Part shown: positions 1-64,000 of the stretch, piece after piece
Layout: every line of letters begins with the position of its first letter
Position numbering within the stretch: position 1 is the stretch's first letter
Assembly (NCBI RefSeq): GCF_019857185.1
Contig: NZ_JAHWXP010000002.1
Coordinates: 186,001-250,000, forward strand
DNA from: Alteriqipengyuania abyssalis
GTDB taxonomy: Bacteria > Pseudomonadota > Alphaproteobacteria > Sphingomonadales > Sphingomonadaceae
DNA length: 64,000 bases
Reading direction: 5' to 3'
The notes under the pieces: generated by a model
Databases searched by the model: none
Told to the model about the DNA's origin: nothing
What the model saw: only the letters and a program-made list of their open reading frames with translations
Program-made: the position numbers and the translations under genes

Positions 1-691
1 AGCGCAGTTCATTGAAGCTCGGCGGAGTGGAGCGCAGGCGCTGCGATAGCGTGCCCGCTCCGATCATGCGGACCGGGCCGTGGGGCGTGTCCTCCATGAT
101 CTCGAACGCGTCGTGGACATGGCCGGACAGCACGCCGAGCACGTTGCGCTGAGCCAGTTCGGCCAGCGCGTTCGATCCGCCACGGGTCATCGCGGTGCCT
201 TGCGTACCGACTTCACGCAAAGGATGATGCACGGTCACCAGCGCGCGGGTGCCAGCGGGCAGTGCGTCGATCCGCGCGAGGCAATCCTCCAGCGCGCGGC
301 CCGTGACCCAGCCCTTGGACCAGTTGAAGCGGGGCTGCGCGCGCACAGCGGTCTTCAGCGGCACCAGCGCGATCCCCGGGAGGTCGATCTCCCGCTCGAC
401 GATATCGGTCAGCCGCCCGAACCGCTTGTAAGGCGTCACAAACCGCTCGATCAGGTTGAAATAGGGCATGTCGTGATTGCCGACATCGAGCGTGGCGGGG
501 GCCTGCAGGGTCCCGATCCACTCTTCCGCCGCACGAAATTCGTGGTGGCGAGCGCGCATTGTCAGGTCGCCGGTGATTGCCACCGCATTGGGCCGAAGCC
601 GGTCGACCTCGGCAGCGAACCAGTCGAGCGCCTCGTTGTTTTCAAGCCCGAAGTGAATGTCGCTGACGTGGAACAGCAGCGTGTCGGCCAT
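1..691 (-). CDS. Metallophosphoesterase, calcineurin-like (3' part cut by window edge)
   Basis: A calcineurin-like phosphoesterase that should hydrolyse a phosphodiester or phosphomonoester at a two-metal centre; the substrate cannot be told. Reading back from the ATG at 691 the protein opens MADTLLFHVSDIHFG and then shows the family motifs in order: D-x-H (SDIHFG), GDLT, GNHD, HHPL and SGHVHD. The C-terminus lies beyond base 1. The start is four bases past the stop of the upstream kinase gene, so it is the last seen gene of a three-gene operon (CNNM-CBS protein, lipid-kinase-like protein, phosphoesterase). The family call is firm; the substrate is unknown. Confidence 0.88.
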   Translation of the reverse strand, partial: MADTLLFHVSDIHFGLENNEALDWFAAEVDRLRPNAVAITGDLTMRARHHEFRAAEEWIGTLQAPATLDVGNHDMPYFNLIERFVTPYKRFGRLTDIVEREIDLPGIALVPLKTAVRAQPRFNWSKGWVTGRALEDCLARIDALPAGTRALVTVHHPLREVGTQGTAMTRGGSNALAELAQRNVLGVLSGHVHDAFEIMEDTPHGPVRMIGAGTLSQRLRSTPPSFNELR

Positions 692-695
692 CAGG

Positions 696-1553
696 TCAGT
701 CCTCTTGCGCCAGTGTGGCGATCAGATCGACGGGGCTTTTGTCTAGCATGAATGTCTCCGTCGCGTCGCCATGGGCAGGTTCCCCGTCCAGCAGCAGGTC
801 GAGCGGCTGGGCGCCCGTGCTGGCGAGCGTGGTTTCCTGAAACGGGCCGAGGGTGTCGTGCGGACCCTCGCGGAATTCCTGCCGCAACAGCGCCCAGGTC
901 TGGGCGACGAAATCCGCCCCGGTCCGCGCATGATAGGCGGCGATCTCGATCCCCCCGGCATGCGGCATCAGCTCCACAATCGGGTAGCCTTCGGGCGCGC
1001 CCGCATCGGGCTGCCGGATCCGCACGGGCGGCTGGCCGGCAGTGTTCTGGATCGCGGCACCCGCCGCCGTCAGCATGGCGCCGGCATCGGCCGCGCGCAG
1101 TGCCTCGCGCACCTCGTTCCAGCTGGTCCCGGGGCCGACCAGCAACCCGGCCAGCGCGATGCCTTTCGAAGAGCGGATGATCTGCGGTCGGACCCGGCGC
1201 GCGTTCCCGCGGGCGAACGCCTCGATCACCTCGTGGACCCCGGCCTCGCCATGCACCCGCTTGGGCAGAAGGTTCTGCGTGCCACCCGGCAGCGGCAGGA
1301 CCGCCCCGCTCCATCCGGCCAGCGCCGCAACCACCGCATTGATCGTGCCGTCACCGCCCAGAGCGACAACGGTGTCGATACCCCGCTTGTCGAGTTCAGC
1401 CGGCGAGGGAATCTCTTCGGAGGGGAAGGTCGTGCGCTGCGCAATGCACAGGCTCGACCGCTCGCACGCCTCGTGCAGGTCGGCGAGCAGCTCTTCGCGG
1501 ACCGATCCGCTGCCTTCGTTCGTGATCAACCAGATATCGCGGGATGTACTCAT
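696..1553 (-). CDS. Diacylglycerol/sphingosine kinase-like protein (DAGK catalytic domain)
   Basis: About 285 residues from the chosen ATG. Near residues 50-75 it carries the glycine-rich nucleotide-binding motif VVALGGDGTINAV, followed by LPGGTQN, both typical of the LCB5/DgkB/YegS lipid-kinase family. Family members phosphorylate diacylglycerol or sphingoid lipids at the inner membrane, which is plausible in a sphingolipid-making sphingomonad, but the lipid is not determined here. A GTG at 1604 would add 17 residues and overlap the upstream stop as GTGA. I prefer the ATG at 1553 because MSTSRDIWLITNEGSG aligns with the usual family N-terminus. Neither start has a strong ribosome-binding site. 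Confidence 0.82.
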   Translation of the reverse strand: MSTSRDIWLITNEGSGSVREELLADLHEACERSSLCIAQRTTFPSEEIPSPAELDKRGIDTVVALGGDGTINAVVAALAGWSGAVLPLPGGTQNLLPKRVHGEAGVHEVIEAFARGNARRVRPQIIRSSKGIALAGLLVGPGTSWNEVREALRAADAGAMLTAAGAAIQNTAGQPPVRIRQPDAGAPEGYPIVELMPHAGGIEIAAYHARTGADFVAQTWALLRQEFREGPHDTLGPFQETTLASTGAQPLDLLLDGEPAHGDATETFMLDKSPVDLIATLAQED

Positions 1554-1600
1554 GATGGTCGAATGCCCCGTAAGCGGGCCCGTTCCGTCATCCCCGCCCG

Positions 1601-2935
1601 TCACTGGGCAAGATCGGCCGTGGCAGCCGAACCGGGCGAATCGTTCTGCTGCACCAGCAGCTTGTCGATCTTGCGCCCGTCCATATCGACGATCTCGAAT
1701 CGCCAGCCCTGATGGGTGAACACCTCGCCCTCTTCGGGCAGATGCTTGAGCACCGAAAGCGCGAAGCCCGCGGCGGTCGCGAACTCGCGGTCTTCGCCGT
1801 AATCCAGCGCCAGCCGGTCGCCGAGCGATTCCGCATCGAGGCTGCCGGAGATCAGCAGCGATCCATCCGCGCGCTCGATCACTTCGGGTATTTCGCCCTG
1901 ATCCTTGTCGCTTTCGAACTGGCCGACGATCGCGGTCAGCAGGTCGATCGGGGTAACGATCCCGTCGAGATGCCCGTACTCGTCGTGCACCATCGCCATC
2001 GCGACATCCGCCTGCTGAAGCACGCGCAGCGCGTCCATCGCGTCGAGCTGGTCCGGCACCACCTCCACGCGCTTGGCCAGGTCGGTCAGTTGGAACGGCT
2101 GCCCCGTCAGCATCGCGGCAAGCACTTCGCGCACCTTCACCACGCCGACGACCTTGTCGGCAGAGCCTTCCGCCACCGGCAGCAGCGAGTGCGGTGTATC
2201 GCCGATCGTCGCCTCGATCTCGGCCCGGTCGGCATCGGCATCGATCCAGTCGAGCTCGGTGCGCGGGGTCATCACTTCGCGCACAGGGCGATCCGCGAGC
2301 CTGACCACGCCTTTCAGAATGGCGCTCTGGTCAGCCTCCAGCACCCCGCTGCGGGTCGCCTCGGCAAACAGCATCTGCAGTTCTTCGGCGGTGACGCTGT
2401 TCTGCCCACCCGGACGCACACCGAACAGGCGGACGATGGTGGCGGAGGAGAAATCGAGCACCCACACCACCGGAGCGGCGATCGTAGCGAGCCATTTCAT
2501 CGGCCGCGCCATGACCATCGCGATCCGGTCGGCAGAGCGCAGGGCGAGCTGCTTGGGCACCAGTTCGCCGACCACCAGGCTGGCATAAGTGGTCAGCACG
2601 ATCACCAGGATGAAGCCGACCTGCTCCGCGCGGTCGGCCGACAGCCCCAGCGGATCGCCGATTCGTTCGCCCACCGGGCCGCCCAGGCTCGCGCCCGAGT
2701 AAGCGCCGGCAATGATCCCGACCAAGGTGATCCCGATCTGCACGGTGGAGAGGAACTTGCCCGGATCGCCCGCCAGCTCCAGCGCGGTTGCCGCGGCTAC
2801 GCTGCCGCCCTCCGCTTTGGCCTGCAGGCGGGTGTGCTTGGCCGAAACGATCGCCAGCTCCGACATCGCGAAGACGCCGTTGAGCACGATCAATCCGGCA
2901 ATGATGATCAGGTCTGTCCAGGGGAAAGGTGTCAC
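1601..2935 (-). CDS. CNNM/CBS-domain membrane protein (hemolysin C / CorC family)
   Basis: A 444-residue inner-membrane protein. The N-terminal CNNM (DUF21) domain holds several hydrophobic helices (about residues 8-30, 60-85 and 95-160). A tandem CBS pair follows (about 205-330; note VREVMTPRTELDWID), then a C-terminal CorC_HlyC domain. The family is linked to Mg2+/Co2+ transport or resistance; the 'hemolysin' label is historical. It heads an operon with the lipid-kinase-like and phosphoesterase genes, overlapping or abutting the next start. Length and domain order are standard. Confidence 0.88.
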   Translation of the reverse strand: MTPFPWTDLIIIAGLIVLNGVFAMSELAIVSAKHTRLQAKAEGGSVAAATALELAGDPGKFLSTVQIGITLVGIIAGAYSGASLGGPVGERIGDPLGLSADRAEQVGFILVIVLTTYASLVVGELVPKQLALRSADRIAMVMARPMKWLATIAAPVVWVLDFSSATIVRLFGVRPGGQNSVTAEELQMLFAEATRSGVLEADQSAILKGVVRLADRPVREVMTPRTELDWIDADADRAEIEATIGDTPHSLLPVAEGSADKVVGVVKVREVLAAMLTGQPFQLTDLAKRVEVVPDQLDAMDALRVLQQADVAMAMVHDEYGHLDGIVTPIDLLTAIVGQFESDKDQGEIPEVIERADGSLLISGSLDAESLGDRLALDYGEDREFATAAGFALSVLKHLPEEGEVFTHQGWRFEIVDMDGRKIDKLLVQQNDSPGSAATADLAQ

Positions 2936-3116
2936 GGTGTCTGCCGCGCTAGCACAAATCTTGCGCCGCGCCAGCCGTGAACCAGCTTGTGCAGGCCGCC
3001 GGGAACAACGGGCGAGCGGGCGGCGTTGTCGAACCGGCTAGCGTGGGTGGGACGCAAAGCCCCCCACTTGCGCCCGAGGGGGCGCGCATAAAAAACCACA
3101 AAGGGATACCAAGTTC

Positions 3117-3809
3117 ATGAAAACCCCCCGTCTTATTCTCTCTTCGGTGGCCATTGCGGCGCTGGTGAGCACTTCGGCCTGCGTTACCGACCCCAACACC
3201 GGTGAGCAGAAGGTTTCGCGCACCGCGATCGGCGCGGCAGTCGGCGGTACGCTGGGCTACCTGCTGGGCGACATCATCGGCGGCGGCGCGGCCCGCATTA
3301 TCGGCGCCGGCATCGGCGGTTCCGCCGGGGCGGTGATCGGCGACCAGTTCGACGACCAGATTCGCGAGCTTGACGAGCAGACCGCCGGCAGCGGCGTCGA
3401 TGTCGAGGAGATCGGCGATCAGGACGCAATCCTGGTGCGCCTGCCCGACGGCGTAACCTTCGCGACCAACTCGGCCAACATCAATCCGAGCTTCCAGCGC
3501 ACGCTCGACACCGTGGCGCAGAGCATGATCCGCTACCCCAACTCGCTGATCGACGTGTACGGCTTCACCGACACCACCGGCAGCCCGAGCTATAACCAGC
3601 AGCTGTCCGAACAGCGCGCCCAGGCGGTCGCCAATTACCTGGTCTCGCAGGGTGTCTCGCGCGCCCGCATCGCGACCCGCGGCTATGGTGAAGACCCGCA
3701 GTACCTGCGCGTTCGCACCGGCGACAACGTGAACGAGCCGCTCAACCGCCGGGTCGAAATCAAGATCGTCCCGATCAGCCAGGAAGAAGTGGCCGCCGCA
3801 CGCCGCTGA
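3117..3809 (+). CDS. OmpA-family outer-membrane lipoprotein with glycine-zipper segment
   Basis: A 230-residue envelope protein. A signal peptide ends in a slightly imperfect lipobox with Cys at residue 22 (STSAC). A Gly/Ala-rich glycine-zipper segment (about 38-80) follows, then a C-terminal OmpA-like peptidoglycan-binding domain (about 105-225) with the usual NxxLSxxRAxxVxxYL and NRRVEI elements. It resembles YiaD-type lipoproteins that tie the outer membrane to peptidoglycan. A ribosome-binding site (AAAGGGA) lies upstream of the ATG, and a strong terminator follows. It is probably a single-gene unit. Confidence 0.88.
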   Translation: MKTPRLILSSVAIAALVSTSACVTDPNTGEQKVSRTAIGAAVGGTLGYLLGDIIGGGAARIIGAGIGGSAGAVIGDQFDDQIRELDEQTAGSGVDVEEIGDQDAILVRLPDGVTFATNSANINPSFQRTLDTVAQSMIRYPNSLIDVYGFTDTTGSPSYNQQLSEQRAQAVANYLVSQGVSRARIATRGYGEDPQYLRVRTGDNVNEPLNRRVEIKIVPISQEEVAAARR

Positions 3810-3839
3810 TTTCTGCCGCTACGGCATCGAATATCAGGA

Positions 3840-3869
3840 GGGCCGACGCAGCGATGCGTCGGCCCTTTT
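3840..3869 (+). terminator. Rho-independent terminator after the OmpA-family gene
   Basis: A perfect 11-bp stem (3840-3850 with 3855-3865), a GCGA tetraloop and a TTTT tract at 3866-3869, starting 30 bases after the stop codon. The stem also lies just beyond the end of the convergent CysQ-like gene. Confidence 0.85.
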
Positions 3870-3881
3870 CTGTCGCCCGCG

Positions 3882-4676
3882 CTATCGCGCCTTGCTCTGG
3901 GCGAGCAGTTCGCGCGCCCTCGGGCCGAAATGCTCGATCGCCGGTTCGCGCAGCGTGGGCGCGCATACCAGCAGCCCGAAACTGCGCGGATCGCGCTTGT
4001 TGTATCCCAGCGGCTGGCCGAAAATATCGCTCACCGAAGCGCCCGCCTCGCGCGCAATCAGGGTCGCAGCGGCAATATCCCACTCATAGCCCCAGCGCAT
4101 CGTGGCCAGCAGGTCCGCCTGCCCCGCAGCGACCATTGCGGCGCGCAGGGCGATGCCATTGGGCTGCTCGACCTTGGTGAAACCGCGATCGTCTTTGGCC
4201 AGATCATTGGCGGGAACACGTGCCCCCTCCAGCTGCTCGCACCGCGACGTCGCCAGCGTCTCTCCGTTCAGGGTCGCACCGCGTCCTGCCGTGGCCCGCC
4301 AGCTTTCCTCGCGCGCGGGCGCTTCGAGCGCCGCGATCAGCGATCTGCCCGAGGATACCAGCGCGACCGATACCGCCCAGCCGGTGCGCCCGCGGATGAA
4401 ATCGCGGGTGCCGTCGATCGGGTCGACCACCCACACCAGCCGGTCGTCCAGCCGCTCCGCATTCTCGGCGCTTTCTTCGGATAGCCAGCCCGCGCTGGGC
4501 AGCAGCGCGCCCAGTTCGCGTTTGAGGAATGTGTCGACCTCAAGATCGGCTTCGCACACCGGATCATTGGTGCCCTTGTCCCACACCTCCACGCTGTTTC
4601 CGGCTCCGGGCCAGCGATTCATGGCGATTCGTCCCGCTTCGCGCAGGATGGCTTCAAGGCGGGGATAGTCGATCAT
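3882..4676 (-). CDS. Inositol monophosphatase family / 3'(2'),5'-bisphosphate nucleotidase (CysQ-like)
   Basis: About 264 residues from [11 protein letters not shown]. It shows the metal-binding phosphatase motifs of the IMPase superfamily: the EE pair in [19 protein letters not shown] (Dx IDGT) and the C-terminal YEWDIAAA. CysQ-like members remove the 3'-phosphate from PAP, a by-product of sulfate assimilation; others act on inositol phosphates. The motifs alone do not fix the substrate. An in-frame upstream start at 4718 exists, but the ATG at 4676 fits the family N-terminus better. It is transcribed divergently from sucC. Confidence 0.85.
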
Positions 4677-4791
4677 AACTGGCACTTGGCATGTGCGTCC
4701 GGTTCTCGCCCTTTTCAAGCGGGCGCATCCATGCTTAGGCGCCCCACGAATACCTATATCACGCTGTCAGCCACGAAGGACGCACCGCCCC

Positions 4792-5991
4792 ATGAACATT
4801 CACGAGTATCAGGCCAAGGAACTGCTTGCCGAGCACGGAATCGCCATCCCCAAGGGCATCCCTGCAATGAACGTCGAAGAAGCCGTCGCGGGTGCCAAGC
4901 AGCTGCCCGGCCCGCTTTATGTCGTGAAGGCGCAGATCCATGCCGGTGGTCGCGGCAAAGGCAAGTTCAAGGAACTGGGCCCCGACGCCAAGGGCGGCGT
5001 GCGCCTCGCCAAGTCGATCGAAGAGGTCGAAGAGGCCGCGCGCGAAATGCTCGGCAACACGCTGGTCACCGTGCAGACCGGCGATGCGGGCAAGGAAGTG
5101 AACCGCCTCTACGTCACCGACGGGGTGGATATCGCCAAGGAATACTACCTCGCGCTGCTGGTCGACCGGGCAAGCGGCGAAGTCGCCATCGTTGCCTCGA
5201 CCGAAGGCGGGATGGACATCGAAACCGTCGCGCACGAAACGCCCGAGCGGATCACCACCATCACCATCGACCCGGCGCAGGGCTTCATGCCGCACCACGG
5301 CCGCGCGGTGGCCTTCGCGCTCAAGCTGGAAGGCGACCTCAACAAGCAGGCGCAGAAGCTCTCCAAGCAGCTTTACGAAGCCTTCCTCGCCTATGACTGC
5401 GCGATGCTGGAGATCAATCCGCTGGTCGAAACCGAAGACGGCAACCTGCTGGTGCTCGACACCAAGATGAGCTTCGATTCGAACGCGATGTATCGCCAGA
5501 AGGAAGTCGAGAAGCTGCGCGACGTCACCGAGGAAGACGAAGCCGAGGTGGAAGCGAGCGAATACGACCTCGCCTACATCAAGCTCGACGGCAATATCGG
5601 CTGCATGGTCAACGGCGCCGGTCTCGCCATGGCGACGATGGACATCATCAAGCTCAACGGCGCGTTCCCGGCCAACTTCCTCGACGTCGGCGGCGGCGCC
5701 AACAAGGAGAAGGTGACCGCGGCGTTCAAGCTGATCCTGAAGGACCCGGCTGTCGAAGGCATCCTGGTCAACATCTTCGGCGGGATCATGAAGTGCGACG
5801 TGATCGCCGACGGCATCGTCGCGGCGGCCAAGGAAGTGAACATCCAGGTTCCGCTGGTGGTTCGCCTCGAAGGCACGAACGTCGAAAAGGGCAAGGAAAT
5901 CCTCGCCAATTCGGGCCTCGCAATCGTGCCCGCAGACGATCTGGGCGATGCCGCCAAGAAGATCGTGGCCGAAGTCAACAAGGCCAAGTAA
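4792..5991 (+). CDS. sucC: Succinyl-CoA synthetase (ADP-forming) subunit beta
   Basis: A 399-residue protein starting [12 protein letters not shown], the hallmark N-terminus of SucC. With SucD it interconverts succinyl-CoA and succinate plus ATP in the TCA cycle. An ATP-grasp domain occupies the first ~240 residues ([23 protein letters not shown]). The C-terminal domain has the GGGAN and [10 protein letters not shown] segments that contact SucD. Length is typical. The usual partner sucD is not adjacent: an ExoD-family gene converges from downstream and no sucD was found in the window. A terminator follows at 6028-6060. Confidence 0.97.
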
Positions 5992-6027
5992 GCCCGGCCC
6001 CATCAACCGATGGGCCAATCAGCAAAG

Positions 6028-6060
6028 CGGGGCGCGAAAGGAGACTTTCGCGCCCCGTTT
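6028..6060 (+). terminator. Terminator between sucC and the ExoD-family gene
   Basis: A perfect 13-bp stem (6028-6040 with 6045-6057), a GAGA loop, AAA before and TTT after. It lies between two convergent genes and could act in both directions, though the flanking A/T tracts are short. Confidence 0.75.
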
Positions 6061-6089
6061 GTCATTGCGCTCCATCGCTGTGTGCGGTC

Positions 6090-6713
6090 CTAGAACATCC
6101 CGCCGCTAGCCGCGCCGCCGCCTCCGCCCATCAGCACCTTGGTGACAACGACGTAGAACGCTGCGCCGCTGCCCAGAAAGGCGATCAGCATCAGCAGCCC
6201 GTCGCGCACGGTCAGCGCGATGCCGAATGCCGCGATCACCGCCATCGGCAGGACGACTGCAAAGGGCAGCAGTTCGAGCGGGGGCACGGCCAGGCACAGC
6301 AGCGCGATCACCGCTGCGGCGATGCGCGCCGCGGTCGGCCCGGTGAAGATCTCCAGCCGCCCGTGGAAGATCTTGTCCAGCCACGCGCCGACCTTCTCCA
6401 TATCCTCCGACGCGTTGGCGAGCTTTTCGCCTTCGACCGAGCGGTTCTTGAGGAAGCCGGGCAGCCACAGATGCTGCTTGCCGAACACCAGCTGGACCGC
6501 GATCAGCAGCAGCGTGATGGCGAGGAAGGTCGGCACGCCGGGAATCCCGCCAACAGGCGAGATGCCGATCAGCGCGGGCACCAGCAGAACCGGGCCATAG
6601 GACCGGCTGCCGAAGGATTCGACGATGTCGCCAATCGTCGCCCGGTCGTTGCGATCGCCGATATCGGTCAGGCGATCGAGAATGCCGCACACGGTCTTGG
6701 GGGTATCCGCCAT
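6090..6713 (-). CDS. ExoD-family exopolysaccharide synthesis membrane protein
   Basis: 207 residues matching the ExoD family: an N-terminal soluble part (LTDIGDRNDRATIGDI) and a set of hydrophobic helices (about residues 40-80 and 125-195). ExoD is needed for normal exopolysaccharide production and alkali tolerance in rhizobia, but its molecular role is unknown. The C-terminal tail is Gly-rich. It is convergent with sucC and divergent from etfB, and 20 kb away from the polysaccharide cluster, so a direct link is only suggestive. Confidence 0.82.
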   Translation of the reverse strand: MADTPKTVCGILDRLTDIGDRNDRATIGDIVESFGSRSYGPVLLVPALIGISPVGGIPGVPTFLAITLLLIAVQLVFGKQHLWLPGFLKNRSVEGEKLANASEDMEKVGAWLDKIFHGRLEIFTGPTAARIAAAVIALLCLAVPPLELLPFAVVLPMAVIAAFGIALTVRDGLLMLIAFLGSGAAFYVVVTKVLMGGGGGAASGGMF

Positions 6714-6955
6714 GATAGTCCAAACCCCCTGCGGTGCGACGGTTCCGTCGTGTTGTCAGATGATTCGCAGGCGCTTGGCCATCGGCGGGGGAGGCGCAGG
6801 GGCGGCATACCTGACGCTACGCTCTCGCGGCGCACCGAACGCGCCCTTGACGGCGCTGTTTCCGGAACGCAACACCGCCCGCAGCCATTGGAACAGATAT
6901 AGCATTCCGCGGCCCGGCGAGCCCTCGCCGTGCCATCCACGCGAAAGGACAACCG

Positions 6956-7702
6956 ATGAAAATACTCGTGCCCGTCAAGCGGGTGATCGATTACAACGTG
7001 AAGCCCCGCGTCAAGGCGGACGGCTCCGGGGTCGACCTCGCCAACGTCAAGATGAGCATGAACCCGTTCGACGAGATCGCGGTCGAAGAAGCGATCCGGA
7101 TCAAGGAAGCGGGCAACGCCGAAGAGATCGTCGCGGTCTCGGTCGGCCCGGCAAAGGCGCAGGAAACGCTGCGCACCGCACTCGCCATGGGTGCCGACCG
7201 CGCGATTTTGGTCGAAAGCGATGAAGATCTGGAGCCGCTCGCGGTTGCCAAGATCCTCAAGGCGATCGTCGAGGAAGAACAGCCCGGCCTCGTGCTGCTG
7301 GGCAAGCAGTCGATTTCGGACGACAGCAACCAGACGGGCCAGATGCTCGCCGCGCTGCTCGACCGCCCGCAGGGCACTTTCGCCAACACGATCACGCTCG
7401 AAGGCGATTCGATCACCGTTAAGCGCGAGATCGATGGCGGCCTCGAAACGGTCAAGCTGACGCTCCCCGCGATCGTCACCACCGACCTTCGCCTGAACGA
7501 GCCGCGCTACGCCTCGCTGCCGAACATCATGAAGGCCAAGAAGAAGCCGCTCGACACCAAGAGCCCGGCCGATTTCGGCGTCGACACCGCGCCGCGCCTC
7601 AAGACGCTCAAGGTCTCCGAGCCGCCGGTTCGCCAGGCGGGCGAGAAGGTCGAGGATGTCGATGCGCTGGTCGCCAAGATCAAGGCGCTCGGGATCGCCT
7701 GA
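6956..7702 (+). CDS. etfB: Electron transfer flavoprotein subunit beta
   Basis: 248 residues, starting [20 protein letters not shown] as EtfB does. The signature stretch is [32 protein letters not shown] (residues near 160-190). With EtfA it forms the FAD/AMP-containing heterodimer that carries electrons from acyl-CoA and other dehydrogenases to ETF-ubiquinone oxidoreductase. A GAAAGGA ribosome-binding site precedes the ATG. etfA follows after about 50 bases. Confidence 0.96.
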
Positions 7703-7753
7703 TTGGGGCCTGATTGAGGGCGTGCGCCCGCTTAGAGATATTGAGGTAAGAAC

Positions 7754-8683
7754 ATGAAAACTCTGGTTCTGGTCGAACACGACAACACAGAAGTGAAGGA
7801 CGCGACGCTGGCTGCGGTAACCGCCGCGTCCAAGCTCGGCGAAGTGCACCTGCTGGTTGCAGGCGCAGACTGCGCGGGCGTGGCCGATGCCGCCGCGAAG
7901 ATCGCGGGCGTAGGCAAGGTCCACCTTGCGGACGACGCCGCCTACAAGGACATGCTGGCGGAAAACATCGCGCCGCTCGCCGCCAAGCTGATGGCCGATC
8001 ACGACGCCTTTGTCGCGCCTGCCACCACCACCGGCAAGAACATCGCGCCGCGCGTCGCCGCACTGCTCGATGTGATGCAGATTTCCGAAGTGATGAGCGT
8101 CGAAGGCGACAAGACTTTCACCCGCCCGATCTACGCCGGCAACGCCATCGCCACGGTCGAAAGCACCGAAGACAAGCTGGTCCTGACCGTGCGCGGCACC
8201 GCGTTCGACAAGGCCGAGGCCGAAGGCGGCAGCGGCACTGTCGAGACAGTCGAGACCACCGGCAATGCGGGCACCTCCGAATTCGTCAGCCGCGAACTCG
8301 CCAAGAGCGAGCGCCCCGAACTGACCAGCGCGAGCGTGGTCGTGTCGGGTGGCCGCGCGCTGAAGGACGCGGAGACGTTCGAGGAATACATCACGCCGCT
8401 GGCCGACAAGCTGGGCGCCGCGATCGGCGCGAGCCGTGCGGCGGTCGACGCGGGCTATGTGCCCAACGACTACCAGGTCGGCCAGACGGGCAAGATCGTC
8501 GCCCCCGAAGCCTATTTCGCGATCGGCATTTCGGGCGCGATCCAGCACCTTGCCGGGATGAAGGATTCCAAGACCATCATCGCGATCAACAAGGACGAGG
8601 ACGCCCCGATCTTCCAGGTCGCGGACATCGGCTTGGTCGCGGACCTCTTCAAGGCGGTGCCGGAGCTGACCGAGAAGCTCTGA
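7754..8683 (+). CDS. etfA: Electron transfer flavoprotein subunit alpha
   Basis: 309 residues. The N-terminal domain ([11 protein letters not shown]) is followed by the FAD-binding C-terminal domain, with the EtfA pattern [21 protein letters not shown] and [11 protein letters not shown]. It binds FAD and docks with EtfB. A GAGGTAAG ribosome-binding site precedes the start. A strong terminator 28 bases after the stop ends the etfBA operon. Confidence 0.96.
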
Positions 8684-8711
8684 GGGCTAAACGCCTTTAA
8701 GATTACAGGAG

Positions 8712-8740
8712 AGCCCCGCCCTCGTGGCGGGGCTTTTTTT
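8712..8740 (+). terminator. Rho-independent terminator after etfA
   Basis: A perfect 9-bp GC-rich stem (8712-8720 with 8726-8734), a five-base loop and an uninterrupted run of seven T (8734-8740). Confidence 0.92.
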
Positions 8741-8763
8741 GCGCGCCCCGGCGACGCTGCGGT

Positions 8764-10035
8764 TCAGAACGCCTGCGTGATCGCGTGCAGCGTCACGCCG
8801 ACCAGCCCGCCCACCAGCGTGCCGTTGATGCGGATGAACTGGAGGTCGCGGCCCACCGCGCCCTCGATCCGGTCGGTCACGGTGCCCGCGTCCCACCGCT
8901 TCACGGTTTCGGAGACCAGCGCGACGATCTGCGCACCGTAGCGTGAAGTCATTCCCACCGCTGTCCGCCGGGCGAAGCGGTTGATCTGCCGCTGGAGGCG
9001 CGGATCGTCCTGCAGGGCCTTGCCCAGCTCGCGCAGCGCCTCGCGCAGGTCGTTGCCCAGTCCGCTGTTCGGATCGCGCGCGCGGGCGATCAGCGACCGG
9101 CGCATCCGCTCCCACACGCCCATCCACCAGTCCGCCAGCGCGGGGTTTTCGAGCAGGTCCATCTTCACCGCCTCGACCTTGGCCTGCATCTCCGGATCCG
9201 TCTTGAGCTGTGTCGCGAGTTTGATCAGAGCCGCGTCGATCTTGCCGCGCATGGGGTGGTCGGGATCGACCAGCACTTCGGCCAGCAGGCGGTACACCCC
9301 GTCGAGCACCGAGCTGGAGATACGGCTGTCGAGCCCGGTCCAGCGTAGCACCGAATTGGCGCGGCTGCGGATGATTTCGCGCACCGCCTCCTCGTTGTCC
9401 TCCAGCGTCAGGCCAGCCCAGCGGATCAGCCCGTCGAGCAGCGGGCGATGACGGCCATCGGCGATCAGGTTTTCAAGCAGGTTGCCGAGCAGCGGGGCGA
9501 GCTCAATTCGGGAAAGCTGGCTGGCGAGCCCCGCGCGTACCCGCAGGCCCAGCCGTTCGGGGTCGAGCGATTCGAGAACTTCTGCCGCCAGCTCCGCCCC
9601 GCCGCCCATGAAGCGCGAACGTTCGCCCCCTTCGCGGTTGACCAGGAACTCGCCCGCGTTCGCCGCCACGTTCATCCGCCGCATCCGCCGCGCGACCACC
9701 GAGGGGGTGAGGAAGTTGGCGCGCAGGAACTGCGCCATGGTGTCCGCAATCCGGTCCTTCTTGCGCGGGATGATCGCGGTGTGGGGGATCGGCACGCCCA
9801 GCGGATGGCGGAACAGCGCGGTTACCGCGAACCAGTCGGCCAGCCCCCCGACCATTGCCGCCTCGGCAAAGGCGTGCAGGTAGCCCCAGAACGGATGTAT
9901 ATCGAGGTTGATCTCCGCAACCACGAACACGCCCGCCATGGCGAGAAGCAGGCCGGTGGCGGTGCGGCGGATCTGCCGGGTTTGGTCCAAAGACGATCCT
10001 ACAATCGGCCGGTTGTCTCTCATTCGCTTATACAT
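8764..10035 (-). CDS. DUF445 family membrane protein
   Basis: Up to 423 residues, matching the DUF445 (YjiN-like) family. There is a hydrophobic N-terminal helix (about 28-46), the conserved AMVGGLADWFAVTALFRHPLG segment, then a long helical region and a C-terminal hydrophobic end (GTLVGGLVGVTLHAI). The function is not established. A second ATG at 10023 would give 419 residues, and the choice is open. It is convergent with etfA and divergent from the small secreted peptide at 10083. Confidence 0.82.
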   Translation of the reverse strand: MYKRMRDNRPIVGSSLDQTRQIRRTATGLLLAMAGVFVVAEINLDIHPFWGYLHAFAEAAMVGGLADWFAVTALFRHPLGVPIPHTAIIPRKKDRIADTMAQFLRANFLTPSVVARRMRRMNVAANAGEFLVNREGGERSRFMGGGAELAAEVLESLDPERLGLRVRAGLASQLSRIELAPLLGNLLENLIADGRHRPLLDGLIRWAGLTLEDNEEAVREIIRSRANSVLRWTGLDSRISSSVLDGVYRLLAEVLVDPDHPMRGKIDAALIKLATQLKTDPEMQAKVEAVKMDLLENPALADWWMGVWERMRRSLIARARDPNSGLGNDLREALRELGKALQDDPRLQRQINRFARRTAVGMTSRYGAQIVALVSETVKRWDAGTVTDRIEGAVGRDLQFIRINGTLVGGLVGVTLHAITQAF

Positions 10036-10082
10036 CGACGCGGAGACGAACCTATCTCCGTGCTGGTATAAGGAAACACCGG

Positions 10083-10241
10083 ATGTCGAGAATCATCAAG
10101 AAAAGCCTGGCTTGCGCTCTCGTACTCGGCGCTGCGACCGCGCCGACTCTCGCGATGGCGCAGCAAGACGTGCCGGATATCTGCACCCGCGAAGCCCGCA
10201 CCTACAGCGAATGGGTCGCACAGATTTTCTTGTGCCACTGA
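10083..10241 (+). CDS. Small secreted protein of 52 residues
   Basis: A short reading frame starting MSRIIKKSLACALVLGA and ending in IFLCH. A clear ribosome-binding site (AAGGA) lies about ten bases upstream of the ATG. The first 26 residues form a convincing Sec signal peptide (KK, hydrophobic core, AMA cleavage site), leaving a mature peptide of only about 26 residues that begins QQDVPDICTREARTY and has two cysteines. It sits alone between a divergent DUF445 gene and the convergent RND pump gene. I do not recognise a family; the function is unknown. Confidence 0.62.
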   Translation: MSRIIKKSLACALVLGAATAPTLAMAQQDVPDICTREARTYSEWVAQIFLCH

Positions 10242-10263
10242 TCGCTCCTCGAAAGCAGCTTGC

Positions 10264-13200
10264 TTAATCGGAGGATGGGGCCGCGACACCGGGGGTGAGC
10301 GCGGCTCCGTCCTTCGAGGGAGCGTTGATCGAGAGCATCTTGCGCAAGGCGGGGCCGACCCGCTTTTCGAACCCGTCGGCAAGGCTGAAACCGGCCGGCA
10401 CGATGAGCAGCGTCAGCAGCGTGGAGACGACCAGTCCGCCGATCACCATGGTGCCCATTGGCGCGCGCCATGCCCCGTCGCCCGATCCGAGCACGCCCGA
10501 GAGCGCGGTGGGGATCATCCCGGCGGTCATCGCAAAGGTCGTCATCACGATGGGCTGGGCGCGCTTGTGCCCTGCATCGATGATGGCATCCATCTTGTCC
10601 TGACCATGCGCCATCGCCTCGATCGCGAAGTCGATCAGCAGGATCGAGTTCTTCGACACGATGCCTAACAACAGCAGCACACCAATATAGACGGGCATCG
10701 ACTGCGGCTGGCCGACCAGCCAGACCAGGAAAATGCCGCCCAGGGGGGCGAGCGCAAGGCTGGTCATGTTGACCAGCGGACTCATCAGACGCTTGTAGAG
10801 CAGCACCAGCACCGCGAAGACCAGCAACACACCGGTCGGAACCGCGATCGCGAAGTTCGTCATGAGCTCGTTCTGGATTTCTTCCTCGCCCACGGCATCA
10901 CGCGTCACACCCGCAGGCAAATCCTGCAGCACCGGCAACTGCTCGATCTGCGCGCGCGCCTCGCCCGTCACCACGCCTTCGGCGAGGTCGGCACCGACCA
11001 GGATGCGGCGGCTCTGATTATAGCGCTGGATCGCGGTCGGCCCCGAACCGAAGCGGATATCTGCAACCCGGCTCAGCGGAACGGTCCCCCCGCGAAGGGT
11101 CGGCACCGGCAGGTTCTCGATCGTGGTCAGACTCTCGCGCGAGGCTTCGGGCAGTTTCACGCGGATCGGGATCTGGCGATCCGACAGCGAGAACTTCGCG
11201 GCGTTCTGCTCGATCTCACCCAGAGTCGCGATCCGGATCGTCTGGCTCAACGCGATCGTCGACACGCCGAGATCGGCGGCCAGATCGGGCCGGGGCTCGA
11301 TGATCAGCTCGGGCCGGGAAAGATCGGCGTTGATGCGCGGGGCGACAATGGTCTTCAGCCCCTTCATCTGCTCGACCAGCTGCGATGCGGTTTCCTGCAA
11401 CACTTCGGGATTCGATCCGGCGAGCATCACGGTGATGTCACGGCCGCTGCCGCCGCCGCCGCCCTGCTGCGACTGGAAGCGCACGCGGGCATCGGGAATG
11501 GTGGCAAGCAGAGGTGCGAGCTGCCGCTCGAACTGGATCGAGGTCCGTTCACGATCAGGCGACAAGGTGATGTAGATTGTCGCACTACCCATCCGCACGC
11601 GCTCCAGCGCACGCAGCACCTCGGGCTGTTCGTAAAGCAGGGTCGCGACCCGGTCTGCGACCGCCTCGGTATCTTCCAGCGTCGTCCCCGGGACCATTTC
11701 GATCTGGACCTGGCTGTTGTCGCTGTCGACGTTCGGCTGGAACTGGCCGGGCACACTCATGAACAGCTGCACGGTCAGAAGCAGCGCGAAATAGCCGATC
11801 ATGAGCATCCACACGCGATGGTCGTAGAAGCGCGCCTCGAGATAGCGCCACACTTCGCGCGCACGCGGGCCGAACACCGAGCTCAGCAGGCCGAGCAGCT
11901 TGAGCACGATCCAGCCAGCGGCGAAGGCGATCGCGGCGGCCAGCGCCATCTGCGCCACCCCGACGATCCGGTTATAGAATGTGCCCGCCACGGACTCGGG
12001 TGAAGAGGCGACCGCGCCACCCACTTTCGCGGCAAGACCCAGCCCGCTCAGCGCGCCGTTCACACCGAAGAAGGCCACGGCGGTCACCGCAATCAGCAAC
12101 AGCGCCGTCACCAGCAGCGCGGGCAGGTAGGCGAAACGCTTCTTGGGCGGCTCGATTCCCTCGCGACGGCGAAGCATCTTGCCGCGTTCGAGCGACCAGT
12201 GGAGGATGCCCATGTAGCGGTCCATCATCGGACCCTCGCCATGGCTCGCGTGGCCCTTGGACTTGAGGAAGTAGGCCGCCAGCATCGGCGTGATCATGCG
12301 CGCCACCGCGAGCGACATCAGCACCGCGATCACCACGGTGATCCCGAAGTTCTTGAAGAACTGGCCGGAAATGCCCGGCATCAGGCCCACGGGCAGGAAC
12401 ACCGCGACGATGCAGAAACTGGTCGCGACCACCGGCAGGCCGATCTCGTCCGCCGCATCGATCGACGCCTGGTACGCGTCCTTACCCATTCGCATATGTC
12501 TGACGATGTTCTCGATCTCCACGATCGCATCGTCGACCAGCACACCTGCCACCAGCGCCAGTGCCAGCAATGATAACGAGTTCAGGTTGAACCCGAGCAA
12601 ATCCATGAACCAGAAGGTCGGGATCGCCGAGAGCGGGATGGCAACGGCGGAAATGAACGTCGCGCGCCAGTCGCGCAGGAAGAAGAACACCACCACGACC
12701 GCGAGCAGCGCGCCCTCGATCATCATCGCCATCGAGCTTTCGTACTGTTCCTCGGTATACTTCACCGTGTTGAACAGCTGGATGAAGCGCACGCCCGGGT
12801 TTTCCGCCTCGATCTTCTCGATTTCCTCAAGCGCGTCGTGGAAGGTCGAGACATCGGACGCGCCCTTGGCACGCGACATGGCGAAGTTGACGACTTCCTT
12901 GTCGCGCACCTTGCTGATCGACGTCTGCTCGGAATAGCCGTCGCGCACGGTCGCAACATCGGCGAGCTTGATCGTGCGCCCGTCGCCCAGCTGGATCTGC
13001 TGCTGCGACAGCGCGTAGGCGTCCTGGCTGTTGCCGAGCACGCGGACCGACTGGCGCGTACCCCCGACCTCGGCCGCGCCGCCAGCAGCGTTCAAGTTGT
13101 TCTGCCGCAGAACCTGGTTGAGCTGGCTGGCGGTGACACCGTAGGACTGGATGGCCTGCGGATTGAGGATCACCTCGATCTCGCGATCCACCCCGGCGAA

Positions 13201-13737
13201 GCGATTGACCTCGGCCATCCCTTCGACGCCGAGCAGGCGCTTCGACACGACATCGTCGATGAACCAGCTGAGCTGCTCAAGCGTCATGTCGTCGGCTTCG
13301 ACCGCGTAGATCCCCAGGAAACCGCCGGAAATTTCCTGCTTGGAAACACGCGGTTCGAGGATCCCGTCGGGCAGCGAGCCGCGGATCGTATTGATCGCGT
13401 TGGTCACCTCGGACACCGCGTCATCCGGATCGGTCCCGATCTCGAATTCGATGAAGGTGCTGGAACTGCCTTCCGACGCGGTCGAATTGATCGTCTTCAC
13501 GCCGTTGATCGAACGCACGGCGGATTCGACCAGCTGGGTGATCTGGTTCTCGATCTCGGTCGGCGCGGCGCCGGGCTGCGAAATGTTGACGTTGACCGCG
13601 GGGAATTCGATCTCCGGGTTGTTGACCACGTCCATCCGGCTGAAGCTGAGCAGACCGGCCAGCAACAGCGCGGTGAAGAAGACCAGCGGAATGACCGGGT
13701 TGCGGATCGACCACGCGGAGATGTTGCGGAAGTTCAT
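10264..13737 (-). CDS. RND efflux transporter permease (AcrB/HAE1 type)
   Basis: 1,157 residues. It starts MNFRNISAWSIRNPVIPL and has the AcrB layout of two six-helix halves, each with a large periplasmic loop. The proton-relay pair is visible in GVLVDDAIVEIENI. It should use the proton gradient to export hydrophobic compounds through a tripartite pump with the adaptor encoded just upstream. It is about 100 residues longer than AcrB: the extra sequence lies after the first helix bundle (about 510-640) and contains two additional hydrophobic stretches. No TolC-type outer-membrane gene is adjacent. Confidence 0.93.
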   Translation of the reverse strand: MNFRNISAWSIRNPVIPLVFFTALLLAGLLSFSRMDVVNNPEIEFPAVNVNISQPGAAPTEIENQITQLVESAVRSINGVKTINSTASEGSSSTFIEFEIGTDPDDAVSEVTNAINTIRGSLPDGILEPRVSKQEISGGFLGIYAVEADDMTLEQLSWFIDDVVSKRLLGVEGMAEVNRFAGVDREIEVILNPQAIQSYGVTASQLNQVLRQNNLNAAGGAAEVGGTRQSVRVLGNSQDAYALSQQQIQLGDGRTIKLADVATVRDGYSEQTSISKVRDKEVVNFAMSRAKGASDVSTFHDALEEIEKIEAENPGVRFIQLFNTVKYTEEQYESSMAMMIEGALLAVVVVFFFLRDWRATFISAVAIPLSAIPTFWFMDLLGFNLNSLSLLALALVAGVLVDDAIVEIENIVRHMRMGKDAYQASIDAADEIGLPVVATSFCIVAVFLPVGLMPGISGQFFKNFGITVVIAVLMSLAVARMITPMLAAYFLKSKGHASHGEGPMMDRYMGILHWSLERGKMLRRREGIEPPKKRFAYLPALLVTALLLIAVTAVAFFGVNGALSGLGLAAKVGGAVASSPESVAGTFYNRIVGVAQMALAAAIAFAAGWIVLKLLGLLSSVFGPRAREVWRYLEARFYDHRVWMLMIGYFALLLTVQLFMSVPGQFQPNVDSDNSQVQIEMVPGTTLEDTEAVADRVATLLYEQPEVLRALERVRMGSATIYITLSPDRERTSIQFERQLAPLLATIPDARVRFQSQQGGGGGSGRDITVMLAGSNPEVLQETASQLVEQMKGLKTIVAPRINADLSRPELIIEPRPDLAADLGVSTIALSQTIRIATLGEIEQNAAKFSLSDRQIPIRVKLPEASRESLTTIENLPVPTLRGGTVPLSRVADIRFGSGPTAIQRYNQSRRILVGADLAEGVVTGEARAQIEQLPVLQDLPAGVTRDAVGEEEIQNELMTNFAIAVPTGVLLVFAVLVLLYKRLMSPLVNMTSLALAPLGGIFLVWLVGQPQSMPVYIGVLLLLGIVSKNSILLIDFAIEAMAHGQDKMDAIIDAGHKRAQPIVMTTFAMTAGMIPTALSGVLGSGDGAWRAPMGTMVIGGLVVSTLLTLLIVPAGFSLADGFEKRVGPALRKMLSINAPSKDGAALTPGVAAPSSD

Positions 13738-13742
13738 CGTGC

Positions 13743-14936
13743 TCAGTCCTTCTGCGCGACCGGGTTGACCCGTTCGCCGGGATTGAGGAAGCCGCCTGCG
13801 CGCAGGACGACCTGCTCGTCACCCGAGAGCCCGCCGGTAATCGCGACCCCGCGCGACGTAACCATTCCGGTCTCGATCGCGCGGCGAACGACGGTGTTGT
13901 CCGGGCCGACGATGTAGACGTAGCTGCCCTCGTCATCGGCAAGGACCGCGCTTTCAGGCAGCAGCGGAGCAACCGTGGTACCGCTGCGGATGGTTGCGGT
14001 GGCAAAGCCGCCGGGCCGCAGGCCGGGTGCGTACTTCAGCGCGATCCGGGCAACGCCCTGGCGGCTCTGCGGGTCGACGGTCGGCTCGATCTGCCAGATC
14101 TGGCCGGTATAGTTCTCGTTCGATCCGACCGGGGAAACCTCTGCAGGGACCCCGACAGACAGCTTCTGCAGTTCGTTCTCGCCAACCTGAGCGCGCAGTT
14201 CCATCTGGCCACCCTGGGCAATCACGAAGACCGACGGCGTGCCACCGCCCACCGTCTGCCCGGGCTCGATATTGCGTTCCAGGATAAGGCCCGATGCGGG
14301 CGCGATGATGTTGAGCCGCGCATTACGCTCGCGCAGCTCGCCCAGCTGGGCCTGCGCCACAGCAACCCGCGCACGGGCTGCATCGCGCGTCGCGGTCAGG
14401 CGGTCGACATCGGCTTGCGAGACGAACCCGCGCTCGACCAGCTGGAGCGCACGGTCGAGATTGCTCTGGGCCAACTCGGCGTCCGCCCGGGCGACCTGGA
14501 TTTGCGCGGCCTGCGCACGCGCCTGCTGGTTCTGGACGGAGCGGTCGATCGACGCGAGCACCTGCCCGGCATTGACCCACTGGCCCTGTTCGACGTTGAC
14601 CGAAACGACCCGGCCGCCTTCGCCGACCACGCCAACGGGGAGCGAACGCCGCGCGGCGATGGTGCCGGTCGCGGTGATGGTTCCCTCGATCGAGCCCCTG
14701 CCCGGCTTCATGACCGTGATGTCGGCCGCCTGGGAGCCCGCATCGGCCGGGGCCGGGGCCTCGTTGGTCGAGCTGAGGTAGAACCAGCCGCCAATAAGCA
14801 ACGCGACCACGACGACCGCCAGGATGATGACAATGCGTGTCCGCCCACCCTTCGATTCACTGTCCGGAGTGGTCGTGTAGGGGTTGCTCATCCTGCCCTC
14901 ATCTTCGTCGTGTCCGACCGTCGGCTGATAATTCAT
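13743..14936 (-). CDS. RND efflux periplasmic adaptor (membrane fusion protein)
   Basis: Up to 397 residues. One N-terminal membrane helix (about 35-55) is followed by a biotinyl-lipoyl-like domain, an alpha-helical hairpin (about 130-195, Ala/Gln-rich coiled coil) and beta-barrel domains, the HlyD/AcrA adaptor plan. It bridges the permease to an outer-membrane channel. The permease gene starts five bases after its stop, so the two are co-transcribed. A second ATG at 14891 (MSNPYTTTP) has a modest GAGGGCAGG upstream and may be the true start. Confidence 0.9.
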   Translation of the reverse strand: MNYQPTVGHDEDEGRMSNPYTTTPDSESKGGRTRIVIILAVVVVALLIGGWFYLSSTNEAPAPADAGSQAADITVMKPGRGSIEGTITATGTIAARRSLPVGVVGEGGRVVSVNVEQGQWVNAGQVLASIDRSVQNQQARAQAAQIQVARADAELAQSNLDRALQLVERGFVSQADVDRLTATRDAARARVAVAQAQLGELRERNARLNIIAPASGLILERNIEPGQTVGGGTPSVFVIAQGGQMELRAQVGENELQKLSVGVPAEVSPVGSNENYTGQIWQIEPTVDPQSRQGVARIALKYAPGLRPGGFATATIRSGTTVAPLLPESAVLADDEGSYVYIVGPDNTVVRRAIETGMVTSRGVAITGGLSGDEQVVLRAGGFLNPGERVNPVAQKD

Positions 14937-15109
14937 GTTCGGTCCGTTCGCACTGGCGGTTGCTTCGCCTCTCCGACGCAGGTCGGGGGCGATTTATCGA
15001 TCCGGACTTGCCTTAGGGCCGCTATTCGCAACCGGCAATCGGCTCCTCTACCAACTGCCTAGCAAGCCTGACGAACGAGAGCTGTGTTCGGGGCCGCGCA
15101 GCGCACAGC

Positions 15110-15148
15110 AAAAAAAGGCGGTGCGACCCGCTGGCCGCACCGCCTTTT
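15110..15148 (-). terminator. Rho-independent terminator serving the GlsB-type gene
   Basis: A 13-bp stem (15113-15125 with 15136-15148) with a ten-base loop. Read on the minus strand it is followed by seven T (A run at 15110-15116), about 25 bases past the stop of the minus-strand membrane-protein gene. The TTTT on the other side means it could also work on the plus strand. Confidence 0.85.
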
Positions 15149-15173
15149 CCGGTGTCTCTATGACGTACCGAGC

Positions 15174-15443
15174 TTAGCGAACGCGCCCGCGCTGCACCAG
15201 ATTGGCGATCGCGAGCAGGATCACGGCACCGACGATGGCGACGATGAAGCCGGTCAGGCTGAATTCGCCGATCGGGCCACCCACGCCGAAGAAGGCGTTG
15301 CCGACCCAGTTACCGATCAGCGAGCCGATCAGGCCGACGATGATGTTCCAGAAGATGCCCATCGAGGCATCGCGGCCCATGATCATGGAGGCGATCCAGC
15401 CTGCCACACCGCCGATGATAATCGCGATAATCCAACTCAACAT
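15174..15443 (-). CDS. GlsB/YeaQ/YmgE-family stress-response membrane protein
   Basis: 89 residues from MLSWIIAIIIGGVAGWIAS. There are three hydrophobic helices with the Gly-rich GGVAGWIASMIMG, NIIVGLIGSLIGNWVG and FIVAIVGAVILL segments of the transglycosylase-associated (YeaQ/GlsB) family. Members are small inner-membrane proteins linked to envelope or osmotic stress; the mechanism is unknown. The ATG at 15443 is preceded by AGGAG at good spacing, which favours it over the in-frame start 13 codons upstream. Confidence 0.88.
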   Translation of the reverse strand: MLSWIIAIIIGGVAGWIASMIMGRDASMGIFWNIIVGLIGSLIGNWVGNAFFGVGGPIGEFSLTGFIVAIVGAVILLAIANLVQRGRVR

Positions 15444-15565
15444 GTCCCAGCTCCTGTTTTTATTCCACCCCGTTCGGGTCACGGGTCAGCAACGGGAGCG
15501 AGGGACAGGAGGTTCCCGACGGGCGACGAATTGTCGCCTGCCGGGCCGCCGGAAACGTGGCGAAA

Positions 15566-15865
15566 TCAGTATTTCAGCTGGCGTTCGTAAAGATCGCGAT
15601 AGTGCTGGATCCGGGTGACGCGCAGGCCCTGCATGCCCGAACGGTCGACCGCGCGCTGCCAGGAGGCGAACTCCTCCAGCGTCAGGCCATAGCGTTCCAG
15701 CACTTCGTCGATGGTCAGCAGGCCGCCATTGACTGCGGCGACGACCTCCGCCTTGCGGCGAACGACCCAGCGCTTGGTCTTGGGGCTGGGCAGATCCGCC
15801 AGCGTCAGCGGCTCGCCCAGCGGGCCGATAACCTGGTCGGGTTTGATTTTCTGGTTCTCGATCAT
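15566..15865 (-). CDS. sciP: DUF1153 protein, SciP-like CtrA-inhibitory regulator
   Basis: 99 residues. The core (IGPLGEPLTLADLPSP, TKRWVVRRKAEVVAAV, GGLLTIDEVLERYGLT, RTRIQ-type end) matches the DUF1153/SciP family closely. In Caulobacter crescentus, SciP is a small helix-turn-helix protein that binds DNA and CtrA and blocks CtrA-activated transcription in G1. By homology this protein should act in cell-cycle control. Its ATG overlaps the stop of a small upstream gene as ATGA, so its translation is likely coupled to that gene. Confidence 0.88.
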   Translation of the reverse strand: MIENQKIKPDQVIGPLGEPLTLADLPSPKTKRWVVRRKAEVVAAVNGGLLTIDEVLERYGLTLEEFASWQRAVDRSGMQGLRVTRIQHYRDLYERQLKY

Positions 15866-16146
15866 TGGTTCTCTCGATCGCGCTCGGGGGACGGGTTGGC
15901 GCTGGAAGAAGCCCTACCCCGGCTCGCTTTGCGGCGCGCTAAAGACACAAGGTTAACGCCGCGTTCGTCTTTTGCCTCGGTTCGGTCGAAGGACGGGCCG
16001 GCCTGCGAAAGGAGGCCGGGGTCCTGCGTACGCAGGGCGCGCGAAAGGCTGATCGCGGCGGCCAGTTCGGACCACCCGACTCGCCTGAGTCCGTGCTCAT
16101 CTGCCGCTGGCTTGGCCGCGGCGATCTTGTCTGCTCCCTCGAACAT
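15862..16146 (-). CDS. Small hypothetical protein translationally coupled to sciP
   Basis: 94 residues starting MFEGADKIAAAKP. Four bases overlap the sciP start (ATGA), and an AGGGGG ribosome-binding site precedes the ATG at 16146. The middle (GWSELAAAISLSRAL) could form a helix; the C-terminal half is Arg/Ser-rich and probably disordered. No family recognised. The coupling makes it a plausible real gene, but a leader-like region of sciP cannot be excluded. Confidence 0.55.
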   Translation of the reverse strand: MFEGADKIAAAKPAADEHGLRRVGWSELAAAISLSRALRTQDPGLLSQAGPSFDRTEAKDERGVNLVSLARRKASRGRASSSANPSPERDRENQ

Positions 16147-16303
16147 GCCCCCTGCCTAACCCGAATATGGTCAAGAGAGGGTAAATGCCGCCATAAGTCA
16201 GTCGCTTGGCGCGGGCCTGCGTTAACGCGAGCGCCGCCCGCAAACGGCGCTTTTCTTGTCTCTTGGGCCCGCGGGTCTATATGCGGGGCTTACGAGTATC
16301 CCC

Positions 16304-17458
16304 ATGACCGACACCACCTTCCTCTCGAACGCCGATCAGGCCGCGAACCTGTTCGATCTGCCGCGCCCGGCCTCCGAGTGCCGGATCGTGGTCGCGATGT
16401 CGGGCGGGGTCGACAGTTCGGTCGTCGCCGCGCTGGCCGCGAAGACGGGCGCCGACGTGGTCGGAATCACACTCCAGCTCTACGATTATGGCGCCGCGAC
16501 GGGCCGCAAGGGTGCCTGCTGCGCGGGCGACGATATCGCCGACGCGCGCGCCGTGGCGGACCGGCTGGGGATCGCGCATTACGTCTTCGATCATGAGAGC
16601 GCGTTTCGCGAATCGGTGGTCGAGCAGTTTGCCGACGATTACCTCGCTGGACGCACGCCGGTGCCCTGCATCCGCTGCAACATGGGCCCCAAGTTCACCG
16701 ACCTTTTGACCATGGCGCGCGAACTGGATGCCGATTGCCTCGCCACCGGGCATTATGTGCGCCGGGTCATGGGTGCGGGCGGATCGGAACTGCACCGGGC
16801 CGAAGATGCCGGGCGTGACCAGAGCTATTTCCTGTTCGCGACGACCCAGCCGCAGCTCGATTTCCTGCGCTTCCCGCTGGGCGGGATGCCCAAGTCGCAG
16901 GTCCGCGCGCTCGCTGAGGAAGCGGGTCTGCGCAACGCGGCCAAGCCCGACAGCCAGGACATCTGCTTCGTGCCCGACGGCAATTATGCCGGCATCGTCA
17001 AGAAGTTGCGGCCAGAAGGCGCGACGCCCGGTGCCATCGTCCACGCGCGCACCGGCGAAACGCTGGGCGAGCATGCAGGCGTAGTCCACTTCACCGTCGG
17101 CCAGCGTCGCGGGCTCGAGATCGGCGGTCAGCCGGAGCCGCTTTACGTGGTCGAGCTCGATGCGAAATCCGCGGAAGTGCGCGTCGGGCCCAAGGCCATG
17201 CTTGCCACCGCGAGCGCACAGCTGGTCGACACCAACCGGATCGGCCCGCTGCCCGACCTGCCGCTGACGGCCAAGGTCCGCTCGCTCGCCAAACCGGTGC
17301 CGGTCACGCTGGAAGGCTCGCTGGGCGAGGGATCACCCGTCACGATCACCTTCGACACGCCCGAATACGGCGTCGCTCCGGGGCAGGCGGCGGTGATCTA
17401 TGCGGGCGACCGGGCAGTCGGCGGCGGCTGGATCGACAGCACCCGGCCCGCGGCCTGA
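16304..17458 (+). CDS. mnmA: tRNA 2-thiouridine(34) synthase
   Basis: 384 residues. The PP-loop SGGVDSS at residues 33-39 adenylates the tRNA uridine. The two catalytic cysteines are in PVPCIRCN and SQDICFVP. The C-terminal barrel contains [13 protein letters not shown]. The enzyme thiolates U34 in the wobble position of Lys, Glu and Gln tRNAs. The ATG at 16304 gives an N-terminus about 25 residues longer than Escherichia coli MnmA, which is common in alphaproteobacteria. Upstream in-frame codons lack support. Confidence 0.95.
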
Positions 17459-17474
17459 CACGCGCCAACCCGCG

Positions 17475-17855
17475 CTAGTCTTCCCACTTCTCCAGCACGC
17501 AGCCATAGCCTTCGCGATATGTCGCGGTCTGGCTGGCGAGCAGCGGGAACGTGGCGGTAACGCTCTTCGTCGCCGGATCGTCGGACAGGCGGACCAGTTC
17601 CATCCCGGCGACCTTGTCTTTCGCGCAATCGCCGATCGGGCGGCCACCGATATAGCGGCACGAGCAGCCGACCCGCGCCGCGTAGGCCGCGCCGGTCACG
17701 GCATAGCCGTTGATCGCCGTGCGATTGGCGAAGAACGCGATCGCCGCGATGCTCGCCAGCACCAGCAGCGCGACCAGCAGGATGCGCGGCCACAGGCGGC
17801 GGCGGGCGCCCTGGCGGCTGGCGGTGTAAGCGGAATGGGTATCTGTCGTTGCCAA
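17475..17855 (-). CDS. Hypothetical membrane-anchored protein
   Basis: About 126 residues if started at the TTG at 17855 (LATTDTHSAYT). One transmembrane helix (ILLVALLVLASIAAIAFF) is followed by a periplasmic domain with several cysteines (GCSCRYIGG, DCAKDK, GYGCVLEKW). The next ATG upstream in frame (17915) would overlap the divergent serine hydrolase gene by 31 bases, so the TTG is favoured but unproven. No family recognised. It often looks like a short companion of the beta-lactamase-like lipoprotein it diverges from, but that is inference. Confidence 0.55.
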   Translation of the reverse strand: MATTDTHSAYTASRQGARRRLWPRILLVALLVLASIAAIAFFANRTAINGYAVTGAAYAARVGCSCRYIGGRPIGDCAKDKVAGMELVRLSDDPATKSVTATFPLLASQTATYREGYGCVLEKWED

Positions 17856-17884
17856 GCGGGCTTCTCTCGTGCGAATTGCTGCGC

Positions 17885-19030
17885 ATGTCTTCGCCCCGCG
17901 CCCGTGCGCTTGCAACCCCCGTCTGCCTCACCCTCCCCCTCGCTCTGTGCCTCGCCGCGTGCGGTGGGGGCGCGGAGACCGATCCGGGCGCAACCGAGGC
18001 CGAACTGTCGGTGATCGGGGACAATCCCGGCGTCGGGCGGGAGCGGCTGGCGATGGAATTCGGCGACCTGTTCGAGGATGAGCAGGGCCTTGGCGAAACC
18101 CGCGCCGCGCTGGTCATGCACGCGGGCGAGATCGTCGGCGAGCGCTATGCCGACGGCTATGATGCAGACACCCGCTTCATCAGCTGGTCGATGGCCAAGA
18201 CGGTGACTGCAGTGATGATCGGCATGCTGGTCGCCGATGGCGCGCTGGAGCTGGATGCGCCCGCGCCGGTGCCCGAATGGCAGCGCCCCGGCGATGCGCG
18301 CGCCGAGATCACTTTGCGCGACCTCCTCCAGATGCGTTCCGGCCTCGACCATACAGAGGGCGGCGAGGTGCCCTATGAATCGAGCGAAGTGCGCATGCTG
18401 TTCCTCGACCAGCGCGACGATATGGCGAAGTTCGCCGAGGAACAGCCGCTGGAGGCCGAGCCGGGCGAGAAGTTCGAATATTCGAGCAACACCACCGTGA
18501 TCCTCGCCGATATCGCCGCCGACGTGCTGACCAGGGACAGCCAGGACCCGGAGGAACGGCGCAAGGCGGTCGATACCTACCTGCGCACTCGCCTGTTCGG
18601 CCCGCTGGGCATGACTTCGATGGTGCCGGAATACGACGCAGCGGGCACGCTGATCGGCGGCAGCGCGATCCACGGTACCTTGCGCGACTGGGCGCGCTTC
18701 GGCGAATTCCTGCGCAATCACGGCAGCTATCGGGGGACCCAGCTGGTCCCGCGCCAATGGATCGACTTCATGGTCGAACCCAGTCCGCCCGCGCCGTTCT
18801 ACGGCGGGCAGATCTGGCTCAACACGCAGGCCTCCGATCCGCAGAACCAGCTTTATCCGATCGACAATCCGCAAGGCATCTTCGCCGCGATCGGGCACAT
18901 GGGCCAGTACATCGTGGTCTCACCCAAACAGAAGCTGACGATCGTGCGGCTGGGCCATTCGGACGCGGAAGAACGCCGCGCGCTGCTGCGCCAGATCAAC
19001 GATCTGGTGGAACTCTACCCCACGCCATAA
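17885..19030 (+). CDS. Serine hydrolase lipoprotein, class C beta-lactamase fold
   Basis: 381 residues. A lipoprotein signal peptide ends in LAAC with Cys at residue 26. The catalytic SxxK is S102-M-A-K105 (FISWSMAKTV), and a Tyr-x-Asn-like element lies in FEYSSNTTV. This is the beta-lactamase/transpeptidase-like (PF00144) fold, which includes esterases and peptidases as well as class C beta-lactamases; the substrate is not predictable. Length is normal. The ATG at 17885 places the lipobox correctly. Confidence 0.85.
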   Translation: MSSPRARALATPVCLTLPLALCLAACGGGAETDPGATEAELSVIGDNPGVGRERLAMEFGDLFEDEQGLGETRAALVMHAGEIVGERYADGYDADTRFISWSMAKTVTAVMIGMLVADGALELDAPAPVPEWQRPGDARAEITLRDLLQMRSGLDHTEGGEVPYESSEVRMLFLDQRDDMAKFAEEQPLEAEPGEKFEYSSNTTVILADIAADVLTRDSQDPEERRKAVDTYLRTRLFGPLGMTSMVPEYDAAGTLIGGSAIHGTLRDWARFGEFLRNHGSYRGTQLVPRQWIDFMVEPSPPAPFYGGQIWLNTQASDPQNQLYPIDNPQGIFAAIGHMGQYIVVSPKQKLTIVRLGHSDAEERRALLRQINDLVELYPTP

Positions 19031-19062
19031 CGCGGTGAGGGGCGCGGCCCCGCCCGCACGCC

Positions 19063-19887
19063 CTATTCGGGCAGGTGGAACTTGCCCTCGACAACGGTGA
19101 CGCATGGTCCGCCGAGCCACACCCGCTCGCCATCCATCCGGCAATGCAGATGCCCGCCACGCGCGGAGGCCTGAAACGCGCTCATCGTGTCGCGGCCCAG
19201 CCGCTGCGCCCAGAACGGAGCCAGCGCCGCATGGGCCGATCCCGTGACGCTGTCTTCCGGCACGCCCCAGGCGGGCACGAACACGCGGCTGACGATGTCG
19301 GTCTCGTCGCCCGGCGCGGTGCAGATGACCATCCGGTCGATCTTGGCGAGTGCGCGCATGTCCGGCTCCAGCGCGCGGACCTCCGCTTCGTTTTCGAGCA
19401 GCACGATGGTAGTCTGTTCCGCCCCGCTGACCGATTCGAACAGCGGCGCGGAGACGTGCAGTGCATTGAGCAGAGAGGGATACTCGCCCTCCTCCACCCT
19501 GGTGATCGGCAGCGCGAGCTCATAACCCGATTCGACCCGCCGCACTTCGAGCAGGCCCGCCTTGCGGGTGCGGAATGTCACCGAATCGCTGTCGCCGCTT
19601 TCGTTTCCGAAGCGGTTGTCCGGGTCCAGCAGCACGTGCCCCGCGGCCAGCGTGGCATGGCCGCACAGCGCGACCTCGCTGGTCGGGGTGAACCAGCGCA
19701 GCTCCCAGTCGGCCCCGCCGCTGGTGTCGCGCACCACGAAGGCGGTTTCCGCGAAATTGTTCTCTTCTGCGATCGCCTGCAGCGTCGTATCCGACAACCA
19801 CGAGGCGAGCGGCATCACCGCCGCCTGGTTGCCCGCGAAGGGCCGGTTGGCGAAGGCGTCGACGTGCCAGTAAGGCAGCGTGGTCAT
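19063..19887 (-). CDS. PhzF-family isomerase-like protein
   Basis: 274 residues with the PhzF/diaminopimelate-epimerase-like fold. It starts with WHVDAFANRPFAGNQAAV and has the catalytic-Glu segment EENNFAETAFV, ELRWFTPTSEVALCGHAT and the C-terminal EDSVTGSAHAAL. PhzF isomerises a phenazine precursor, but most homologues lie outside phenazine clusters and have unknown substrates, as here. Its ATG overlaps the stop of the CDF transporter gene (ATGA), so it belongs to the pdxH-CDF-phzF operon. Confidence 0.88.
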   Translation of the reverse strand: MTTLPYWHVDAFANRPFAGNQAAVMPLASWLSDTTLQAIAEENNFAETAFVVRDTSGGADWELRWFTPTSEVALCGHATLAAGHVLLDPDNRFGNESGDSDSVTFRTRKAGLLEVRRVESGYELALPITRVEEGEYPSLLNALHVSAPLFESVSGAEQTTIVLLENEAEVRALEPDMRALAKIDRMVICTAPGDETDIVSRVFVPAWGVPEDSVTGSAHAALAPFWAQRLGRDTMSAFQASARGGHLHCRMDGERVWLGGPCVTVVEGKFHLPE

Positions 19888-20831
19888 GGTTTGCTCTCCA
19901 GCTTGGCGAACTCGTCTTGCTCGACGAGTGTGTTTCCGGGCTCATCGACATGACCGGCAGGGTCGATGTGGATCAGCAGCTCGGCCTCTGGAAATTCGAG
20001 GCCCAGCTCCTGTTCGACCCGGTCGATGATATCGTGAGCCTTCTCAACGGTGTAGTCGCCGGGGAGGTCCACATGAAATTGAACAAAATCGATTCCGCCG
20101 CTCGTGCGCGTGCGCAAATCGTGCAGGCGGGCGAGTTCGGGATGGCGCGCTGCGACCTCGACGAAGCGGCGGCGCTTTTCCTCCGGCCATTCGCGATCCA
20201 TCAGATGATCGACCGCTTCCGAGCCCGCACGCCAGGCGCCCCACAGCAGCCACGCGGCGATCGCGAGGCCGAATAGCGGATCCGCCCACGCCACGCCGAG
20301 ATAGCGATCGAGCACCAGCGCCGCGATCACTGCGAGATTGAGCAGCAGGTCCGACTGGTAATGCACATGATCGGCATGGATCGCGAGCGAGCCCGTCCGC
20401 GCGAGAACGTAACGCTGAAAGGCAAGCAGCGCGAAGGTTGCAAGGATCGCGATCACGCTGACCACGATCCCTTCCTGCGCGGCGACCACCCGCTCGCCTT
20501 CGACCAGCGCCTGCCCGGATCGCATGGCGATGCCTGCGGCGGACACCGCGATCAGCATCACCTGAAAGATCGCTGCCAGCGCTTCCGCCTTGCCATGCCC
20601 GAAACGGTGGGTGGAACTGGCCGGACGCGCAGCGACGATGACGCCGAGCAGGGTGACAAGGCTCGCCACCAGATCGAGCGCGCTGTCCGCCAGGCTGCCG
20701 AGCAGCGACACCGAACTGGTCTGCCACACCGCCCATAGCTTGAGCGCGACCAGCAGCAGCGCGGTCGAAATCGATGCGATGGCGGCGGCGCGGCCGAGGT
20801 TTGCCCTCTCGCTGGCCGACCCGCTCCTCAT
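19884..20831 (-). CDS. Cation diffusion facilitator family transporter
   Basis: 315 residues from [13 protein letters not shown]. Six predicted membrane helices, with the metal site DxxxD in [12 protein letters not shown] and HxxxD in [17 protein letters not shown] cytoplasmic C-terminal domain binds metal ([18 protein letters not shown]). CDF proteins exchange Zn2+, Fe2+ or similar cations for protons. Here the position-TM2 Asp pattern would fit Fe/Zn transport, but specificity is uncertain. The gene overlaps pdxH upstream and phzF downstream by four bases each. Confidence 0.9.
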
Positions 20832-21448
20832 GGGAACAGCAGCGTGCTCGTCCAGCCGTCGCCCTCGCGCAGAAACACGCGGCGATCGTGCAGGCGGCTG
20901 TCGCGGTCGAGCCAGAATTCGATCCGCTCGGCGTGCAGGGTGAACCCTGTCCAGTGCGCGGGCCGCTCCACCTCGCCGCCCGCAAAGCGTGCCTCGGCTT
21001 CGTGATAGCGTGCGACAAAGGCCTCGCGATCCGCGAGCGGGCGCGACTGGTCTGACGCGACCGCGCCAAGCTGCGCCGGGCGCGAGCGCGAGTGGAAATA
21101 CTCGTCGGCGGTCGCGTCGCTCACCTGGGTGAGCGGGCCTTCGATGCGGATCTGGCGGCGCAGGCTCTTCCAGTGGAACAGCAGTGCGGCATGCGCATTG
21201 GCGCGAATTTCCTCGCCCTTGCGGCTCTGCGCGTTGGTGTAAAAGGTGAATCTGCCCTCGCCGAAGTCCTTCAGCAGCACCATCCGTACCGACGGGCGAC
21301 CCTCTGGCGTGGCGGTTGCCAGCGCCATTGCGTTCGAATCGTTCGGCTCGCTCGCGCGCGCTTCGGCGTACCACTGGTCGAACAACGCCAGCGGGCCATC
21401 GGTGGGCAGCGCGCTGCTGGTGGCGGGCGTATGGGAGGTGTCGCTCAT
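20828..21448 (-). CDS. pdxH: Pyridoxamine 5'-phosphate oxidase
   Basis: 206 residues from [12 protein letters not shown]. Typical PdxH features: [42 protein letters not shown] and the C-terminal [11 protein letters not shown]. This FMN enzyme makes pyridoxal 5'-phosphate from PNP/PMP. The extreme C-terminus is LLFP where many homologues end in RLxP. The ATG at 21448 is preceded by GGAG-like sequence. First gene of the overlapping pdxH-CDF-phzF operon. Confidence 0.93.
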
Positions 21449-21528
21449 GCTCCGGTCCCTAGCCCCGCCCGTGCAGAGCCGCAATTGGCGCATTCATTTG
21501 GTAAGGAGTGCTTGGTAAACACCCGGCC

Positions 21529-22545
21529 ATGTCGGCGTTAATCAAGCCCGTGATCCTGTGCGGCGGCGGAGGCACACGCCTCTGGCCACGCTCTCGCCCT
21601 GCCCGGCCCAAACCCTTCCTGCCGCTGCTGGGCGAGCGGACGCTGTTCCAGCAGGCGCTCGACCGGGTGGCCGATCCCGATCAATTCGCCGCCCCCCTGG
21701 TGGTCGCGGGCGAGGCGCATGTGCCGCTGGTGCGCGAACAGTGCGGCGATGAGCTTGCGATTATCGCTGAACCGATGGGCCGCAACACCGCGCCCGCGAT
21801 CGCGCTCGCCGCGCTGCGCGCGCAGGAAGGCAGCGTGCTGCTGGTCTGCCCGAGCGACCATTATATTGCCGATGCGCCCGCATTCCGGGAGGCCGCTCGC
21901 TCCGCAGCGCAGCTGGCCCAGCAGGGCTGGCTGGTCTCCTTCGGGATCGAAGCAAGCCATCCACACACCGGCTACGGCTACCTCAAGCGGGGGGAGGCTC
22001 TCGCGGACGGCTTCCGGCTCGACGCGTTCGTCGAAAAGCCGGACCTTGCCACTGCGCAGCGCTTCCTTGCCGATGGCCACTACAGCTGGAACGGCGGGAT
22101 CTTTGCCTTTGGCCGCGACGTATTCCTGAAAGAGCTCCGCAGACACCGACCGGAAATGGCGGTCCTGTGCGAGGCTGCAGTGGCGCAAGGCACCGAGGAC
22201 GGGGCGCTGTTCCGCCCCGATGCCAAGGTGTTCGAGACGATCCGGGGCGAATCGATCGACTATGCGGTGATGGAAAACACCGCCCATGCCGCAATGGTCC
22301 CCGTCTCCATGGGATGGTCCGATATCGGCAGCTGGGACGCGCTGCGCGAGGCGCGCGGAGGCGCCTCTCGCGGGCCGCACGAACTGCTGGATTGCAGCGG
22401 AGTGATGGTCGACAGCGACGGGCCGCGGGTATCGGTGGTCGGGCTGGACGACGTGATCGTGGTGGTCGACGGCGACGAGATTCTCGTCATGCGCGCCGAT
22501 GCGGCGCAGGATGTCGGCAAGCTGGACGGAGCCTCTCTCTCATGA
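21529..22545 (+). CDS. manC: Mannose-1-phosphate guanylyltransferase
   Basis: 338 residues with the nucleotidyltransferase signature ILCGGGGTRLWPRSR (about 10-24), PSDHYI and FVEKP. It makes GDP-mannose from mannose-1-phosphate and GTP for surface glycans. It lacks the C-terminal isomerase domain of bifunctional ManC/AlgA; that activity is encoded by the next gene, overlapping by four bases. An AAGGAG lies 20 bases upstream, rather far for this ATG; an in-frame GTG at 21508 is the alternative. Confidence 0.9.
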   Translation: MSALIKPVILCGGGGTRLWPRSRPARPKPFLPLLGERTLFQQALDRVADPDQFAAPLVVAGEAHVPLVREQCGDELAIIAEPMGRNTAPAIALAALRAQEGSVLLVCPSDHYIADAPAFREAARSAAQLAQQGWLVSFGIEASHPHTGYGYLKRGEALADGFRLDAFVEKPDLATAQRFLADGHYSWNGGIFAFGRDVFLKELRRHRPEMAVLCEAAVAQGTEDGALFRPDAKVFETIRGESIDYAVMENTAHAAMVPVSMGWSDIGSWDALREARGGASRGPHELLDCSGVMVDSDGPRVSVVGLDDVIVVVDGDEILVMRADAAQDVGKLDGASLS

Positions 22546-23354
22546 GGACGCTCCCGGTCCATCTGGTGCGCAAGGTGTGGGGTCGGCAAACGCCGCCTGC
22601 GCCTTTCGCCAATCCGGGCGAAGAGCCGCTGGGCGAGATCTGGTTCGATCCGCCGCCCGAGCTCGACAGCCTGCTGGTCAAGTTCATCTTCACCGATGCC
22701 GCGCTGTCGGTGCAGGTCCACCCCGACGATGCGCAGGCCCCGGCAGGCCAGCGGGGCAAGAACGAGTGCTGGTACATCCTCGATGCGCAGCCCGGCGCGA
22801 CCATCGCGGTCGGGCTGGAGCGGACGATGAGCGTGGACGAACTGCGTGCAGGGGCGCTCGACGGATCGATCGAGAGCGCGGTCCGCCGGCTCGAAGTGCA
22901 GCCGGGCGATTTCGTGTCGATCCCGGCCGGCACGATCCACGCGATCGGCCCGGGCATCAGCCTGCTGGAGGTGCAGCAGAACAGCGATGTGACCTATCGC
23001 CTATACGATTACGGGCGCCCGCGCGACCTGCATCTCGAAGAGGCGCTGCGGGTGGCCCGGCGTCAGCCGTTCGACGACGCTCTGCTGACCCGTGCCGGTG
23101 AGACGAGCGGCGACTATGCCGAACTCATCGACGGGCCGTTTTTCCGGGTCGCGAAACTGACCGGTTCTGCCGCTTTGCCGGAACGGCGTTTCGGGCGCGA
23201 GTGTCTGGTTCTGCCGCTGTCCGAAGGGGTCACGCTGGACGAACAGCCGCTGCCCGTGGGCAGTTGTACGCTTTCGCGCGGGCTGCGCGGCCTTGCGCTG
23301 CGACCCGACGCGAGTGCCATTCTGGTCGAGGAGACCCGCGTTGCAAATGCCTGA
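22542..23354 (+). CDS. manA: Class I mannose-6-phosphate isomerase
   Basis: 270 residues. Cupin-type phosphomannose isomerase with the zinc-site regions LSVQVHPDDAQA, FVSIPAGTIHAIGPG and LLEVQQNSDVTYRLYDYGR. It interconverts fructose-6-phosphate and mannose-6-phosphate. Shorter than E. coli ManA, like the compact alphaproteobacterial forms. ATGA overlap with manC implies coupled translation, so the pair feeds GDP-mannose synthesis. A phosphomannomutase was not found in the window. Confidence 0.9.
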   Translation: MRTLPVHLVRKVWGRQTPPAPFANPGEEPLGEIWFDPPPELDSLLVKFIFTDAALSVQVHPDDAQAPAGQRGKNECWYILDAQPGATIAVGLERTMSVDELRAGALDGSIESAVRRLEVQPGDFVSIPAGTIHAIGPGISLLEVQQNSDVTYRLYDYGRPRDLHLEEALRVARRQPFDDALLTRAGETSGDYAELIDGPFFRVAKLTGSAALPERRFGRECLVLPLSEGVTLDEQPLPVGSCTLSRGLRGLALRPDASAILVEETRVANA

Positions 23355-23428
23355 TTGTGCTGTGCGTAACCCGGCTTATGTCGCCAAGCGCCTTGCGCGG
23401 ACCCGGTGCGAATTCTAGCTAGCAGCTC

Positions 23429-24379
23429 ATGGCAGACGCTTACGACATCCTCGGCATCGGGCGCAGTGCGTCTGAAAAGGAGATCAAGAGCGCCTATCGC
23501 ACGCTCGCCAAGCAGCTCCATCCCGACCGCAACAAGGACAATCCCAAGGCGGCCGAGCGTTTTTCCGACATCACCAAGGCCTATGATCTGCTGTCCGACA
23601 AGGAACAGCGCGCCCGCTACGATCGCGGCGAGATCGACCTCGAAGGCAATCCGACCAATCCCTTCGGTGGCGGCGGGTTCGGCGGCGGTGGCGCAGGGCC
23701 GCGCGGCGGCTATTCGAACCAGGATTTTCGCGGCTTCGGCGGCGAAGACGTGGATCTGGGCGATCTGTTCGAAGGCCTGTTCGGCGGCGGCCGGACCGGG
23801 CCGATGGGCGGCGGGAGCGCCAGAGGCGGCGGCTTCGGCTCGCGCAGCGCACCCCCGCGCAAGGGTGCGGACATCGCCTATCGCCTGCGCGTGCCCTTCG
23901 TCGATGCCGCAAGGCTGATCGACCAGCGGATCACCCTGTCCGACGGCAAGACGATCGATCTCAAGCTGCCCGCCGGGGTCGAGAGCGGCACCCAGATGCG
24001 GCTGCGTGGCAAGGGCGAACAGGGGCCCGGCGGCGCGGGTGACGCGCTGGTCACGGTCGAAATCGACAAGCACCCCCATTTCGAACGCGACGGCGACCGC
24101 GTTCGGCTCGAACTGCCGATCACGCTGAGCGAGGCGGTGCGCGGCGGCAAGGTCCGCGTGCCCACGGTCGACGGGCCGGTGATGCTGACGATCAAGCCGG
24201 GCACCAGCGGCGGCACCACCATGCGCCTGTCGGGCAAGGGCTTCTCGCGCAAAACCGGTGGCCGCGGCGACCAGCTGGTAACGATCCAGATCGTCCTGCC
24301 CGAGGATATCGGCCCGCTTCAGCAAGCACTCGAGGGATGGACCGACACAAGCGACCCACGCGCGGACCTGAGCACCTGA
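23429..24379 (+). CDS. DnaJ-like co-chaperone (J domain plus DnaJ C-terminal domain, no zinc finger)
   Basis: 316 residues. An N-terminal J domain (about 1-65) with the HPD motif in QLHPDRNK stimulates Hsp70 ATPase. A Gly/Phe-rich linker (about 78-145) follows, then two DnaJ C-terminal substrate-binding subdomains (about 155-305). The CxxCxGxG zinc-finger repeats of true DnaJ are absent, so this is a CbpA/type II J protein. Start supported by standard J-domain length. It is followed closely by the BrkB-family gene and fabI. Confidence 0.9.
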   Translation: MADAYDILGIGRSASEKEIKSAYRTLAKQLHPDRNKDNPKAAERFSDITKAYDLLSDKEQRARYDRGEIDLEGNPTNPFGGGGFGGGGAGPRGGYSNQDFRGFGGEDVDLGDLFEGLFGGGRTGPMGGGSARGGGFGSRSAPPRKGADIAYRLRVPFVDAARLIDQRITLSDGKTIDLKLPAGVESGTQMRLRGKGEQGPGGAGDALVTVEIDKHPHFERDGDRVRLELPITLSEAVRGGKVRVPTVDGPVMLTIKPGTSGGTTMRLSGKGFSRKTGGRGDQLVTIQIVLPEDIGPLQQALEGWTDTSDPRADLST

Positions 24380-24386
24380 GGTGGCG

Positions 24387-25421
24387 ATGGGCCGCCTCAT
24401 TCCGCGTCTCAGACAGGCGCTTCCCGATCCTGAAAACCGGCAGATCCACTCGCTGACCCCCGAAGACCGGCGGCGTGAGGCGCAGGCCCTGCGGACCTCG
24501 CGCGGCGCGCCGGAACACAAGTATTTCCGCTCCTACGAGGTTGCGCGCCGGGTGCTGGTGGGCACGTTCAACGACGGCTTCCTCTACGCGGGCAACCTTG
24601 CCTACCTCGCGATGCTCGCGATCTTTCCCTTCTTCATCACCGGTGCGGCAATCTTCGCCGCCTTCGGCGAGAGCAGCGAGCGCGCGGCCAGCATCAACGC
24701 CCTCCTGCTCGCGATGCCGCCGGTTGTGGCCGAGGTGATCGAGCCCGTGGCGCGCAACGTGATCGACGCGCGGCAGGGCTGGCTGCTGTGGGCGGGCGGG
24801 CTGCTGGGCCTGTGGACCGTGGGCAGCCTGATCGAGACGATCCGCGACCTGCTGCGCCGGTCCTACGGCACCGAGGCGACCCAGGCCTTCTGGCGGTACC
24901 GCCTCGCATCCACCGGGATAATCATCGCGGCGGTCATCGTGCTGATGCTGTCGCTGATCGCGCAGGTGATGATCGGGACCGCGCAGCAAATCATTGCAGC
25001 CTATTTCCCGCCCCTCAGCGATGCGCTGGGCAAGCTGGCACTGGCGCGCTTCGTGCCCGGTTTCGGCCTGTTCGGTTCTTTCTACGCGCTGTTCTACGTG
25101 CTGACTCCCGGCCAGTACCGCAAGAAACGCTATCCCAAATGGCCCGGCGCGCTGGCGGTGACCTTGTGGTGGGTCGGCGTGACGGTCGCGCTGCCGCAGG
25201 TGCTGCGGAGCTTTTTCAGCTACAACCTCACCTATGGTTCGCTCGCCGGAATCATCATCACGCTGCTGTTTTTCTGGCTGGTCGGGCTCGGCGTCGTTAT
25301 CGGGGCGCAATTGAACGCGGCGCTCGCAGAGACGCCAGAGGAAGAGCGGCTGGCGACGATGAGCGCGCACGAGCCGCGGATCGCGCCAGAGGCGCTGGGA
25401 TACGAGAAGGAGAAACCATGA
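24387..25421 (+). CDS. YihY/BrkB-family membrane protein
   Basis: 344 residues with about six hydrophobic helices in the YihY/virulence factor BrkB family (AYLAMLAIFPFFITGAA, TPGQYRKKRYPKWPGAL, LTYGSLAGIIITLLFFW). The function is not established; the former RNase BN label is incorrect. The ATG at 24387 has GAGG at five-base spacing, better than the GTG at 24381. Its stop overlaps the fabI start (ATGA). Confidence 0.88.
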   Translation: MGRLIPRLRQALPDPENRQIHSLTPEDRRREAQALRTSRGAPEHKYFRSYEVARRVLVGTFNDGFLYAGNLAYLAMLAIFPFFITGAAIFAAFGESSERAASINALLLAMPPVVAEVIEPVARNVIDARQGWLLWAGGLLGLWTVGSLIETIRDLLRRSYGTEATQAFWRYRLASTGIIIAAVIVLMLSLIAQVMIGTAQQIIAAYFPPLSDALGKLALARFVPGFGLFGSFYALFYVLTPGQYRKKRYPKWPGALAVTLWWVGVTVALPQVLRSFFSYNLTYGSLAGIIITLLFFWLVGLGVVIGAQLNAALAETPEEERLATMSAHEPRIAPEALGYEKEKP

Positions 25422-26221
25422 CCGGTCTGATGGAAGGCAAGCGGGGGCTCATCATGGGGCTCGCCAACGATAAATCGCTCGCCTGGGGCATTGCCAAGGC
25501 CTGCGCCGCGCAGGGCGCACAGCTGGCCTTTACCTATCAGGGCGAGGCGCTGGAGAAACGGGTCCGCCCGCTGGCCGAACAGCTCGGCTCGGAGATCGTC
25601 TTTCCCTGCGATGTCAGCGACATGGACAATCTGGACGCCGCGTTCGAGACGCTCAAGAGCCACTGGGACAGCCTCGATTTCGTGGTCCACGCGATCGGCT
25701 TTTCCGACAAGAGCGAGCTGCGCGGCAAGTATGTCGACACCAGCCTCGACAATTTCCTCATGACCATGAACATCTCTGCCTATTCGCTGGTCGCGGTGGC
25801 CAAGCGTGCGGCGGCGATGATGCCCGATGGCGGCAGCATCCTGACCCTGACCTATTACGGCGCAGAAAAGGTCATCCCGCATTACAACGTGATGGGCGTC
25901 GCCAAGGCCGCGCTGGAAACCAGCGTGCAATATCTCGCCAATGACCTGGGGCCGGACAACATCCGGGTGAACGCGATCAGCGCGGGGCCGATCAAGACGC
26001 TGGCCGCCAGCGGGATCGGCGATTTCCGCTATATCCTCAAGTGGAACGAGCTCAATTCGCCGCTCCGCCGCAATGTCACGATCGACGATGTCGGCGGCTC
26101 GGGCCTCTATTTCCTGAGCGATCTGTCGTCGGGCGTCACCGGCGAGGTCCACCATGTCGACGCGGGCTACCACGTCGTCGGGATGAAGCAGGAAGACGCG
26201 CCGGACATCGCGCTCGGCTAG
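25418..26221 (+). CDS. fabI: Enoyl-[acyl-carrier-protein] reductase (NADH)
   Basis: 267 residues. Short-chain dehydrogenase-like reductase of type II fatty-acid synthesis. The divergent nucleotide-binding start (GLIMGLANDKSLAWGIA), the FabI active-site Tyr-x6-Lys (YYGAEKVIPHYNVMGVAKAAL) and NAISAGPIKTLAASGI are all present. It reduces enoyl-ACP at the end of each elongation round and is the known triclosan target. GAGAAGGAG precedes the start, which overlaps the brkB-like stop. Confidence 0.96.
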   Translation: MTGLMEGKRGLIMGLANDKSLAWGIAKACAAQGAQLAFTYQGEALEKRVRPLAEQLGSEIVFPCDVSDMDNLDAAFETLKSHWDSLDFVVHAIGFSDKSELRGKYVDTSLDNFLMTMNISAYSLVAVAKRAAAMMPDGGSILTLTYYGAEKVIPHYNVMGVAKAALETSVQYLANDLGPDNIRVNAISAGPIKTLAASGIGDFRYILKWNELNSPLRRNVTIDDVGGSGLYFLSDLSSGVTGEVHHVDAGYHVVGMKQEDAPDIALG

Positions 26222-26245
26222 CTTCCCTGGGTCAGATCCCGGAGG

Positions 26246-26713
26246 CTAGATCCCCGGAAGGTCGCCGAAGCCCTCGATCTCACGGATACAGGCAAGCGCG
26301 ACCTTCGCCTTGGCCGGGCGGGTAGGCATGAATTGCTCGGCCAGCGATTCGCGATCTTGCGCCAGTTCGCTCGCGTTCTTTTGCGCTTCGCGTGCCTGAG
26401 TCTGCGCGCGCTTGTCGAACAGCTCAAGCAGTTGCGCCATCGCCGCCTGCTGCGTCTGGTCGAGCTGGGCGGAATTGCGATAGGGGCCCAGCACGGTGTC
26501 GGTCGCCACATCGCACAGCACCGCCTGGGTATAGGGGCTGTCCGAATAGGTCAGCGCAGACGCATTGCCGATCGAGAGCGCCTGGGCAGCCTTCTTTTGC
26601 GCCGCTGGAATTTCACGACCGGCGAAGCTATCGACCTTGTAAGGCTCGATGGTCTCTTGGCCGCATGCCTGACATCCCAAGGCTGCAACCAGCAGCATGA
26701 TTCGCTTGATCAT
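26246..26713 (-). CDS. Hypothetical lipoprotein
   Basis: 155 residues. The signal peptide MIKRIMLLVAALGCQAC carries a possible lipidation cysteine at 14 or 17. The mature part is mostly helical with Gln/Ala-rich stretches (about 85-125, likely coiled coil). AGGGAAG precedes the ATG. It diverges from the O-antigen ligase gene across only 53 bases. No family recognised; a structural or periplasmic role is only a guess. Confidence 0.65.
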   Translation of the reverse strand: MIKRIMLLVAALGCQACGQETIEPYKVDSFAGREIPAAQKKAAQALSIGNASALTYSDSPYTQAVLCDVATDTVLGPYRNSAQLDQTQQAAMAQLLELFDKRAQTQAREAQKNASELAQDRESLAEQFMPTRPAKAKVALACIREIEGFGDLPGI

Positions 26714-26766
26714 TGAAACTTCCCTAAAGACGCGCGTCGCATACCCCGGACGGAAACAATTTCAAA

Positions 26767-28212
26767 ATGAAGCGCAATGTTCTGAAATCCTGGCTTCCGT
26801 TCGAACGTAGCGGCAGCCCGGAAAGCCTCGCCTTCGTGTGCCTGCTGGTTTTGCTCGCGATCGTTTGGCTGGCGGGCGGCGCATCGCGCGCCGATGTGCT
26901 GGGCCAGATGGTTACCCGCGTGGGCACCTGGGCCGTGCTGGTGTTCTTCGTGCTCAAGGCTCGGCCGACGCAATTCAAACTAGGCATGCCGCTGATCCTG
27001 CTCGCCGCCGCAGCGCTGCTGGTCGCGGTACAGCTGATCCCACTCCCGCCGGGATTGTGGACCGCCATGCCGGGGCGCGACCTGTTCCTCGACGCCGCCG
27101 ATGTCGCCGGGCTTGGCACACAGCCATGGCGGCCGATCAGCCTTTCGCCTCCAGGTACGATGAACGCCTTGATGTCGCTGGTGGTACCGGTCGCAGCGGT
27201 CGCCTTCGCTGCCTACCTGCCCGAAAAGGCGCAGTGGCGCATCGTACAGGCTGTGATTGTTATGGCTGTGCTCTCACTGCTTGTCGGGCTCGCGGAATTT
27301 TCCGGCATCAGCCTCGACCACCCGCTGATCAACGACAGCGCGGGCGAGGCAAGCGGGGTGCTCGCCAACCGCAACCATCAGGCGCTTATGCTCGCCATGG
27401 CGATTGTCGCTGTATTTTTCGTCGCGGCGCGCGGCGTTCGCCGGGGCCATTTCTCTCCCGCTTTCGCGCTGGGCGGTGGCGGGCTCTCGATCGTGCTGAT
27501 GGTGCTGGTGATCCTCGCCACGGGGTCGCGCGCCGGTCTGGCACTTGGCGCGCTTGCACTGGTGGCGGGCGCCTCGGTCTTCGTCATCCCGGGCGGCAAT
27601 GCGCCGAAGATTCCCCGATCCGCGCTGCTTGTGGGCGCGGCGATCCTGATCGCCCTGGTGGTTGCGAGCGTCGTGCTCGGACGGGCAGAGTCCTTCGACA
27701 GATTGGGCTCGGAATCGATCTCCGGCGATGCACGCGAAGATCTCTCTGGGGTGGTGTCGATGATGGCTGCCACCTTCGCCCCCGTGGGCAGCGGCTTCGG
27801 CACTTTCGATCCGGTCTTCCGCATCGCCGAACCCGACGCGATGCTCCAGTTCCGCTATTACAACCTTGCGCATAATGATTTCCTGCAGGTGGTGCTCGAA
27901 GGCGGCGTACTGGGCGCACTGCTGCTGGTGGTGGGGATCGGCTGGTGGGCCTATGCCAGCGTGCGCGCATGGATTGCCGGGCGCGGGCTGGCGGTGCTGG
28001 GATCTTGGATGCTGCTGCTGGTGTTCGCGGCCAGCTTCGTCGATTACCCCGCGCGCACGCCGATCATCATGGCGCTGGGCGCGATCGCGGCGGTCTGGCT
28101 GGCGGGCGGATACCCGCGCGAAGAGCGCATCGCTGGCAGCGGGAAATCCGGTTCAGGCAAGCGCAAGTCCGGCGGTGGCACCCGGCGGCGAAACACGAAC
28201 CCGGCCCAATGA
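26767..28212 (+). CDS. O-antigen ligase / Wzy-type polymerase family membrane protein
   Basis: 481 residues with about eleven hydrophobic helices. The Wzy_C/WaaL-type periplasmic loop lies around 295-365 and ends in YYNLAHNDFLQVVLEGG, a segment conserved in O-antigen ligases. It should either polymerise undecaprenyl-linked repeat units or ligate polymer to an acceptor in the periplasm. It heads a plus-strand set with wza, wzc and a TPR-like gene. Because another Wzy candidate exists at 43549-44931, the split between ligase and polymerase is unresolved. The Lys/Ser/Gly-rich C-terminal tail is cytoplasmic. Confidence 0.85.
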   Translation: MKRNVLKSWLPFERSGSPESLAFVCLLVLLAIVWLAGGASRADVLGQMVTRVGTWAVLVFFVLKARPTQFKLGMPLILLAAAALLVAVQLIPLPPGLWTAMPGRDLFLDAADVAGLGTQPWRPISLSPPGTMNALMSLVVPVAAVAFAAYLPEKAQWRIVQAVIVMAVLSLLVGLAEFSGISLDHPLINDSAGEASGVLANRNHQALMLAMAIVAVFFVAARGVRRGHFSPAFALGGGGLSIVLMVLVILATGSRAGLALGALALVAGASVFVIPGGNAPKIPRSALLVGAAILIALVVASVVLGRAESFDRLGSESISGDAREDLSGVVSMMAATFAPVGSGFGTFDPVFRIAEPDAMLQFRYYNLAHNDFLQVVLEGGVLGALLLVVGIGWWAYASVRAWIAGRGLAVLGSWMLLLVFAASFVDYPARTPIIMALGAIAAVWLAGGYPREERIAGSGKSGSGKRKSGGGTRRRNTNPAQ

Positions 28213-28317
28213 GCACTTTACCGGAATAGCGTTTCGGCCTATCTGCGCCGCCAGTCTGGGGGCGCGTCGGGTCTGCCCGGACTCCTTCCACTCGACCATT
28301 CACGCCAGAGGCAGATA

Positions 28318-29025
28318 ATGCATCGATTGATATTGCTATTGTGTGTGTTGTTTTTGTCGGGGTGCGGGTCTCCGGAGCCGTTGGTATCGACGGATCGCAT
28401 GACGGTGGTGGAGGCTGCGGATGGGTTGCCTATACCCAACCGCGATGATCTGGTGGCGGCGGATCGTCCTGCGCTGATTGGTCCGCTGGACACGATCCGG
28501 ATCGAGGTATTCAACTATCCCGAGTTCACGCGCGATGTTCAGGTGGATGCGAGCGGGCGTATTGCGCTGCCGTTTCTGGGCACGGTCGAGGCTGGCGGCA
28601 AGACCGCGGGCGAGCTGGCGATGGATGTGGAGCGGGCGCTGGATGCGCGTTACGTGCGCGATCCGGAGGTGACGGTGAACATCGTCAACTCGGTCAGCCA
28701 GGTGGTGACCGTGTCGGGCGAGGTCGAGACCCCGGGCCTGTATCCGGTGACCAACCAGACGACGCTGCTGCGTGCGATCGCGGCGGCGCGCGGGACGAGC
28801 GAGTTTGCGCGCAAGGACGAGGTGGTGATCCTGCGCACGGTCAACGGCCGGCGGATGGCCGGGCTCTACAGCCTTGAGGCGATCGAGCGCGGGCTGTACG
28901 ACGACCCCGCGATTTACGCCAACGACATCGTGGTGGTGGGCGACTCCCCCCAGCGACGTCTGTTCCGCGACTTCCTGACGGTGGCGCCGCTGCTGGCATC
29001 GCCGCTGGTCACGATTTTGCAGTAG
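28318..29025 (+). CDS. wza: Polysaccharide export lipoprotein, Wza/GumB-like (copy 1)
   Basis: 235 residues. Lipoprotein signal MHRLILLLCVLFLSGC with Cys 16. The Poly_export domain (about 48-130, DTIRIEVFNYPEFTRDVQVDASG) is followed by an SLBB domain (about 135-215, VSGEVETPGLYPV). It should form the outer-membrane/periplasmic exit channel for the polymer. It lacks the C-terminal helix domain of E. coli Wza (379 residues), like short GumB/GelD-type proteins. AGAGG precedes the ATG. The 5' end uses many TTG/TTA-like Leu and GTG Val codons, unlike the C-ending codons of neighbours. Identical twin at 54981. Confidence 0.92.
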   Translation: MHRLILLLCVLFLSGCGSPEPLVSTDRMTVVEAADGLPIPNRDDLVAADRPALIGPLDTIRIEVFNYPEFTRDVQVDASGRIALPFLGTVEAGGKTAGELAMDVERALDARYVRDPEVTVNIVNSVSQVVTVSGEVETPGLYPVTNQTTLLRAIAAARGTSEFARKDEVVILRTVNGRRMAGLYSLEAIERGLYDDPAIYANDIVVVGDSPQRRLFRDFLTVAPLLASPLVTILQ

Positions 29026-29033
29026 GTTTTTCC

Positions 29034-29055
29034 GGGCGCGCGCAAACGTGCGCCT
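29034..29055 (+). other. Hairpin in the wza-wzc intergenic gap (copy 1)
   Basis: A nine-base stem (29034-29042 with 29047-29055, two G-U pairs in RNA) closes a CAAA loop between the two genes. There is no T run directly after it, so it does not look like a full terminator. It could attenuate or protect the mRNA and set the Wza:Wzc ratio. Repeated unchanged at 55697-55718. Confidence 0.4.
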
Positions 29056-29076
29056 GCAACAAGGTTTTTGCCGAGC

Positions 29077-31323
29077 ATGAACATCCAGGCCTCCCGGTTC
29101 GGCAGCGAGTCCGGCCCTTCCGACCAGCCCCCGCAGGGTGGCGGCAATCCGCTGGGCGTGCAGGCGGGCCAGCCGGGAGAGGGCGATGGTCCCTCGATCG
29201 TGCAGCATTACCTGCGGATCGCGCAGCGCTGGCGCTGGCTGATCCTGGGTTCGATCGCGGCATGCGTTGCGCTGGGCCTGGTCGCGACCCTGCTGATGAC
29301 CCCGCAATACACCGCCACCGCGACGATCGAGATCTCGCGCGAAGGCAGCCAGGTGACCAACTTCGAAGGGGTCGAGCGCGAGGTCTCCATCTCCGACCAG
29401 GAGTTCTACCAGACCCAGTACGGCCTGCTGCGTGCGCGCACCCTGGCCGAACGGGTGGCCGGCCAGCTGGGCCTGATCGACAATCCCGAGTTCTTCGCAT
29501 CCTACGGCGTGGAAGGCGGAGACGACCCCGCCTTCGCGCTCGATAACGGGCGCTACACCGCGCAGGGCCGCCAGGACCGCCAGCGGATCGCGGGCGAGAT
29601 CCTGCTCGCCAATATCAGCGTTGCACCCGCGCGCCTCTCGCGGCTGGTCGACATCAGCTTTACCGGGCCCGATCCCGCGTTTGCCGCGCGGGTCTCGAAC
29701 AGCTGGGCGGAAAACTTCATCCAGTCCAACCTTGAGCGCAAGGTCCAGGCGACCTCCTACGGGCGCGAGCAGCTGCAGGCGCAGCTGGCCGACTACAAGG
29801 AACGCCTCGATGAGTCCCAGCGCCAGCTGGTGACCTACGCCTCGAGCGAGGAGATCATCAACCTGCCCGCACAGCCCGGGGCCGACGGGCGCACGCAGGA
29901 ACGCTCGATCGTGGCCGACGATCTGGCCGCGCTCAACGCCGCGCTGACCGAGGCGACCGCCGACCGGATCCAGGCCGAGGCGCGCGCACGCCAGGCGGGC
30001 GGCGGCTCCTCCTCCACCGAATCGCTGTCCAACCCGGCGATCAACAACCTGCGCGAGAAGCGCGCCGATCTGGCCGGCCAGTACGAGCTTTTGATGGTCC
30101 GGTTCGAGCCGGGCTATCCGCAGGCGCGCGCGCTGCAATCGCAGATCGACGAGCTCGACCGGGCGATCGCACGCGAGGAAGCGCGCGTCTCGGGCTCGCT
30201 GCAGGGCGATTACCGCGCCGCGCTGGAGCGCGAACAGACGCTGCAGGCGCGGGTCAATCGCCTCAAGGCGGACTATCTCGACCTGCGTCGCCGCTCGATC
30301 CAGTACAATATCTACCAGCAGGAGGTGGATACCAACCGCGCGCTGTATGACGGGCTGCTGCAGCGCTTCAAGGAGATCGGCGTTGCCGGCGGGGTCGGGG
30401 TCAACAATGTCTCGATCATCGATCCGGCCGATGTCCCGCAGGCCCCCTCCAGCCCCAACCTGCTGATGAACGTCCTGCTCTCGCTGATCGTGGGCGCGGG
30501 TATCGGCGCGGCGCTGGCCTTCCTGCTCGAACAGATCGACGAGGCGATCACCGATCCCACGGAGGTGCGCCGCAAGCTCGGCCTGCCGCTGTTGGGCACC
30601 ATCCCCACGGTTGCCGAGGGGCGCCCGGACGAGGCGCTGCTCGATCGCAAGTCGAGCCTGGTCGATGCCTATCTCGCCGCGTTCACCAATCTGGGCTTCA
30701 CCACCGAACACGGCGTGCCGCGTTCCTTCGCGGTCACCTCGACCCGGCCTGCGGAAGGCAAGTCGACCAGCTCGCTGGCGCTTGCCACCACGCTGGCGCG
30801 TGCGGGCAAGAGCGTGATCCTGGTCGATGGCGACATGCGCTCGCCCTCGGTCCACCAGCTGGGCGGGGTCGATCACGATCGCGGCCTGTCCAACTTCCTC
30901 GCCGGCGACGACGAGATCGAGACCATGACCTTCCCGATGACCCACCTGGGGTTCACCGCGATGTCGGCCGGTCCGATCCCGCCCAACGCCGCCGAACTGC
31001 TGACCGGCAACCGCCTCGATCTGCTGATGCGCCGCCTGCTGGAAATGTACGACCACGTCGTGATCGACTCGCCCCCGGTGATGGGCCTCGCCGATGCTCC
31101 GCTGATCGCGACCCATGTCGAAGGCGTGCTCTACGTGGTCGAATCCCACAATATCCGCGCAGGCCTCGTCAAGAACGCCATCGGACGCCTGAACTCCGCA
31201 AACATCCGCATCTTCGGCGCCCTCCTCACCAAGTTCGAAGCCAAGAAATCCGCCTACGGTTATTCCTACGGCTACGAATATGGATACTCCTACGGCAAAG
31301 AGGATGAGGGCAAGAGTGCCTGA
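29077..31323 (+). CDS. wzc: Polysaccharide co-polymerase with bacterial tyrosine kinase domain, Wzc-like (copy 1)
   Basis: 748 residues. N-terminal Wzz domain with a membrane helix (about 55-75), periplasmic coiled coil (about 230-430), second helix (about 465-485), then a cytoplasmic BY-kinase domain: Walker A in TRPAEGKSTSS (near 555), Walker A' VILVDGDMRSPS (near 580) and Walker B HVVIDSPPVMG (near 660). The C-terminal tail alternates Tyr with Gly/Ser/Glu (about 725-742), the expected autophosphorylation cluster. It controls chain length and export with Wza. Ends KEDEGKSA; the twin copy ends differently. No Wzb-type phosphatase was found in the window. Confidence 0.93.
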   Translation: MNIQASRFGSESGPSDQPPQGGGNPLGVQAGQPGEGDGPSIVQHYLRIAQRWRWLILGSIAACVALGLVATLLMTPQYTATATIEISREGSQVTNFEGVEREVSISDQEFYQTQYGLLRARTLAERVAGQLGLIDNPEFFASYGVEGGDDPAFALDNGRYTAQGRQDRQRIAGEILLANISVAPARLSRLVDISFTGPDPAFAARVSNSWAENFIQSNLERKVQATSYGREQLQAQLADYKERLDESQRQLVTYASSEEIINLPAQPGADGRTQERSIVADDLAALNAALTEATADRIQAEARARQAGGGSSSTESLSNPAINNLREKRADLAGQYELLMVRFEPGYPQARALQSQIDELDRAIAREEARVSGSLQGDYRAALEREQTLQARVNRLKADYLDLRRRSIQYNIYQQEVDTNRALYDGLLQRFKEIGVAGGVGVNNVSIIDPADVPQAPSSPNLLMNVLLSLIVGAGIGAALAFLLEQIDEAITDPTEVRRKLGLPLLGTIPTVAEGRPDEALLDRKSSLVDAYLAAFTNLGFTTEHGVPRSFAVTSTRPAEGKSTSSLALATTLARAGKSVILVDGDMRSPSVHQLGGVDHDRGLSNFLAGDDEIETMTFPMTHLGFTAMSAGPIPPNAAELLTGNRLDLLMRRLLEMYDHVVIDSPPVMGLADAPLIATHVEGVLYVVESHNIRAGLVKNAIGRLNSANIRIFGALLTKFEAKKSAYGYSYGYEYGYSYGKEDEGKSA

Positions 31324-32593
31324 CGCCAAACCCGCTCGCACCGCGAAAGCGAGTGCCTCGGCCGCGGGCGGAGCTTCCGCGTCCGGTTTTTCGCTGCCGC
31401 TGGGCAAGCGGACCCGTTACGTCATTGCTGCCCTCGCAGTGCTGAGCGGCGTGGCCAGCGGGGTCTATTCGCTGGGTTCGGCGATGGCGCGACGGTCGAT
31501 CGACCTCGCCTATGCGGTCGATCCGTCCAACCCAGTGATTGCGGGCCGCTTTGCCCTCTCCGAGGTGTCGAACCCGATCCAGGGTAATCGTCCGACCAAT
31601 TTCCGCGAAGTCGCTGCGCGCGCGCTGGAGCAAGACCCGACTGCGGTCGACGCTGCGGTCGCGATCGGCCTTGCGAGCCAGCTCAACAACCAACCGGCGC
31701 AAACCGACGAAGCATTCGCCTATGCGTTGCGGATGTCCCGCCGCGAGACCCGCGCGCATATCTGGGCGATCGAGCAGGCGGCCATGCGGGGCGACATCCG
31801 CGGCGCGCTGGAGCACTACGATCTCGCGCTTCGGACCGAAGAGAACGCCACCGACGTGCTCTTCCCGACGCTGGCCAGTGCGGCAAGCGAGCCACTGGTG
31901 CGCAAGGAACTCATCCGCCTGTTTCGCAGCAACCCGCCATGGGGTCAGAACTTCATCAATGTTGCGGCGATGAGCGCCAGCAACCCCAAGGATATCGCGC
32001 TGCTGGTCGAAGAACTGCGGCGTGCGGGCACCAAGATTGCCTATCCCGCCGATCAGCTGCTTGCGACCAACCTGTACAACCGGGGCTTCCGCCAGGACGC
32101 CTGGGATTACTACACCAGCCGGATCAACCGCAAGCCAGGCACGATCCGGCCCTTCAGCCAGACGCGGGCCTATTCGACATCCTTCGACTGGAAGCTGGAA
32201 GAACCGACGGGCATTCTGCCCACGATCATCCGTTCGGGGGACGATTACGTCCTCGACGTGAGCAAGGTCCCATCATCATCGGGTGCGGTCGCCAGTCAGG
32301 CATTGCGGCTCGCCCCGGGCCGCTATCGCCTTGCGGGCAGCTTCGAGGCACCGCAGGGAAGCGATCGTTCCGCCTATCGCTGGGAAATCGCCTGCACGGA
32401 TGGTCAGCCCTTCGCGATGGCGGACCTGGCCGAAGGACAGGGCACGCAGACCTATCGCAAGGCCTTCACCGTGCCCGGCGACTGCCCACAGCAGACGCTA
32501 ACGCTCACGGCACGCCAGTCGAGCGGCTTCCAGGCACAGAACACGTCCTTCACGAGCCCCACGATCACGCGGGTCGGCGCGAACGCTAATTGA
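31316..32593 (+). CDS. Membrane-anchored TPR-like protein of the polysaccharide locus
   Basis: About 425 residues from the GTG at 31316, which has GAGGG at five-base spacing and overlaps the wzc stop by eight bases. One N-terminal helix (RYVIAALAVLSGVASGVYSLG) is followed by helical repeats resembling TPRs (about 70-260) and a beta-rich C-terminal domain (about 290-425, ending in PQQTLTLTARQSSGFQ). It probably faces the periplasm and may scaffold the export machinery; this is inferred from position. Its 3' end overlaps the convergent wbuC-like gene by eight bases. ATG codons at 31280 and 31304 are alternatives. Confidence 0.78.
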   Translation: MPDAKPARTAKASASAAGGASASGFSLPLGKRTRYVIAALAVLSGVASGVYSLGSAMARRSIDLAYAVDPSNPVIAGRFALSEVSNPIQGNRPTNFREVAARALEQDPTAVDAAVAIGLASQLNNQPAQTDEAFAYALRMSRRETRAHIWAIEQAAMRGDIRGALEHYDLALRTEENATDVLFPTLASAASEPLVRKELIRLFRSNPPWGQNFINVAAMSASNPKDIALLVEELRRAGTKIAYPADQLLATNLYNRGFRQDAWDYYTSRINRKPGTIRPFSQTRAYSTSFDWKLEEPTGILPTIIRSGDDYVLDVSKVPSSSGAVASQALRLAPGRYRLAGSFEAPQGSDRSAYRWEIACTDGQPFAMADLAEGQGTQTYRKAFTVPGDCPQQTLTLTARQSSGFQAQNTSFTSPTITRVGANAN

Positions 32594-33074
32594 CGCCGGA
32601 GAGCCCGGCGCGCAGCCGCTCGATCAGCGCAACACCTTCCGCCGTGCCTTCCTCGGGCGACCAGTCGGCAGGCTCCTTCGCCAGTTCGGGCCGGAACGGG
32701 CCCTGCTTCACTTCGAGCAGGATCGCGCCATCATCCAGCGCGACCACCGTGTGCCACGCCTCGGGCGGCAGCGTGATGCCGAAAGGCGCATCGCCATGCT
32801 CGCCGAAAATCTGGCTGGACATGACCTCTCCCGCATCGTCGAACACGAAGCAGGCAAAGGTTCCGCGCAGCGCACTCAGATGCTCCACTTTCGGATCGAG
32901 GCTATGGCGGTGCGGGCGGATATAGCTGTCGGGCGCAACCGCGTTGACCAGCATCTGCACCGGGTCGGAGTGGTCAGCGTGGATGCAATAGTGCATCCGC
33001 CGCCGGTCGGACCGGAGTGCCGCTTCGCTCAACTCGTCGAGGAAGGCAGGGGTGAGATCCGCGAGGTTAGGCAT
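32586..33074 (-). CDS. wbuC: WbuC-family cupin metalloprotein
   Basis: 162 residues. A small cupin with HCIHADHSDPVQ, the metal-binding RPHRHSLDPKVEH segment and ITLPPEAWHTVVAL, matching the WbuC family. WbuC genes sit beside FucNAc synthesis and transfer genes in E. coli and Pseudomonas O-antigen clusters, but their function is unknown. The ATG at 33074 overlaps the wbuB-like stop by eight bases. Last gene of the 20-gene minus-strand array. Confidence 0.85.
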   Translation of the reverse strand: MPNLADLTPAFLDELSEAALRSDRRRMHYCIHADHSDPVQMLVNAVAPDSYIRPHRHSLDPKVEHLSALRGTFACFVFDDAGEVMSSQIFGEHGDAPFGITLPPEAWHTVVALDDGAILLEVKQGPFRPELAKEPADWSPEEGTAEGVALIERLRAGLSGVN

Positions 33075-34383
33075 GCTGTCGCTCCGCAGTCGTCTTGTCA
33101 CCAAGTTCCACGATCCACTCTTCCAGACTGGCGATCAGCGCGGCGCGGTTGAAATGGGCCTGCGCGTAGGCACGCCCGTTCCTGCCAAGCTCGGCGCGCT
33201 CTTCACGCGACATGCGCATCATTGTGCGGACATTGTCTGCCAGTGTGCGGTAGTCGCCAGCGGGTGCAGTCATCCCGGCTTCGGCCTCACGGATGACGCG
33301 CCCGCCTTCGCCGTTGAACATGCCGAGCAGCGGGCGGCCGGAGGCAAGGTAGGACTGGACCTTGCCCGGAATCGTCATCGACCAGATCGGCTCGTCACGC
33401 AGCGTCACCAGCAGCGCGTCGGCGGCGCTGAAGAAGGATGGCATGCGTTCGAGCGGGTGACGGCCCGCGAAGATCACCTTGCCCTCCAGTCCGCGCCTGG
33501 CGACCTCGGCGCGCGCATCGTCGCCCGCACGCCCCTCGCCCACGATGATCCAGCGTAAGGCAGGCTCGTCACGCAGTACGTCTGCCGCTTCAATGATCGC
33601 GGGAATATCCTGCGCCTGGCCCAGATTGCCCGCGAACATCACCTTGAAGTCGTCCGCATAGGGAGAGAGCTCGGGCGGAGGGTCGAGCCCGTCGACCGCG
33701 TTCTGAAACACGGGCTCGGGCCAGCCGGGGAAATAACGGATCGTGTCCGTGCCGCCCGCATAGCGCTCGACATTGTTGTAGAACGCGCGCGACTGGACGA
33801 GGATACGCGCGCAGCGCTTGTAGATGAAGCTGACCAGCTTGCCGACCAGCCCCAGCAGCGCGGGCGATTTGACCACCCCGATGGCGGAGAGCGTATCGGG
33901 CCACAGGTCGAGGACCCACATCAGCACCGGCGCGCGCTTGCGCCAGCCGATCCACAGCGCGGGCAGCGCTGAAGTGATCGGCGAGGTCTGGAAGACGAAG
34001 ATCGCGTCGAAGCGCTGGCCGCGCAGCTTGCCTGGGCCGAAGATCGTGCCTGAAAGCGCAAAGCTGAGATAGTTGAGCATCAGCTTCAGGCTGCTGTTCC
34101 CGCGCGGGATCACCGGCACGCGGTGGACCGGGGCCCCTTCGAAGCTCGAATATTTCCCGGGGTTCTCGCGGAAGTCGGCGAAGATCTTACCGTCCGGGTA
34201 GTTCGGCAGGCCGGTCAGCACGGTAACCTCGTGGCCGCGCGCGATCAGTTCGCTGGAGAGGTCGTTGACGCGAAAGCCCTCGGGCCAGAAATACTGGCTG
34301 AGGATCAGGATTTTAAGCTTGCGGGGATCACCTGCAGAGACGTCAGCCGATCCTTCGGCCGCCGGATGGCGGATATCATGCAT
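33067..34383 (-). CDS. wbuB: Glycosyltransferase family 4, WbuB-like (probable L-FucNAc transferase)
   Basis: 438 residues with the GT-B fold of family 4. The N-terminus is ILILSQYFWPEGFRVNDLS, the core has VLDLWPDTLSAIG and MFAGNLGQAQDIP, and the C-terminal EX7E-like region lies around SYLASGRPLLGMFNGEGG. These features match WbuB, the transferase paired with fnlABC-wbuC in L-FucNAc-containing O-antigens. Cytoplasmic, acting at the membrane on an undecaprenyl-linked acceptor. The linkage and acceptor are not predictable. Located directly after the methyltransferase and before wbuC. Confidence 0.85.
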   Translation of the reverse strand: MHDIRHPAAEGSADVSAGDPRKLKILILSQYFWPEGFRVNDLSSELIARGHEVTVLTGLPNYPDGKIFADFRENPGKYSSFEGAPVHRVPVIPRGNSSLKLMLNYLSFALSGTIFGPGKLRGQRFDAIFVFQTSPITSALPALWIGWRKRAPVLMWVLDLWPDTLSAIGVVKSPALLGLVGKLVSFIYKRCARILVQSRAFYNNVERYAGGTDTIRYFPGWPEPVFQNAVDGLDPPPELSPYADDFKVMFAGNLGQAQDIPAIIEAADVLRDEPALRWIIVGEGRAGDDARAEVARRGLEGKVIFAGRHPLERMPSFFSAADALLVTLRDEPIWSMTIPGKVQSYLASGRPLLGMFNGEGGRVIREAEAGMTAPAGDYRTLADNVRTMMRMSREERAELGRNGRAYAQAHFNRAALIASLEEWIVELGDKTTAERQHA

Positions 34384-34401
34384 CGCTACCCCCTGCGCGT
34401 G

Positions 34402-35136
34402 TCAGGCGACGGCGGTCGGCTCTAGCAGGTAGCTGTCGCGGCGGATCGTCTTGATCAGCAGACCACGCAGCGGCGGCGAGATCGGCTCTGGCTTGCCTTC
34501 GGCATGGCCCACGACCTTGTACCCCGCTTCGGCAAACAGCTCGCGCCATTGCTCGTTGGAGCGGAAACGCACGCCGACGCCGAAAGTGTTGGCGCGCAGT
34601 GCGGGCACAACCTTGCCGATCGCGCTGCCCACTGCCGACAGCAGGCTGCTTGAGGTGATTTCGAAGATCCACCGCCCGCTCAGGTGCGGGACGAAGCTCT
34701 GGTAGATATATTCGTTCACGAACACGCGCCGGGCCTTACCGTGCCACGCCTTGAGCGCCTGGAGCTGCAAGCGCCGCGTCTCCGCCTCGTTCTTGCCGAC
34801 GAGGTGGTGGAGGATCAGGTTGAAACAGACCACGTCCTCGTCGCCGGTCGGCACGGGGGCGAGCGCATCGCCCAGTTCCGCGTCGACCCCGATCTCGTGG
34901 CATTTCGCGACCGAGCGAGTGTCCATGTCGAGCACGCGGGTGCGATAGCCGTGGACGTCGGTCAAACTGCGCGCGAAGAAGCCGCAGCCGCCGCCAATAT
35001 CGACGATCGCCTTGCCGCCCGAATCCGCATCGTTGAGGTTGCCGAAGTCGCGCACCTGATCCTCGACGAACTCGTCGTGGTAGAATGCCTCGATCTGGGC
35101 ATCCGCCAGCTTTTTCTGCGTCACCATCTCGTTCAT
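34402..35136 (-). CDS. Class I SAM-dependent methyltransferase
   Basis: 244 residues. The SAM-binding motif I is VDIGGGCGFFARS (about 46-58), followed by an acidic strand end RVLDMDTRSVAK and a motif with NLILHHLVG. The substrate may be a sugar or glycan because of its place in the array between fnlC and wbuB, but the sequence gives no direct clue. Length is usual. Confidence 0.8.
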   Translation of the reverse strand: MNEMVTQKKLADAQIEAFYHDEFVEDQVRDFGNLNDADSGGKAIVDIGGGCGFFARSLTDVHGYRTRVLDMDTRSVAKCHEIGVDAELGDALAPVPTGDEDVVCFNLILHHLVGKNEAETRRLQLQALKAWHGKARRVFVNEYIYQSFVPHLSGRWIFEITSSSLLSAVGSAIGKVVPALRANTFGVGVRFRSNEQWRELFAEAGYKVVGHAEGKPEPISPPLRGLLIKTIRRDSYLLEPTAVA

Positions 35137-35249
35137 CGAATTTCCTCGTTCCGCAGCACGATCATCGTACGGCTACGCGGCGTTTCGTGCGCCGATATAT
35201 GCCCCGCCCCTCTGCGAGTCCATGCAGGCGGGCCGGATCGACCCGCGCG

Positions 35250-36383
35250 TCAGTATTCCTTCCAGACCGTGCGGCGAACGTAATCGGTATAGGAATGGAT
35301 GATGCGGACCACCTTGGCCGAGACATTGGGCATCGAATAATCGGCGACCAGCCGCAGATCGCGATCCTCGCCGCGCGCCTGCGACGCGATGATCGCAAGG
35401 CCCTGTTCGACCCGCTCTGCGCTGAGTCCGGTCATCATCACCGTACCCTCTTCCATCCCCTCGGGCCGCTCGTGCGCCTCGCGGATATTGAGCGCGGGGA
35501 AGTTGAGGATCGAGGATTCCTCGGTGATCGTGCCGCTGTCCGACAGCACGGCGCGCGCCGATTTCTGCAGCCGCACATAGTCGTGGAAGCCGAGCGGCTT
35601 GAGCAGGCGTACATTGGGGTGGAATTCGACCCCCGCCCGGTCGATCCGGTTCTGGGTGCGCGGATGGGTCGAGACGATCACGGGCTGGTCGTAAGTTTCA
35701 GCCGTGCGGTTGAGGATCTCGACCAGCCGCAGGAAGTTGGCATCGCTCTCGATATTCTCTTCGCGGTGCGCGCTGACCACGAAGTAGCCGTGCTCTTTCA
35801 GGTCGAGGCGGTCGAGCACGTCGGACGCGTCGATCCGGTCCATATAGGCGTGCAGCACCTCGTACATCGGGCTGCCGGTCTTGATCACGCGATCGGGCGG
35901 CAGGCCTTCGGCGAGCAGGTATTCGCGCGCAATATCGCTGTAGGTCAGGTTGATATCGGCGGTGTGGTCCACGATCCGGCGGTTGATTTCCTCCGGCACG
36001 CGCTGGTCGAAGCAGCGATTGCCCGCCTCCATGTGGAACACGGGGATCTTGGCGCGCTTGGCAGGGAGGACGGACAGGCAGCTGTTCGTGTCGCCCAGCA
36101 CCAGCAGCGCTTCGGGCTGGACCTCCTTGAGCAGCTTTTCCATCCCGATCATGATGTTGCCGATCGTCGCGACCGGCGCTCCGGCGACGGCTGCGTGGAG
36201 GAAATGGTCGGGCTTGCGGATGCCCAGATCGTCGAAGAAGACCTGGCTCAGCTCATAATCGTGGTTCTGTCCGGTGTGGACCAGAATATGCTCGCACGCC
36301 TCGTCCAGCGCGATCAGCACGCGCGACAGGCGGATGATCTCGGGCCGCGTGCCGACAACCGTCATGACCTTCATCTTGCCCAT
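35250..36383 (-). CDS. fnlC: UDP-N-acetyl-L-quinovosamine/UDP-HexNAc 2-epimerase, FnlC/WbjD type
   Basis: 377 residues of the non-hydrolysing UDP-GlcNAc 2-epimerase family: [40 protein letters not shown] and [11 protein letters not shown]. In the FnlABC pathway it makes the final C2 epimerisation to UDP-N-acetyl-L-fucosamine. Assignment rests on position right after fnlA-fnlB. It is distinct from the WecB-like epimerase at 60453. The start lies four bases from the fnlB stop. Confidence 0.9.
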
Positions 36384-36387
36384 AATC

Positions 36388-37497
36388 TCAAACCTTCTCG
36401 GCGATGGTATCGGGCCGGGCGCGATCGAAAATCTCGTTCGCCCAGAGCATGCAGATAAGCTCGTCCTCGCCGATATTGGTGATGTTGTGCGTCCAGCCCG
36501 GAATGGTCTCGACGATCCTGGCCTCGCCGCCCTTCGTCACCACCTCGTAGGTTTCGCCGGTGACGATATGGCGAAAGCCGAAATGGGCGGTGCCCTGGAT
36601 GACCAGGAATTTCTCCGCCTTGGTGTGGTGATAGTGATCGCCGCGGGTCACGCCGGGGCCGGAGGTGAAGTAGGAGAACTGCCCGGCATCGGGCGTCTTG
36701 AGCATCTCCACGAAGGCCCCGCGCGGGTCTGCATGGATCGGCAGGCCGTAGCTGAACTGGTCCGGCTCCAGATAGCTCAGGTAGGTCGAATAGAGCGCAC
36801 GGGTGAGCCCGGTACCCACGCGCGGAGAGACCAGCGTGTCGCGGCTGCCGGGGAAGCTGCGGATCGTATCTGCAACCTCGCCCACCGTGGTCTCGTAAAC
36901 CGGCTGCACCTCCTGAACACCGCTGGTGCGCGTCGCCCCGTCGTCGAGAAGAGCAACGAATGCCGAGACCACATCGTCGACATAAACCAGCCGCAGCGGC
37001 GCGGCGGGATCGTTGACCGTGATCTCCAGCCCGTGCGCGATATTGTGGCAGAAGGTCGCAACGGCGGAATTGTAATTGGGCCGCGCCCATTTGCCGAACA
37101 CGTTGGGCAGACGATAGATCAGCACCGGCGCACCGGTTGCCTCGCCATGCCGCTCCAGCGCCTGCTCGGCCCCGCGCTTGCTCTCCCCATAGGGATTGTC
37201 CGCGGCGGCCTGGATTGAGGAGGTATAGGCGATCGGCGCCCTGTTGCCTGCGGCGGCCAGCGCTTCGCACACCTCACTGGTGAAATCGCGATTGCCGGTC
37301 GCGAAGTCCGCCGGGTTTTGCGGCCGGTTCACACCTGCCAGATGGAACACGAAATCGGCGCGTTTCGCCGCGTCGGCGAGATCGGACGCATCGTGGCCGC
37401 GGCCGATCGGGATCACTTCGTGGCCGAGCTCGCCCAGCCGGATCGTGAGGTTGCGGCCGATAAAGCCCTCGGCCCCGGTCACCAGCGCAATGCTCAT
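36388..37497 (-). CDS. fnlB: Bifunctional epimerase/reductase with C-terminal cupin, FnlB/CapF type
   Basis: 369 residues. An N-terminal short-chain dehydrogenase domain ([22 protein letters not shown], YxxxK-type) is joined to a C-terminal cupin (about 255-365) with the zinc-site [15 protein letters not shown]. CapF uses this arrangement: the cupin performs C3 epimerisation and the dehydrogenase domain reduces the 4-keto group with NADPH, giving UDP-2-acetamido-2,6-dideoxy-L-talose. Start overlaps the fnlA stop (ATGA). Confidence 0.92.
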
Positions 37498-38534
37498 CCC
37501 AGCAGCTCCATCTCGGCGTCTTCGCCATTCACCAGCCGGACGATGAAGGGCAGCTTCATCAGCAGCTGCTTCATCCCTTCGACATCGAGCTGGTGGGTGT
37601 TGTGCGAGTTGTATTCCTCGCCCGTGCTCAGGCGCTTCTCGCCCTCGTCGACGAACTTTTCGTAGTTGAGGTCGCGCCCGTCGGGGGGCACGCGATAATA
37701 TTCGCCCAGATCCTCGGCCACCGCACGCTCTTCGCGGCTGAGCAGCGATTCGTGCAGCTTCTCGCCATGGCGGGTGCCGATGATGCGGATCTCGTGGTCC
37801 GGCTTGCCAAGCATCTGGCGCAGCGCCTCGGCGAGGATCCCCACAGTCGCACCGGGTGCCTTCTGGACGAAGATATCGCCATTATTGCCATGCTCGAACG
37901 CGTAGAGGACCAGCTCGATCGCATCGTCGAGCGTCATCATGAAGCGGGTCATCTGATCGTCGGTGATGGTGATCGGCTTGCCATCGAGGATCTGGCGCAC
38001 GAACAGCGGGATCACCGACCCGCGTGAGGCCATCACATTGCCATAGCGGGTGCCGCAGATGGTCGTGTCGAACCCTTCGAGATTGCGCGAAGAGGCGACC
38101 ATGACCTTTTCCATCATCGCCTTGGAAATGCCCATCGCGTTGATCGGGTAGACGGCCTTGTCGGTCGACAGGCACACCACCCGTTCGACCCCGGCATCGA
38201 TCGCGCTGCGCAGCACGTTCTCCGTGCCCATCACGTTGGTCTTGACCGCCTGCATGGGATAGAATTCGCAGCTCGGCACCTGCTTCAGCGCAGCGGCGTG
38301 GAAGACGTAGTCGACCCCGCGCATGGCTGCGGAAACGCTCGCCTCGTCTCGCACGTCGCCGAGATAGAACTTCAGCCGGTCGCTGGCATAGGCCTTGCGC
38401 ATATCGTCCTGCTTCTTCTCGTCGCGCGAGAAGATGCGGATTTCCTTGATGTCGGAATCGAGAAACCGGCGCAGCGTGGCATTGCCGAAAGAGCCGGTCC
38501 CACCCGTGATCAGCAGGGTCTTGTCGGTAAACAT
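37494..38534 (-). CDS. fnlA: UDP-GlcNAc 4,6-dehydratase/5-epimerase, FnlA/CapE type
   Basis: 346 residues. The NAD(P)-binding motif is TGGTGSFG. The active site is STDKAVYPINAMGISK, where Met134 and Lys138 replace the usual Tyr-x3-Lys, a hallmark of CapE/FnlA enzymes. It starts UDP-L-FucNAc synthesis by dehydrating UDP-GlcNAc and inverting C5. The C-terminal part contains IIGTRHGEKLHESLLS. First of fnlABC, which are tightly packed. Confidence 0.93.
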   Translation of the reverse strand: MFTDKTLLITGGTGSFGNATLRRFLDSDIKEIRIFSRDEKKQDDMRKAYASDRLKFYLGDVRDEASVSAAMRGVDYVFHAAALKQVPSCEFYPMQAVKTNVMGTENVLRSAIDAGVERVVCLSTDKAVYPINAMGISKAMMEKVMVASSRNLEGFDTTICGTRYGNVMASRGSVIPLFVRQILDGKPITITDDQMTRFMMTLDDAIELVLYAFEHGNNGDIFVQKAPGATVGILAEALRQMLGKPDHEIRIIGTRHGEKLHESLLSREERAVAEDLGEYYRVPPDGRDLNYEKFVDEGEKRLSTGEEYNSHNTHQLDVEGMKQLLMKLPFIVRLVNGEDAEMELLG

Positions 38535-38554
38535 GTCTCGCGTGTCCCCTCGGC

Positions 38555-39346
38555 TTACGCTTGTCCGCGCGCCGCCATGGCGTCACGGATGAGTTGTTCC
38601 TTGGCATCGGGCTGCGGATAGCTGATCAGCACCGCGCGCAGCTTGCCCTTGAAGACGAACAGGCTGCCCGCAGCGAGGCCGATGATGCCCATTTCGCGGA
38701 TCGCCTCGGCAATATCGTCGAGCGAGCCCGCGCCGCCCAGAATGGTGATCGGCACGTCGACCTTCTCGCGCAGCTGCTTGGCCAGCGTCAGGTCGTAACC
38801 GGTCATTTTGCCGTCATTGTCGACCGAGTTGAGAACGATCTCGCCCGCGCCCTGAGCCTCGGCTTCGATCGCGAATTCCACGGGATCGCGCTTGGCGTTG
38901 CGGGTAGCGTTGTGGGTGACCATTTCGTAGCCGCCGCGCAGCCGCCGCTTCTTGTAGTCGATTACGGTGACCACGCTCTGGCGGCCGACCTCGTTGGCCA
39001 TTTCGCCGATCAGTGCCGGGCGCTCTGCCGCTGCGGCGCTGACCGCAACCTTTTCCACTCCCAGGCTAACGATCCGCTTGGCCTGCGCCGCAGTCTTCAC
39101 CCCGCCGCCATAGCACAGCGGCATGCGGCATTCGGCGGCGAGATGCGCGATCATCTGGAAATCGGGCTCCGCGCCGGTCACGCTGGCGTCGATATCGACC
39201 ACGATCAGCTCGTCGCTTTCCTTCTCGTTGAAGATCTTCACCGCATTGATCGGGTCGCCGACATATTTCGGATTGCCGAAGCCGACCGTCTTCACGAGGC
39301 CGCCTTCGTGCACCAGCAGGCAGGGGATGATCCGGGGACGCAGCAT
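38555..39346 (-). CDS. hisF2: HisF-like subunit of sugar amidotransferase complex
   Basis: 263 residues of the HisF (imidazole glycerol phosphate synthase cyclase) barrel. At position 11, where catalytic HisF has Asp (IIPCLDV), this protein has Leu (IIPCLLV); the Asp130-type residue in VTVIDYKKR is kept. That loss argues against histidine synthesis. With HisH and the WbpG-like partner it should channel ammonia to a sugar substrate, as in the P. aeruginosa wbpG-hisH2-hisF2 set. Located six bases after hisH2. Confidence 0.87.
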   Translation of the reverse strand: MLRPRIIPCLLVHEGGLVKTVGFGNPKYVGDPINAVKIFNEKESDELIVVDIDASVTGAEPDFQMIAHLAAECRMPLCYGGGVKTAAQAKRIVSLGVEKVAVSAAAAERPALIGEMANEVGRQSVVTVIDYKKRRLRGGYEMVTHNATRNAKRDPVEFAIEAEAQGAGEIVLNSVDNDGKMTGYDLTLAKQLREKVDVPITILGGAGSLDDIAEAIREMGIIGLAAGSLFVFKGKLRAVLISYPQPDAKEQLIRDAMAARGQA

Positions 39347-39352
39347 CTGGTC

Positions 39353-39967
39353 TTACAGCTCCGCAAAGCTCTTCAGCACGGCGGCGCCGAAATGGTGGCT
39401 CTTTTCCGGGTGGAACTGCACGCCCCACACATTGTCGCGATGGATCGCGCAGGCGAAGTCGAACCCGTAATGCGCGGTCGCCGCGACATCGGACTGCTCC
39501 GCCGGCTCGACGTAATAGGAATGGAGGAAGTAGAAGCGCGGATCTTCGTCCAGCGCATCGAACAGCACGCGCCCGCTGCCCGGCGTCACGTCGTTCCAGC
39601 CCATGTGCGGCAGCGGCAGGCCTTCCATATCGTTGCGTTTGGCAAAGGCGCGGGTCCGCCCGGGCACCCAGCCGAGCCCTTCGCGCGTGCCCTCGTCGCT
39701 GCCATCGAGGAGGATCTGCATGCCGACGCAGATGCCCACCACGGGCACTTTCTTGTGCGTCACCATCTCGTCGAGCGTTTCACGCATGCCCGAGCCATCG
39801 AGCAGGTCCATCGCATAGTCGAACGCGCCCACGCCGGGGAGCACGATCCGCTCCGCCGTTGCCAGCTCCGCCGCCGTCTGAACCGCCCGCGCCGGAATGT
39901 TCAGGCGCTTGTACATGTTCAGGAAGGCGGCGATATTGCCGAGGCCGTAGTCGACGATCGTGATCAA
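39353..39967 (-). CDS. hisH2: HisH-like glutamine amidotransferase subunit
   Basis: 204 residues of class I glutaminase. The nucleophilic Cys is in VGICVGMQILLDGS and the His/Glu in GVQFHPEKSHHFG. It releases ammonia from glutamine and passes it through the HisF-like barrel to the WbpG-like amidotransferase. Start overlaps the wbpG-like stop by four bases. In context this is a sugar-modification paralogue, not the histidine-pathway copy. Confidence 0.88.
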   Translation of the reverse strand: MITIVDYGLGNIAAFLNMYKRLNIPARAVQTAAELATAERIVLPGVGAFDYAMDLLDGSGMRETLDEMVTHKKVPVVGICVGMQILLDGSDEGTREGLGWVPGRTRAFAKRNDMEGLPLPHMGWNDVTPGSGRVLFDALDEDPRFYFLHSYYVEPAEQSDVAATAHYGFDFACAIHRDNVWGVQFHPEKSHHFGAAVLKSFAEL

Positions 39968-41118
39968 CGCATCACCGAACGTTGCAGGCCAAGCTTGCGC
40001 ATCACCGTGGTGCCCAGATCGATCAACGCAGTGTTGTTCTTGTAGTCGAAGTGGGTCTTGTTCGGCCCGTCGTGCAGCGCCTGCAGCTCTTCGACCGTAA
40101 GGCCCAGCTTGGTCGCGATATATTCGAAGTCTTCGGCGATCTGCTCGGGCGTGTAGGCGGGGATCGCAATCTTTTCGAGCGCCTCCTCGCGGCTCATCTG
40201 CTCGGTCAGGATAAGCGAGGAGAAGTGCGCGCGGCGCTTGTCGTAACCGAACTTGCTCGGCAGCCAGTAGCCTTCGTAGAACCGCGTGAAGCGCGATTCA
40301 TAGTGCTTGTGGGCATAGCGCTGCCAGCCGTAGATCCCGACCAGCTCCTCGATCGCCTGTTCCTTGTGGTAAGGCATATAGTTCAAGGGCTTCACCACCT
40401 GCACACCGTGGACGTAGCGGTAGTAGATCTTGAACTTGAAGATCCCTGCGAGGGGGAAGGTCTTGAGCGGACGCGTGCCGAAGCGTTTGTGGATGTCCTT
40501 CAGCTGGCGCAGGTCCGACGCGTGGTAGTGCCACTCAAGCGGCTCGCGCACGCATTCGGTCGAGTAGTTCGCGCCGGTCAGGATGTACTTAACCTTGTTC
40601 TTGGCCGCGAAGTTGTAGAGCCCGGCGAAGAAGGCGTGGTCCTGCGGGGTGTCGAGATGCGGCACCTGCGCCTTGAAGAAGGCCAGCTGGAGGTCGCGCA
40701 TCTCGGGCCAGTTGACGACCTCGGTATAGAGGTCGAGGTCGAGCCCATCGACCAGCTTTTCGATATTGTTGACCGCCTGCTGCGAGTTCCAGCCGGCATC
40801 CACGTGGTAAAGCAGCGGGCGCAGGCCGAACTTTTCCTTCGCGTGGTGGACGACGTAGCTGGAATCGACCCCGCCGGAGAGGCCGATCAGGCAGTCGTGA
40901 TCCTTGCCCTCGCCGTCGCGCTTGATCTTCTCGATCTGCGCCATGATCTCGCGCTCGCCACGCTCGTCGGTGTGCCAGTTGGGCAGAATGTTACTGTAAT
41001 AATTGTTACAGTATTCGCACACACCATTCTCATCGAACACGATCTTCGAATCGCTCGTGTCCATGATGCAGTTTGTGCATATCTGGTAGGGCCGCGCGTG
41101 GGCGGAGATCTCGGACAT
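39964..41118 (-). CDS. wbpG: N-acetyl sugar amidotransferase, WbpG/PseA-like
   Basis: 384 residues. N-terminal zinc ribbon of four cysteines (C14-x2-C17 and C34-x2-C37), then the PP-loop LIGLSGGVDSSYVVHH for ATP-dependent activation. The family (WbpG, PseA, LegA-type) converts an acetamido or carboxylate group of an amino sugar to an acetamidino or amide group, using ammonia from HisH/HisF. Both partners follow directly. In P. aeruginosa O5 the related set makes ManNAc3NAmA. Which sugar is modified here is inferred from wbpABDE in the same array. Confidence 0.9.
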   Translation of the reverse strand: MSEISAHARPYQICTNCIMDTSDSKIVFDENGVCEYCNNYYSNILPNWHTDERGEREIMAQIEKIKRDGEGKDHDCLIGLSGGVDSSYVVHHAKEKFGLRPLLYHVDAGWNSQQAVNNIEKLVDGLDLDLYTEVVNWPEMRDLQLAFFKAQVPHLDTPQDHAFFAGLYNFAAKNKVKYILTGANYSTECVREPLEWHYHASDLRQLKDIHKRFGTRPLKTFPLAGIFKFKIYYRYVHGVQVVKPLNYMPYHKEQAIEELVGIYGWQRYAHKHYESRFTRFYEGYWLPSKFGYDKRRAHFSSLILTEQMSREEALEKIAIPAYTPEQIAEDFEYIATKLGLTVEELQALHDGPNKTHFDYKNNTALIDLGTTVMRKLGLQRSVMR

Positions 41119-41219
41119 GTTCGGGAAACCTCAAGGGATGTTCGGCGGGCTGATAGCGGACATGCCGCGGCTTACCAACCCCCGAAAGTCCGCGCGTGCG
41201 GCGGTGGTGCACCACCGCA

Positions 41220-42350
41220 TCACCAGTGCGCCTTGGGCTCTCGCGGATCGACTCGGCGGATCGATTTTTTCTTCATCGCCAATGCCTTCTTCTCGACGAA
41301 GAACCACGAGAATGCTGCCGCACCGACTGTCGCCAGGATTACCGCGATCAGCGACCAGCCGGTTCCGATAAAGCCCAACTCGACTGCCGCGTTCACGAAC
41401 AGCATGTGGTAGATATAGATACCGTAGGAGAGATCATTGCGATTGAGCAGACTGTCCGACAGGGTCGGGCGCGAATAGGCCGCCTTCACGATCACGAAGA
41501 CCACCCCCACGAAGGCGATCGGGCCGATGTCATTGCCCCTGAAGGGCAGACCCAGCAGCCACGAAAGCCCTATCGTTCCCCCGAAAATCGCCAGCACTTT
41601 CCACCAGGAGAGGGCGATCAGCCGGTCGAGAATGTCGTGCCGGGTAGAAAGCCACGCGCCGCCGATGAACATGTAGATCCACGGCAGGCAGGTGACCATC
41701 AGCAGCTTGGCGGTGCTGGCATCGGGCGGCAGGGCTCCGAGCAGAACATTGAACCCGATCGAGGTCGCCAGCCCCAGCACCCAGAAGATCGGCCAGCGCA
41801 GCACCAGCAGTGCAATGATCGGCGTGGCAATATAGAACTGGATCTCGACCGAGATGGTCCACAGGCTGCCGTTGAGCACGCCGACCCCGAAATCGCGCAG
41901 GAATTCAGGGTTATAGAACTGGCCGATGGTCGACTGGGCAAAGACCCAGATGGCAAATCCAGGTGACGCGATCTCGTCCATAGTCAGCGCGCCGAGCGCG
42001 ATCGCAAGTACGATGCCGACGATCAGGCACAGGATCAGACCCGGGAACAGCCGGTAGATCCGGTTCATCGAGAAGGTCGCGACTGTACCGCTATTGCGGT
42101 ACGACTGGAAGATCAGCAGGCCGCTGACGAAAAAGAAGATCGGTACGCCGGGCAGAATGCTGATCCGGTCGAGCCACTTCTCGCCCAGCTCCAGATGCAG
42201 CAGCATGTGCTTCAACGCCACTTCGGATGCGGCGAACAGACGGATCAGGTCGAAATTATTAGGGGTCAGCTTGCGCCGGGCGGCAGGCGGCGCGCCCCCG
42301 CTATCCGCGACGCCCTGCGCGGCCGCCGTTGCTGGCGTTGCCAAACTCAT
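41220..42350 (-). CDS. Acyltransferase family 3 (OafA-like) membrane protein
   Basis: 376 residues with about ten membrane helices and the acyltransferase-3 features: LTPNNFDLIRLFAASEVALKH (catalytic-type His within the first helix region), PIFFFVSGLLIFQSYRNS and SYGIYIYHMLF. Such proteins add O-acetyl or other acyl groups to glycans in the membrane. It overlaps the preceding glycosyltransferase stop by four bases. Donor and site are unknown. It lies just before wbpG with a ~100-base gap. Confidence 0.87.
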   Translation of the reverse strand: MSLATPATAAAQGVADSGGAPPAARRKLTPNNFDLIRLFAASEVALKHMLLHLELGEKWLDRISILPGVPIFFFVSGLLIFQSYRNSGTVATFSMNRIYRLFPGLILCLIVGIVLAIALGALTMDEIASPGFAIWVFAQSTIGQFYNPEFLRDFGVGVLNGSLWTISVEIQFYIATPIIALLVLRWPIFWVLGLATSIGFNVLLGALPPDASTAKLLMVTCLPWIYMFIGGAWLSTRHDILDRLIALSWWKVLAIFGGTIGLSWLLGLPFRGNDIGPIAFVGVVFVIVKAAYSRPTLSDSLLNRNDLSYGIYIYHMLFVNAAVELGFIGTGWSLIAVILATVGAAAFSWFFVEKKALAMKKKSIRRVDPREPKAHW

Positions 42351-43549
42351 TGCTTCCCCGCCCCCCGATTGTGGCGCAGGGTCTCTTCGATCAGCTTGTT
42401 CCAGTCAAGCATCTCGTCCGCGGTCCGGCGCGCGCCTTCGGCCATCTTGGCCAACGCGGCGCGATCGTCGAGCAGGCCGCGCAGCAGTCGTTCGATCTGG
42501 GGCGCGGTCTCTTCCTCGTGGTCGAGCACGATGAGATTGCCATTGCGGTTGAGATAGCTCGCATCGGACGGGACCATGAATTCGGAACGGTCGCCCACGA
42601 TCACGGGCAGTCCCATCCCGATCGATTGCTGCCAAAGGATCGACTGGCTGGCGGGGAACACCGCGATGTCCGCCGCGTCGAGATGGCGGTACACGCCCGG
42701 CTTGTCCTGCCAGCCGCGGAAATGGATCTGCGGATTGCCTTGAGCCATCTGTTCGAGCCCGGCGAAATACTCCGCTTCGTTGGGGCCTGCCGCACCCGCC
42801 ACCAGCAGGTGCACGTCGGCACGATCCAGCGCATTGACCGCCTCGACCAGCGTTTCGGTCCGTTTGAAGGGGGTCAGCTTGCCACCGGTGAAGATGACGA
42901 AGTCGCTCTCCGCGATGCCCAGTTCGCGCCGGATTGCCCTGCCCGCCCCCGAAGCGTGAACCTGCGCGCCATATTCCAGGTCCGTCCCCAGCGGCAGCAG
43001 GCTCATCTCTTCGCGCGGGACGCCATAGACCTCGTTCAGGAAGTCGAACCCGGCGGGGACGATGGGATAGATCATCGAGAGATGCGGGCGCGCCTTGTCG
43101 AGGAAGCGCTTGCGCAGCACCCCGTGGAGGATCTTCAGCGAGACCCAGTTCTTGCCGCTGTTCGAATAATCCGCGTGATAGTCCATGATCATCTTGGTCT
43201 GCGGATGCTTTTTCACATAGGCGATGCATTCCGGCAGGTTGAGCATGATGTCGTGAACGAAGATGAGGTCGGGCTCGAATTCCTCCAGCAACCGATCGAT
43301 CTTCGGGTAGGCGCGCATGCGGTTGAGGATGTTGTAGCGATACGGCAGCTTGACGATCCGCGCACCGTTGACCTGGTAGTCACGGCGCGGCCCGGCGACC
43401 TTCTTGTCCGTGTAATAGTCGAACACGTTCTCGTAGAGCGAGCAGACCACGATCACCTCGTGACCGTGCCGACGGTAATAATCGACGAGATGATTTTCCT
43501 GATATTCGAGTTCTTCGTTGAAGAAATCGCACAGCATGAAGATCCTCAT
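42347..43549 (-). CDS. Glycosyltransferase family 4
   Basis: 400 residues from MRIFMLCDFFNEELEYQENH. GT-B fold with an N-terminal Rossmann domain, YRRHGHEVIVV and DLIFVHDIML, and a C-terminal domain containing IFTGGKLTPFKRTETL and LWQQSIGMGLPVIVGDRS. It should add one sugar to the lipid-linked repeat; donor unknown. The ATG overlaps the stop of the wzy-like gene by one base (TGATG). A long in-frame extension upstream overlaps that gene and is rejected. Confidence 0.86.
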   Translation of the reverse strand: MRIFMLCDFFNEELEYQENHLVDYYRRHGHEVIVVCSLYENVFDYYTDKKVAGPRRDYQVNGARIVKLPYRYNILNRMRAYPKIDRLLEEFEPDLIFVHDIMLNLPECIAYVKKHPQTKMIMDYHADYSNSGKNWVSLKILHGVLRKRFLDKARPHLSMIYPIVPAGFDFLNEVYGVPREEMSLLPLGTDLEYGAQVHASGAGRAIRRELGIAESDFVIFTGGKLTPFKRTETLVEAVNALDRADVHLLVAGAAGPNEAEYFAGLEQMAQGNPQIHFRGWQDKPGVYRHLDAADIAVFPASQSILWQQSIGMGLPVIVGDRSEFMVPSDASYLNRNGNLIVLDHEEETAPQIERLLRGLLDDRAALAKMAEGARRTADEMLDWNKLIEETLRHNRGAGKQ

Positions 43550-44931
43550 CAGAGCCACCCACCCCTGCCTGGTTTGTAGAAGGCGAAAATCAGCAGCCAG
43601 GCGGCGAGCCCGAAGGATACCAGCACGGTGCTGAGGTGCGCGTTGCTCAGCGCGAAGCCCACCGGCACCGCGATCAGCAGCACGAAGAGGCGATCCCATC
43701 CGGCAACGCACAGGTCGTAGACCCGCAGGAAGGCCGCCATGATCACGCCAATCACCAGCAGGCCGACAAGCCCACCTGCGGCGAGCCCCTCGCCCGAATA
43801 GGGGTTTGCGTTGGCATTCAGGTTGGTCCCGGCGCCGTAATAGTGGTCCCCCACGATCTGGCCGAGAGCGGGCCACGACGGGTCGTTGGCGAAGGCCGAC
43901 GGTGCGGGAAGAATCAGCGATAGCCCGGTAATATTGCTCCACCAGGTATAGCCGTAGGTGGAGAACAGGTCGTAATACTGCACCAAGGTCAGCGCGGGGA
44001 TCGCGATCCCCCGGGTGAAGAACACCGATTGAAGCGCAAAGCCAACCTCCGTGCTCCGCAAAACGATGCAGACCAGTGTGAGGAACGCGAGGAACAGGAT
44101 GGGGACGGTGAACAGCTTCGCCACGTTCTGGGCGTAGCGCAGCGCGTAGTACATCGCGATCATCAACACCGGCAGCGCAAGCGCAGCTTTCTGCGCGTCG
44201 ACCATATAGGCGATGAGGCAACCCAAACATCCGATCCCGACCACCACCACGTTTCGCCGCAGGAGCCCGATCGCGACCAGCGCGGGGCAGATCAGGTTGA
44301 TGTAATAGGACCGGATATAGCCGATGATGCTGGTCGAACGATCGACGGCGAAACGCTGGTCGTACACTTCAGTAAGGCTAGCGAAGCGCATGATCTCGCC
44401 AAAGATGTAGATGATCAGCAAAGTGACCAGCGCCCACACTCCGATCAGCAGCAGGGTGACCTCCGGCCCGGGCACGAATGTCTCCCCCTCGGGCGGTGCC
44501 GGGCCGTTGCGCGACACCAGACCGGTAATGACGTGAACCAGTGTCAATACGGCCAGCATCGGCGCGTACGCCTGCAGGCTGTCGATCCGCAGGCACAGCG
44601 CAATGGTGACACCGGGCACGAACACCGTCACGTGGAGGAACAACAGGATCATCGACGAGGGCCGTTCGATCCGGCTCGGCATGGCCACCGATCCGATCGA
44701 AATCAGCAGGATCATGATCGCGATCGTGCCAAGACCGGGGGCAGCGTAGCTGAAGCCCACATAATCCCACTGCGGCTGAAGAATCGTGATGTGCGCCTGG
44801 TGGATGGCCCATGCGAAGATGAGCGAGCAGATCACGACTGCCGCGCTCGAATCCAGCGATTCCAGCACGACCTGGCTGGTGCGTGCGGCCGGTGACCGGT
44901 GTGCGGCGGTTGGCTGGGCGCGATCTAGCAT
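43549..44931 (-). CDS. Polytopic membrane protein, candidate Wzy polymerase
   Basis: 460 residues with about twelve hydrophobic helices and a periplasmic loop near 320-380 (FSTYGYTWWSNITGLSLI and the Asn-rich NLNANANPYSGEGLAAGG). No sequence family is certain, which is usual for Wzy. Membrane topology, gene position between the beta-helix gene and a glycosyltransferase, and the presence of a Wzx flippase in the same array support a polymerase role. The alternative Wzy-like gene is the ligase-family protein at 26767. Confidence 0.7.
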   Translation of the reverse strand: MLDRAQPTAAHRSPAARTSQVVLESLDSSAAVVICSLIFAWAIHQAHITILQPQWDYVGFSYAAPGLGTIAIMILLISIGSVAMPSRIERPSSMILLFLHVTVFVPGVTIALCLRIDSLQAYAPMLAVLTLVHVITGLVSRNGPAPPEGETFVPGPEVTLLLIGVWALVTLLIIYIFGEIMRFASLTEVYDQRFAVDRSTSIIGYIRSYYINLICPALVAIGLLRRNVVVVGIGCLGCLIAYMVDAQKAALALPVLMIAMYYALRYAQNVAKLFTVPILFLAFLTLVCIVLRSTEVGFALQSVFFTRGIAIPALTLVQYYDLFSTYGYTWWSNITGLSLILPAPSAFANDPSWPALGQIVGDHYYGAGTNLNANANPYSGEGLAAGGLVGLLVIGVIMAAFLRVYDLCVAGWDRLFVLLIAVPVGFALSNAHLSTVLVSFGLAAWLLIFAFYKPGRGGWL

Positions 44932-44949
44932 GATGGTGTTCCGGTATAT

Positions 44950-44968
44950 CGCGTCACGCGGTGACGCG
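44950..44968. other. Perfect inverted repeat upstream of the wzy-like gene
   Basis: An eight-base arm CGCGTCAC pairs with GTGACGCG across a three-base spacer, 19 bases before the wzy-like start, in the 114-base gap after the beta-helix gene. There is no T run. It could be an operator or RNA hairpin; nothing else in the gap was recognised. Confidence 0.3.
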
Positions 44969-45045
44969 GCTGTATTCGGTCGGGCAAGGGTTTGGACGGG
45001 CTCGGGTTAGCAGAGCCTGCAGTCAGGACCAATCCTCCCATCGCG

Positions 45046-46572
45046 CTATTGCTCGATGCGGAACGGGCCGCGCAGCTCGGTCTCGTTCAAGGCATCGCCG
45101 AAGATGCGATCGGCCCCGGCCAATTGCGCGATATCGACCCTGTTGCGCTCGGCACCGACCACGCGCGACGACTGGGTTGCACCTTTGTCGACGATGAAGG
45201 CAGTGTCGCTCACCTGGGCGAGGCCGATGGTCACCGCATTGCCGCTCGACCCGCTGATCTGTCCGGCAATCCGGTGCCGGACGACCTGCCCAATGCTCAC
45301 GGTGTTGTCGTCGCACGGCCCTTCGAGCGCGTAGCGCGACACGCCGTACGACTTGTCGTCAATGAAAATGCCGCCATTGCCATCGCTGAGACTTCCGGCC
45401 GAGACCTGGTTGCCGCTCGCCGAGCCATAGAGCCAGATGCTGCCCCCGAACTGCTCTTGCGGACGGCCGATCGCGGTCACGCTCGCCAGCGCAATCTTCG
45501 CATCCGAACAGCCAAAGCCCATGAACCCGCCATGCGAGGCACGGGACAGGGCGATCTCTCCTTCGACCATGAAATCTTGAGAGAGGGTCGAGGCAAGGCA
45601 GCTAAACGCCCCCGCCTCGCCGCCCCGGTAGGCGCCGTCGATCTCAAACCGGCCCATCAGCCGGGAACCGACCGAACCAGCACGGAACGGTGCCCGTACA
45701 ATAGTGCGCGGTAGCCGCCGGTCTAGCGTCACCGCTGTGCCTGTAACTCCGGTGATGGAGGCGAGGAAGCTCAGCTGCGGTACAATCTCCGCCCCGGCAC
45801 GGTGCGCGGAGGGCTGCGTGCCCAGCGCACCGCGACCATCGGTGGAGACGCGCAGACGACCCTGTGCGACCGTACCGAGCACGACTTCTTCGCCGATCCT
45901 CAGATAGACCTGCGATGCCCCGATGGTTGCATCGACATTCCCGGCGAAGGCGAACTCCCGGGTTTGCGGTCCGATCGAGGATGCCAGCGAAGTTGCCAGC
46001 GATGGCGTCTCGCGCAGCCCGAAAATCGCGACCCGCATCCCCGGCATCAGACTTTGTGCCTCGACCGGGTGCGACAATTCGATCGTGTCGCTACCGGCAC
46101 GTCCGCTGCACAGGCCCGGGGCGATGGCGGTGGTGACCAGTCCTCCCGCGGGCGCGGCGTCGGTCAGCACGCGCTCGATCGGGCGGGCAGGCTCGATCCG
46201 CGTGCGCTCACCCTGCCAGGTCGCGTATGAGGGCAAGGCGATCGAGCCCTGATTGAAATCGAAGCGGAACGTCGCCTCGCCGGTGCGAAGCGCAAAGGCG
46301 CGGCGCTGGGCCTGCGGAAACGGATCGCTCGCCAGATCGACCACTCCGGTCAGGTCGCGCGCGTCGAGCGTTGCGTCATCGGGCAGGGATTCGAGAGCCT
46401 GGCGCAGGCTGGCGGCAACGTCGAAATCCGGCCTGCCGACGAGCACCTGGCGGCGCTGCCGCTCGTCCAGCAGATCGAGCCAGCGCACGCTCCGCGCACG
46501 GCTCGTCCACGCTCCACCGGCAAACACCAGCGGCATCGCGGCCGTCGCGCCAAGGAACACGCGGCGCTTCAC
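45046..46572 (-). CDS. Putative exported beta-helix protein of the polysaccharide locus
   Basis: 508 residues from the GTG at 46572, which overlaps the flippase stop (GTGA). The N-terminus KRRVFLGATAAMPLVFAGGAW has a basic pair and hydrophobic core, perhaps a Tat or Sec signal. Residues about 35-65 (DFDVAASLRQALESLPDDATLDAR) resemble the opening of pectate-lyase/tailspike-like right-handed beta-helix proteins, and the rest is rich in Gly, Ser, Asn and Val as in such folds. It may trim, modify or bind the polymer in the periplasm. No catalytic site can be named; the function is unknown. Confidence 0.6.
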   Translation of the reverse strand: MKRRVFLGATAAMPLVFAGGAWTSRARSVRWLDLLDERQRRQVLVGRPDFDVAASLRQALESLPDDATLDARDLTGVVDLASDPFPQAQRRAFALRTGEATFRFDFNQGSIALPSYATWQGERTRIEPARPIERVLTDAAPAGGLVTTAIAPGLCSGRAGSDTIELSHPVEAQSLMPGMRVAIFGLRETPSLATSLASSIGPQTREFAFAGNVDATIGASQVYLRIGEEVVLGTVAQGRLRVSTDGRGALGTQPSAHRAGAEIVPQLSFLASITGVTGTAVTLDRRLPRTIVRAPFRAGSVGSRLMGRFEIDGAYRGGEAGAFSCLASTLSQDFMVEGEIALSRASHGGFMGFGCSDAKIALASVTAIGRPQEQFGGSIWLYGSASGNQVSAGSLSDGNGGIFIDDKSYGVSRYALEGPCDDNTVSIGQVVRHRIAGQISGSSGNAVTIGLAQVSDTAFIVDKGATQSSRVVGAERNRVDIAQLAGADRIFGDALNETELRGPFRIEQ

Positions 46573-48011
46573 AGCACGGTGTCCAGCCAGTGCACCGCGA
46601 ACGCACCGACTACACCAAGCACACAGAAGGCCGCGATCGGCAGCAGAGCCTTGCGCACCTCGCGCGCAATATCGCCCGCGCGGGCACCGACCGCGTGCAG
46701 CAGCAAGGCAAGGTAGCCGAAATAGAAGATCGCGCCCGAAATCGCATAGGCCTCCGAGATGAAGCGGGGGGACAGCGTGCCCACCGCGACGACCAGCCCC
46801 AGCCGCAGGGCGAGGCCGACGAACTGCACGATGAAGGCGGTGCGCTGGCGGTTGGTGACCTGCAGCGCCATGGACACAGGTGCGGTCAACAGCTGCGCGA
46901 TGAACCACGGAGTCAGCCATACCACCAGCATGCCGGCGCGCGACCATTCGGACCCGAAGACGAAGGCGAACGCAAAGGGCGATACGATCGCCAGCGCGAT
47001 CAGCGGCCCCACCCCGATCCGCATAAGGCCGCCGACGACCTGGACGGTGAACGGGCCGAGCGCACCGTCACGGTGACGGGCCGGGGCTTCGGACAGGTAG
47101 ACCTGAGACAATGCATTGCCGAGCAGGGACATCGGCGCCTGGACGACGAACATCGCGAGGGTCAGGTAACCCGCTTCCGGCCCGATCGCCATCGCCGCGA
47201 TCAGCACGATCGGCAACTGCCACGCCGCAGCATGAGCGAGCGCCTCGGGTGCCGAATAGGTGGGGAACCGGCTATATTCCCGGAACAATACCCGCATCTT
47301 GCGCGCCGAAACTTTGCGCAGCAGCGCCGACTCGCTGCGCAGGAAGCGTGTCCCGAGCAGGATCGAACCGGCGCTGAAATTGATCGCATAGCCGAGCAGC
47401 AGCCCGAAGGGTCCGGTCCGCAGCAGACCCAGTGCGATCTGGGTCGCGGCACCACTGCCCGCCTGCACCATCCGGCTTCGCGCGATCGGGCCGAAGCCCT
47501 TTCGCCGCACATACCACAGCTGCATGAGGCTATAGATCCCGGCCAGCGCCAGCGACGGGGGGAGAAACCAGATAAGCTCCGCAAGCTCAGGATGGCCGAA
47601 CGCATCATAGGCCGACGCAGGCAGTGCGAGCAGGATGAGCGCGATTACACCTGACAGGACGACCGCGAAGAACGCCCCCAGCGCCAGCAGATTGACCGCG
47701 TCTTCGTCGTTCTCAGGCATCGACAGCGCGACATCGAACCGGAGGCAGATCGACGCATACAGCGTCTGGAGTAGGCTGGCGAAAACCGCCAGCACGCTCA
47801 TCTCTACTGGGGTGTAGAGGCGCGTCACCACCGGGAGCGAGAGTGCGGTGATGAGATTCGCACCGACCGTGCCACCGATCAGCACCCCAGTGGAACGAAC
47901 CAGCCCCTGCTGGGCGAGCGCGGACACGCGCCCACGCAGCGCCGCGATCCGCCCAATTGGCGGGGTCGCGCCAGAATCGGGCGCGGGGGTCACAGGCGGC
48001 TCTTCGTTCAT
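46569..48011 (-). CDS. wzx: Oligosaccharide flippase, Wzx-like
   Basis: 480 residues with about twelve membrane helices in the MATE/polysaccharide-transporter superfamily (VLIGGTVGANLITALSLPVVTRLYTP at the start; ALQVTNRQRTAF later). It should move undecaprenyl-linked repeat units to the periplasmic side for polymerisation. Start ATG at 48011 overlaps the stop of the beta-propeller gene (ATGA). The longer in-frame start is inside that gene and unlikely. Confidence 0.87.
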   Translation of the reverse strand: MNEEPPVTPAPDSGATPPIGRIAALRGRVSALAQQGLVRSTGVLIGGTVGANLITALSLPVVTRLYTPVEMSVLAVFASLLQTLYASICLRFDVALSMPENDEDAVNLLALGAFFAVVLSGVIALILLALPASAYDAFGHPELAELIWFLPPSLALAGIYSLMQLWYVRRKGFGPIARSRMVQAGSGAATQIALGLLRTGPFGLLLGYAINFSAGSILLGTRFLRSESALLRKVSARKMRVLFREYSRFPTYSAPEALAHAAAWQLPIVLIAAMAIGPEAGYLTLAMFVVQAPMSLLGNALSQVYLSEAPARHRDGALGPFTVQVVGGLMRIGVGPLIALAIVSPFAFAFVFGSEWSRAGMLVVWLTPWFIAQLLTAPVSMALQVTNRQRTAFIVQFVGLALRLGLVVAVGTLSPRFISEAYAISGAIFYFGYLALLLHAVGARAGDIAREVRKALLPIAAFCVLGVVGAFAVHWLDTVL

Positions 48012-49300
48012 ACGCCGGCCGTTGCCAGCCGGGAGAGCGCAGGGCCAACATCGAAAATGCCGGTGCGGCGGCATCCGTCGGTGACGAAGTCGATGCATAC
48101 CCGCGTGCCGGATCGATCCCAGCGCGGGTGGAGGTCACACCGCATGGGCTCTTCCCGGGTCGCGACCTCGTGCCGGATGCGGGCCAGATCCACCCGCTGG
48201 CCAGAGGCGAGGTCGAACAGCAACAGGGTCAGCCACGCGTCTTCGTCGGGATAGGTATCGCCCAGCAAGACCGATCCGTGTCCACGCCAGCTGTAATGGC
48301 CGTCTTCGGTGAGGGTATGCTCGGCAACCCGCTTGCGCGTGTCGTCGTTCAGATCAGACACGTAGAACCCTTCGGCCACCAGCTGGTTCATCCGCGCGCG
48401 CAGCAGGCGACGGGCAAACCTGGCGACCGCACGCACCGCCGGGTTGGCGAGCAGCCGGTTCGTGGCAAGCGCGCGCACCGCCCCGGAATTGCGGCCCCAA
48501 TACCAGATCCGGTCCTCACCGATCCACGCCGGATGGCTGACTCTTTCCTGCGCGACCACGCGAACCTTGCCGCTGTCGCAATCGCGCACCAGCAGCCGGG
48601 CATAGGTGGTCCCGCCCTCGCCCGCATCGGTCACGAAGAAGGCCAGCCGGGTCCCGTCGGGTGAGAAGACCGGGTGGGTGACGAACCGGCGATCCGAATG
48701 GGGCGAACCTACGATCTCGGCAAGTTCGGCATAGGAGAGCAGCAGCGACACGGCCCCATCGGCCATGCTGACGCTCCACAGCCCGTCCTGCGTCGGCCCC
48801 TCGTCGAGATGGCGATCGACGGCGGCGCCATAGCCATAGGTCGGGTCGAGCCGGGCGAGGCGCGCGTAATTGCCCCCAACGCCAATCGATTCGTCGGGGG
48901 ACAGCGCGCCGATCGCCATATCGAACGTTCGGATCGGCGTGCCATCCGGGCTAACATGGCGCGCAACCGCATGCCCCTGCCCGTCGACGTCGTTGTACAG
49001 GATCGATCCGTCGCGCAGCCATTGCTGGCGTGCGCCATGCTGCCAGTTCCAGCCGCGCGTTTCGCCGAGCGTCTCGAACGTGGCATCCTCGGGCCGCCAG
49101 CGGCGCACCAGTGCAGGCTCCCCCTCGGGCAGGGTCACCCAGTCGGCAGGGCAATTGAGCAGCAGCAGGTCGCGCCCATCGGGCGAGAACGGGCAGAGAT
49201 CGTAAAAGCCGAAGAAATTCGCGCTATCTTGCGGTGTCGCCGCGACCATGCGCGCGCCGATCTCGCGAATACCGGAAATCCCTGCCTCGTCCTGCACCAC
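48008..49300 (-). CDS. Beta-propeller (WD40/PD40-like) protein of unknown function
   Basis: 430 residues from a GTG at 49300. It has repeated PD40-type blades (FSPDGRDLLLL, VFSPDGTRLAFFVTDA, HPRWDRSGTRVCIDFV) and an N-terminal FFGFYDLCPFSPDG motif that I associate with glycan-cluster propellers. No signal peptide is seen, so it looks cytoplasmic unless another start is used. An internal ATG (MVAATPQDS, 49249) is a good alternative. Located between wbpE and wzx. It might bind or process an oligosaccharide intermediate, but that is a guess. Confidence 0.68.
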   Translation of the reverse strand: MVQDEAGISGIREIGARMVAATPQDSANFFGFYDLCPFSPDGRDLLLLNCPADWVTLPEGEPALVRRWRPEDATFETLGETRGWNWQHGARQQWLRDGSILYNDVDGQGHAVARHVSPDGTPIRTFDMAIGALSPDESIGVGGNYARLARLDPTYGYGAAVDRHLDEGPTQDGLWSVSMADGAVSLLLSYAELAEIVGSPHSDRRFVTHPVFSPDGTRLAFFVTDAGEGGTTYARLLVRDCDSGKVRVVAQERVSHPAWIGEDRIWYWGRNSGAVRALATNRLLANPAVRAVARFARRLLRARMNQLVAEGFYVSDLNDDTRKRVAEHTLTEDGHYSWRGHGSVLLGDTYPDEDAWLTLLLFDLASGQRVDLARIRHEVATREEPMRCDLHPRWDRSGTRVCIDFVTDGCRRTGIFDVGPALSRLATAGV

Positions 49301-49331
49301 GATTTGCGCCTGTCACCTGGGTCCTCCGCCG

Positions 49332-50459
49332 CTAGGCCGGGACGACCGCCGCGCGCAGCGCCTCGATCACCTTCGCCTGGGTGCCTTCGTCCATGTAGGG
49401 GTGCATCGGCAGGCTGAAGACCTCATTGGCCATCCGCTCCGACGTGGCGAGCCCTTCGGGGTCGCCGGGGAAGGAGGAATAGGCGGTCTGCAGGTGCAGC
49501 GGGCGCGGGTAGTAGACGACCGAGGGAACGCCATGTTCCTTCAGCGTCGCCATCACCGCATCGCGGCCCGAACCATCGCGGGTGCGCACTGTGTACTGCG
49601 CCCACACCGAACGGCAGCCATTGGGCACGTGCGGCGTGATCAGCAGGTCGCCCAGCGCATCGGTATAGCGGTTGGCGACCACCTGGCGGGCTTCGATCTC
49701 GTCTTCGTAGATCGCCAGCTTTTCCAGCAGGATCGCCGCCTGCAGCGTGTCGAGCCGCGAGTTGAGGCCGATCCGCTCGTTATCGTACTTGTGCGTGCCC
49801 TTGCCGTGCACGCGGTAGGAATCGAGCAGCGCGCGCAGTTCGTCGTCGTCGGTGAACACCGCACCACCATCGCCGTAGCAGCCGAGCGGCTTGGCAGGGA
49901 AGAAGCTGGTGGTCGCGATGGTGCCGATCGAACCGGTGCGGCGGCCGTTGTAATCCGCGCCGAAGCCCTGCGCCGAATCGCTCACGACCCACATGCCGTT
50001 TTCCTGCGCGACCGCTTCGATCGCGTCGTAGTCGGCGGGCAGGCCGAACAGGTCGACCGCGATCACCCCGGCGGGCTTCATCCCCTCCGCCTTGGCGAAG
50101 GCGATCGCGCGCTTCAGGCTTTCGACGTCGAGGTTGTACGTCCGCTCGTCGACATCGACGAACACCGGGGTTGCCCCGGTCATCGGCACGATCTCTGCGG
50201 TGGAAGCAAAGGTGAAGGTGGGGCAGAACACCGCGTCGCCAGGCCCCGCGCCCAGCGCCATCAGCGCCAGCTGCAGCGCGTCGGTGCCGTTGGCGCAGCC
50301 CAGCGCGTGCTTCGCGCCGCAGAATTCGGCGAGCTTGCCTTCGAACTCGGCCACTTCGGGGCCCATGATATATTTGCCGTGGTCGAGCACGGCGGCGATG
50401 CGCGCGTCGAGAGCAGGCCGGATACGCTGCTGCTGCGCGGCGAGATCGATGAATTGCAT
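49332..50459 (-). CDS. wbpE: UDP-3-keto-GlcNAcA aminotransferase, WbpE-like (DegT/DnrJ/EryC1 family)
   Basis: 375 residues of PLP-dependent sugar aminotransferase. Pyridine-N-binding Asp161 lies in VVSDSAQGFGA and the PLP lysine is Lys190 in SFFPAKPLGCYGDGGA. In the Wbp pathway it adds the C3 amino group using glutamate. Neighbours wbpD, wbpB and wbpA complete the pathway to UDP-GlcNAc3NAcA. The start is four bases from the wbpD stop. Confidence 0.92.
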   Translation of the reverse strand: MQFIDLAAQQQRIRPALDARIAAVLDHGKYIMGPEVAEFEGKLAEFCGAKHALGCANGTDALQLALMALGAGPGDAVFCPTFTFASTAEIVPMTGATPVFVDVDERTYNLDVESLKRAIAFAKAEGMKPAGVIAVDLFGLPADYDAIEAVAQENGMWVVSDSAQGFGADYNGRRTGSIGTIATTSFFPAKPLGCYGDGGAVFTDDDELRALLDSYRVHGKGTHKYDNERIGLNSRLDTLQAAILLEKLAIYEDEIEARQVVANRYTDALGDLLITPHVPNGCRSVWAQYTVRTRDGSGRDAVMATLKEHGVPSVVYYPRPLHLQTAYSSFPGDPEGLATSERMANEVFSLPMHPYMDEGTQAKVIEALRAAVVPA

Positions 50460-50463
50460 GGGG

Positions 50464-51051
50464 TTAGGCCCTTTCTTCCGTCAGCCGGAGTGTGTCGCTG
50501 CTCGCGTCATATTCGTATTTCTCGCCCGTGCGCGGGCATACCAGCGTCTCGTCGAGACGCTCGCCCGTGCGCGAGACCCAGCCGATCCGCTTTGCCGGAA
50601 CGCCCGCGACCAACGCAAAATCGGCTACATCCTTGGTTACCACGGCACCGGCCGCGATCATCGCATAATCGCCGATCCGGTGGCCACACACGACGGTCGC
50701 GTTGGCCCCGATGGTCGCGCCACGGCCCACGGGAGTGGGTGCGAATTCGGACTTGCGCTCGATCTCGGCGCGCGGGGTCAGCACGTTTGTGAAGACGCAG
50801 GACGGGCCGCAGAACACCCCGTCGGCCAGCTCCACACCCTTGTAGAGCGAGACGTTGTTCTGGATCTTGCAGTTATTGCCGATCGTCACGTCGGGCCCGG
50901 CGACCACGTTCTGTCCGAGCACGCAGTTCTCGCCGATCGTGGTGTTGGGCAGGACATGGCTGAAATGCCAGATCTTGGTACCAGCGCCGATCGTGCTGGG
51001 CTCGTCGACATAGGCGCTTTCATGCGCAAAATAGGGCTTCTTGTCGGTCAC
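50464..51051 (-). CDS. wbpD: UDP-2-acetamido-3-amino-glucuronate N-acetyltransferase, WbpD-like
   Basis: 195 residues of left-handed beta-helix (hexapeptide) acyltransferase, with repeating I-G-x-N-C/V motifs (TIGENCVLGQNVVAGPDVTIG) and the conserved CVFTNVLTPRA. It acetylates the 3-amino group made by WbpE. The GTG start at 51051 overlaps the wbpB stop (GTGA). A C-terminal CPRTGEKYEYD segment follows the helix. Length matches P. aeruginosa WbpD closely. Confidence 0.92.
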   Translation of the reverse strand: MTDKKPYFAHESAYVDEPSTIGAGTKIWHFSHVLPNTTIGENCVLGQNVVAGPDVTIGNNCKIQNNVSLYKGVELADGVFCGPSCVFTNVLTPRAEIERKSEFAPTPVGRGATIGANATVVCGHRIGDYAMIAAGAVVTKDVADFALVAGVPAKRIGWVSRTGERLDETLVCPRTGEKYEYDASSDTLRLTEERA

Positions 51052-52031
51052 TTGTTTTCTCCCAGCGAGGCCTGTAGCGCGGCTTCCGCACGGTCGAGGA
51101 CTTCGAGAACGCGCAGTCCCTCGGCCACATCGGTAAGCGGCTGCGTGCCCTGTTCGATGCAATCGATGAAGTGCTGGCATTCGGAACGCAGCGGCTCGCC
51201 CTGATCGACCGCAATATATTCCGGATCGGCCTTGATCGGTGCGGGGGCCGGGCCGGAGCGGTCGATCCCGTGGCGATAGATCGCAAGCTTGCGATCCCAC
51301 TCGGGCGCGCTGTCTTCGAACACCAGCATGCCCTCATCGCCCACGGCGACCAGCCTCGCCTCCTTGAAAGGATGGCTCCACGAGGTCTGCACATGGCCGC
51401 GCACACCTCCGGGGAACTGCAGGTGCGCGGTGCACCAGTCGGCGATGCCCGGCGTGATCCAGGCCGCACCTTCGGCCGTCACGGCATCGGGCGCTTCACC
51501 CACCATCGCGAGCAGCATCGAGAAATCGTGTGGCGCGAAGGACCACATGACGTTTTCCTCGGTGCGGAATTTGCCCAGGCTGAGGCGGTTGGAATAGACA
51601 TAGCGCAGCTGGCCGATCGCGCCGCCCGCCACCAGCTCCTTCGCCTGGCGGAAGATCGGGTGGTATTGCAGCAGGTGGCCGACCATCAGGATCCTGCCCA
51701 CCTCTTCGGCCTTGGCCGCCATCCGCTCGCCGTCGGCGGGCAGCAGGGCAAGCGGCTTTTCGACATAGACATGCTTGCCCGCTTCGAGCGCGGCAATCGC
51801 CACATCGGCATGGGTTTCCGCCGGTGTCGCCAGCGACACGCCGTGAATGCTGTCATCCGCGAGGATATCCTCGAAGCTGCGCGCCTCGGTCCCGTGCTCC
51901 TGCGCGATCCGCTCCGCCGTCGGCGCGTGATAGTCGGCCACCGCCGCCAGCGCGCCCAGCTGCGCGTAATTGCGCGCGAGGTTCTTGCCCCAGTGGCCGA
52001 CGCCGATCTGGGCGATGCGCGTGTTGCTCAT
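51048..52031 (-). CDS. wbpB: UDP-GlcNAcA 3-dehydrogenase, WbpB-like (Gfo/Idh/MocA family)
   Basis: 327 residues. N-terminal NAD-binding [16 protein letters not shown], the EKPLAL element ([16 protein letters not shown]) and the family's C-terminal sheet domain. It oxidises C3 of UDP-GlcNAcA, the product of WbpA, to give WbpE its keto substrate. ATGA overlap with the wbpA stop. Confidence 0.92.
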
Positions 52032-53335
52032 GCCGGGAACACCTTTTCGTGATTGCGATCGAACTTGCCGCGCGTGTCGAGGATGAGGGCGGCGTGTTCG
52101 AGGATCAGGTCGTAGTCGAAGGCCTTGTGGTCGGTGGTCAGGACCACCGCATCGAACCCGGCGAGCGATTGCGCCGTCAGATCGACCGAAGACAGGTCGA
52201 AATCGTGCTCGCGCGTTTCGGGGAAGACCGGGATGTGCGGGTCGCTATAATGGATATCCGCACCCAGATAGCGCAGCTTCTCCATGATCTCGACCGAGGG
52301 GGATTCGCGCATGTCATCGACATTGGGCTTGTAGGCGATACCGAGCACCAGGATCTTCGAGCCCGCGATCGACTTGTGCTTGCCGTTGAGCGCCAGCGCC
52401 AGCTTGTTGACCACGAAATCGGGCATCGAGCTATTCACCTCGCCCGCGAGCTCGATGAAGCGGGTGTGCAGGCCGAATTCACGCGCCTTCCACGTGAGGT
52501 AGAACGGGTCGATCGGGATGCAGTGGCCACCAAGGCCCGGGCCGGGATAATAGGGCACGAAGCCGAACGGCTTGGTCGCCGCGGCGCGGATCACCTCATG
52601 GATGTCGATATCCATCCGGTCGGCGACGATCTTCATCTCGTTGACGAGACCGATATTGACCGCGCGGTGGATGTTTTCGAGCAGCTTGGTCAGCTCGGCA
52701 ACCTTGGTCGAGCTGACCGGCACCACCGTGTCGATCACCCCGCCATACAGCGCCTGGCCGACTGCGTGGCAGGTTTCGGTCACCCCGCCGACGATCTTGG
52801 GAATGGTCGCGGTCTCGAACTTCTCGTTGCCCGGATCCTCGCGTTCGGGCGAATAGACCAGGAACACTTCCTCGCCGACCTTGAGCCCGGATTTCTCGAT
52901 CCGCGGCTTGAGTTCCTCGTCGGTGGTGCCCGGCCAGGTGGTGCTTTCGAGCGAGACGACCTGACCTGCGCGCATGTGCGGCACGATCGCCTCGGTCGTG
53001 TTGAGCACATAGGTCAGGTCGGGTTCGCGATATTTGTTGAGCGGAGTGGGCACGCACAAAATGATCGCATCGACCTCGTCGATCCGAGCCATGTCGGTGG
53101 TCGCCTCGAACCCGGCGTCGTTTGCCGCGGCAATATCCTTGCCCGAGATATGCTCGATATAGCTTTCCGCCCTGGCCAGCTTCTCGACCTTGCGGGCATC
53201 GACATCGAACCCGATCGTCTTGTAGCCCTTTTCGCAATAACGCAGCACCAGCGGCAGGCCGACATAGCCGAGGCCGACCACTCCGATGGTGGCGGTGCCG
53301 TTGGTCAGGCGATCGATCAGTTGCTGGCTATGCAA
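52028..53335 (-). CDS. wbpA: UDP-GlcNAc 6-dehydrogenase, WbpA-like
   Basis: 435 residues. NAD-binding [12 protein letters not shown], catalytic-Cys motif [13 protein letters not shown], and [11 protein letters not shown] of the UDP-sugar 6-dehydrogenase family. It oxidises UDP-GlcNAc to UDP-GlcNAcA, the first step of wbpABED. The start is a TTG at 53335 with GAGGAA at eight-base spacing; no ATG of similar position exists. It differs from the WecC-like dehydrogenase at 58022, which should use UDP-ManNAc. Confidence 0.92.
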
Positions 53336-53417
53336 TGTCTGTGTTCCTCAATCTCGGTGCGCTTGCGAAGGGCATCGACCGCCCGCCTGTGCGCTTCGTA
53401 TGACAGGTCGATGATAG

Positions 53418-54728
53418 CTATTTCGAGCCGAACCCGCTGATCATCACGCGCAGCGTCTTGGCGAGGATCAGCAGGTCGAGCCAGAGGGAGAAATTCTTGA
53501 TGTAGAAGAAATCGTGATTGAGCTTGGTGCTCACGCTGTCGACATCGGCGACGTGGCCCTGAACGGTCTGTGCCCAGCCGCTGATGCCGGGGCGCACCAC
53601 GTGGCGATAGCGGTAATAGGGAATCTCCTGCTCGTACCACCGCGACAGCTTCTCGGCCTCGGGACGCGGGCCGATCCAGCTCATCTGTCCCAGCAGAATG
53701 TTCACGATCTGCGGCAGTTCGTCGACCCGTGTGCGGCGGAAGATACGTCCGATCCGCGTGACCCGCGCGTCCGCGTCCTTGGTCACCAGATCGTCCAGCC
53801 CGGCAGGTGTGGGAGCGGTGCAATGCTGCATGGTGCGGAACTTGTAGACGGTGAAAGGCCGCGCGCGGTAGCCCATCCGGCTCTGGCGGAAGATCATCGG
53901 TCCCGGGCTGTCGAGCTTGATCGCGATGCCCGCCAGCAGCAGAAACGGCAGCAGCGGAATCAGCACGACCAGCGCGATCAGCCGGTCGAGCACATGCTTG
54001 ATCGTCTGGTACACCGGCGATGGCGTCAGTGATCCGTAGGCAGTCTCGGAAATATGCTCCAGCGTCACTTCGCCGGTCACCGATTCGATCAGGTGCCGCA
54101 GGTTGTAGACCGGAATTCCCGCCAGTGCGGCGTCGGCCAGCATCTCGCTCTGGCGGTCGCTCAGCGGGAGCCGGAAGTCCACCGCGATCGCATCGGCATG
54201 GTCGAAGCCGGCATGGTCCGAATGTTTCAGCCATTCGATCGAGGGGATCTGCGGGAGCGCTGCCCCGTCGGGCTGCGCAAGCACGCTGATGCGCAGCACC
54301 AGCTCATCCTTATAGCGGAAATGCTCAAGGTACGAGAGCAGCACCACCGCCACGAAGCTGCCGATCAGCACGAAACGGCTGTAATCGAGCTTGAACATCA
54401 GCAGTCCGATCGCGATCAGCCCGTAGGCCAGCGCAAAGGACGGAACGATTGCGGAAGCGCGCTCCACACCTGGATAGCGGTTGACGTTCTCGATCAGCAG
54501 GACACCGATCAGCGAAGAGGCGAAGGCCGCCAGGCAGGCGTAGCCGACCTGCAACAGGCTCGCCTCGGGCATCCCAAAAATGACGATGCGCAGCAGGATC
54601 GCCACCAGCACTGCAAGCAAGCTGATGGTCACCGAACGTTTGATTTTTCTCCGCGTCGTGTGCCGCCTTCGGCCAACCGCGCCCGCCGCCCGCGACGAGC
54701 GTGCCGCGTCAACAGCGTTCTGTCCCAT
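53418..54728 (-). CDS. Polyprenyl-phosphate sugar transferase (priming glycosyltransferase)
   Basis: 436 residues. Several N-terminal helices, a further helix near 265-290 and the C-terminal bacterial sugar transferase domain: FRQSRMGYRARPFTVYKFRTM, ARVTRIGRIFRRTRVDELPQ, MSWIGPRPEAE and RPGISGWAQ. It should transfer the first sugar phosphate to undecaprenyl phosphate at the inner membrane and so start each repeat. A GTG at 54752 would add eight residues; I favour ATG at 54728. It is the first gene of the minus-strand array, diverging from wza copy 2. Confidence 0.92.
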   Translation of the reverse strand: MGQNAVDAARSSRAAGAVGRRRHTTRRKIKRSVTISLLAVLVAILLRIVIFGMPEASLLQVGYACLAAFASSLIGVLLIENVNRYPGVERASAIVPSFALAYGLIAIGLLMFKLDYSRFVLIGSFVAVVLLSYLEHFRYKDELVLRISVLAQPDGAALPQIPSIEWLKHSDHAGFDHADAIAVDFRLPLSDRQSEMLADAALAGIPVYNLRHLIESVTGEVTLEHISETAYGSLTPSPVYQTIKHVLDRLIALVVLIPLLPFLLLAGIAIKLDSPGPMIFRQSRMGYRARPFTVYKFRTMQHCTAPTPAGLDDLVTKDADARVTRIGRIFRRTRVDELPQIVNILLGQMSWIGPRPEAEKLSRWYEQEIPYYRYRHVVRPGISGWAQTVQGHVADVDSVSTKLNHDFFYIKNFSLWLDLLILAKTLRVMISGFGSK

Positions 54729-54980
54729 TTTCAATACCCGCACAATCAGCACAGCGCCCGATGCGGCGCTCCTCTAGCCGGGCCGCCGAAGCTTTCCAAC
54801 CGTGTATTTAAGCCGTTAGGAAAGGCGTGGCATCCGCGCATCTCTTTTGTCCGCCCGCGTCCCGCAATCGCGCAACTCCGGCGGGTCTGCATGCGGTAAG
54901 TCTTGGCGAGGGCTTTATTCTTTTGGCTTCTTGGCCTAACCAAGCGCCCGCATGGGGGAGAAGCCCGCAAGGGATTGGCG
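54729..54980. promoter_or_regulatory. Divergent intergenic region between the priming transferase and wza copy 2
   Basis: 252 bases between divergent genes, so it should hold promoters for the 20-gene array (minus) and wza-wzc copy 2 (plus). It has AT-rich patches (TGTATTTAA at 54803-54811; TTTATTCTTTT near 54913) in an otherwise GC-rich area and AAGGGA as a ribosome-binding site for wza. No convincing -35/-10 pair or known operator was identified. This upstream sequence is not shared with wza copy 1. Confidence 0.4.
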
Positions 54981-55688
54981 ATGCATCGATTGATATTGCT
55001 ATTGTGTGTGTTGTTTTTGTCGGGGTGCGGGTCTCCGGAGCCGTTGGTATCGACGGATCGCATGACGGTGGTGGAGGCTGCGGATGGGTTGCCTATACCC
55101 AACCGCGATGATCTGGTGGCGGCGGATCGTCCTGCGCTGATTGGTCCGCTGGACACGATCCGGATCGAGGTATTCAACTATCCCGAGTTCACGCGCGATG
55201 TTCAGGTGGATGCGAGCGGGCGTATTGCGCTGCCGTTTCTGGGCACGGTCGAGGCTGGCGGCAAGACCGCGGGCGAGCTGGCGATGGATGTGGAGCGGGC
55301 GCTGGATGCGCGTTACGTGCGCGATCCGGAGGTGACGGTGAACATCGTCAACTCGGTCAGCCAGGTGGTGACCGTGTCGGGCGAGGTCGAGACCCCGGGC
55401 CTGTATCCGGTGACCAACCAGACGACGCTGCTGCGTGCGATCGCGGCGGCGCGCGGGACGAGCGAGTTTGCGCGCAAGGACGAGGTGGTGATCCTGCGCA
55501 CGGTCAACGGCCGGCGGATGGCCGGGCTCTACAGCCTTGAGGCGATCGAGCGCGGGCTGTACGACGACCCCGCGATTTACGCCAACGACATCGTGGTGGT
55601 GGGCGACTCCCCCCAGCGACGTCTGTTCCGCGACTTCCTGACGGTGGCGCCGCTGCTGGCATCGCCGCTGGTCACGATTTTGCAGTAG
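54981..55688 (+). CDS. wza: Polysaccharide export lipoprotein, Wza/GumB-like (copy 2)
   Basis: 235 residues, identical in protein and apparently in DNA to the copy at 28318. The lipobox Cys16, Poly_export and SLBB domains are the same. Its own upstream region differs: AAGGGA at about six bases from the ATG and a separate 252-base intergenic promoter region shared with the priming transferase. It therefore may be regulated differently from copy 1, which sits behind the ligase gene. Confidence 0.92.
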   Translation: MHRLILLLCVLFLSGCGSPEPLVSTDRMTVVEAADGLPIPNRDDLVAADRPALIGPLDTIRIEVFNYPEFTRDVQVDASGRIALPFLGTVEAGGKTAGELAMDVERALDARYVRDPEVTVNIVNSVSQVVTVSGEVETPGLYPVTNQTTLLRAIAAARGTSEFARKDEVVILRTVNGRRMAGLYSLEAIERGLYDDPAIYANDIVVVGDSPQRRLFRDFLTVAPLLASPLVTILQ

Positions 55689-55696
55689 GTTTTTCC

Positions 55697-55718
55697 GGGC
55701 GCGCGCAAACGTGCGCCT
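55697..55718 (+). other. Hairpin in the wza-wzc intergenic gap (copy 2)
   Basis: Exact counterpart of the hairpin at 29034-29055, nine-base stem with a CAAA loop and no T run. Confidence 0.4.
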
Positions 55719-55739
55719 GCAACAAGGTTTTTGCCGAGC

Positions 55740-57998
55740 ATGAACATCCAGGCCTCCCGGTTCGGCAGCGAGTCCGGCCCTTCCGACCAGCCCCCGCAGG
55801 GTGGCGGCAATCCGCTGGGCGTGCAGGCGGGCCAGCCGGGAGAGGGCGATGGTCCCTCGATCGTGCAGCATTACCTGCGGATCGCGCAGCGCTGGCGCTG
55901 GCTGATCCTGGGTTCGATCGCGGCATGCGTTGCGCTGGGCCTGGTCGCGACCCTGCTGATGACCCCGCAATACACCGCCACCGCGACGATCGAGATCTCG
56001 CGCGAAGGCAGCCAGGTGACCAACTTCGAAGGGGTCGAGCGCGAGGTCTCCATCTCCGACCAGGAGTTCTACCAGACCCAGTACGGCCTGCTGCGTGCGC
56101 GCACCCTGGCCGAACGGGTGGCCGGCCAGCTGGGCCTGATCGACAATCCCGAGTTCTTCGCATCCTACGGCGTGGAAGGCGGAGACGACCCCGCCTTCGC
56201 GCTCGATAACGGGCGCTACACCGCGCAGGGCCGCCAGGACCGCCAGCGGATCGCGGGCGAGATCCTGCTCGCCAATATCAGCGTTGCACCCGCGCGCCTC
56301 TCGCGGCTGGTCGACATCAGCTTTACCGGGCCCGATCCCGCGTTTGCCGCGCGGGTCTCGAACAGCTGGGCGGAAAACTTCATCCAGTCCAACCTTGAGC
56401 GCAAGGTCCAGGCGACCTCCTACGGGCGCGAGCAGCTGCAGGCGCAGCTGGCCGACTACAAGGAACGCCTCGATGAGTCCCAGCGCCAGCTGGTGACCTA
56501 CGCCTCGAGCGAGGAGATCATCAACCTGCCCGCACAGCCCGGGGCCGACGGGCGCACGCAGGAACGCTCGATCGTGGCCGACGATCTGGCCGCGCTCAAC
56601 GCCGCGCTGACCGAGGCGACCGCCGACCGGATCCAGGCCGAGGCGCGCGCACGCCAGGCGGGCGGCGGCTCCTCCTCCACCGAATCGCTGTCCAACCCGG
56701 CGATCAACAACCTGCGCGAGAAGCGCGCCGATCTGGCCGGCCAGTACGAGCTTTTGATGGTCCGGTTCGAGCCGGGCTATCCGCAGGCGCGCGCGCTGCA
56801 ATCGCAGATCGACGAGCTCGACCGGGCGATCGCACGCGAGGAAGCGCGCGTCTCGGGCTCGCTGCAGGGCGATTACCGCGCCGCGCTGGAGCGCGAACAG
56901 ACGCTGCAGGCGCGGGTCAATCGCCTCAAGGCGGACTATCTCGACCTGCGTCGCCGCTCGATCCAGTACAATATCTACCAGCAGGAGGTGGATACCAACC
57001 GCGCGCTGTATGACGGGCTGCTGCAGCGCTTCAAGGAGATCGGCGTTGCCGGCGGGGTCGGGGTCAACAATGTCTCGATCATCGATCCGGCCGATGTCCC
57101 GCAGGCCCCCTCCAGCCCCAACCTGCTGATGAACGTCCTGCTCTCGCTGATCGTGGGCGCGGGTATCGGCGCGGCGCTGGCCTTCCTGCTCGAACAGATC
57201 GACGAGGCGATCACCGATCCCACGGAGGTGCGCCGCAAGCTCGGCCTGCCGCTGTTGGGCACCATCCCCACGGTTGCCGAGGGGCGCCCGGACGAGGCGC
57301 TGCTCGATCGCAAGTCGAGCCTGGTCGATGCCTATCTCGCCGCGTTCACCAATCTGGGCTTCACCACCGAACACGGCGTGCCGCGTTCCTTCGCGGTCAC
57401 CTCGACCCGGCCTGCGGAAGGCAAGTCGACCAGCTCGCTGGCGCTTGCCACCACGCTGGCGCGTGCGGGCAAGAGCGTGATCCTGGTCGATGGCGACATG
57501 CGCTCGCCCTCGGTCCACCAGCTGGGCGGGGTCGATCACGATCGCGGCCTGTCCAACTTCCTCGCCGGCGACGACGAGATCGAGACCATGACCTTCCCGA
57601 TGACCCACCTGGGGTTCACCGCGATGTCGGCCGGTCCGATCCCGCCCAACGCCGCCGAACTGCTGACCGGCAACCGCCTCGATCTGCTGATGCGCCGCCT
57701 GCTGGAAATGTACGACCACGTCGTGATCGACTCGCCCCCGGTGATGGGCCTCGCCGATGCTCCGCTGATCGCGACCCATGTCGAAGGCGTGCTCTACGTG
57801 GTCGAATCCCACAATATCCGCGCAGGCCTCGTCAAGAACGCCATCGGACGCCTGAACTCCGCAAACATCCGCATCTTCGGCGCCCTCCTCACCAAGTTCG
57901 AAGCCAAGAAATCCGCCTACGGTTATTCCTACGGCTACGAATATGGATACTCCTACGGCAAAGAGGATGAGGGCAAAAGCGGCAAGGCCAAGGCCTGA
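55740..57998 (+). CDS. wzc: Polysaccharide co-polymerase with tyrosine kinase domain, Wzc-like (copy 2)
   Basis: 752 residues. The first ~745 are identical to copy 1, including the Wzz domain, coiled coil, Walker A, A' and B motifs and the Tyr-rich tail. Only the last residues differ: KEDEGKSGKAKA here, KEDEGKSA in copy 1. The stop lies 23 bases from the end of the convergent wecC gene. Two identical kinases could form mixed oligomers or serve separate export units; the sequence does not tell. Confidence 0.93.
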   Translation: MNIQASRFGSESGPSDQPPQGGGNPLGVQAGQPGEGDGPSIVQHYLRIAQRWRWLILGSIAACVALGLVATLLMTPQYTATATIEISREGSQVTNFEGVEREVSISDQEFYQTQYGLLRARTLAERVAGQLGLIDNPEFFASYGVEGGDDPAFALDNGRYTAQGRQDRQRIAGEILLANISVAPARLSRLVDISFTGPDPAFAARVSNSWAENFIQSNLERKVQATSYGREQLQAQLADYKERLDESQRQLVTYASSEEIINLPAQPGADGRTQERSIVADDLAALNAALTEATADRIQAEARARQAGGGSSSTESLSNPAINNLREKRADLAGQYELLMVRFEPGYPQARALQSQIDELDRAIAREEARVSGSLQGDYRAALEREQTLQARVNRLKADYLDLRRRSIQYNIYQQEVDTNRALYDGLLQRFKEIGVAGGVGVNNVSIIDPADVPQAPSSPNLLMNVLLSLIVGAGIGAALAFLLEQIDEAITDPTEVRRKLGLPLLGTIPTVAEGRPDEALLDRKSSLVDAYLAAFTNLGFTTEHGVPRSFAVTSTRPAEGKSTSSLALATTLARAGKSVILVDGDMRSPSVHQLGGVDHDRGLSNFLAGDDEIETMTFPMTHLGFTAMSAGPIPPNAAELLTGNRLDLLMRRLLEMYDHVVIDSPPVMGLADAPLIATHVEGVLYVVESHNIRAGLVKNAIGRLNSANIRIFGALLTKFEAKKSAYGYSYGYEYGYSYGKEDEGKSGKAKA

Positions 57999-58021
57999 GC
58001 CACTCCCGACCCTTTATATCT

Positions 58022-59323
58022 TCAGCTTGCGAGGCGTAGCGGCGTCGCCCGGCCCGGTGCAGGCGTATCCGCCGCCCAGATACCGCGCGTATCGTAAACC
58101 AGCGCGTGGGCGCGCTCTTCGGCCGGGATCGAGCGGAACAAGTCGTGGTCCACCAGCACGATCAGGATGCCGCAGGTTTCCAGCGCAGTGTCGATGTCGA
58201 CCAGCTTCGCGCCGGTTTCCCCGAATTCGATCGGCAGCTCACGCGCAAACGGCTCCACGATATTGATTCGCGAGCCGAATGTGCGCGCCAGCCGCGCGGC
58301 GATGAAGCGCGCCGGACTCTCGCGGAAATCGTCGATATTCGCCTTGAACGCCAGCCCGAGGCACGCGACCGGCACACGTGGATTCTCTTCGATCAGCGCA
58401 CTCGCGCGCTTGAGCACATGGTGCATCTTGGCATCGTTGACCTCACGTGCGGTGCGGATGACGCGCGCGTCTTCGGGTGCGCCGTGGACGATGAACCACG
58501 GATCGACCGCGATGCAGTGGCCGCCCACGCCCGGCCCGGGCTGGAGAACGTTGACCCGCGGGTGGCGGTTGGCGAGGCGGATCACTTCCCACACGTCCAG
58601 CCCCTGCTTGTCCGCGATCATCGAAAGCTCGTTGGCAAAGGCGATGTTGACGTCGCGAAACGCGTTTTCGACCAGCTTGGTCATCTCTGCCGAGCGGGCG
58701 TCCGTCGCAATGCATTCCCCGCGGACGAAGCGCTTGTAGAAGGCGATCGCCTTGCGCGCGCAGCGCGGCGTGACCCCGCCGACCGAGCGATCATTATGGA
58801 CCAGTTCTTCCAGAATGCGGCCCGGCAGCACCCGCTCCGGGCAATAGGCGATGGCGATATCCGGCGTGCCCGCCGCCAGCCCCGGCATCGCGAGATCGGG
58901 GCGCAGCGCGGCCAGCCGGTCGCGCACCGCATCGGTCGTGCCGACCGGACAGGTGCTCTCGCAGATCACCAGCGCGCCCGCCTCCAGCACTGGCGCGATC
59001 GCGTCGGCAGCGGCCATCACATAGCCGGTATCGGGCGTATGCTCGCCATCCTTCTCGAACGGCGTGGGCACCGCGATGACATAGACATCGGCGCGCGGCA
59101 TCTGGGTAGAGGCACACAGCGTCCCGCGTGAGACCACCGCCTGCACCAGCCCGTCCAGATCGACTTCCTCGATATGGATCGCGCCGCGGTTGATCGTTTC
59201 GACCACTTCGGGAGAGACATCGACGCCGGTAACCGCGCATCCGGTGCGCGCGATGATTGCAGCAGTGGGCAAGCCGATATAGCCGAGCCCGACCACGGCA
59301 ACCGTGGGTGTGTCGTTGGTCAT
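58022..59323 (-). CDS. wecC: UDP-N-acetyl-D-mannosamine dehydrogenase, WecC-like
   Basis: 433 residues from MTNDTPTVAVVGLGYIGLPTA. NAD-binding motif at the N-terminus, VIAVPTPFEKDGEHTPD, the catalytic-Cys motif GPGVGGHCIAVDPWF and the C-terminal dehydrogenase domain. It should oxidise UDP-ManNAc to UDP-ManNAcA, the enterobacterial-common-antigen-type sugar. The nearby WecB-like epimerase supplies UDP-ManNAc. It diverges from the 4-epimerase gene across 111 bases. Confidence 0.88.
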   Translation of the reverse strand: MTNDTPTVAVVGLGYIGLPTAAIIARTGCAVTGVDVSPEVVETINRGAIHIEEVDLDGLVQAVVSRGTLCASTQMPRADVYVIAVPTPFEKDGEHTPDTGYVMAAADAIAPVLEAGALVICESTCPVGTTDAVRDRLAALRPDLAMPGLAAGTPDIAIAYCPERVLPGRILEELVHNDRSVGGVTPRCARKAIAFYKRFVRGECIATDARSAEMTKLVENAFRDVNIAFANELSMIADKQGLDVWEVIRLANRHPRVNVLQPGPGVGGHCIAVDPWFIVHGAPEDARVIRTAREVNDAKMHHVLKRASALIEENPRVPVACLGLAFKANIDDFRESPARFIAARLARTFGSRINIVEPFARELPIEFGETGAKLVDIDTALETCGILIVLVDHDLFRSIPAEERAHALVYDTRGIWAADTPAPGRATPLRLAS

Positions 59324-59434
59324 GCGTCTGCGTGCCCTTGTGGCCAAGTGTTCCACTCCTGCTTTTGCATGGCGCGGGTAAAATTTATGGTAACGGCCCC
59401 GGTGCTAGGGGCATGCGCAAGCGAGGAGACCTGC

Positions 59435-60436
59435 GTGAACATTCTGGTTACCGGAGCGGCAGGCTTCATCGGTGCAGCGCTGGCCGAGGCACTGGTGGCG
59501 CGCGGCGACCGCGTGATCGGGATCGACAATCTCAACCCCTATTACGCCGTGTCGCTAAAGCGCGACCGGCTCGCACGGGTGGCAGCGACGGCGGGCGAGG
59601 CGTTCCGCTTCATCGAATGCGATTTCGGCGATCACGAGGCGCTGGCGCGCGCGCTGGACGGGCATGGCTTCGACCGGATCGTCCATCTCGGCGCGCAGCC
59701 GGGGGTCCGCTATTCGCTCGAAAACCCGCGCGCCTATGCGCATTCCAACATTTCCGGCCATCTCAATATGCTGGAGCTCGGCCGCGAGAGGGGTGTCGAC
59801 CACCTGGTCTATGCCAGCTCAAGCTCGGTCTATGGCGGAAACGAGAAGGTGCCTTTCGCGGTCGAGGACCGGGTCGATCACCCCTACTCGCTCTACGCCG
59901 CGACCAAGAAGGCGGACGAGTTGATGAGCGAAAGCTACGCCCATCTCTATCGCCTGCCGCAGACCGGCCTCAGGTTCTTTACCGTCTACGGCCCGTGGGG
60001 GCGGCCCGACATGATGCCATGGATCTTCACGCAGAAGATCCTGAAAGGTGAGCCGATCCCGGTGTTCAACAATGGCGAGATGAGCCGCGATTTCACCTAT
60101 GTGGACGATATCGTGCGCGGCATCGTCGCGTGCCTGGACGGGCCGCCGGGCGACGACGGAGCGACCAAGCCGGGCGGCAGCGTGGCCCCGCACGCGCTCT
60201 ACAATATCGGCAACAACCGCTCCGAAGAGCTGATGCGGGTGATCGGGATCATCGAGGCCGCGTGTGGCCGCAAGGCGCAGATCGAGCTGCTGCCGATGCA
60301 GAAGGGCGACGTGCCGCGCACCTTCGCCGATATCGATGCGATCGCGCGTGACCACGGCTTCCAGCCCGAAACCAGCGCCGACGAAGGCTTCCCGCGCTTC
60401 GTCAGCTGGTTCAAGACCTATCACGGGATCGACTAG
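59435..60436 (+). CDS. UDP-glucuronate 4-epimerase-like NAD-dependent epimerase (LspL-like)
   Basis: 333 residues from a GTG at 59435 with GAGGAG at six bases. Extended SDR with VTGAAGFIGAALAEALV, the Tyr-x3-Lys site YSLYAATKKADELM and FTVYGPWGRPDMM, a pattern of UDP-GlcA 4-epimerases such as LspL. It would convert UDP-GlcA to UDP-GalA for the polymer or for LPS. Exact substrate is uncertain among UDP-sugar 4-epimerases. Convergent with wecB. Confidence 0.85.
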   Translation: MNILVTGAAGFIGAALAEALVARGDRVIGIDNLNPYYAVSLKRDRLARVAATAGEAFRFIECDFGDHEALARALDGHGFDRIVHLGAQPGVRYSLENPRAYAHSNISGHLNMLELGRERGVDHLVYASSSSVYGGNEKVPFAVEDRVDHPYSLYAATKKADELMSESYAHLYRLPQTGLRFFTVYGPWGRPDMMPWIFTQKILKGEPIPVFNNGEMSRDFTYVDDIVRGIVACLDGPPGDDGATKPGGSVAPHALYNIGNNRSEELMRVIGIIEAACGRKAQIELLPMQKGDVPRTFADIDAIARDHGFQPETSADEGFPRFVSWFKTYHGID

Positions 60437-60452
60437 CGCACGCTGAGCGCCT

Positions 60453-61592
60453 TTAGTGCTGAGCCATCAGCTCGGCGATCCGCTGCGACGCGTGGCCATC
60501 GCCGAACGGATTATGCGCCTGCGCCATCGCGGCATAAGCGCCCTCGTCATCAAGCAGGCGGAACACCTCGCGCTGGATCGCTTCGGGATCGGTGCCGACC
60601 AGCCTGGCCGTGCCCGCCTCCACCCCTTCGGGCCGCTCGGTCGTGGCGCGCATCACCAGCACCGGCTTGCCCAAAGCAGGCGCCTCTTCCTGCACGCCGC
60701 CACTGTCGGTCAGCATCAGCGTGCTCGCCTGCATCAGCGCGGCGAAATTGGGATAGTCGAGCGGTTCGAGCAGCGAGACATTGCCCAGCCCTGCCAACTC
60801 GTCATGCATGGTCGCACGGACATTGGGGTTGAGGTGGACGGGGAACAGCACAGCGGTGTCGTCCCGCTCCGCGATCGCGCGGATCGCCCGGGCAACCGCG
60901 CGCATCCCCTCGCCGAAATTCTCCCGCCGGTGGGTGGTGACGCCTATGATCCGCTTGCCTGCAAAGCGCTGTGCCGCCGTGTGCAGATCCGCCGCGAGAG
61001 CGGGCTTACGCTCGATCGCGCCGAGTACCCAGTGGAGCGCGTCGATCACCGTGTTGCCGGTGACGTGAATGTTGGCAGGGTCGATATTCTCGCGCCGCAG
61101 CGCGTCGGCGGCGGTCTGCGTCGGCGCGCAGTGAAGCGCGGCCATCGTGCCGATGACCTTGCGATTGACCTCTTCGGGCCAGGGATGGTGGATGTCGCCG
61201 CTGCGCAGGCCCGCCTCGACATGGCAGATCGGGATCCTGCGGTAGAACGCGGCAAGCGCGCCGCACATCGCGCTGGCGGTGTCGCCCTGCACCACCACCC
61301 AGTCGGGCGCCTCAGCATCGAGCGTTTCGCCGATTCCGGTCAGCAGCCGCGCGGTCAGCGCGTCGAGGCTCTGGTCCGCGCGCATCACCGCGAGATCGTG
61401 ATCGGGCACGACCTGTGCGATATCGAGCACCTGATCGAGCATTGCGCGGTGCTGCCCGGTGGAGACGACCACCGGCGCAAAGCGCGGGTCGTCGCGCAGC
61501 AGGCGGATCAGCGGGAAGAGCTTGATCGCCTCCGGCCTGGTGCCGAAGACGATCGCAATCTTGAGCGGCGCGTTGGTGTTCGTGCGGGCCAT
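60453..61592 (-). CDS. wecB: UDP-N-acetylglucosamine 2-epimerase (non-hydrolysing), WecB-like
   Basis: 379 residues: FGTRPEAIKLFPLI, QGDTASAMCGA, CHVEAGLRSGD, THRRENFGEGM and LTDSGGVQEEAPALG, all signatures of WecB. It makes UDP-ManNAc from UDP-GlcNAc, the substrate for the WecC-like enzyme. It could instead, or also, act as the missing WbpI-type 2-epimerase on UDP-GlcNAc3NAcA; no separate wbpI is seen. Confidence 0.88.
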   Translation of the reverse strand: MARTNTNAPLKIAIVFGTRPEAIKLFPLIRLLRDDPRFAPVVVSTGQHRAMLDQVLDIAQVVPDHDLAVMRADQSLDALTARLLTGIGETLDAEAPDWVVVQGDTASAMCGALAAFYRRIPICHVEAGLRSGDIHHPWPEEVNRKVIGTMAALHCAPTQTAADALRRENIDPANIHVTGNTVIDALHWVLGAIERKPALAADLHTAAQRFAGKRIIGVTTHRRENFGEGMRAVARAIRAIAERDDTAVLFPVHLNPNVRATMHDELAGLGNVSLLEPLDYPNFAALMQASTLMLTDSGGVQEEAPALGKPVLVMRATTERPEGVEAGTARLVGTDPEAIQREVFRLLDDEGAYAAMAQAHNPFGDGHASQRIAELMAQH

Positions 61593-61655
61593 GTCGCCCG
61601 CTTACGCAAAATCGGTTAACAAGCCGAGACGGCGCGTTAACGCCGTTCGAGAGCC

Positions 61656-62231
61656 TTACTCGTCGCCAGAGCCGTCAGGCTGCTTCGCGGTGGGTTGCGG
61701 CAGCGCCTCGGCGGCGACTTCGGCCTCCCGCTCGCGCTCGATCCGCTCCATATATTCGCGCTCGATCTGTTCGACGCGCTCCTGCTCGGCGGCGGCATCC
61801 TCGTCGATGGTCGAAAGCCGCTCGGCCCGCGCTTCCGCGATCAGCTGGCCGAAGCGCGCGGCGGAGCCACCTTCGCGTGCTTCGTAGGCGGCGTCGATCA
61901 TCTTCTGGGTGCAGCCGGTGAAGCCGGCCGCGCCCGAGGGCGAGCAGCTCATCGCGCCGAACTTGCCGACGTATTCGAAACTTTCGACCCGCTTGGCCCA
62001 GGCAGTGTTCGCCGGATCGTTGCTGTAGCGCAGGTTTTCCGGGATGCGGAAACGTTCGCTCTCGTCCATCCGCGCGACGACGCAGATCGTGTCTTCCGGG
62101 CAGGCCACTTCATCGTCGCCATAGGCGATGACCATGCTGACCTTGTCTCCGGCCTCGTCCTGTGCGGCGGCGGGCACGCCTGCGCCAAGGGCGATCAGGC
62201 TGGCGATGGCGGCGGTTGCGAAGATTTTCAT
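61656..62231 (-). CDS. Secreted hypothetical protein with helical C-terminus
   Basis: 191 residues from MKIFATAAIASLIALGAG. Signal peptide with a PAAAQ cleavage region, a short domain with four cysteines (EVACPEDTICVV, GAMSCSPSGAAGFTGCTQKM) and a highly charged Glu/Arg-rich helix (about 140-175), possibly coiled coil. No family recognised. ATG at 62231 chosen for the signal peptide; longer in-frame starts overlap nothing useful and add no recognisable sequence. Confidence 0.7.
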   Translation of the reverse strand: MKIFATAAIASLIALGAGVPAAAQDEAGDKVSMVIAYGDDEVACPEDTICVVARMDESERFRIPENLRYSNDPANTAWAKRVESFEYVGKFGAMSCSPSGAAGFTGCTQKMIDAAYEAREGGSAARFGQLIAEARAERLSTIDEDAAAEQERVEQIEREYMERIEREREAEVAAEALPQPTAKQPDGSGDE

Positions 62232-62341
62232 GGCAGGCCTCTGCGGCAAGGAATGGGATGGTCTGTGGGCGCACTGCATAAGCGCGCCGGATGGCTGAAC
62301 TGTGACTGAAGCGAGCGAGCGCGAGGGGCGGTTCCCGCGCA

Positions 62342-62860
62342 TCACACCCGCTCGGACAGGCGGATCGCGGCGCGGCAGCCCAGCCGGATCGCGGCAGAGA
62401 GCAGCGGATATCCGGGGGTTTCCTCTGCCCCAGCGGCGATTGCGGCATCGTGATGCTCGCGCTCTTCCTCGCGGAACTGTTCGATCATGCCCTGCAGCTC
62501 GGGATCTTCGTCGGCATCCTTCAGCTCGTCGAGCTGTTTGGAATAGTGCAGGTCGATCTCGGTCTCGACCGCGGCGGTGCAGGCCATCGCGGCCTTGGGC
62601 CCGATCAGCGCGGTCGCCGCGCCCAGCGCATAGCCTGCGACGGACCAGAACGGGTGCAGCGCCGTCGGGCGTACGCCCCGCTCTGCGACCAGCCGGTTGA
62701 ACGCGTCGTGATGTTCGTCTTCCTGCCGCGCCATTGCGGCGATCTCGCCCGAATGCGGCCCGCGATCGCCCATCACCGCCAGCTGCCCGGCGTAAATCCG
62801 CGTTGCGCCGAACTCGCCTGCCTGATCGACCCTGATCATCCGGTGGATATGGTCTTTCAT
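62342..62860 (-). CDS. coq7: Demethoxyubiquinone hydroxylase, Coq7-type
   Basis: 172 residues. Di-iron carboxylate protein with the ferritin-like E-x2-H motifs in QEDEHHDAFN and EEEREHHDAAI, and the opening MIRVDQAGEFGATRIYAGQ. It hydroxylates C6 of 2-polyprenyl-3-methyl-6-methoxy-benzoquinol in ubiquinone synthesis, at the membrane surface. ATG overlaps the dsbB stop (ATGA). Confidence 0.93.
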   Translation of the reverse strand: MKDHIHRMIRVDQAGEFGATRIYAGQLAVMGDRGPHSGEIAAMARQEDEHHDAFNRLVAERGVRPTALHPFWSVAGYALGAATALIGPKAAMACTAAVETEIDLHYSKQLDELKDADEDPELQGMIEQFREEEREHHDAAIAAGAEETPGYPLLSAAIRLGCRAAIRLSERV

Positions 62861-63339
62861 GCGCGCTTGCCCTTCTTCGCCAGCAGCGAAATCGCGGCGA
62901 TGCCCGCCGCACTCGATATGAGAAAGTTGTAGCCCGCCAGCGAGATCCCGAACAGTCGCCACGCCGCCTCGTCGCAGCGCACCAGCGGCGTGTTCATGAT
63001 CGCGTCGAGCGCACTGCCCCCTTCGCTGGCCGAGGGGATTGCCGCGCAGCCGGTGATCCCCTGCCACCAGTGATATTCCACCCCTGCATGGAACAGGCCG
63101 ATCAGGCCCGAGGCGATGATCGCCAGCGCCGCAAGAGCGATCCACAGCCGCTGCGGCGGGGCGATGAAGGCGAGCAGCGCCAGCGCCAACGCAGCAAAAT
63201 GCGGGTAGCGTTGCCACCAGCACATCTCGCACGGGTACAGGCCGAAGACGTACTGGCTGACATAGGCCCCGCCGAGCAGCAGCGCGGGGACGAGCAGGAC
63301 GATGCAGCGGGCGGTGCGCGCGGCGGGCGTATCGATCAT
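62857..63339 (-). CDS. dsbB: Disulfide bond formation protein B family
   Basis: 160 residues with four hydrophobic helices. The periplasmic CxxC in LYPCEMCWWQRYPH and the second Cys pair (ITGCAAIP and LVRCDEAAWR) match DsbB, which reoxidises DsbA and passes electrons to quinone. The ATG at 63339 is favoured over a longer upstream frame. Operon with coq7 by four-base overlap. Length slightly shorter than E. coli DsbB. Confidence 0.88.
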   Translation of the reverse strand: MIDTPAARTARCIVLLVPALLLGGAYVSQYVFGLYPCEMCWWQRYPHFAALALALLAFIAPPQRLWIALAALAIIASGLIGLFHAGVEYHWWQGITGCAAIPSASEGGSALDAIMNTPLVRCDEAAWRLFGISLAGYNFLISSAAGIAAISLLAKKGKRA

Positions 63340-63355
63340 GCCTCTATCGCCCGTG

Positions 63356-64000
63356 CTACTTGCGCAGCGCGACCGAGCTGGGCGTGGTCCGGCGCAGCGT
63401 CTTGAGCGCATAGTCGAGCTGGAAATCCTCGATCCCCTGCTCTTCCAGCTCGGCGGCGGTCTGGGTGAAGCGCGGATCCTGGCGGATATCGTTCTCCAGA
63501 TCGTCGTCCTTCAGATCGGCCTCGTTGATCAGGTGACCGCGCAGGTCGCTTTCGCGCAGCTGGTACTTGCGGCGCCGTTCCATGTCCGGGTCGGACAGCT
63601 GCGGCACGCGGATGTCGGGCTTGATCCCGCCTTCCTGCACCGAATGGCCCGACGGCGTGTAGTAACGCGCGGTGGTCAGCTTGAGCGCGGCGTCCGGCCC
63701 CAGCGGCACCAGCGACTGCACGCTGCCCTTGCCGAAGCTGCGTTCGCCCATGATCAGCGCGCGGCGGTGATCCTGCAGCGCGCCCGCGACGATCTCGCTC
63801 GCCGAGGCGGAGCCTGCGTCGATCAGCACGATCAGCGGCACGTCCTTGGCGATCTGCCCGCGATAGACCGTTTCCGCATCGAACGACATCGATTCGCCTC
63901 GCGCACGGCCGCGCTGCGAGACGATCCGCCCCTCGTCGAGGAACAGGTCCGACAGCGCGATCGCCTCGTCCAGCGACCCGCCGGGGTTGGAGCGCAGGTC
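63356..64000 (-). CDS. C-terminal processing protease, S41 family (5' end beyond window)
   Basis: The C-terminal ~214 residues of a CtpA-type periplasmic protease. Visible are DLRSNPGGSLDEAI, the catalytic Ser region in DAGSASASEIVAGAL and the catalytic Lys in RSFGKGSVQSLVPLG. The tail (KYQLRESDLRGHLINE and a charged end) is typical of alphaproteobacterial Ctp proteins. The start and PDZ domain lie beyond base 64000. It sits 16 bases upstream of the dsbB start, so co-transcription is likely. Confidence 0.9.
   Translation of the reverse strand, partial: DLRSNPGGSLDEAIALSDLFLDEGRIVSQRGRARGESMSFDAETVYRGQIAKDVPLIVLIDAGSASASEIVAGALQDHRRALIMGERSFGKGSVQSLVPLGPDAALKLTTARYYTPSGHSVQEGGIKPDIRVPQLSDPDMERRRKYQLRESDLRGHLINEADLKDDDLENDIRQDPRFTQTAAELEEQGIEDFQLDYALKTLRRTTPSSVALRK

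Follow-up and report, generated by a model that had tools for sequence, protein, structure and literature searches.

The wza-wzc polysaccharide export/kinase pair stands twice, base for base identical, in the genome of the Alteriqipengyuania abyssalis strain, and we consider it very probable (about 90%) that the copies have been kept identical by recurring gene conversion after an old duplication (i.e., by concerted evolution). This reading, drawn from sequence comparison, is favoured because in several genomes the copies occupy the same two sites, and because in sequence each copy groups with its partner from the same genome.

Within the window, the whole stretch of 64,000 nucleotides that was analysed, a base-by-base comparison of 28318-31313 with 54981-57976 gives 2996 identical bases of 2996 at an offset of 26,663, and the maximal exact match has exactly these limits (2,996 bp, 0 mismatches). 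The perfect direct repeat with wza and wzc that a first-pass annotation had described is thus real, and, as that annotation also said, identity extends through the wza-wzc gap; it covers synonymous and non-coding sites over the whole 2,996 bp. Beyond the edges, identity drops to a background of about 19-38% per 100 bp. The two copies lie in direct orientation, 23.7 kb apart, and form the sole direct repeat in the window (seed 20, length 60). A search of the whole assembly, a draft of 8 contigs, returned two full copies, which share a 953-kb contig, and two further matches of about 40 bp each on another contig. No inverted repeat pairs were found in the window (seed 20, length at least 60 bp), the domains of wza and wzc in the repeat are those of export and kinase proteins only (Pfam), and the repeat holds no transposase; a mobile element or composite transposon was accordingly rejected.

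In both copies the left edge is the first base of ATGCATCGATTG..., the wza start codon, and the sequences upstream differ, just as first annotated. The right edge lies inside the 3' end of wzc, 10 bases from the last base of the stop codon in copy 1 (tail ...KEDEGKSA) and 22 bases from it in copy 2 (tail ...KEDEGKSGKAKA). The start codon had been singled out as an unusual place for an edge. In our analysis it is simply where the shared sequence ends, real and not strange, because the identity of tufA and tufB also stops at coding boundaries (PMC5485169). Just outside the edges we found no leftover homology in G000 (the A. abyssalis genome studied), its congeners G003 and G005, or Sphingomonas JC676 (16 tests, all shuffle p >0.09).

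Features of the wza-wzc locus (positions in the window).
Feature	Position	Strand	Basis or remark
Region between wzy and copy-1 wza	28213..28317	.	Unrelated to region upstream of copy 2
wzy-like polymerase/ligase, directly upstream of copy 1	26767..28212	+	PF04932 Wzy_C 1.2e-13
Repeat copy 1 (wza and most of wzc)	28318..31313	+	2996/2996 identical to 54981-57976
wza copy 1, 235-aa short polysaccharide-export lipoprotein (Poly_export and SLBB)	28318..29025	+	Pfam PF02563 4.6e-21, PF10531 5.9e-12; signal MHRLILLLCVLFLSGC
wzc copy 1, co-polymerase/tyrosine autokinase, at most 751 aa, tail ...KEDEGKSA	29068..31323	+	Pfam Wzz, GNVR, CbiA/ParA
g31280, conserved gene after copy-1 wzc	31280..32593	+	Without Pfam or NCBIfam match
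Biosynthesis cassette between copies	32586..54752	-	Glycosyltransferases, FnlA-like, WbuX/HisH/HisF2 type, sugar dehydrogenase, aminotransferase
Flippase-like gene in cassette	46569-48098	-	
Priming transferase in cassette (g53418)	53418-54752	-	
Divergent intergenic region, cassette operon/copy-2 wza; candidate separate control region	54753..54980	.	Suggested by layout
Repeat copy 2 (wza and most of wzc)	54981..57976	+	Only other full copy in genome
wza copy 2	54981..55688	+	Repeat identity, Pfam
wzc copy 2, at most 755 aa, tail ...KEDEGKSGKAKA	55731..57998	+	Repeat identity, Pfam
UDP-ManNAc dehydrogenase-like gene (WecC type), copy-2 right flank	58022..59356	-	Syntenic in relatives

The pair has the make-up of a Wza/Wzc export pair, a Poly_export/SLBB protein adjoining a Wzz-GNVR-kinase protein. 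Among NCBIfam models only TIGR01007 (tyrosine autokinase) passes its cut-off on the pair, on Wzc, which also matches the Wzc structure 7nhr at 1.4e-39. E. coli Wza has a C-terminal outer-membrane part. The 235-aa protein here is not of this long type (a 359-residue chain in 2j58), and its match to 2j58 spans residues 99-236 of 359. Copy-1 wzc more likely starts at the ATG at 29077 than at the listed TTG. For copy-2 wza, an additional in-frame TTG lies at 54903; the ATG at 54981 is preferred as the start codon on the strength of a purine-rich AAGGGA, noted by eye, directly before it. Copy 1 has the neighbours typical of the family: a wzy match adjoins wza-wzc in 67 of 80 named loci and a g31280 match in 78 of 80. 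Copy 2 has neither, g31280 being absent after it, and faces away from the cassette.

The comparison with close relatives that had been proposed as a check places both copies at the same two syntenic positions in G003, where they lie on one contig, and in G005. In a further congener, G009, a contig break falls at each of the four repeat ends, the outcome expected of two near-identical copies, and the copies are collapsed; both copies are thus assembled in three genomes (G000, G003 and G005), and G009 is placed by its contig ends. Taken together, these positions indicate that the duplication predates the split of at least four species of the genus. Within genomes the copies differ at 0 (G000), 5 (G003) and 10 (G005) of 2,996 sites, whereas repeats of different genomes differ at 58-164 of these sites, those of G003 and G005 being 2-5% off that of G000. 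Paralogs within a genome are thus more alike than orthologs between genomes at loci that are syntenic across species, with synonymous and non-coding sites homogenised along with the protein sequence. Informative quartet sites, summed over the three genome pairs, group the copies by genome in 350 cases and by position in 0. In a tree whose rows include L101 (Sphingomonas zeae), same-genome pairs are supported at 99-100 or are identical, and copy-1 and copy-2 clades are rejected (AU p 2e-40 and 8e-44, with the two identical G000 rows left free).

The few differences within genomes are not scattered. Repeat positions 109-2723 (2,615 bp) hold none in any of the three genomes, compared with 36-126 between genomes. 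The residual differences sit nearer the repeat ends than random variable sites do (permutation p 1e-5 and 3e-5), mostly at the right end: all five of G003 fall at 2982-2994, and those of G005 at 105-108 (two) and 2724-2994 (eight). Five position-specific letters at 2982-2994 are common to G003 and G009 and absent from G000 and G005; the other five genome pairs share copy-specific letters at 0 sites. Between G000 and G003, divergence is 1.4% in mid-repeat and 5.5-6.5% at the ends, and dS is 0.066 for wza and 0.062 for wzc as against 0.08-0.29 for 16 other genes, a comparison that leaves out g53418 of G003. This lower divergence may reflect exchange between species as well.

How might the two copies be held identical? 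We envision that copy 1, taken as ancestral, kept the order usual in the family (wzy-wza-wzc-g31280), and that the old duplication set copy 2 as an orphan pair at the cassette head, divergent from the cassette. One copy would since have been repaired from the other again and again, by a homologous and non-reciprocal process, presumably of the RecA type. Conversion of this kind would act across the shared coding block and fail near its ends, so that differences persist only there. Selection for identical, interchangeable subunits might contribute, since both proteins work as oligomers within a single Wza-Wzc complex. The copies would have separate promoters, and their different 5' regions fit separate control, if only as a candidate arrangement. 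Promoter scans of both upstream regions gave no useful signal, with one weak promoter-like match upstream of copy 1 and no sigma-70-like match in the intergenic region before copy 2.

The first-pass annotation had offered gene conversion together with two other origins, a very recent duplication and an assembly artefact, each of which would produce 0 mismatches in 2,996 bp. A single duplication in this strain, too young to have gathered mutations, can be set aside for practical purposes because both loci are older than the species split: the same two positions are occupied in G003, G005 and the collapsed G009, and the repeats of G003 and G005 have drifted from that of G000. One copy placed twice during assembly might be suspected in a draft of this kind. 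Each copy, however, has flanks of its own that are syntenic with the matching flanks in G003 and G005, the copies of these relatives carry differences of their own, and G009 breaks as two near-identical copies predict; an artefact is therefore very unlikely, since a one-contig relative and a relative with its own copy differences share the layout.

Identical copies within each genome would likewise arise if, lineage by lineage, one copy were lost and replaced by fresh copying rather than converted in place. We give this little credence: the same start-codon left edge in three genomes and the conserved copy-specific flanks and tails would demand the same breakpoints each time, and the letters shared by G003 and G009 at 2982-2994 point to both loci having been continuous in those two. 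Alternatively, the cassette may be exchanged or cut out using the repeats as anchors, with their identity as a by-product. Their direct orientation and spacing would suit such a role, cassette gene content varies among G000, G003 and G005, and local replacement could leave the pattern seen between G000 and G005, where identity is 84% for wzy, 79% for g31280 and 85% for g53418 as against 96-97% for genes lying further out (e.g., DnaJ, FabI or the WecC-like gene). Yet all three genomes have the genes that adjoin the repeats, and the variation consists of gene gain and loss inside the cassette (34402-35136 and 48008-49300 are unmatched in G005, and 41220-42350 is a 27-aa remnant in G003). Moreover, none of the loci compared showed a deletion product (G000, G001, G002, G003, G005, G008, JC676 and ID1715; the genus members G004, G006 and G007 were left out), and we regard the anchor role as unlikely, if deserving some weight.

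Recurring gene conversion of this pair has parallels elsewhere. In Salmonella, tufA and tufB are described as near-identical copies on one chromosome, homogenised by gene conversion, with identity ending at coding boundaries as here (PMC5485169); unlike them, wza-wzc is a two-gene block including its spacer, serves polysaccharide export rather than translation, and is known from comparison only. The account of long-lasting concertedly evolving prokaryotic genes lists 26, most evolving in this way over some 500 million years (PMC6053082). They resemble our pair in that paralogs are closer within species than orthologs between, and in that genes of one complex or pathway evolve in concert (e.g., amoCAB, or psbA with psbD), whereas the time depth of wza-wzc is shown within one genus only. 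The word "polysaccharide" is absent from the main text of that paper, and wza-wzc seems to lie outside its 26 genes. Meningococcal regions D and D' likewise place repeated genes inside a capsule locus, flanking the synthesis region to either side, and inversion of that locus between galE1 and galE2 is reported; those, however, are sugar genes (galE, rfb) whose copies diverge strongly in 23 of 39 isolates, whereas ours are identical direct repeats of export genes (PMC6619384). In the same bacterial family, Sphingomonas sanxanigenens NX02 also has more than one wza/wzc set, but its two operons differ from each other, one being split like gelC/gelE, and only one is reported as needed for sanxan (PMC5399355).

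Sphingomonas JC676 has a separate wza-wzc pair whose copies agree completely across 2,896 bp, starting at the lipobox, and have different signal peptides. Over the 60 bp directly before the identical block the sequences align no better than after shuffling (p 0.21), and likewise over 150 bp (p 0.81), so that a view of these signal peptides as diverged relatives draws solely on their equal length and position. Among 298 family genomes, 3 have near-equal scoring Wzc pairs (6 genomes with two matches allowed no judgement, and G009 is collapsed), as does 1 of 295 Sphingomonas genomes. In G009 no Wzc match at E 1e-120 was found, though the contig ends show that the genes are present, a warning that draft assemblies can lose such duplicated pairs altogether. 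We tentatively suggest that duplicated, cassette-linked wza-wzc pairs held identical by conversion are a recurring Sphingomonadaceae way to two control points on one export machine, an orphan pair divergent from the cassette and a wzy-linked pair. Such an arrangement would have arisen at least twice (in this clade and in JC676) and might persist because selection favours subunits that can replace one another in mixed Wza-Wzc complexes. If conversion is indeed at work, this would be, as far as our literature search reaches, the first module of polysaccharide export for which concerted evolution has been shown. An export/kinase pair joins the few bacterial genes observed to evolve in this way, here in a type of locus that is as a rule noted for diverging fast, and the clade supplies natural replicates in which to study why both identical pairs persist.

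A long frame also lies antisense to wza-wzc (at most 1,023 aa; 1,001 aa by a second estimate). We rejected it as a gene and regard it as a chance product of GC-rich coding sequence, because the longest open stretch shrinks across relatives, from 991 codons here to 796 in G003, 609 in G005, 568 in JC676, 319 in ID1715, 237 in G008 and 218 in L112. A simple gene caller wrongly favoured this frame over wza-wzc.

In a base-by-base comparison, the two copies of wza and most of wzc agree at 2996 of 2996 positions, which bears out the perfect 2,996-bp repeat of the first-pass annotation; one more base on either side breaks the exact match. The shared block begins at the wza start codon, where that annotation had placed its left boundary, and stops 10 bases short of the final base of the stop codon of copy-1 wzc; the C-terminal ends of the two Wzc proteins are unlike (SA vs SGKAKA). 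No other direct repeat was found within the window (seed 20, length 60); there are two full copies in the genome, both on one contig. An open frame of up to 1,023 aa lies antisense to wza-wzc in both copies; it is shorter in every relative compared and is probably a product of chance rather than a real gene.

Coordinates of the repeat copies, their neighbours and cassette features (window positions unless a locus is named)
Feature	Coordinates	Strand
wzy	26767-28212	
Copy 1 (wza and most of wzc)	28318-31313	
wza, copy 1	28318-29025	
g31280, conserved gene after copy-1 wzc	31280-32593	
Biosynthesis cassette	32586-54752	minus
FnlA-like, WbcJ-type reductase, WecB, WbuX, HisF2 and HisH-type genes	35250-41118	minus
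Acyltransferase (presumed)	41220-42350	
Gene interrupted in G003	43549-44931	
Priming transferase (g53418)	53418-54752	minus
Copy 2 (wza and most of wzc)	54981-57976	
WecC-like gene	58022-59356	
Antisense frame, copy 1	28336-31407	minus
Antisense frame, copy 2	54999-57812	minus
Insertion in the G003 cassette	L034:8559-9519	
Replacing gene in G003	L034:11584-12267	

Close relatives, in which the first-pass annotation had proposed to compare copy number, share the arrangement: among 40 genomes (the window's own, G000, and 39 relatives), two full copies were also found in G003, where they lie on one contig, and in G005. A further relative, G009, has repeat ends only, all of them lying where contigs stop, the pattern expected of a collapsed repeat; its left ends (33 bp in both copies) are identical and its right ends (93 bp) match at 84 of 93 positions. 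All four genomes have wzy to the left of copy 1, and the priming transferase to the left and the WecC-like gene to the right of copy 2. The G009 draft assembly is broken at all four repeat ends (L041, L042, L039, L040).

We take copy 1 as the ancestral one, because both of the usual neighbours adjoin it and neither adjoins copy 2. In 78 of 80 named loci retained from a genome-contig scan, wzc is followed by a g31280-type gene, and in 67 a wzy match lies before wza-wzc; the only locus lacking both neighbours is L121, the second copy in Sphingomonas JC676. Fetched stretches of the relatives G008, G001 and G002 contain a single wza-wzc adjoined by wzy and g31280, and a DNA search of these genomes found no second full copy. 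Sphingomonas sp. ID1715 (L205/L206), whose genome gives a single Wzc match at E 1e-50, carries a colinear cassette directly before wzy-wza-wzc-g31280, all on one strand; the window cassette is inverted relative to that operon, the reverse of the ID1715 layout.

Copy 1 and copy 2 differ at 0 (G000), 5 (G003) and 10 (G005) positions within a genome, and the repeats of different genomes at 58-164; BLAST trims the ends, and the G003 copies then differ at 1 of 2987. Quartet sites, summed over the three genome pairs, join the copies by genome in 350 instances and by position in 0, and a tree of 13 rows agrees: copy-1 and copy-2 clades are rejected by AU tests in which the identical rows were free to move (p 2e-40 and 8e-44). 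Between repeat positions 109 and 2723, none of the three genomes has a single internal difference, and 36-126 separate one genome from another. The five G003 differences all fall at 2982-2994; of the ten in G005, two are at 105 and 108 and eight lie in the range 2724-2994. Both sets sit closer to the repeat ends than variable sites drawn at random (p 1e-5 and 3e-5). In G009, 9 sites differ in the last 93 bp, the stretch readable there. Five copy-specific letters, at 2982-2994, are common to G003 and G009, no site in the last 93 bp groups these two by genome, and the other five genome pairs, which involve G000 or G005, share copy-specific letters at 0 sites. Thus, in G003 and G009 at least, an old copy distinction survives in roughly the last 15 bp; in G003 it is absent from the inside, and the G009 interior is not assembled. 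The first 108 bp of wza, the signal-peptide region, are 18-19% different between G000 and G005; 2 sites differ there between the G005 copies and none in G000 or G003.

Sequence comparison indicates that gene conversion between the two copies very probably homogenises the shared block and fails near its ends; it explains the identity at silent and non-coding positions, the pairing by genome and the differences left near the ends. The first-pass annotation had listed conversion among its options. In the Salmonella tuf genes, according to PMC5485169, identity ends at coding boundaries, much as it stops here at the wza start codon, and the estimated conversion rate is one event per 10^5-10^6 generations. 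By this analogy, the start-codon boundary should not be read as a sign of engineering. Alternatively, the cassette might have been exchanged through the repeats, and the strong divergence of the repeat-adjoining genes in G005 could reflect local replacement: wzy, g31280 and g53418 are the most diverged of the measured genes between G000 and G005 (dS 0.60, 0.72 and 0.51). Such exchange is less likely, however, because the adjoining genes are present in G000, G003 and G005 alike and gene gain and loss are located inside the cassette. On top of conversion, there may be exchange between species. Between G000 and G003, wza and wzc have dS values of 0.066 and 0.062 vs 0.08-0.29 for 16 other genes, and between G000 and G005 values of 0.23 and 0.11 vs 0.11-0.72 for the same 16. 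Repeat divergence between G000 and G003 is 5.5-6.5% at the ends (1-108, 2724-2996) and 1.4% in the middle (109-2723).

Why might both copies be kept? Conceivably, their separate 5' regions would let the copies be controlled independently, and with identical subunits no poorly working mixed Wza-Wzc complexes would form. In the openly licensed literature, we found no paper on gene conversion of duplicated wza/wzc and, at the level of titles, none on concerted evolution of bacterial polysaccharide or exopolysaccharide genes that names wza/wzc; PMC5592201, in which gene conversion and wzc both occur, is unrelated. The conversion process is already known, and the wza-wzc pair seems to be a new example.

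Sphingomonas JC676 (L120, L121) also has two wza-wzc pairs, 24.3 kb apart from start to start. They share 2,896 bp without a difference, beginning at the Wza lipobox and ending 10 bp past the wzc stop. One is accompanied by wzy and g31280, and the other adjoins a divergent sugar dehydrogenase gene. Its two signal peptides have the same length and different sequences; the DNA before the identical block shows no better alignment than shuffled sequence does (p 0.21 and 0.81), and common descent of the signal peptides thus cannot be proved. Because the pair groups in the tree with other Sphingomonas sequences, apart from the window's clade, we count its duplication as a separate event.

At E 1e-120, with scoring of three candidates per genome, the window Wzc finds a match in 193 of 298 family genomes and two or more in 21 of them. 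Among the matches listed, 15 of these 21 could be judged: pairs of near-equal score are present in G000, G003 and G005 and absent from 12, the second match being under about 469 bits in 10 of the 12. A second, overlapping sample of 396 genomes (many coordinates repeated, two candidates scored per genome) gave matches in 56 at E 1e-215; the only two with pairs, G770 and G918, carry the coordinates of G003 and G005. The JC676 Wzc matches 92 of 295 Sphingomonas genomes at E 1e-260, twice only in JC676. Since G009 yields no Wzc at E 1e-120, collapsed pairs are missed by such searches, and fragmented genomes may hide them.

The wza product, at 235 aa a short polysaccharide-export lipoprotein, contains Poly_export and SLBB domains and has solved relatives among export proteins (9n9a, 186 residues; 2j58, 359 residues); no outer-membrane partner of this short kind was identified. 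The wzc product combines Wzz, GNVR and P-loop domains with a tyrosine-rich tail, scores above the NCBIfam cut-off for the tyrosine autokinase domain (TIGR01007) and has Wzc (7nhr, E 1.4e-39) as its solved relative. Between the copies, on the opposite strand, the cassette encodes the priming transferase, an FnlA-like protein (score under the model's cut-off), a reductase whose model is named WbcJ, a WecB-type epimerase, WbuX-, HisH- and HisF2-type proteins (the HisF2 model being one of acetamidino-modification), a sugar dehydrogenase, an aminotransferase, glycosyltransferases and a flippase-like protein. The FnlA-to-HisH set suggests a polymer with an acetamidino-modified sugar and an N-acetyl-fucosamine type sugar. 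In the G003 cassette, one homologue is interrupted by a ~950 bp insertion with a 278-aa frame, which we take to be transposase-like, and a presumably methyltransferase-like gene stands in place of the window's acyltransferase, of which a 27-aa remnant matches.
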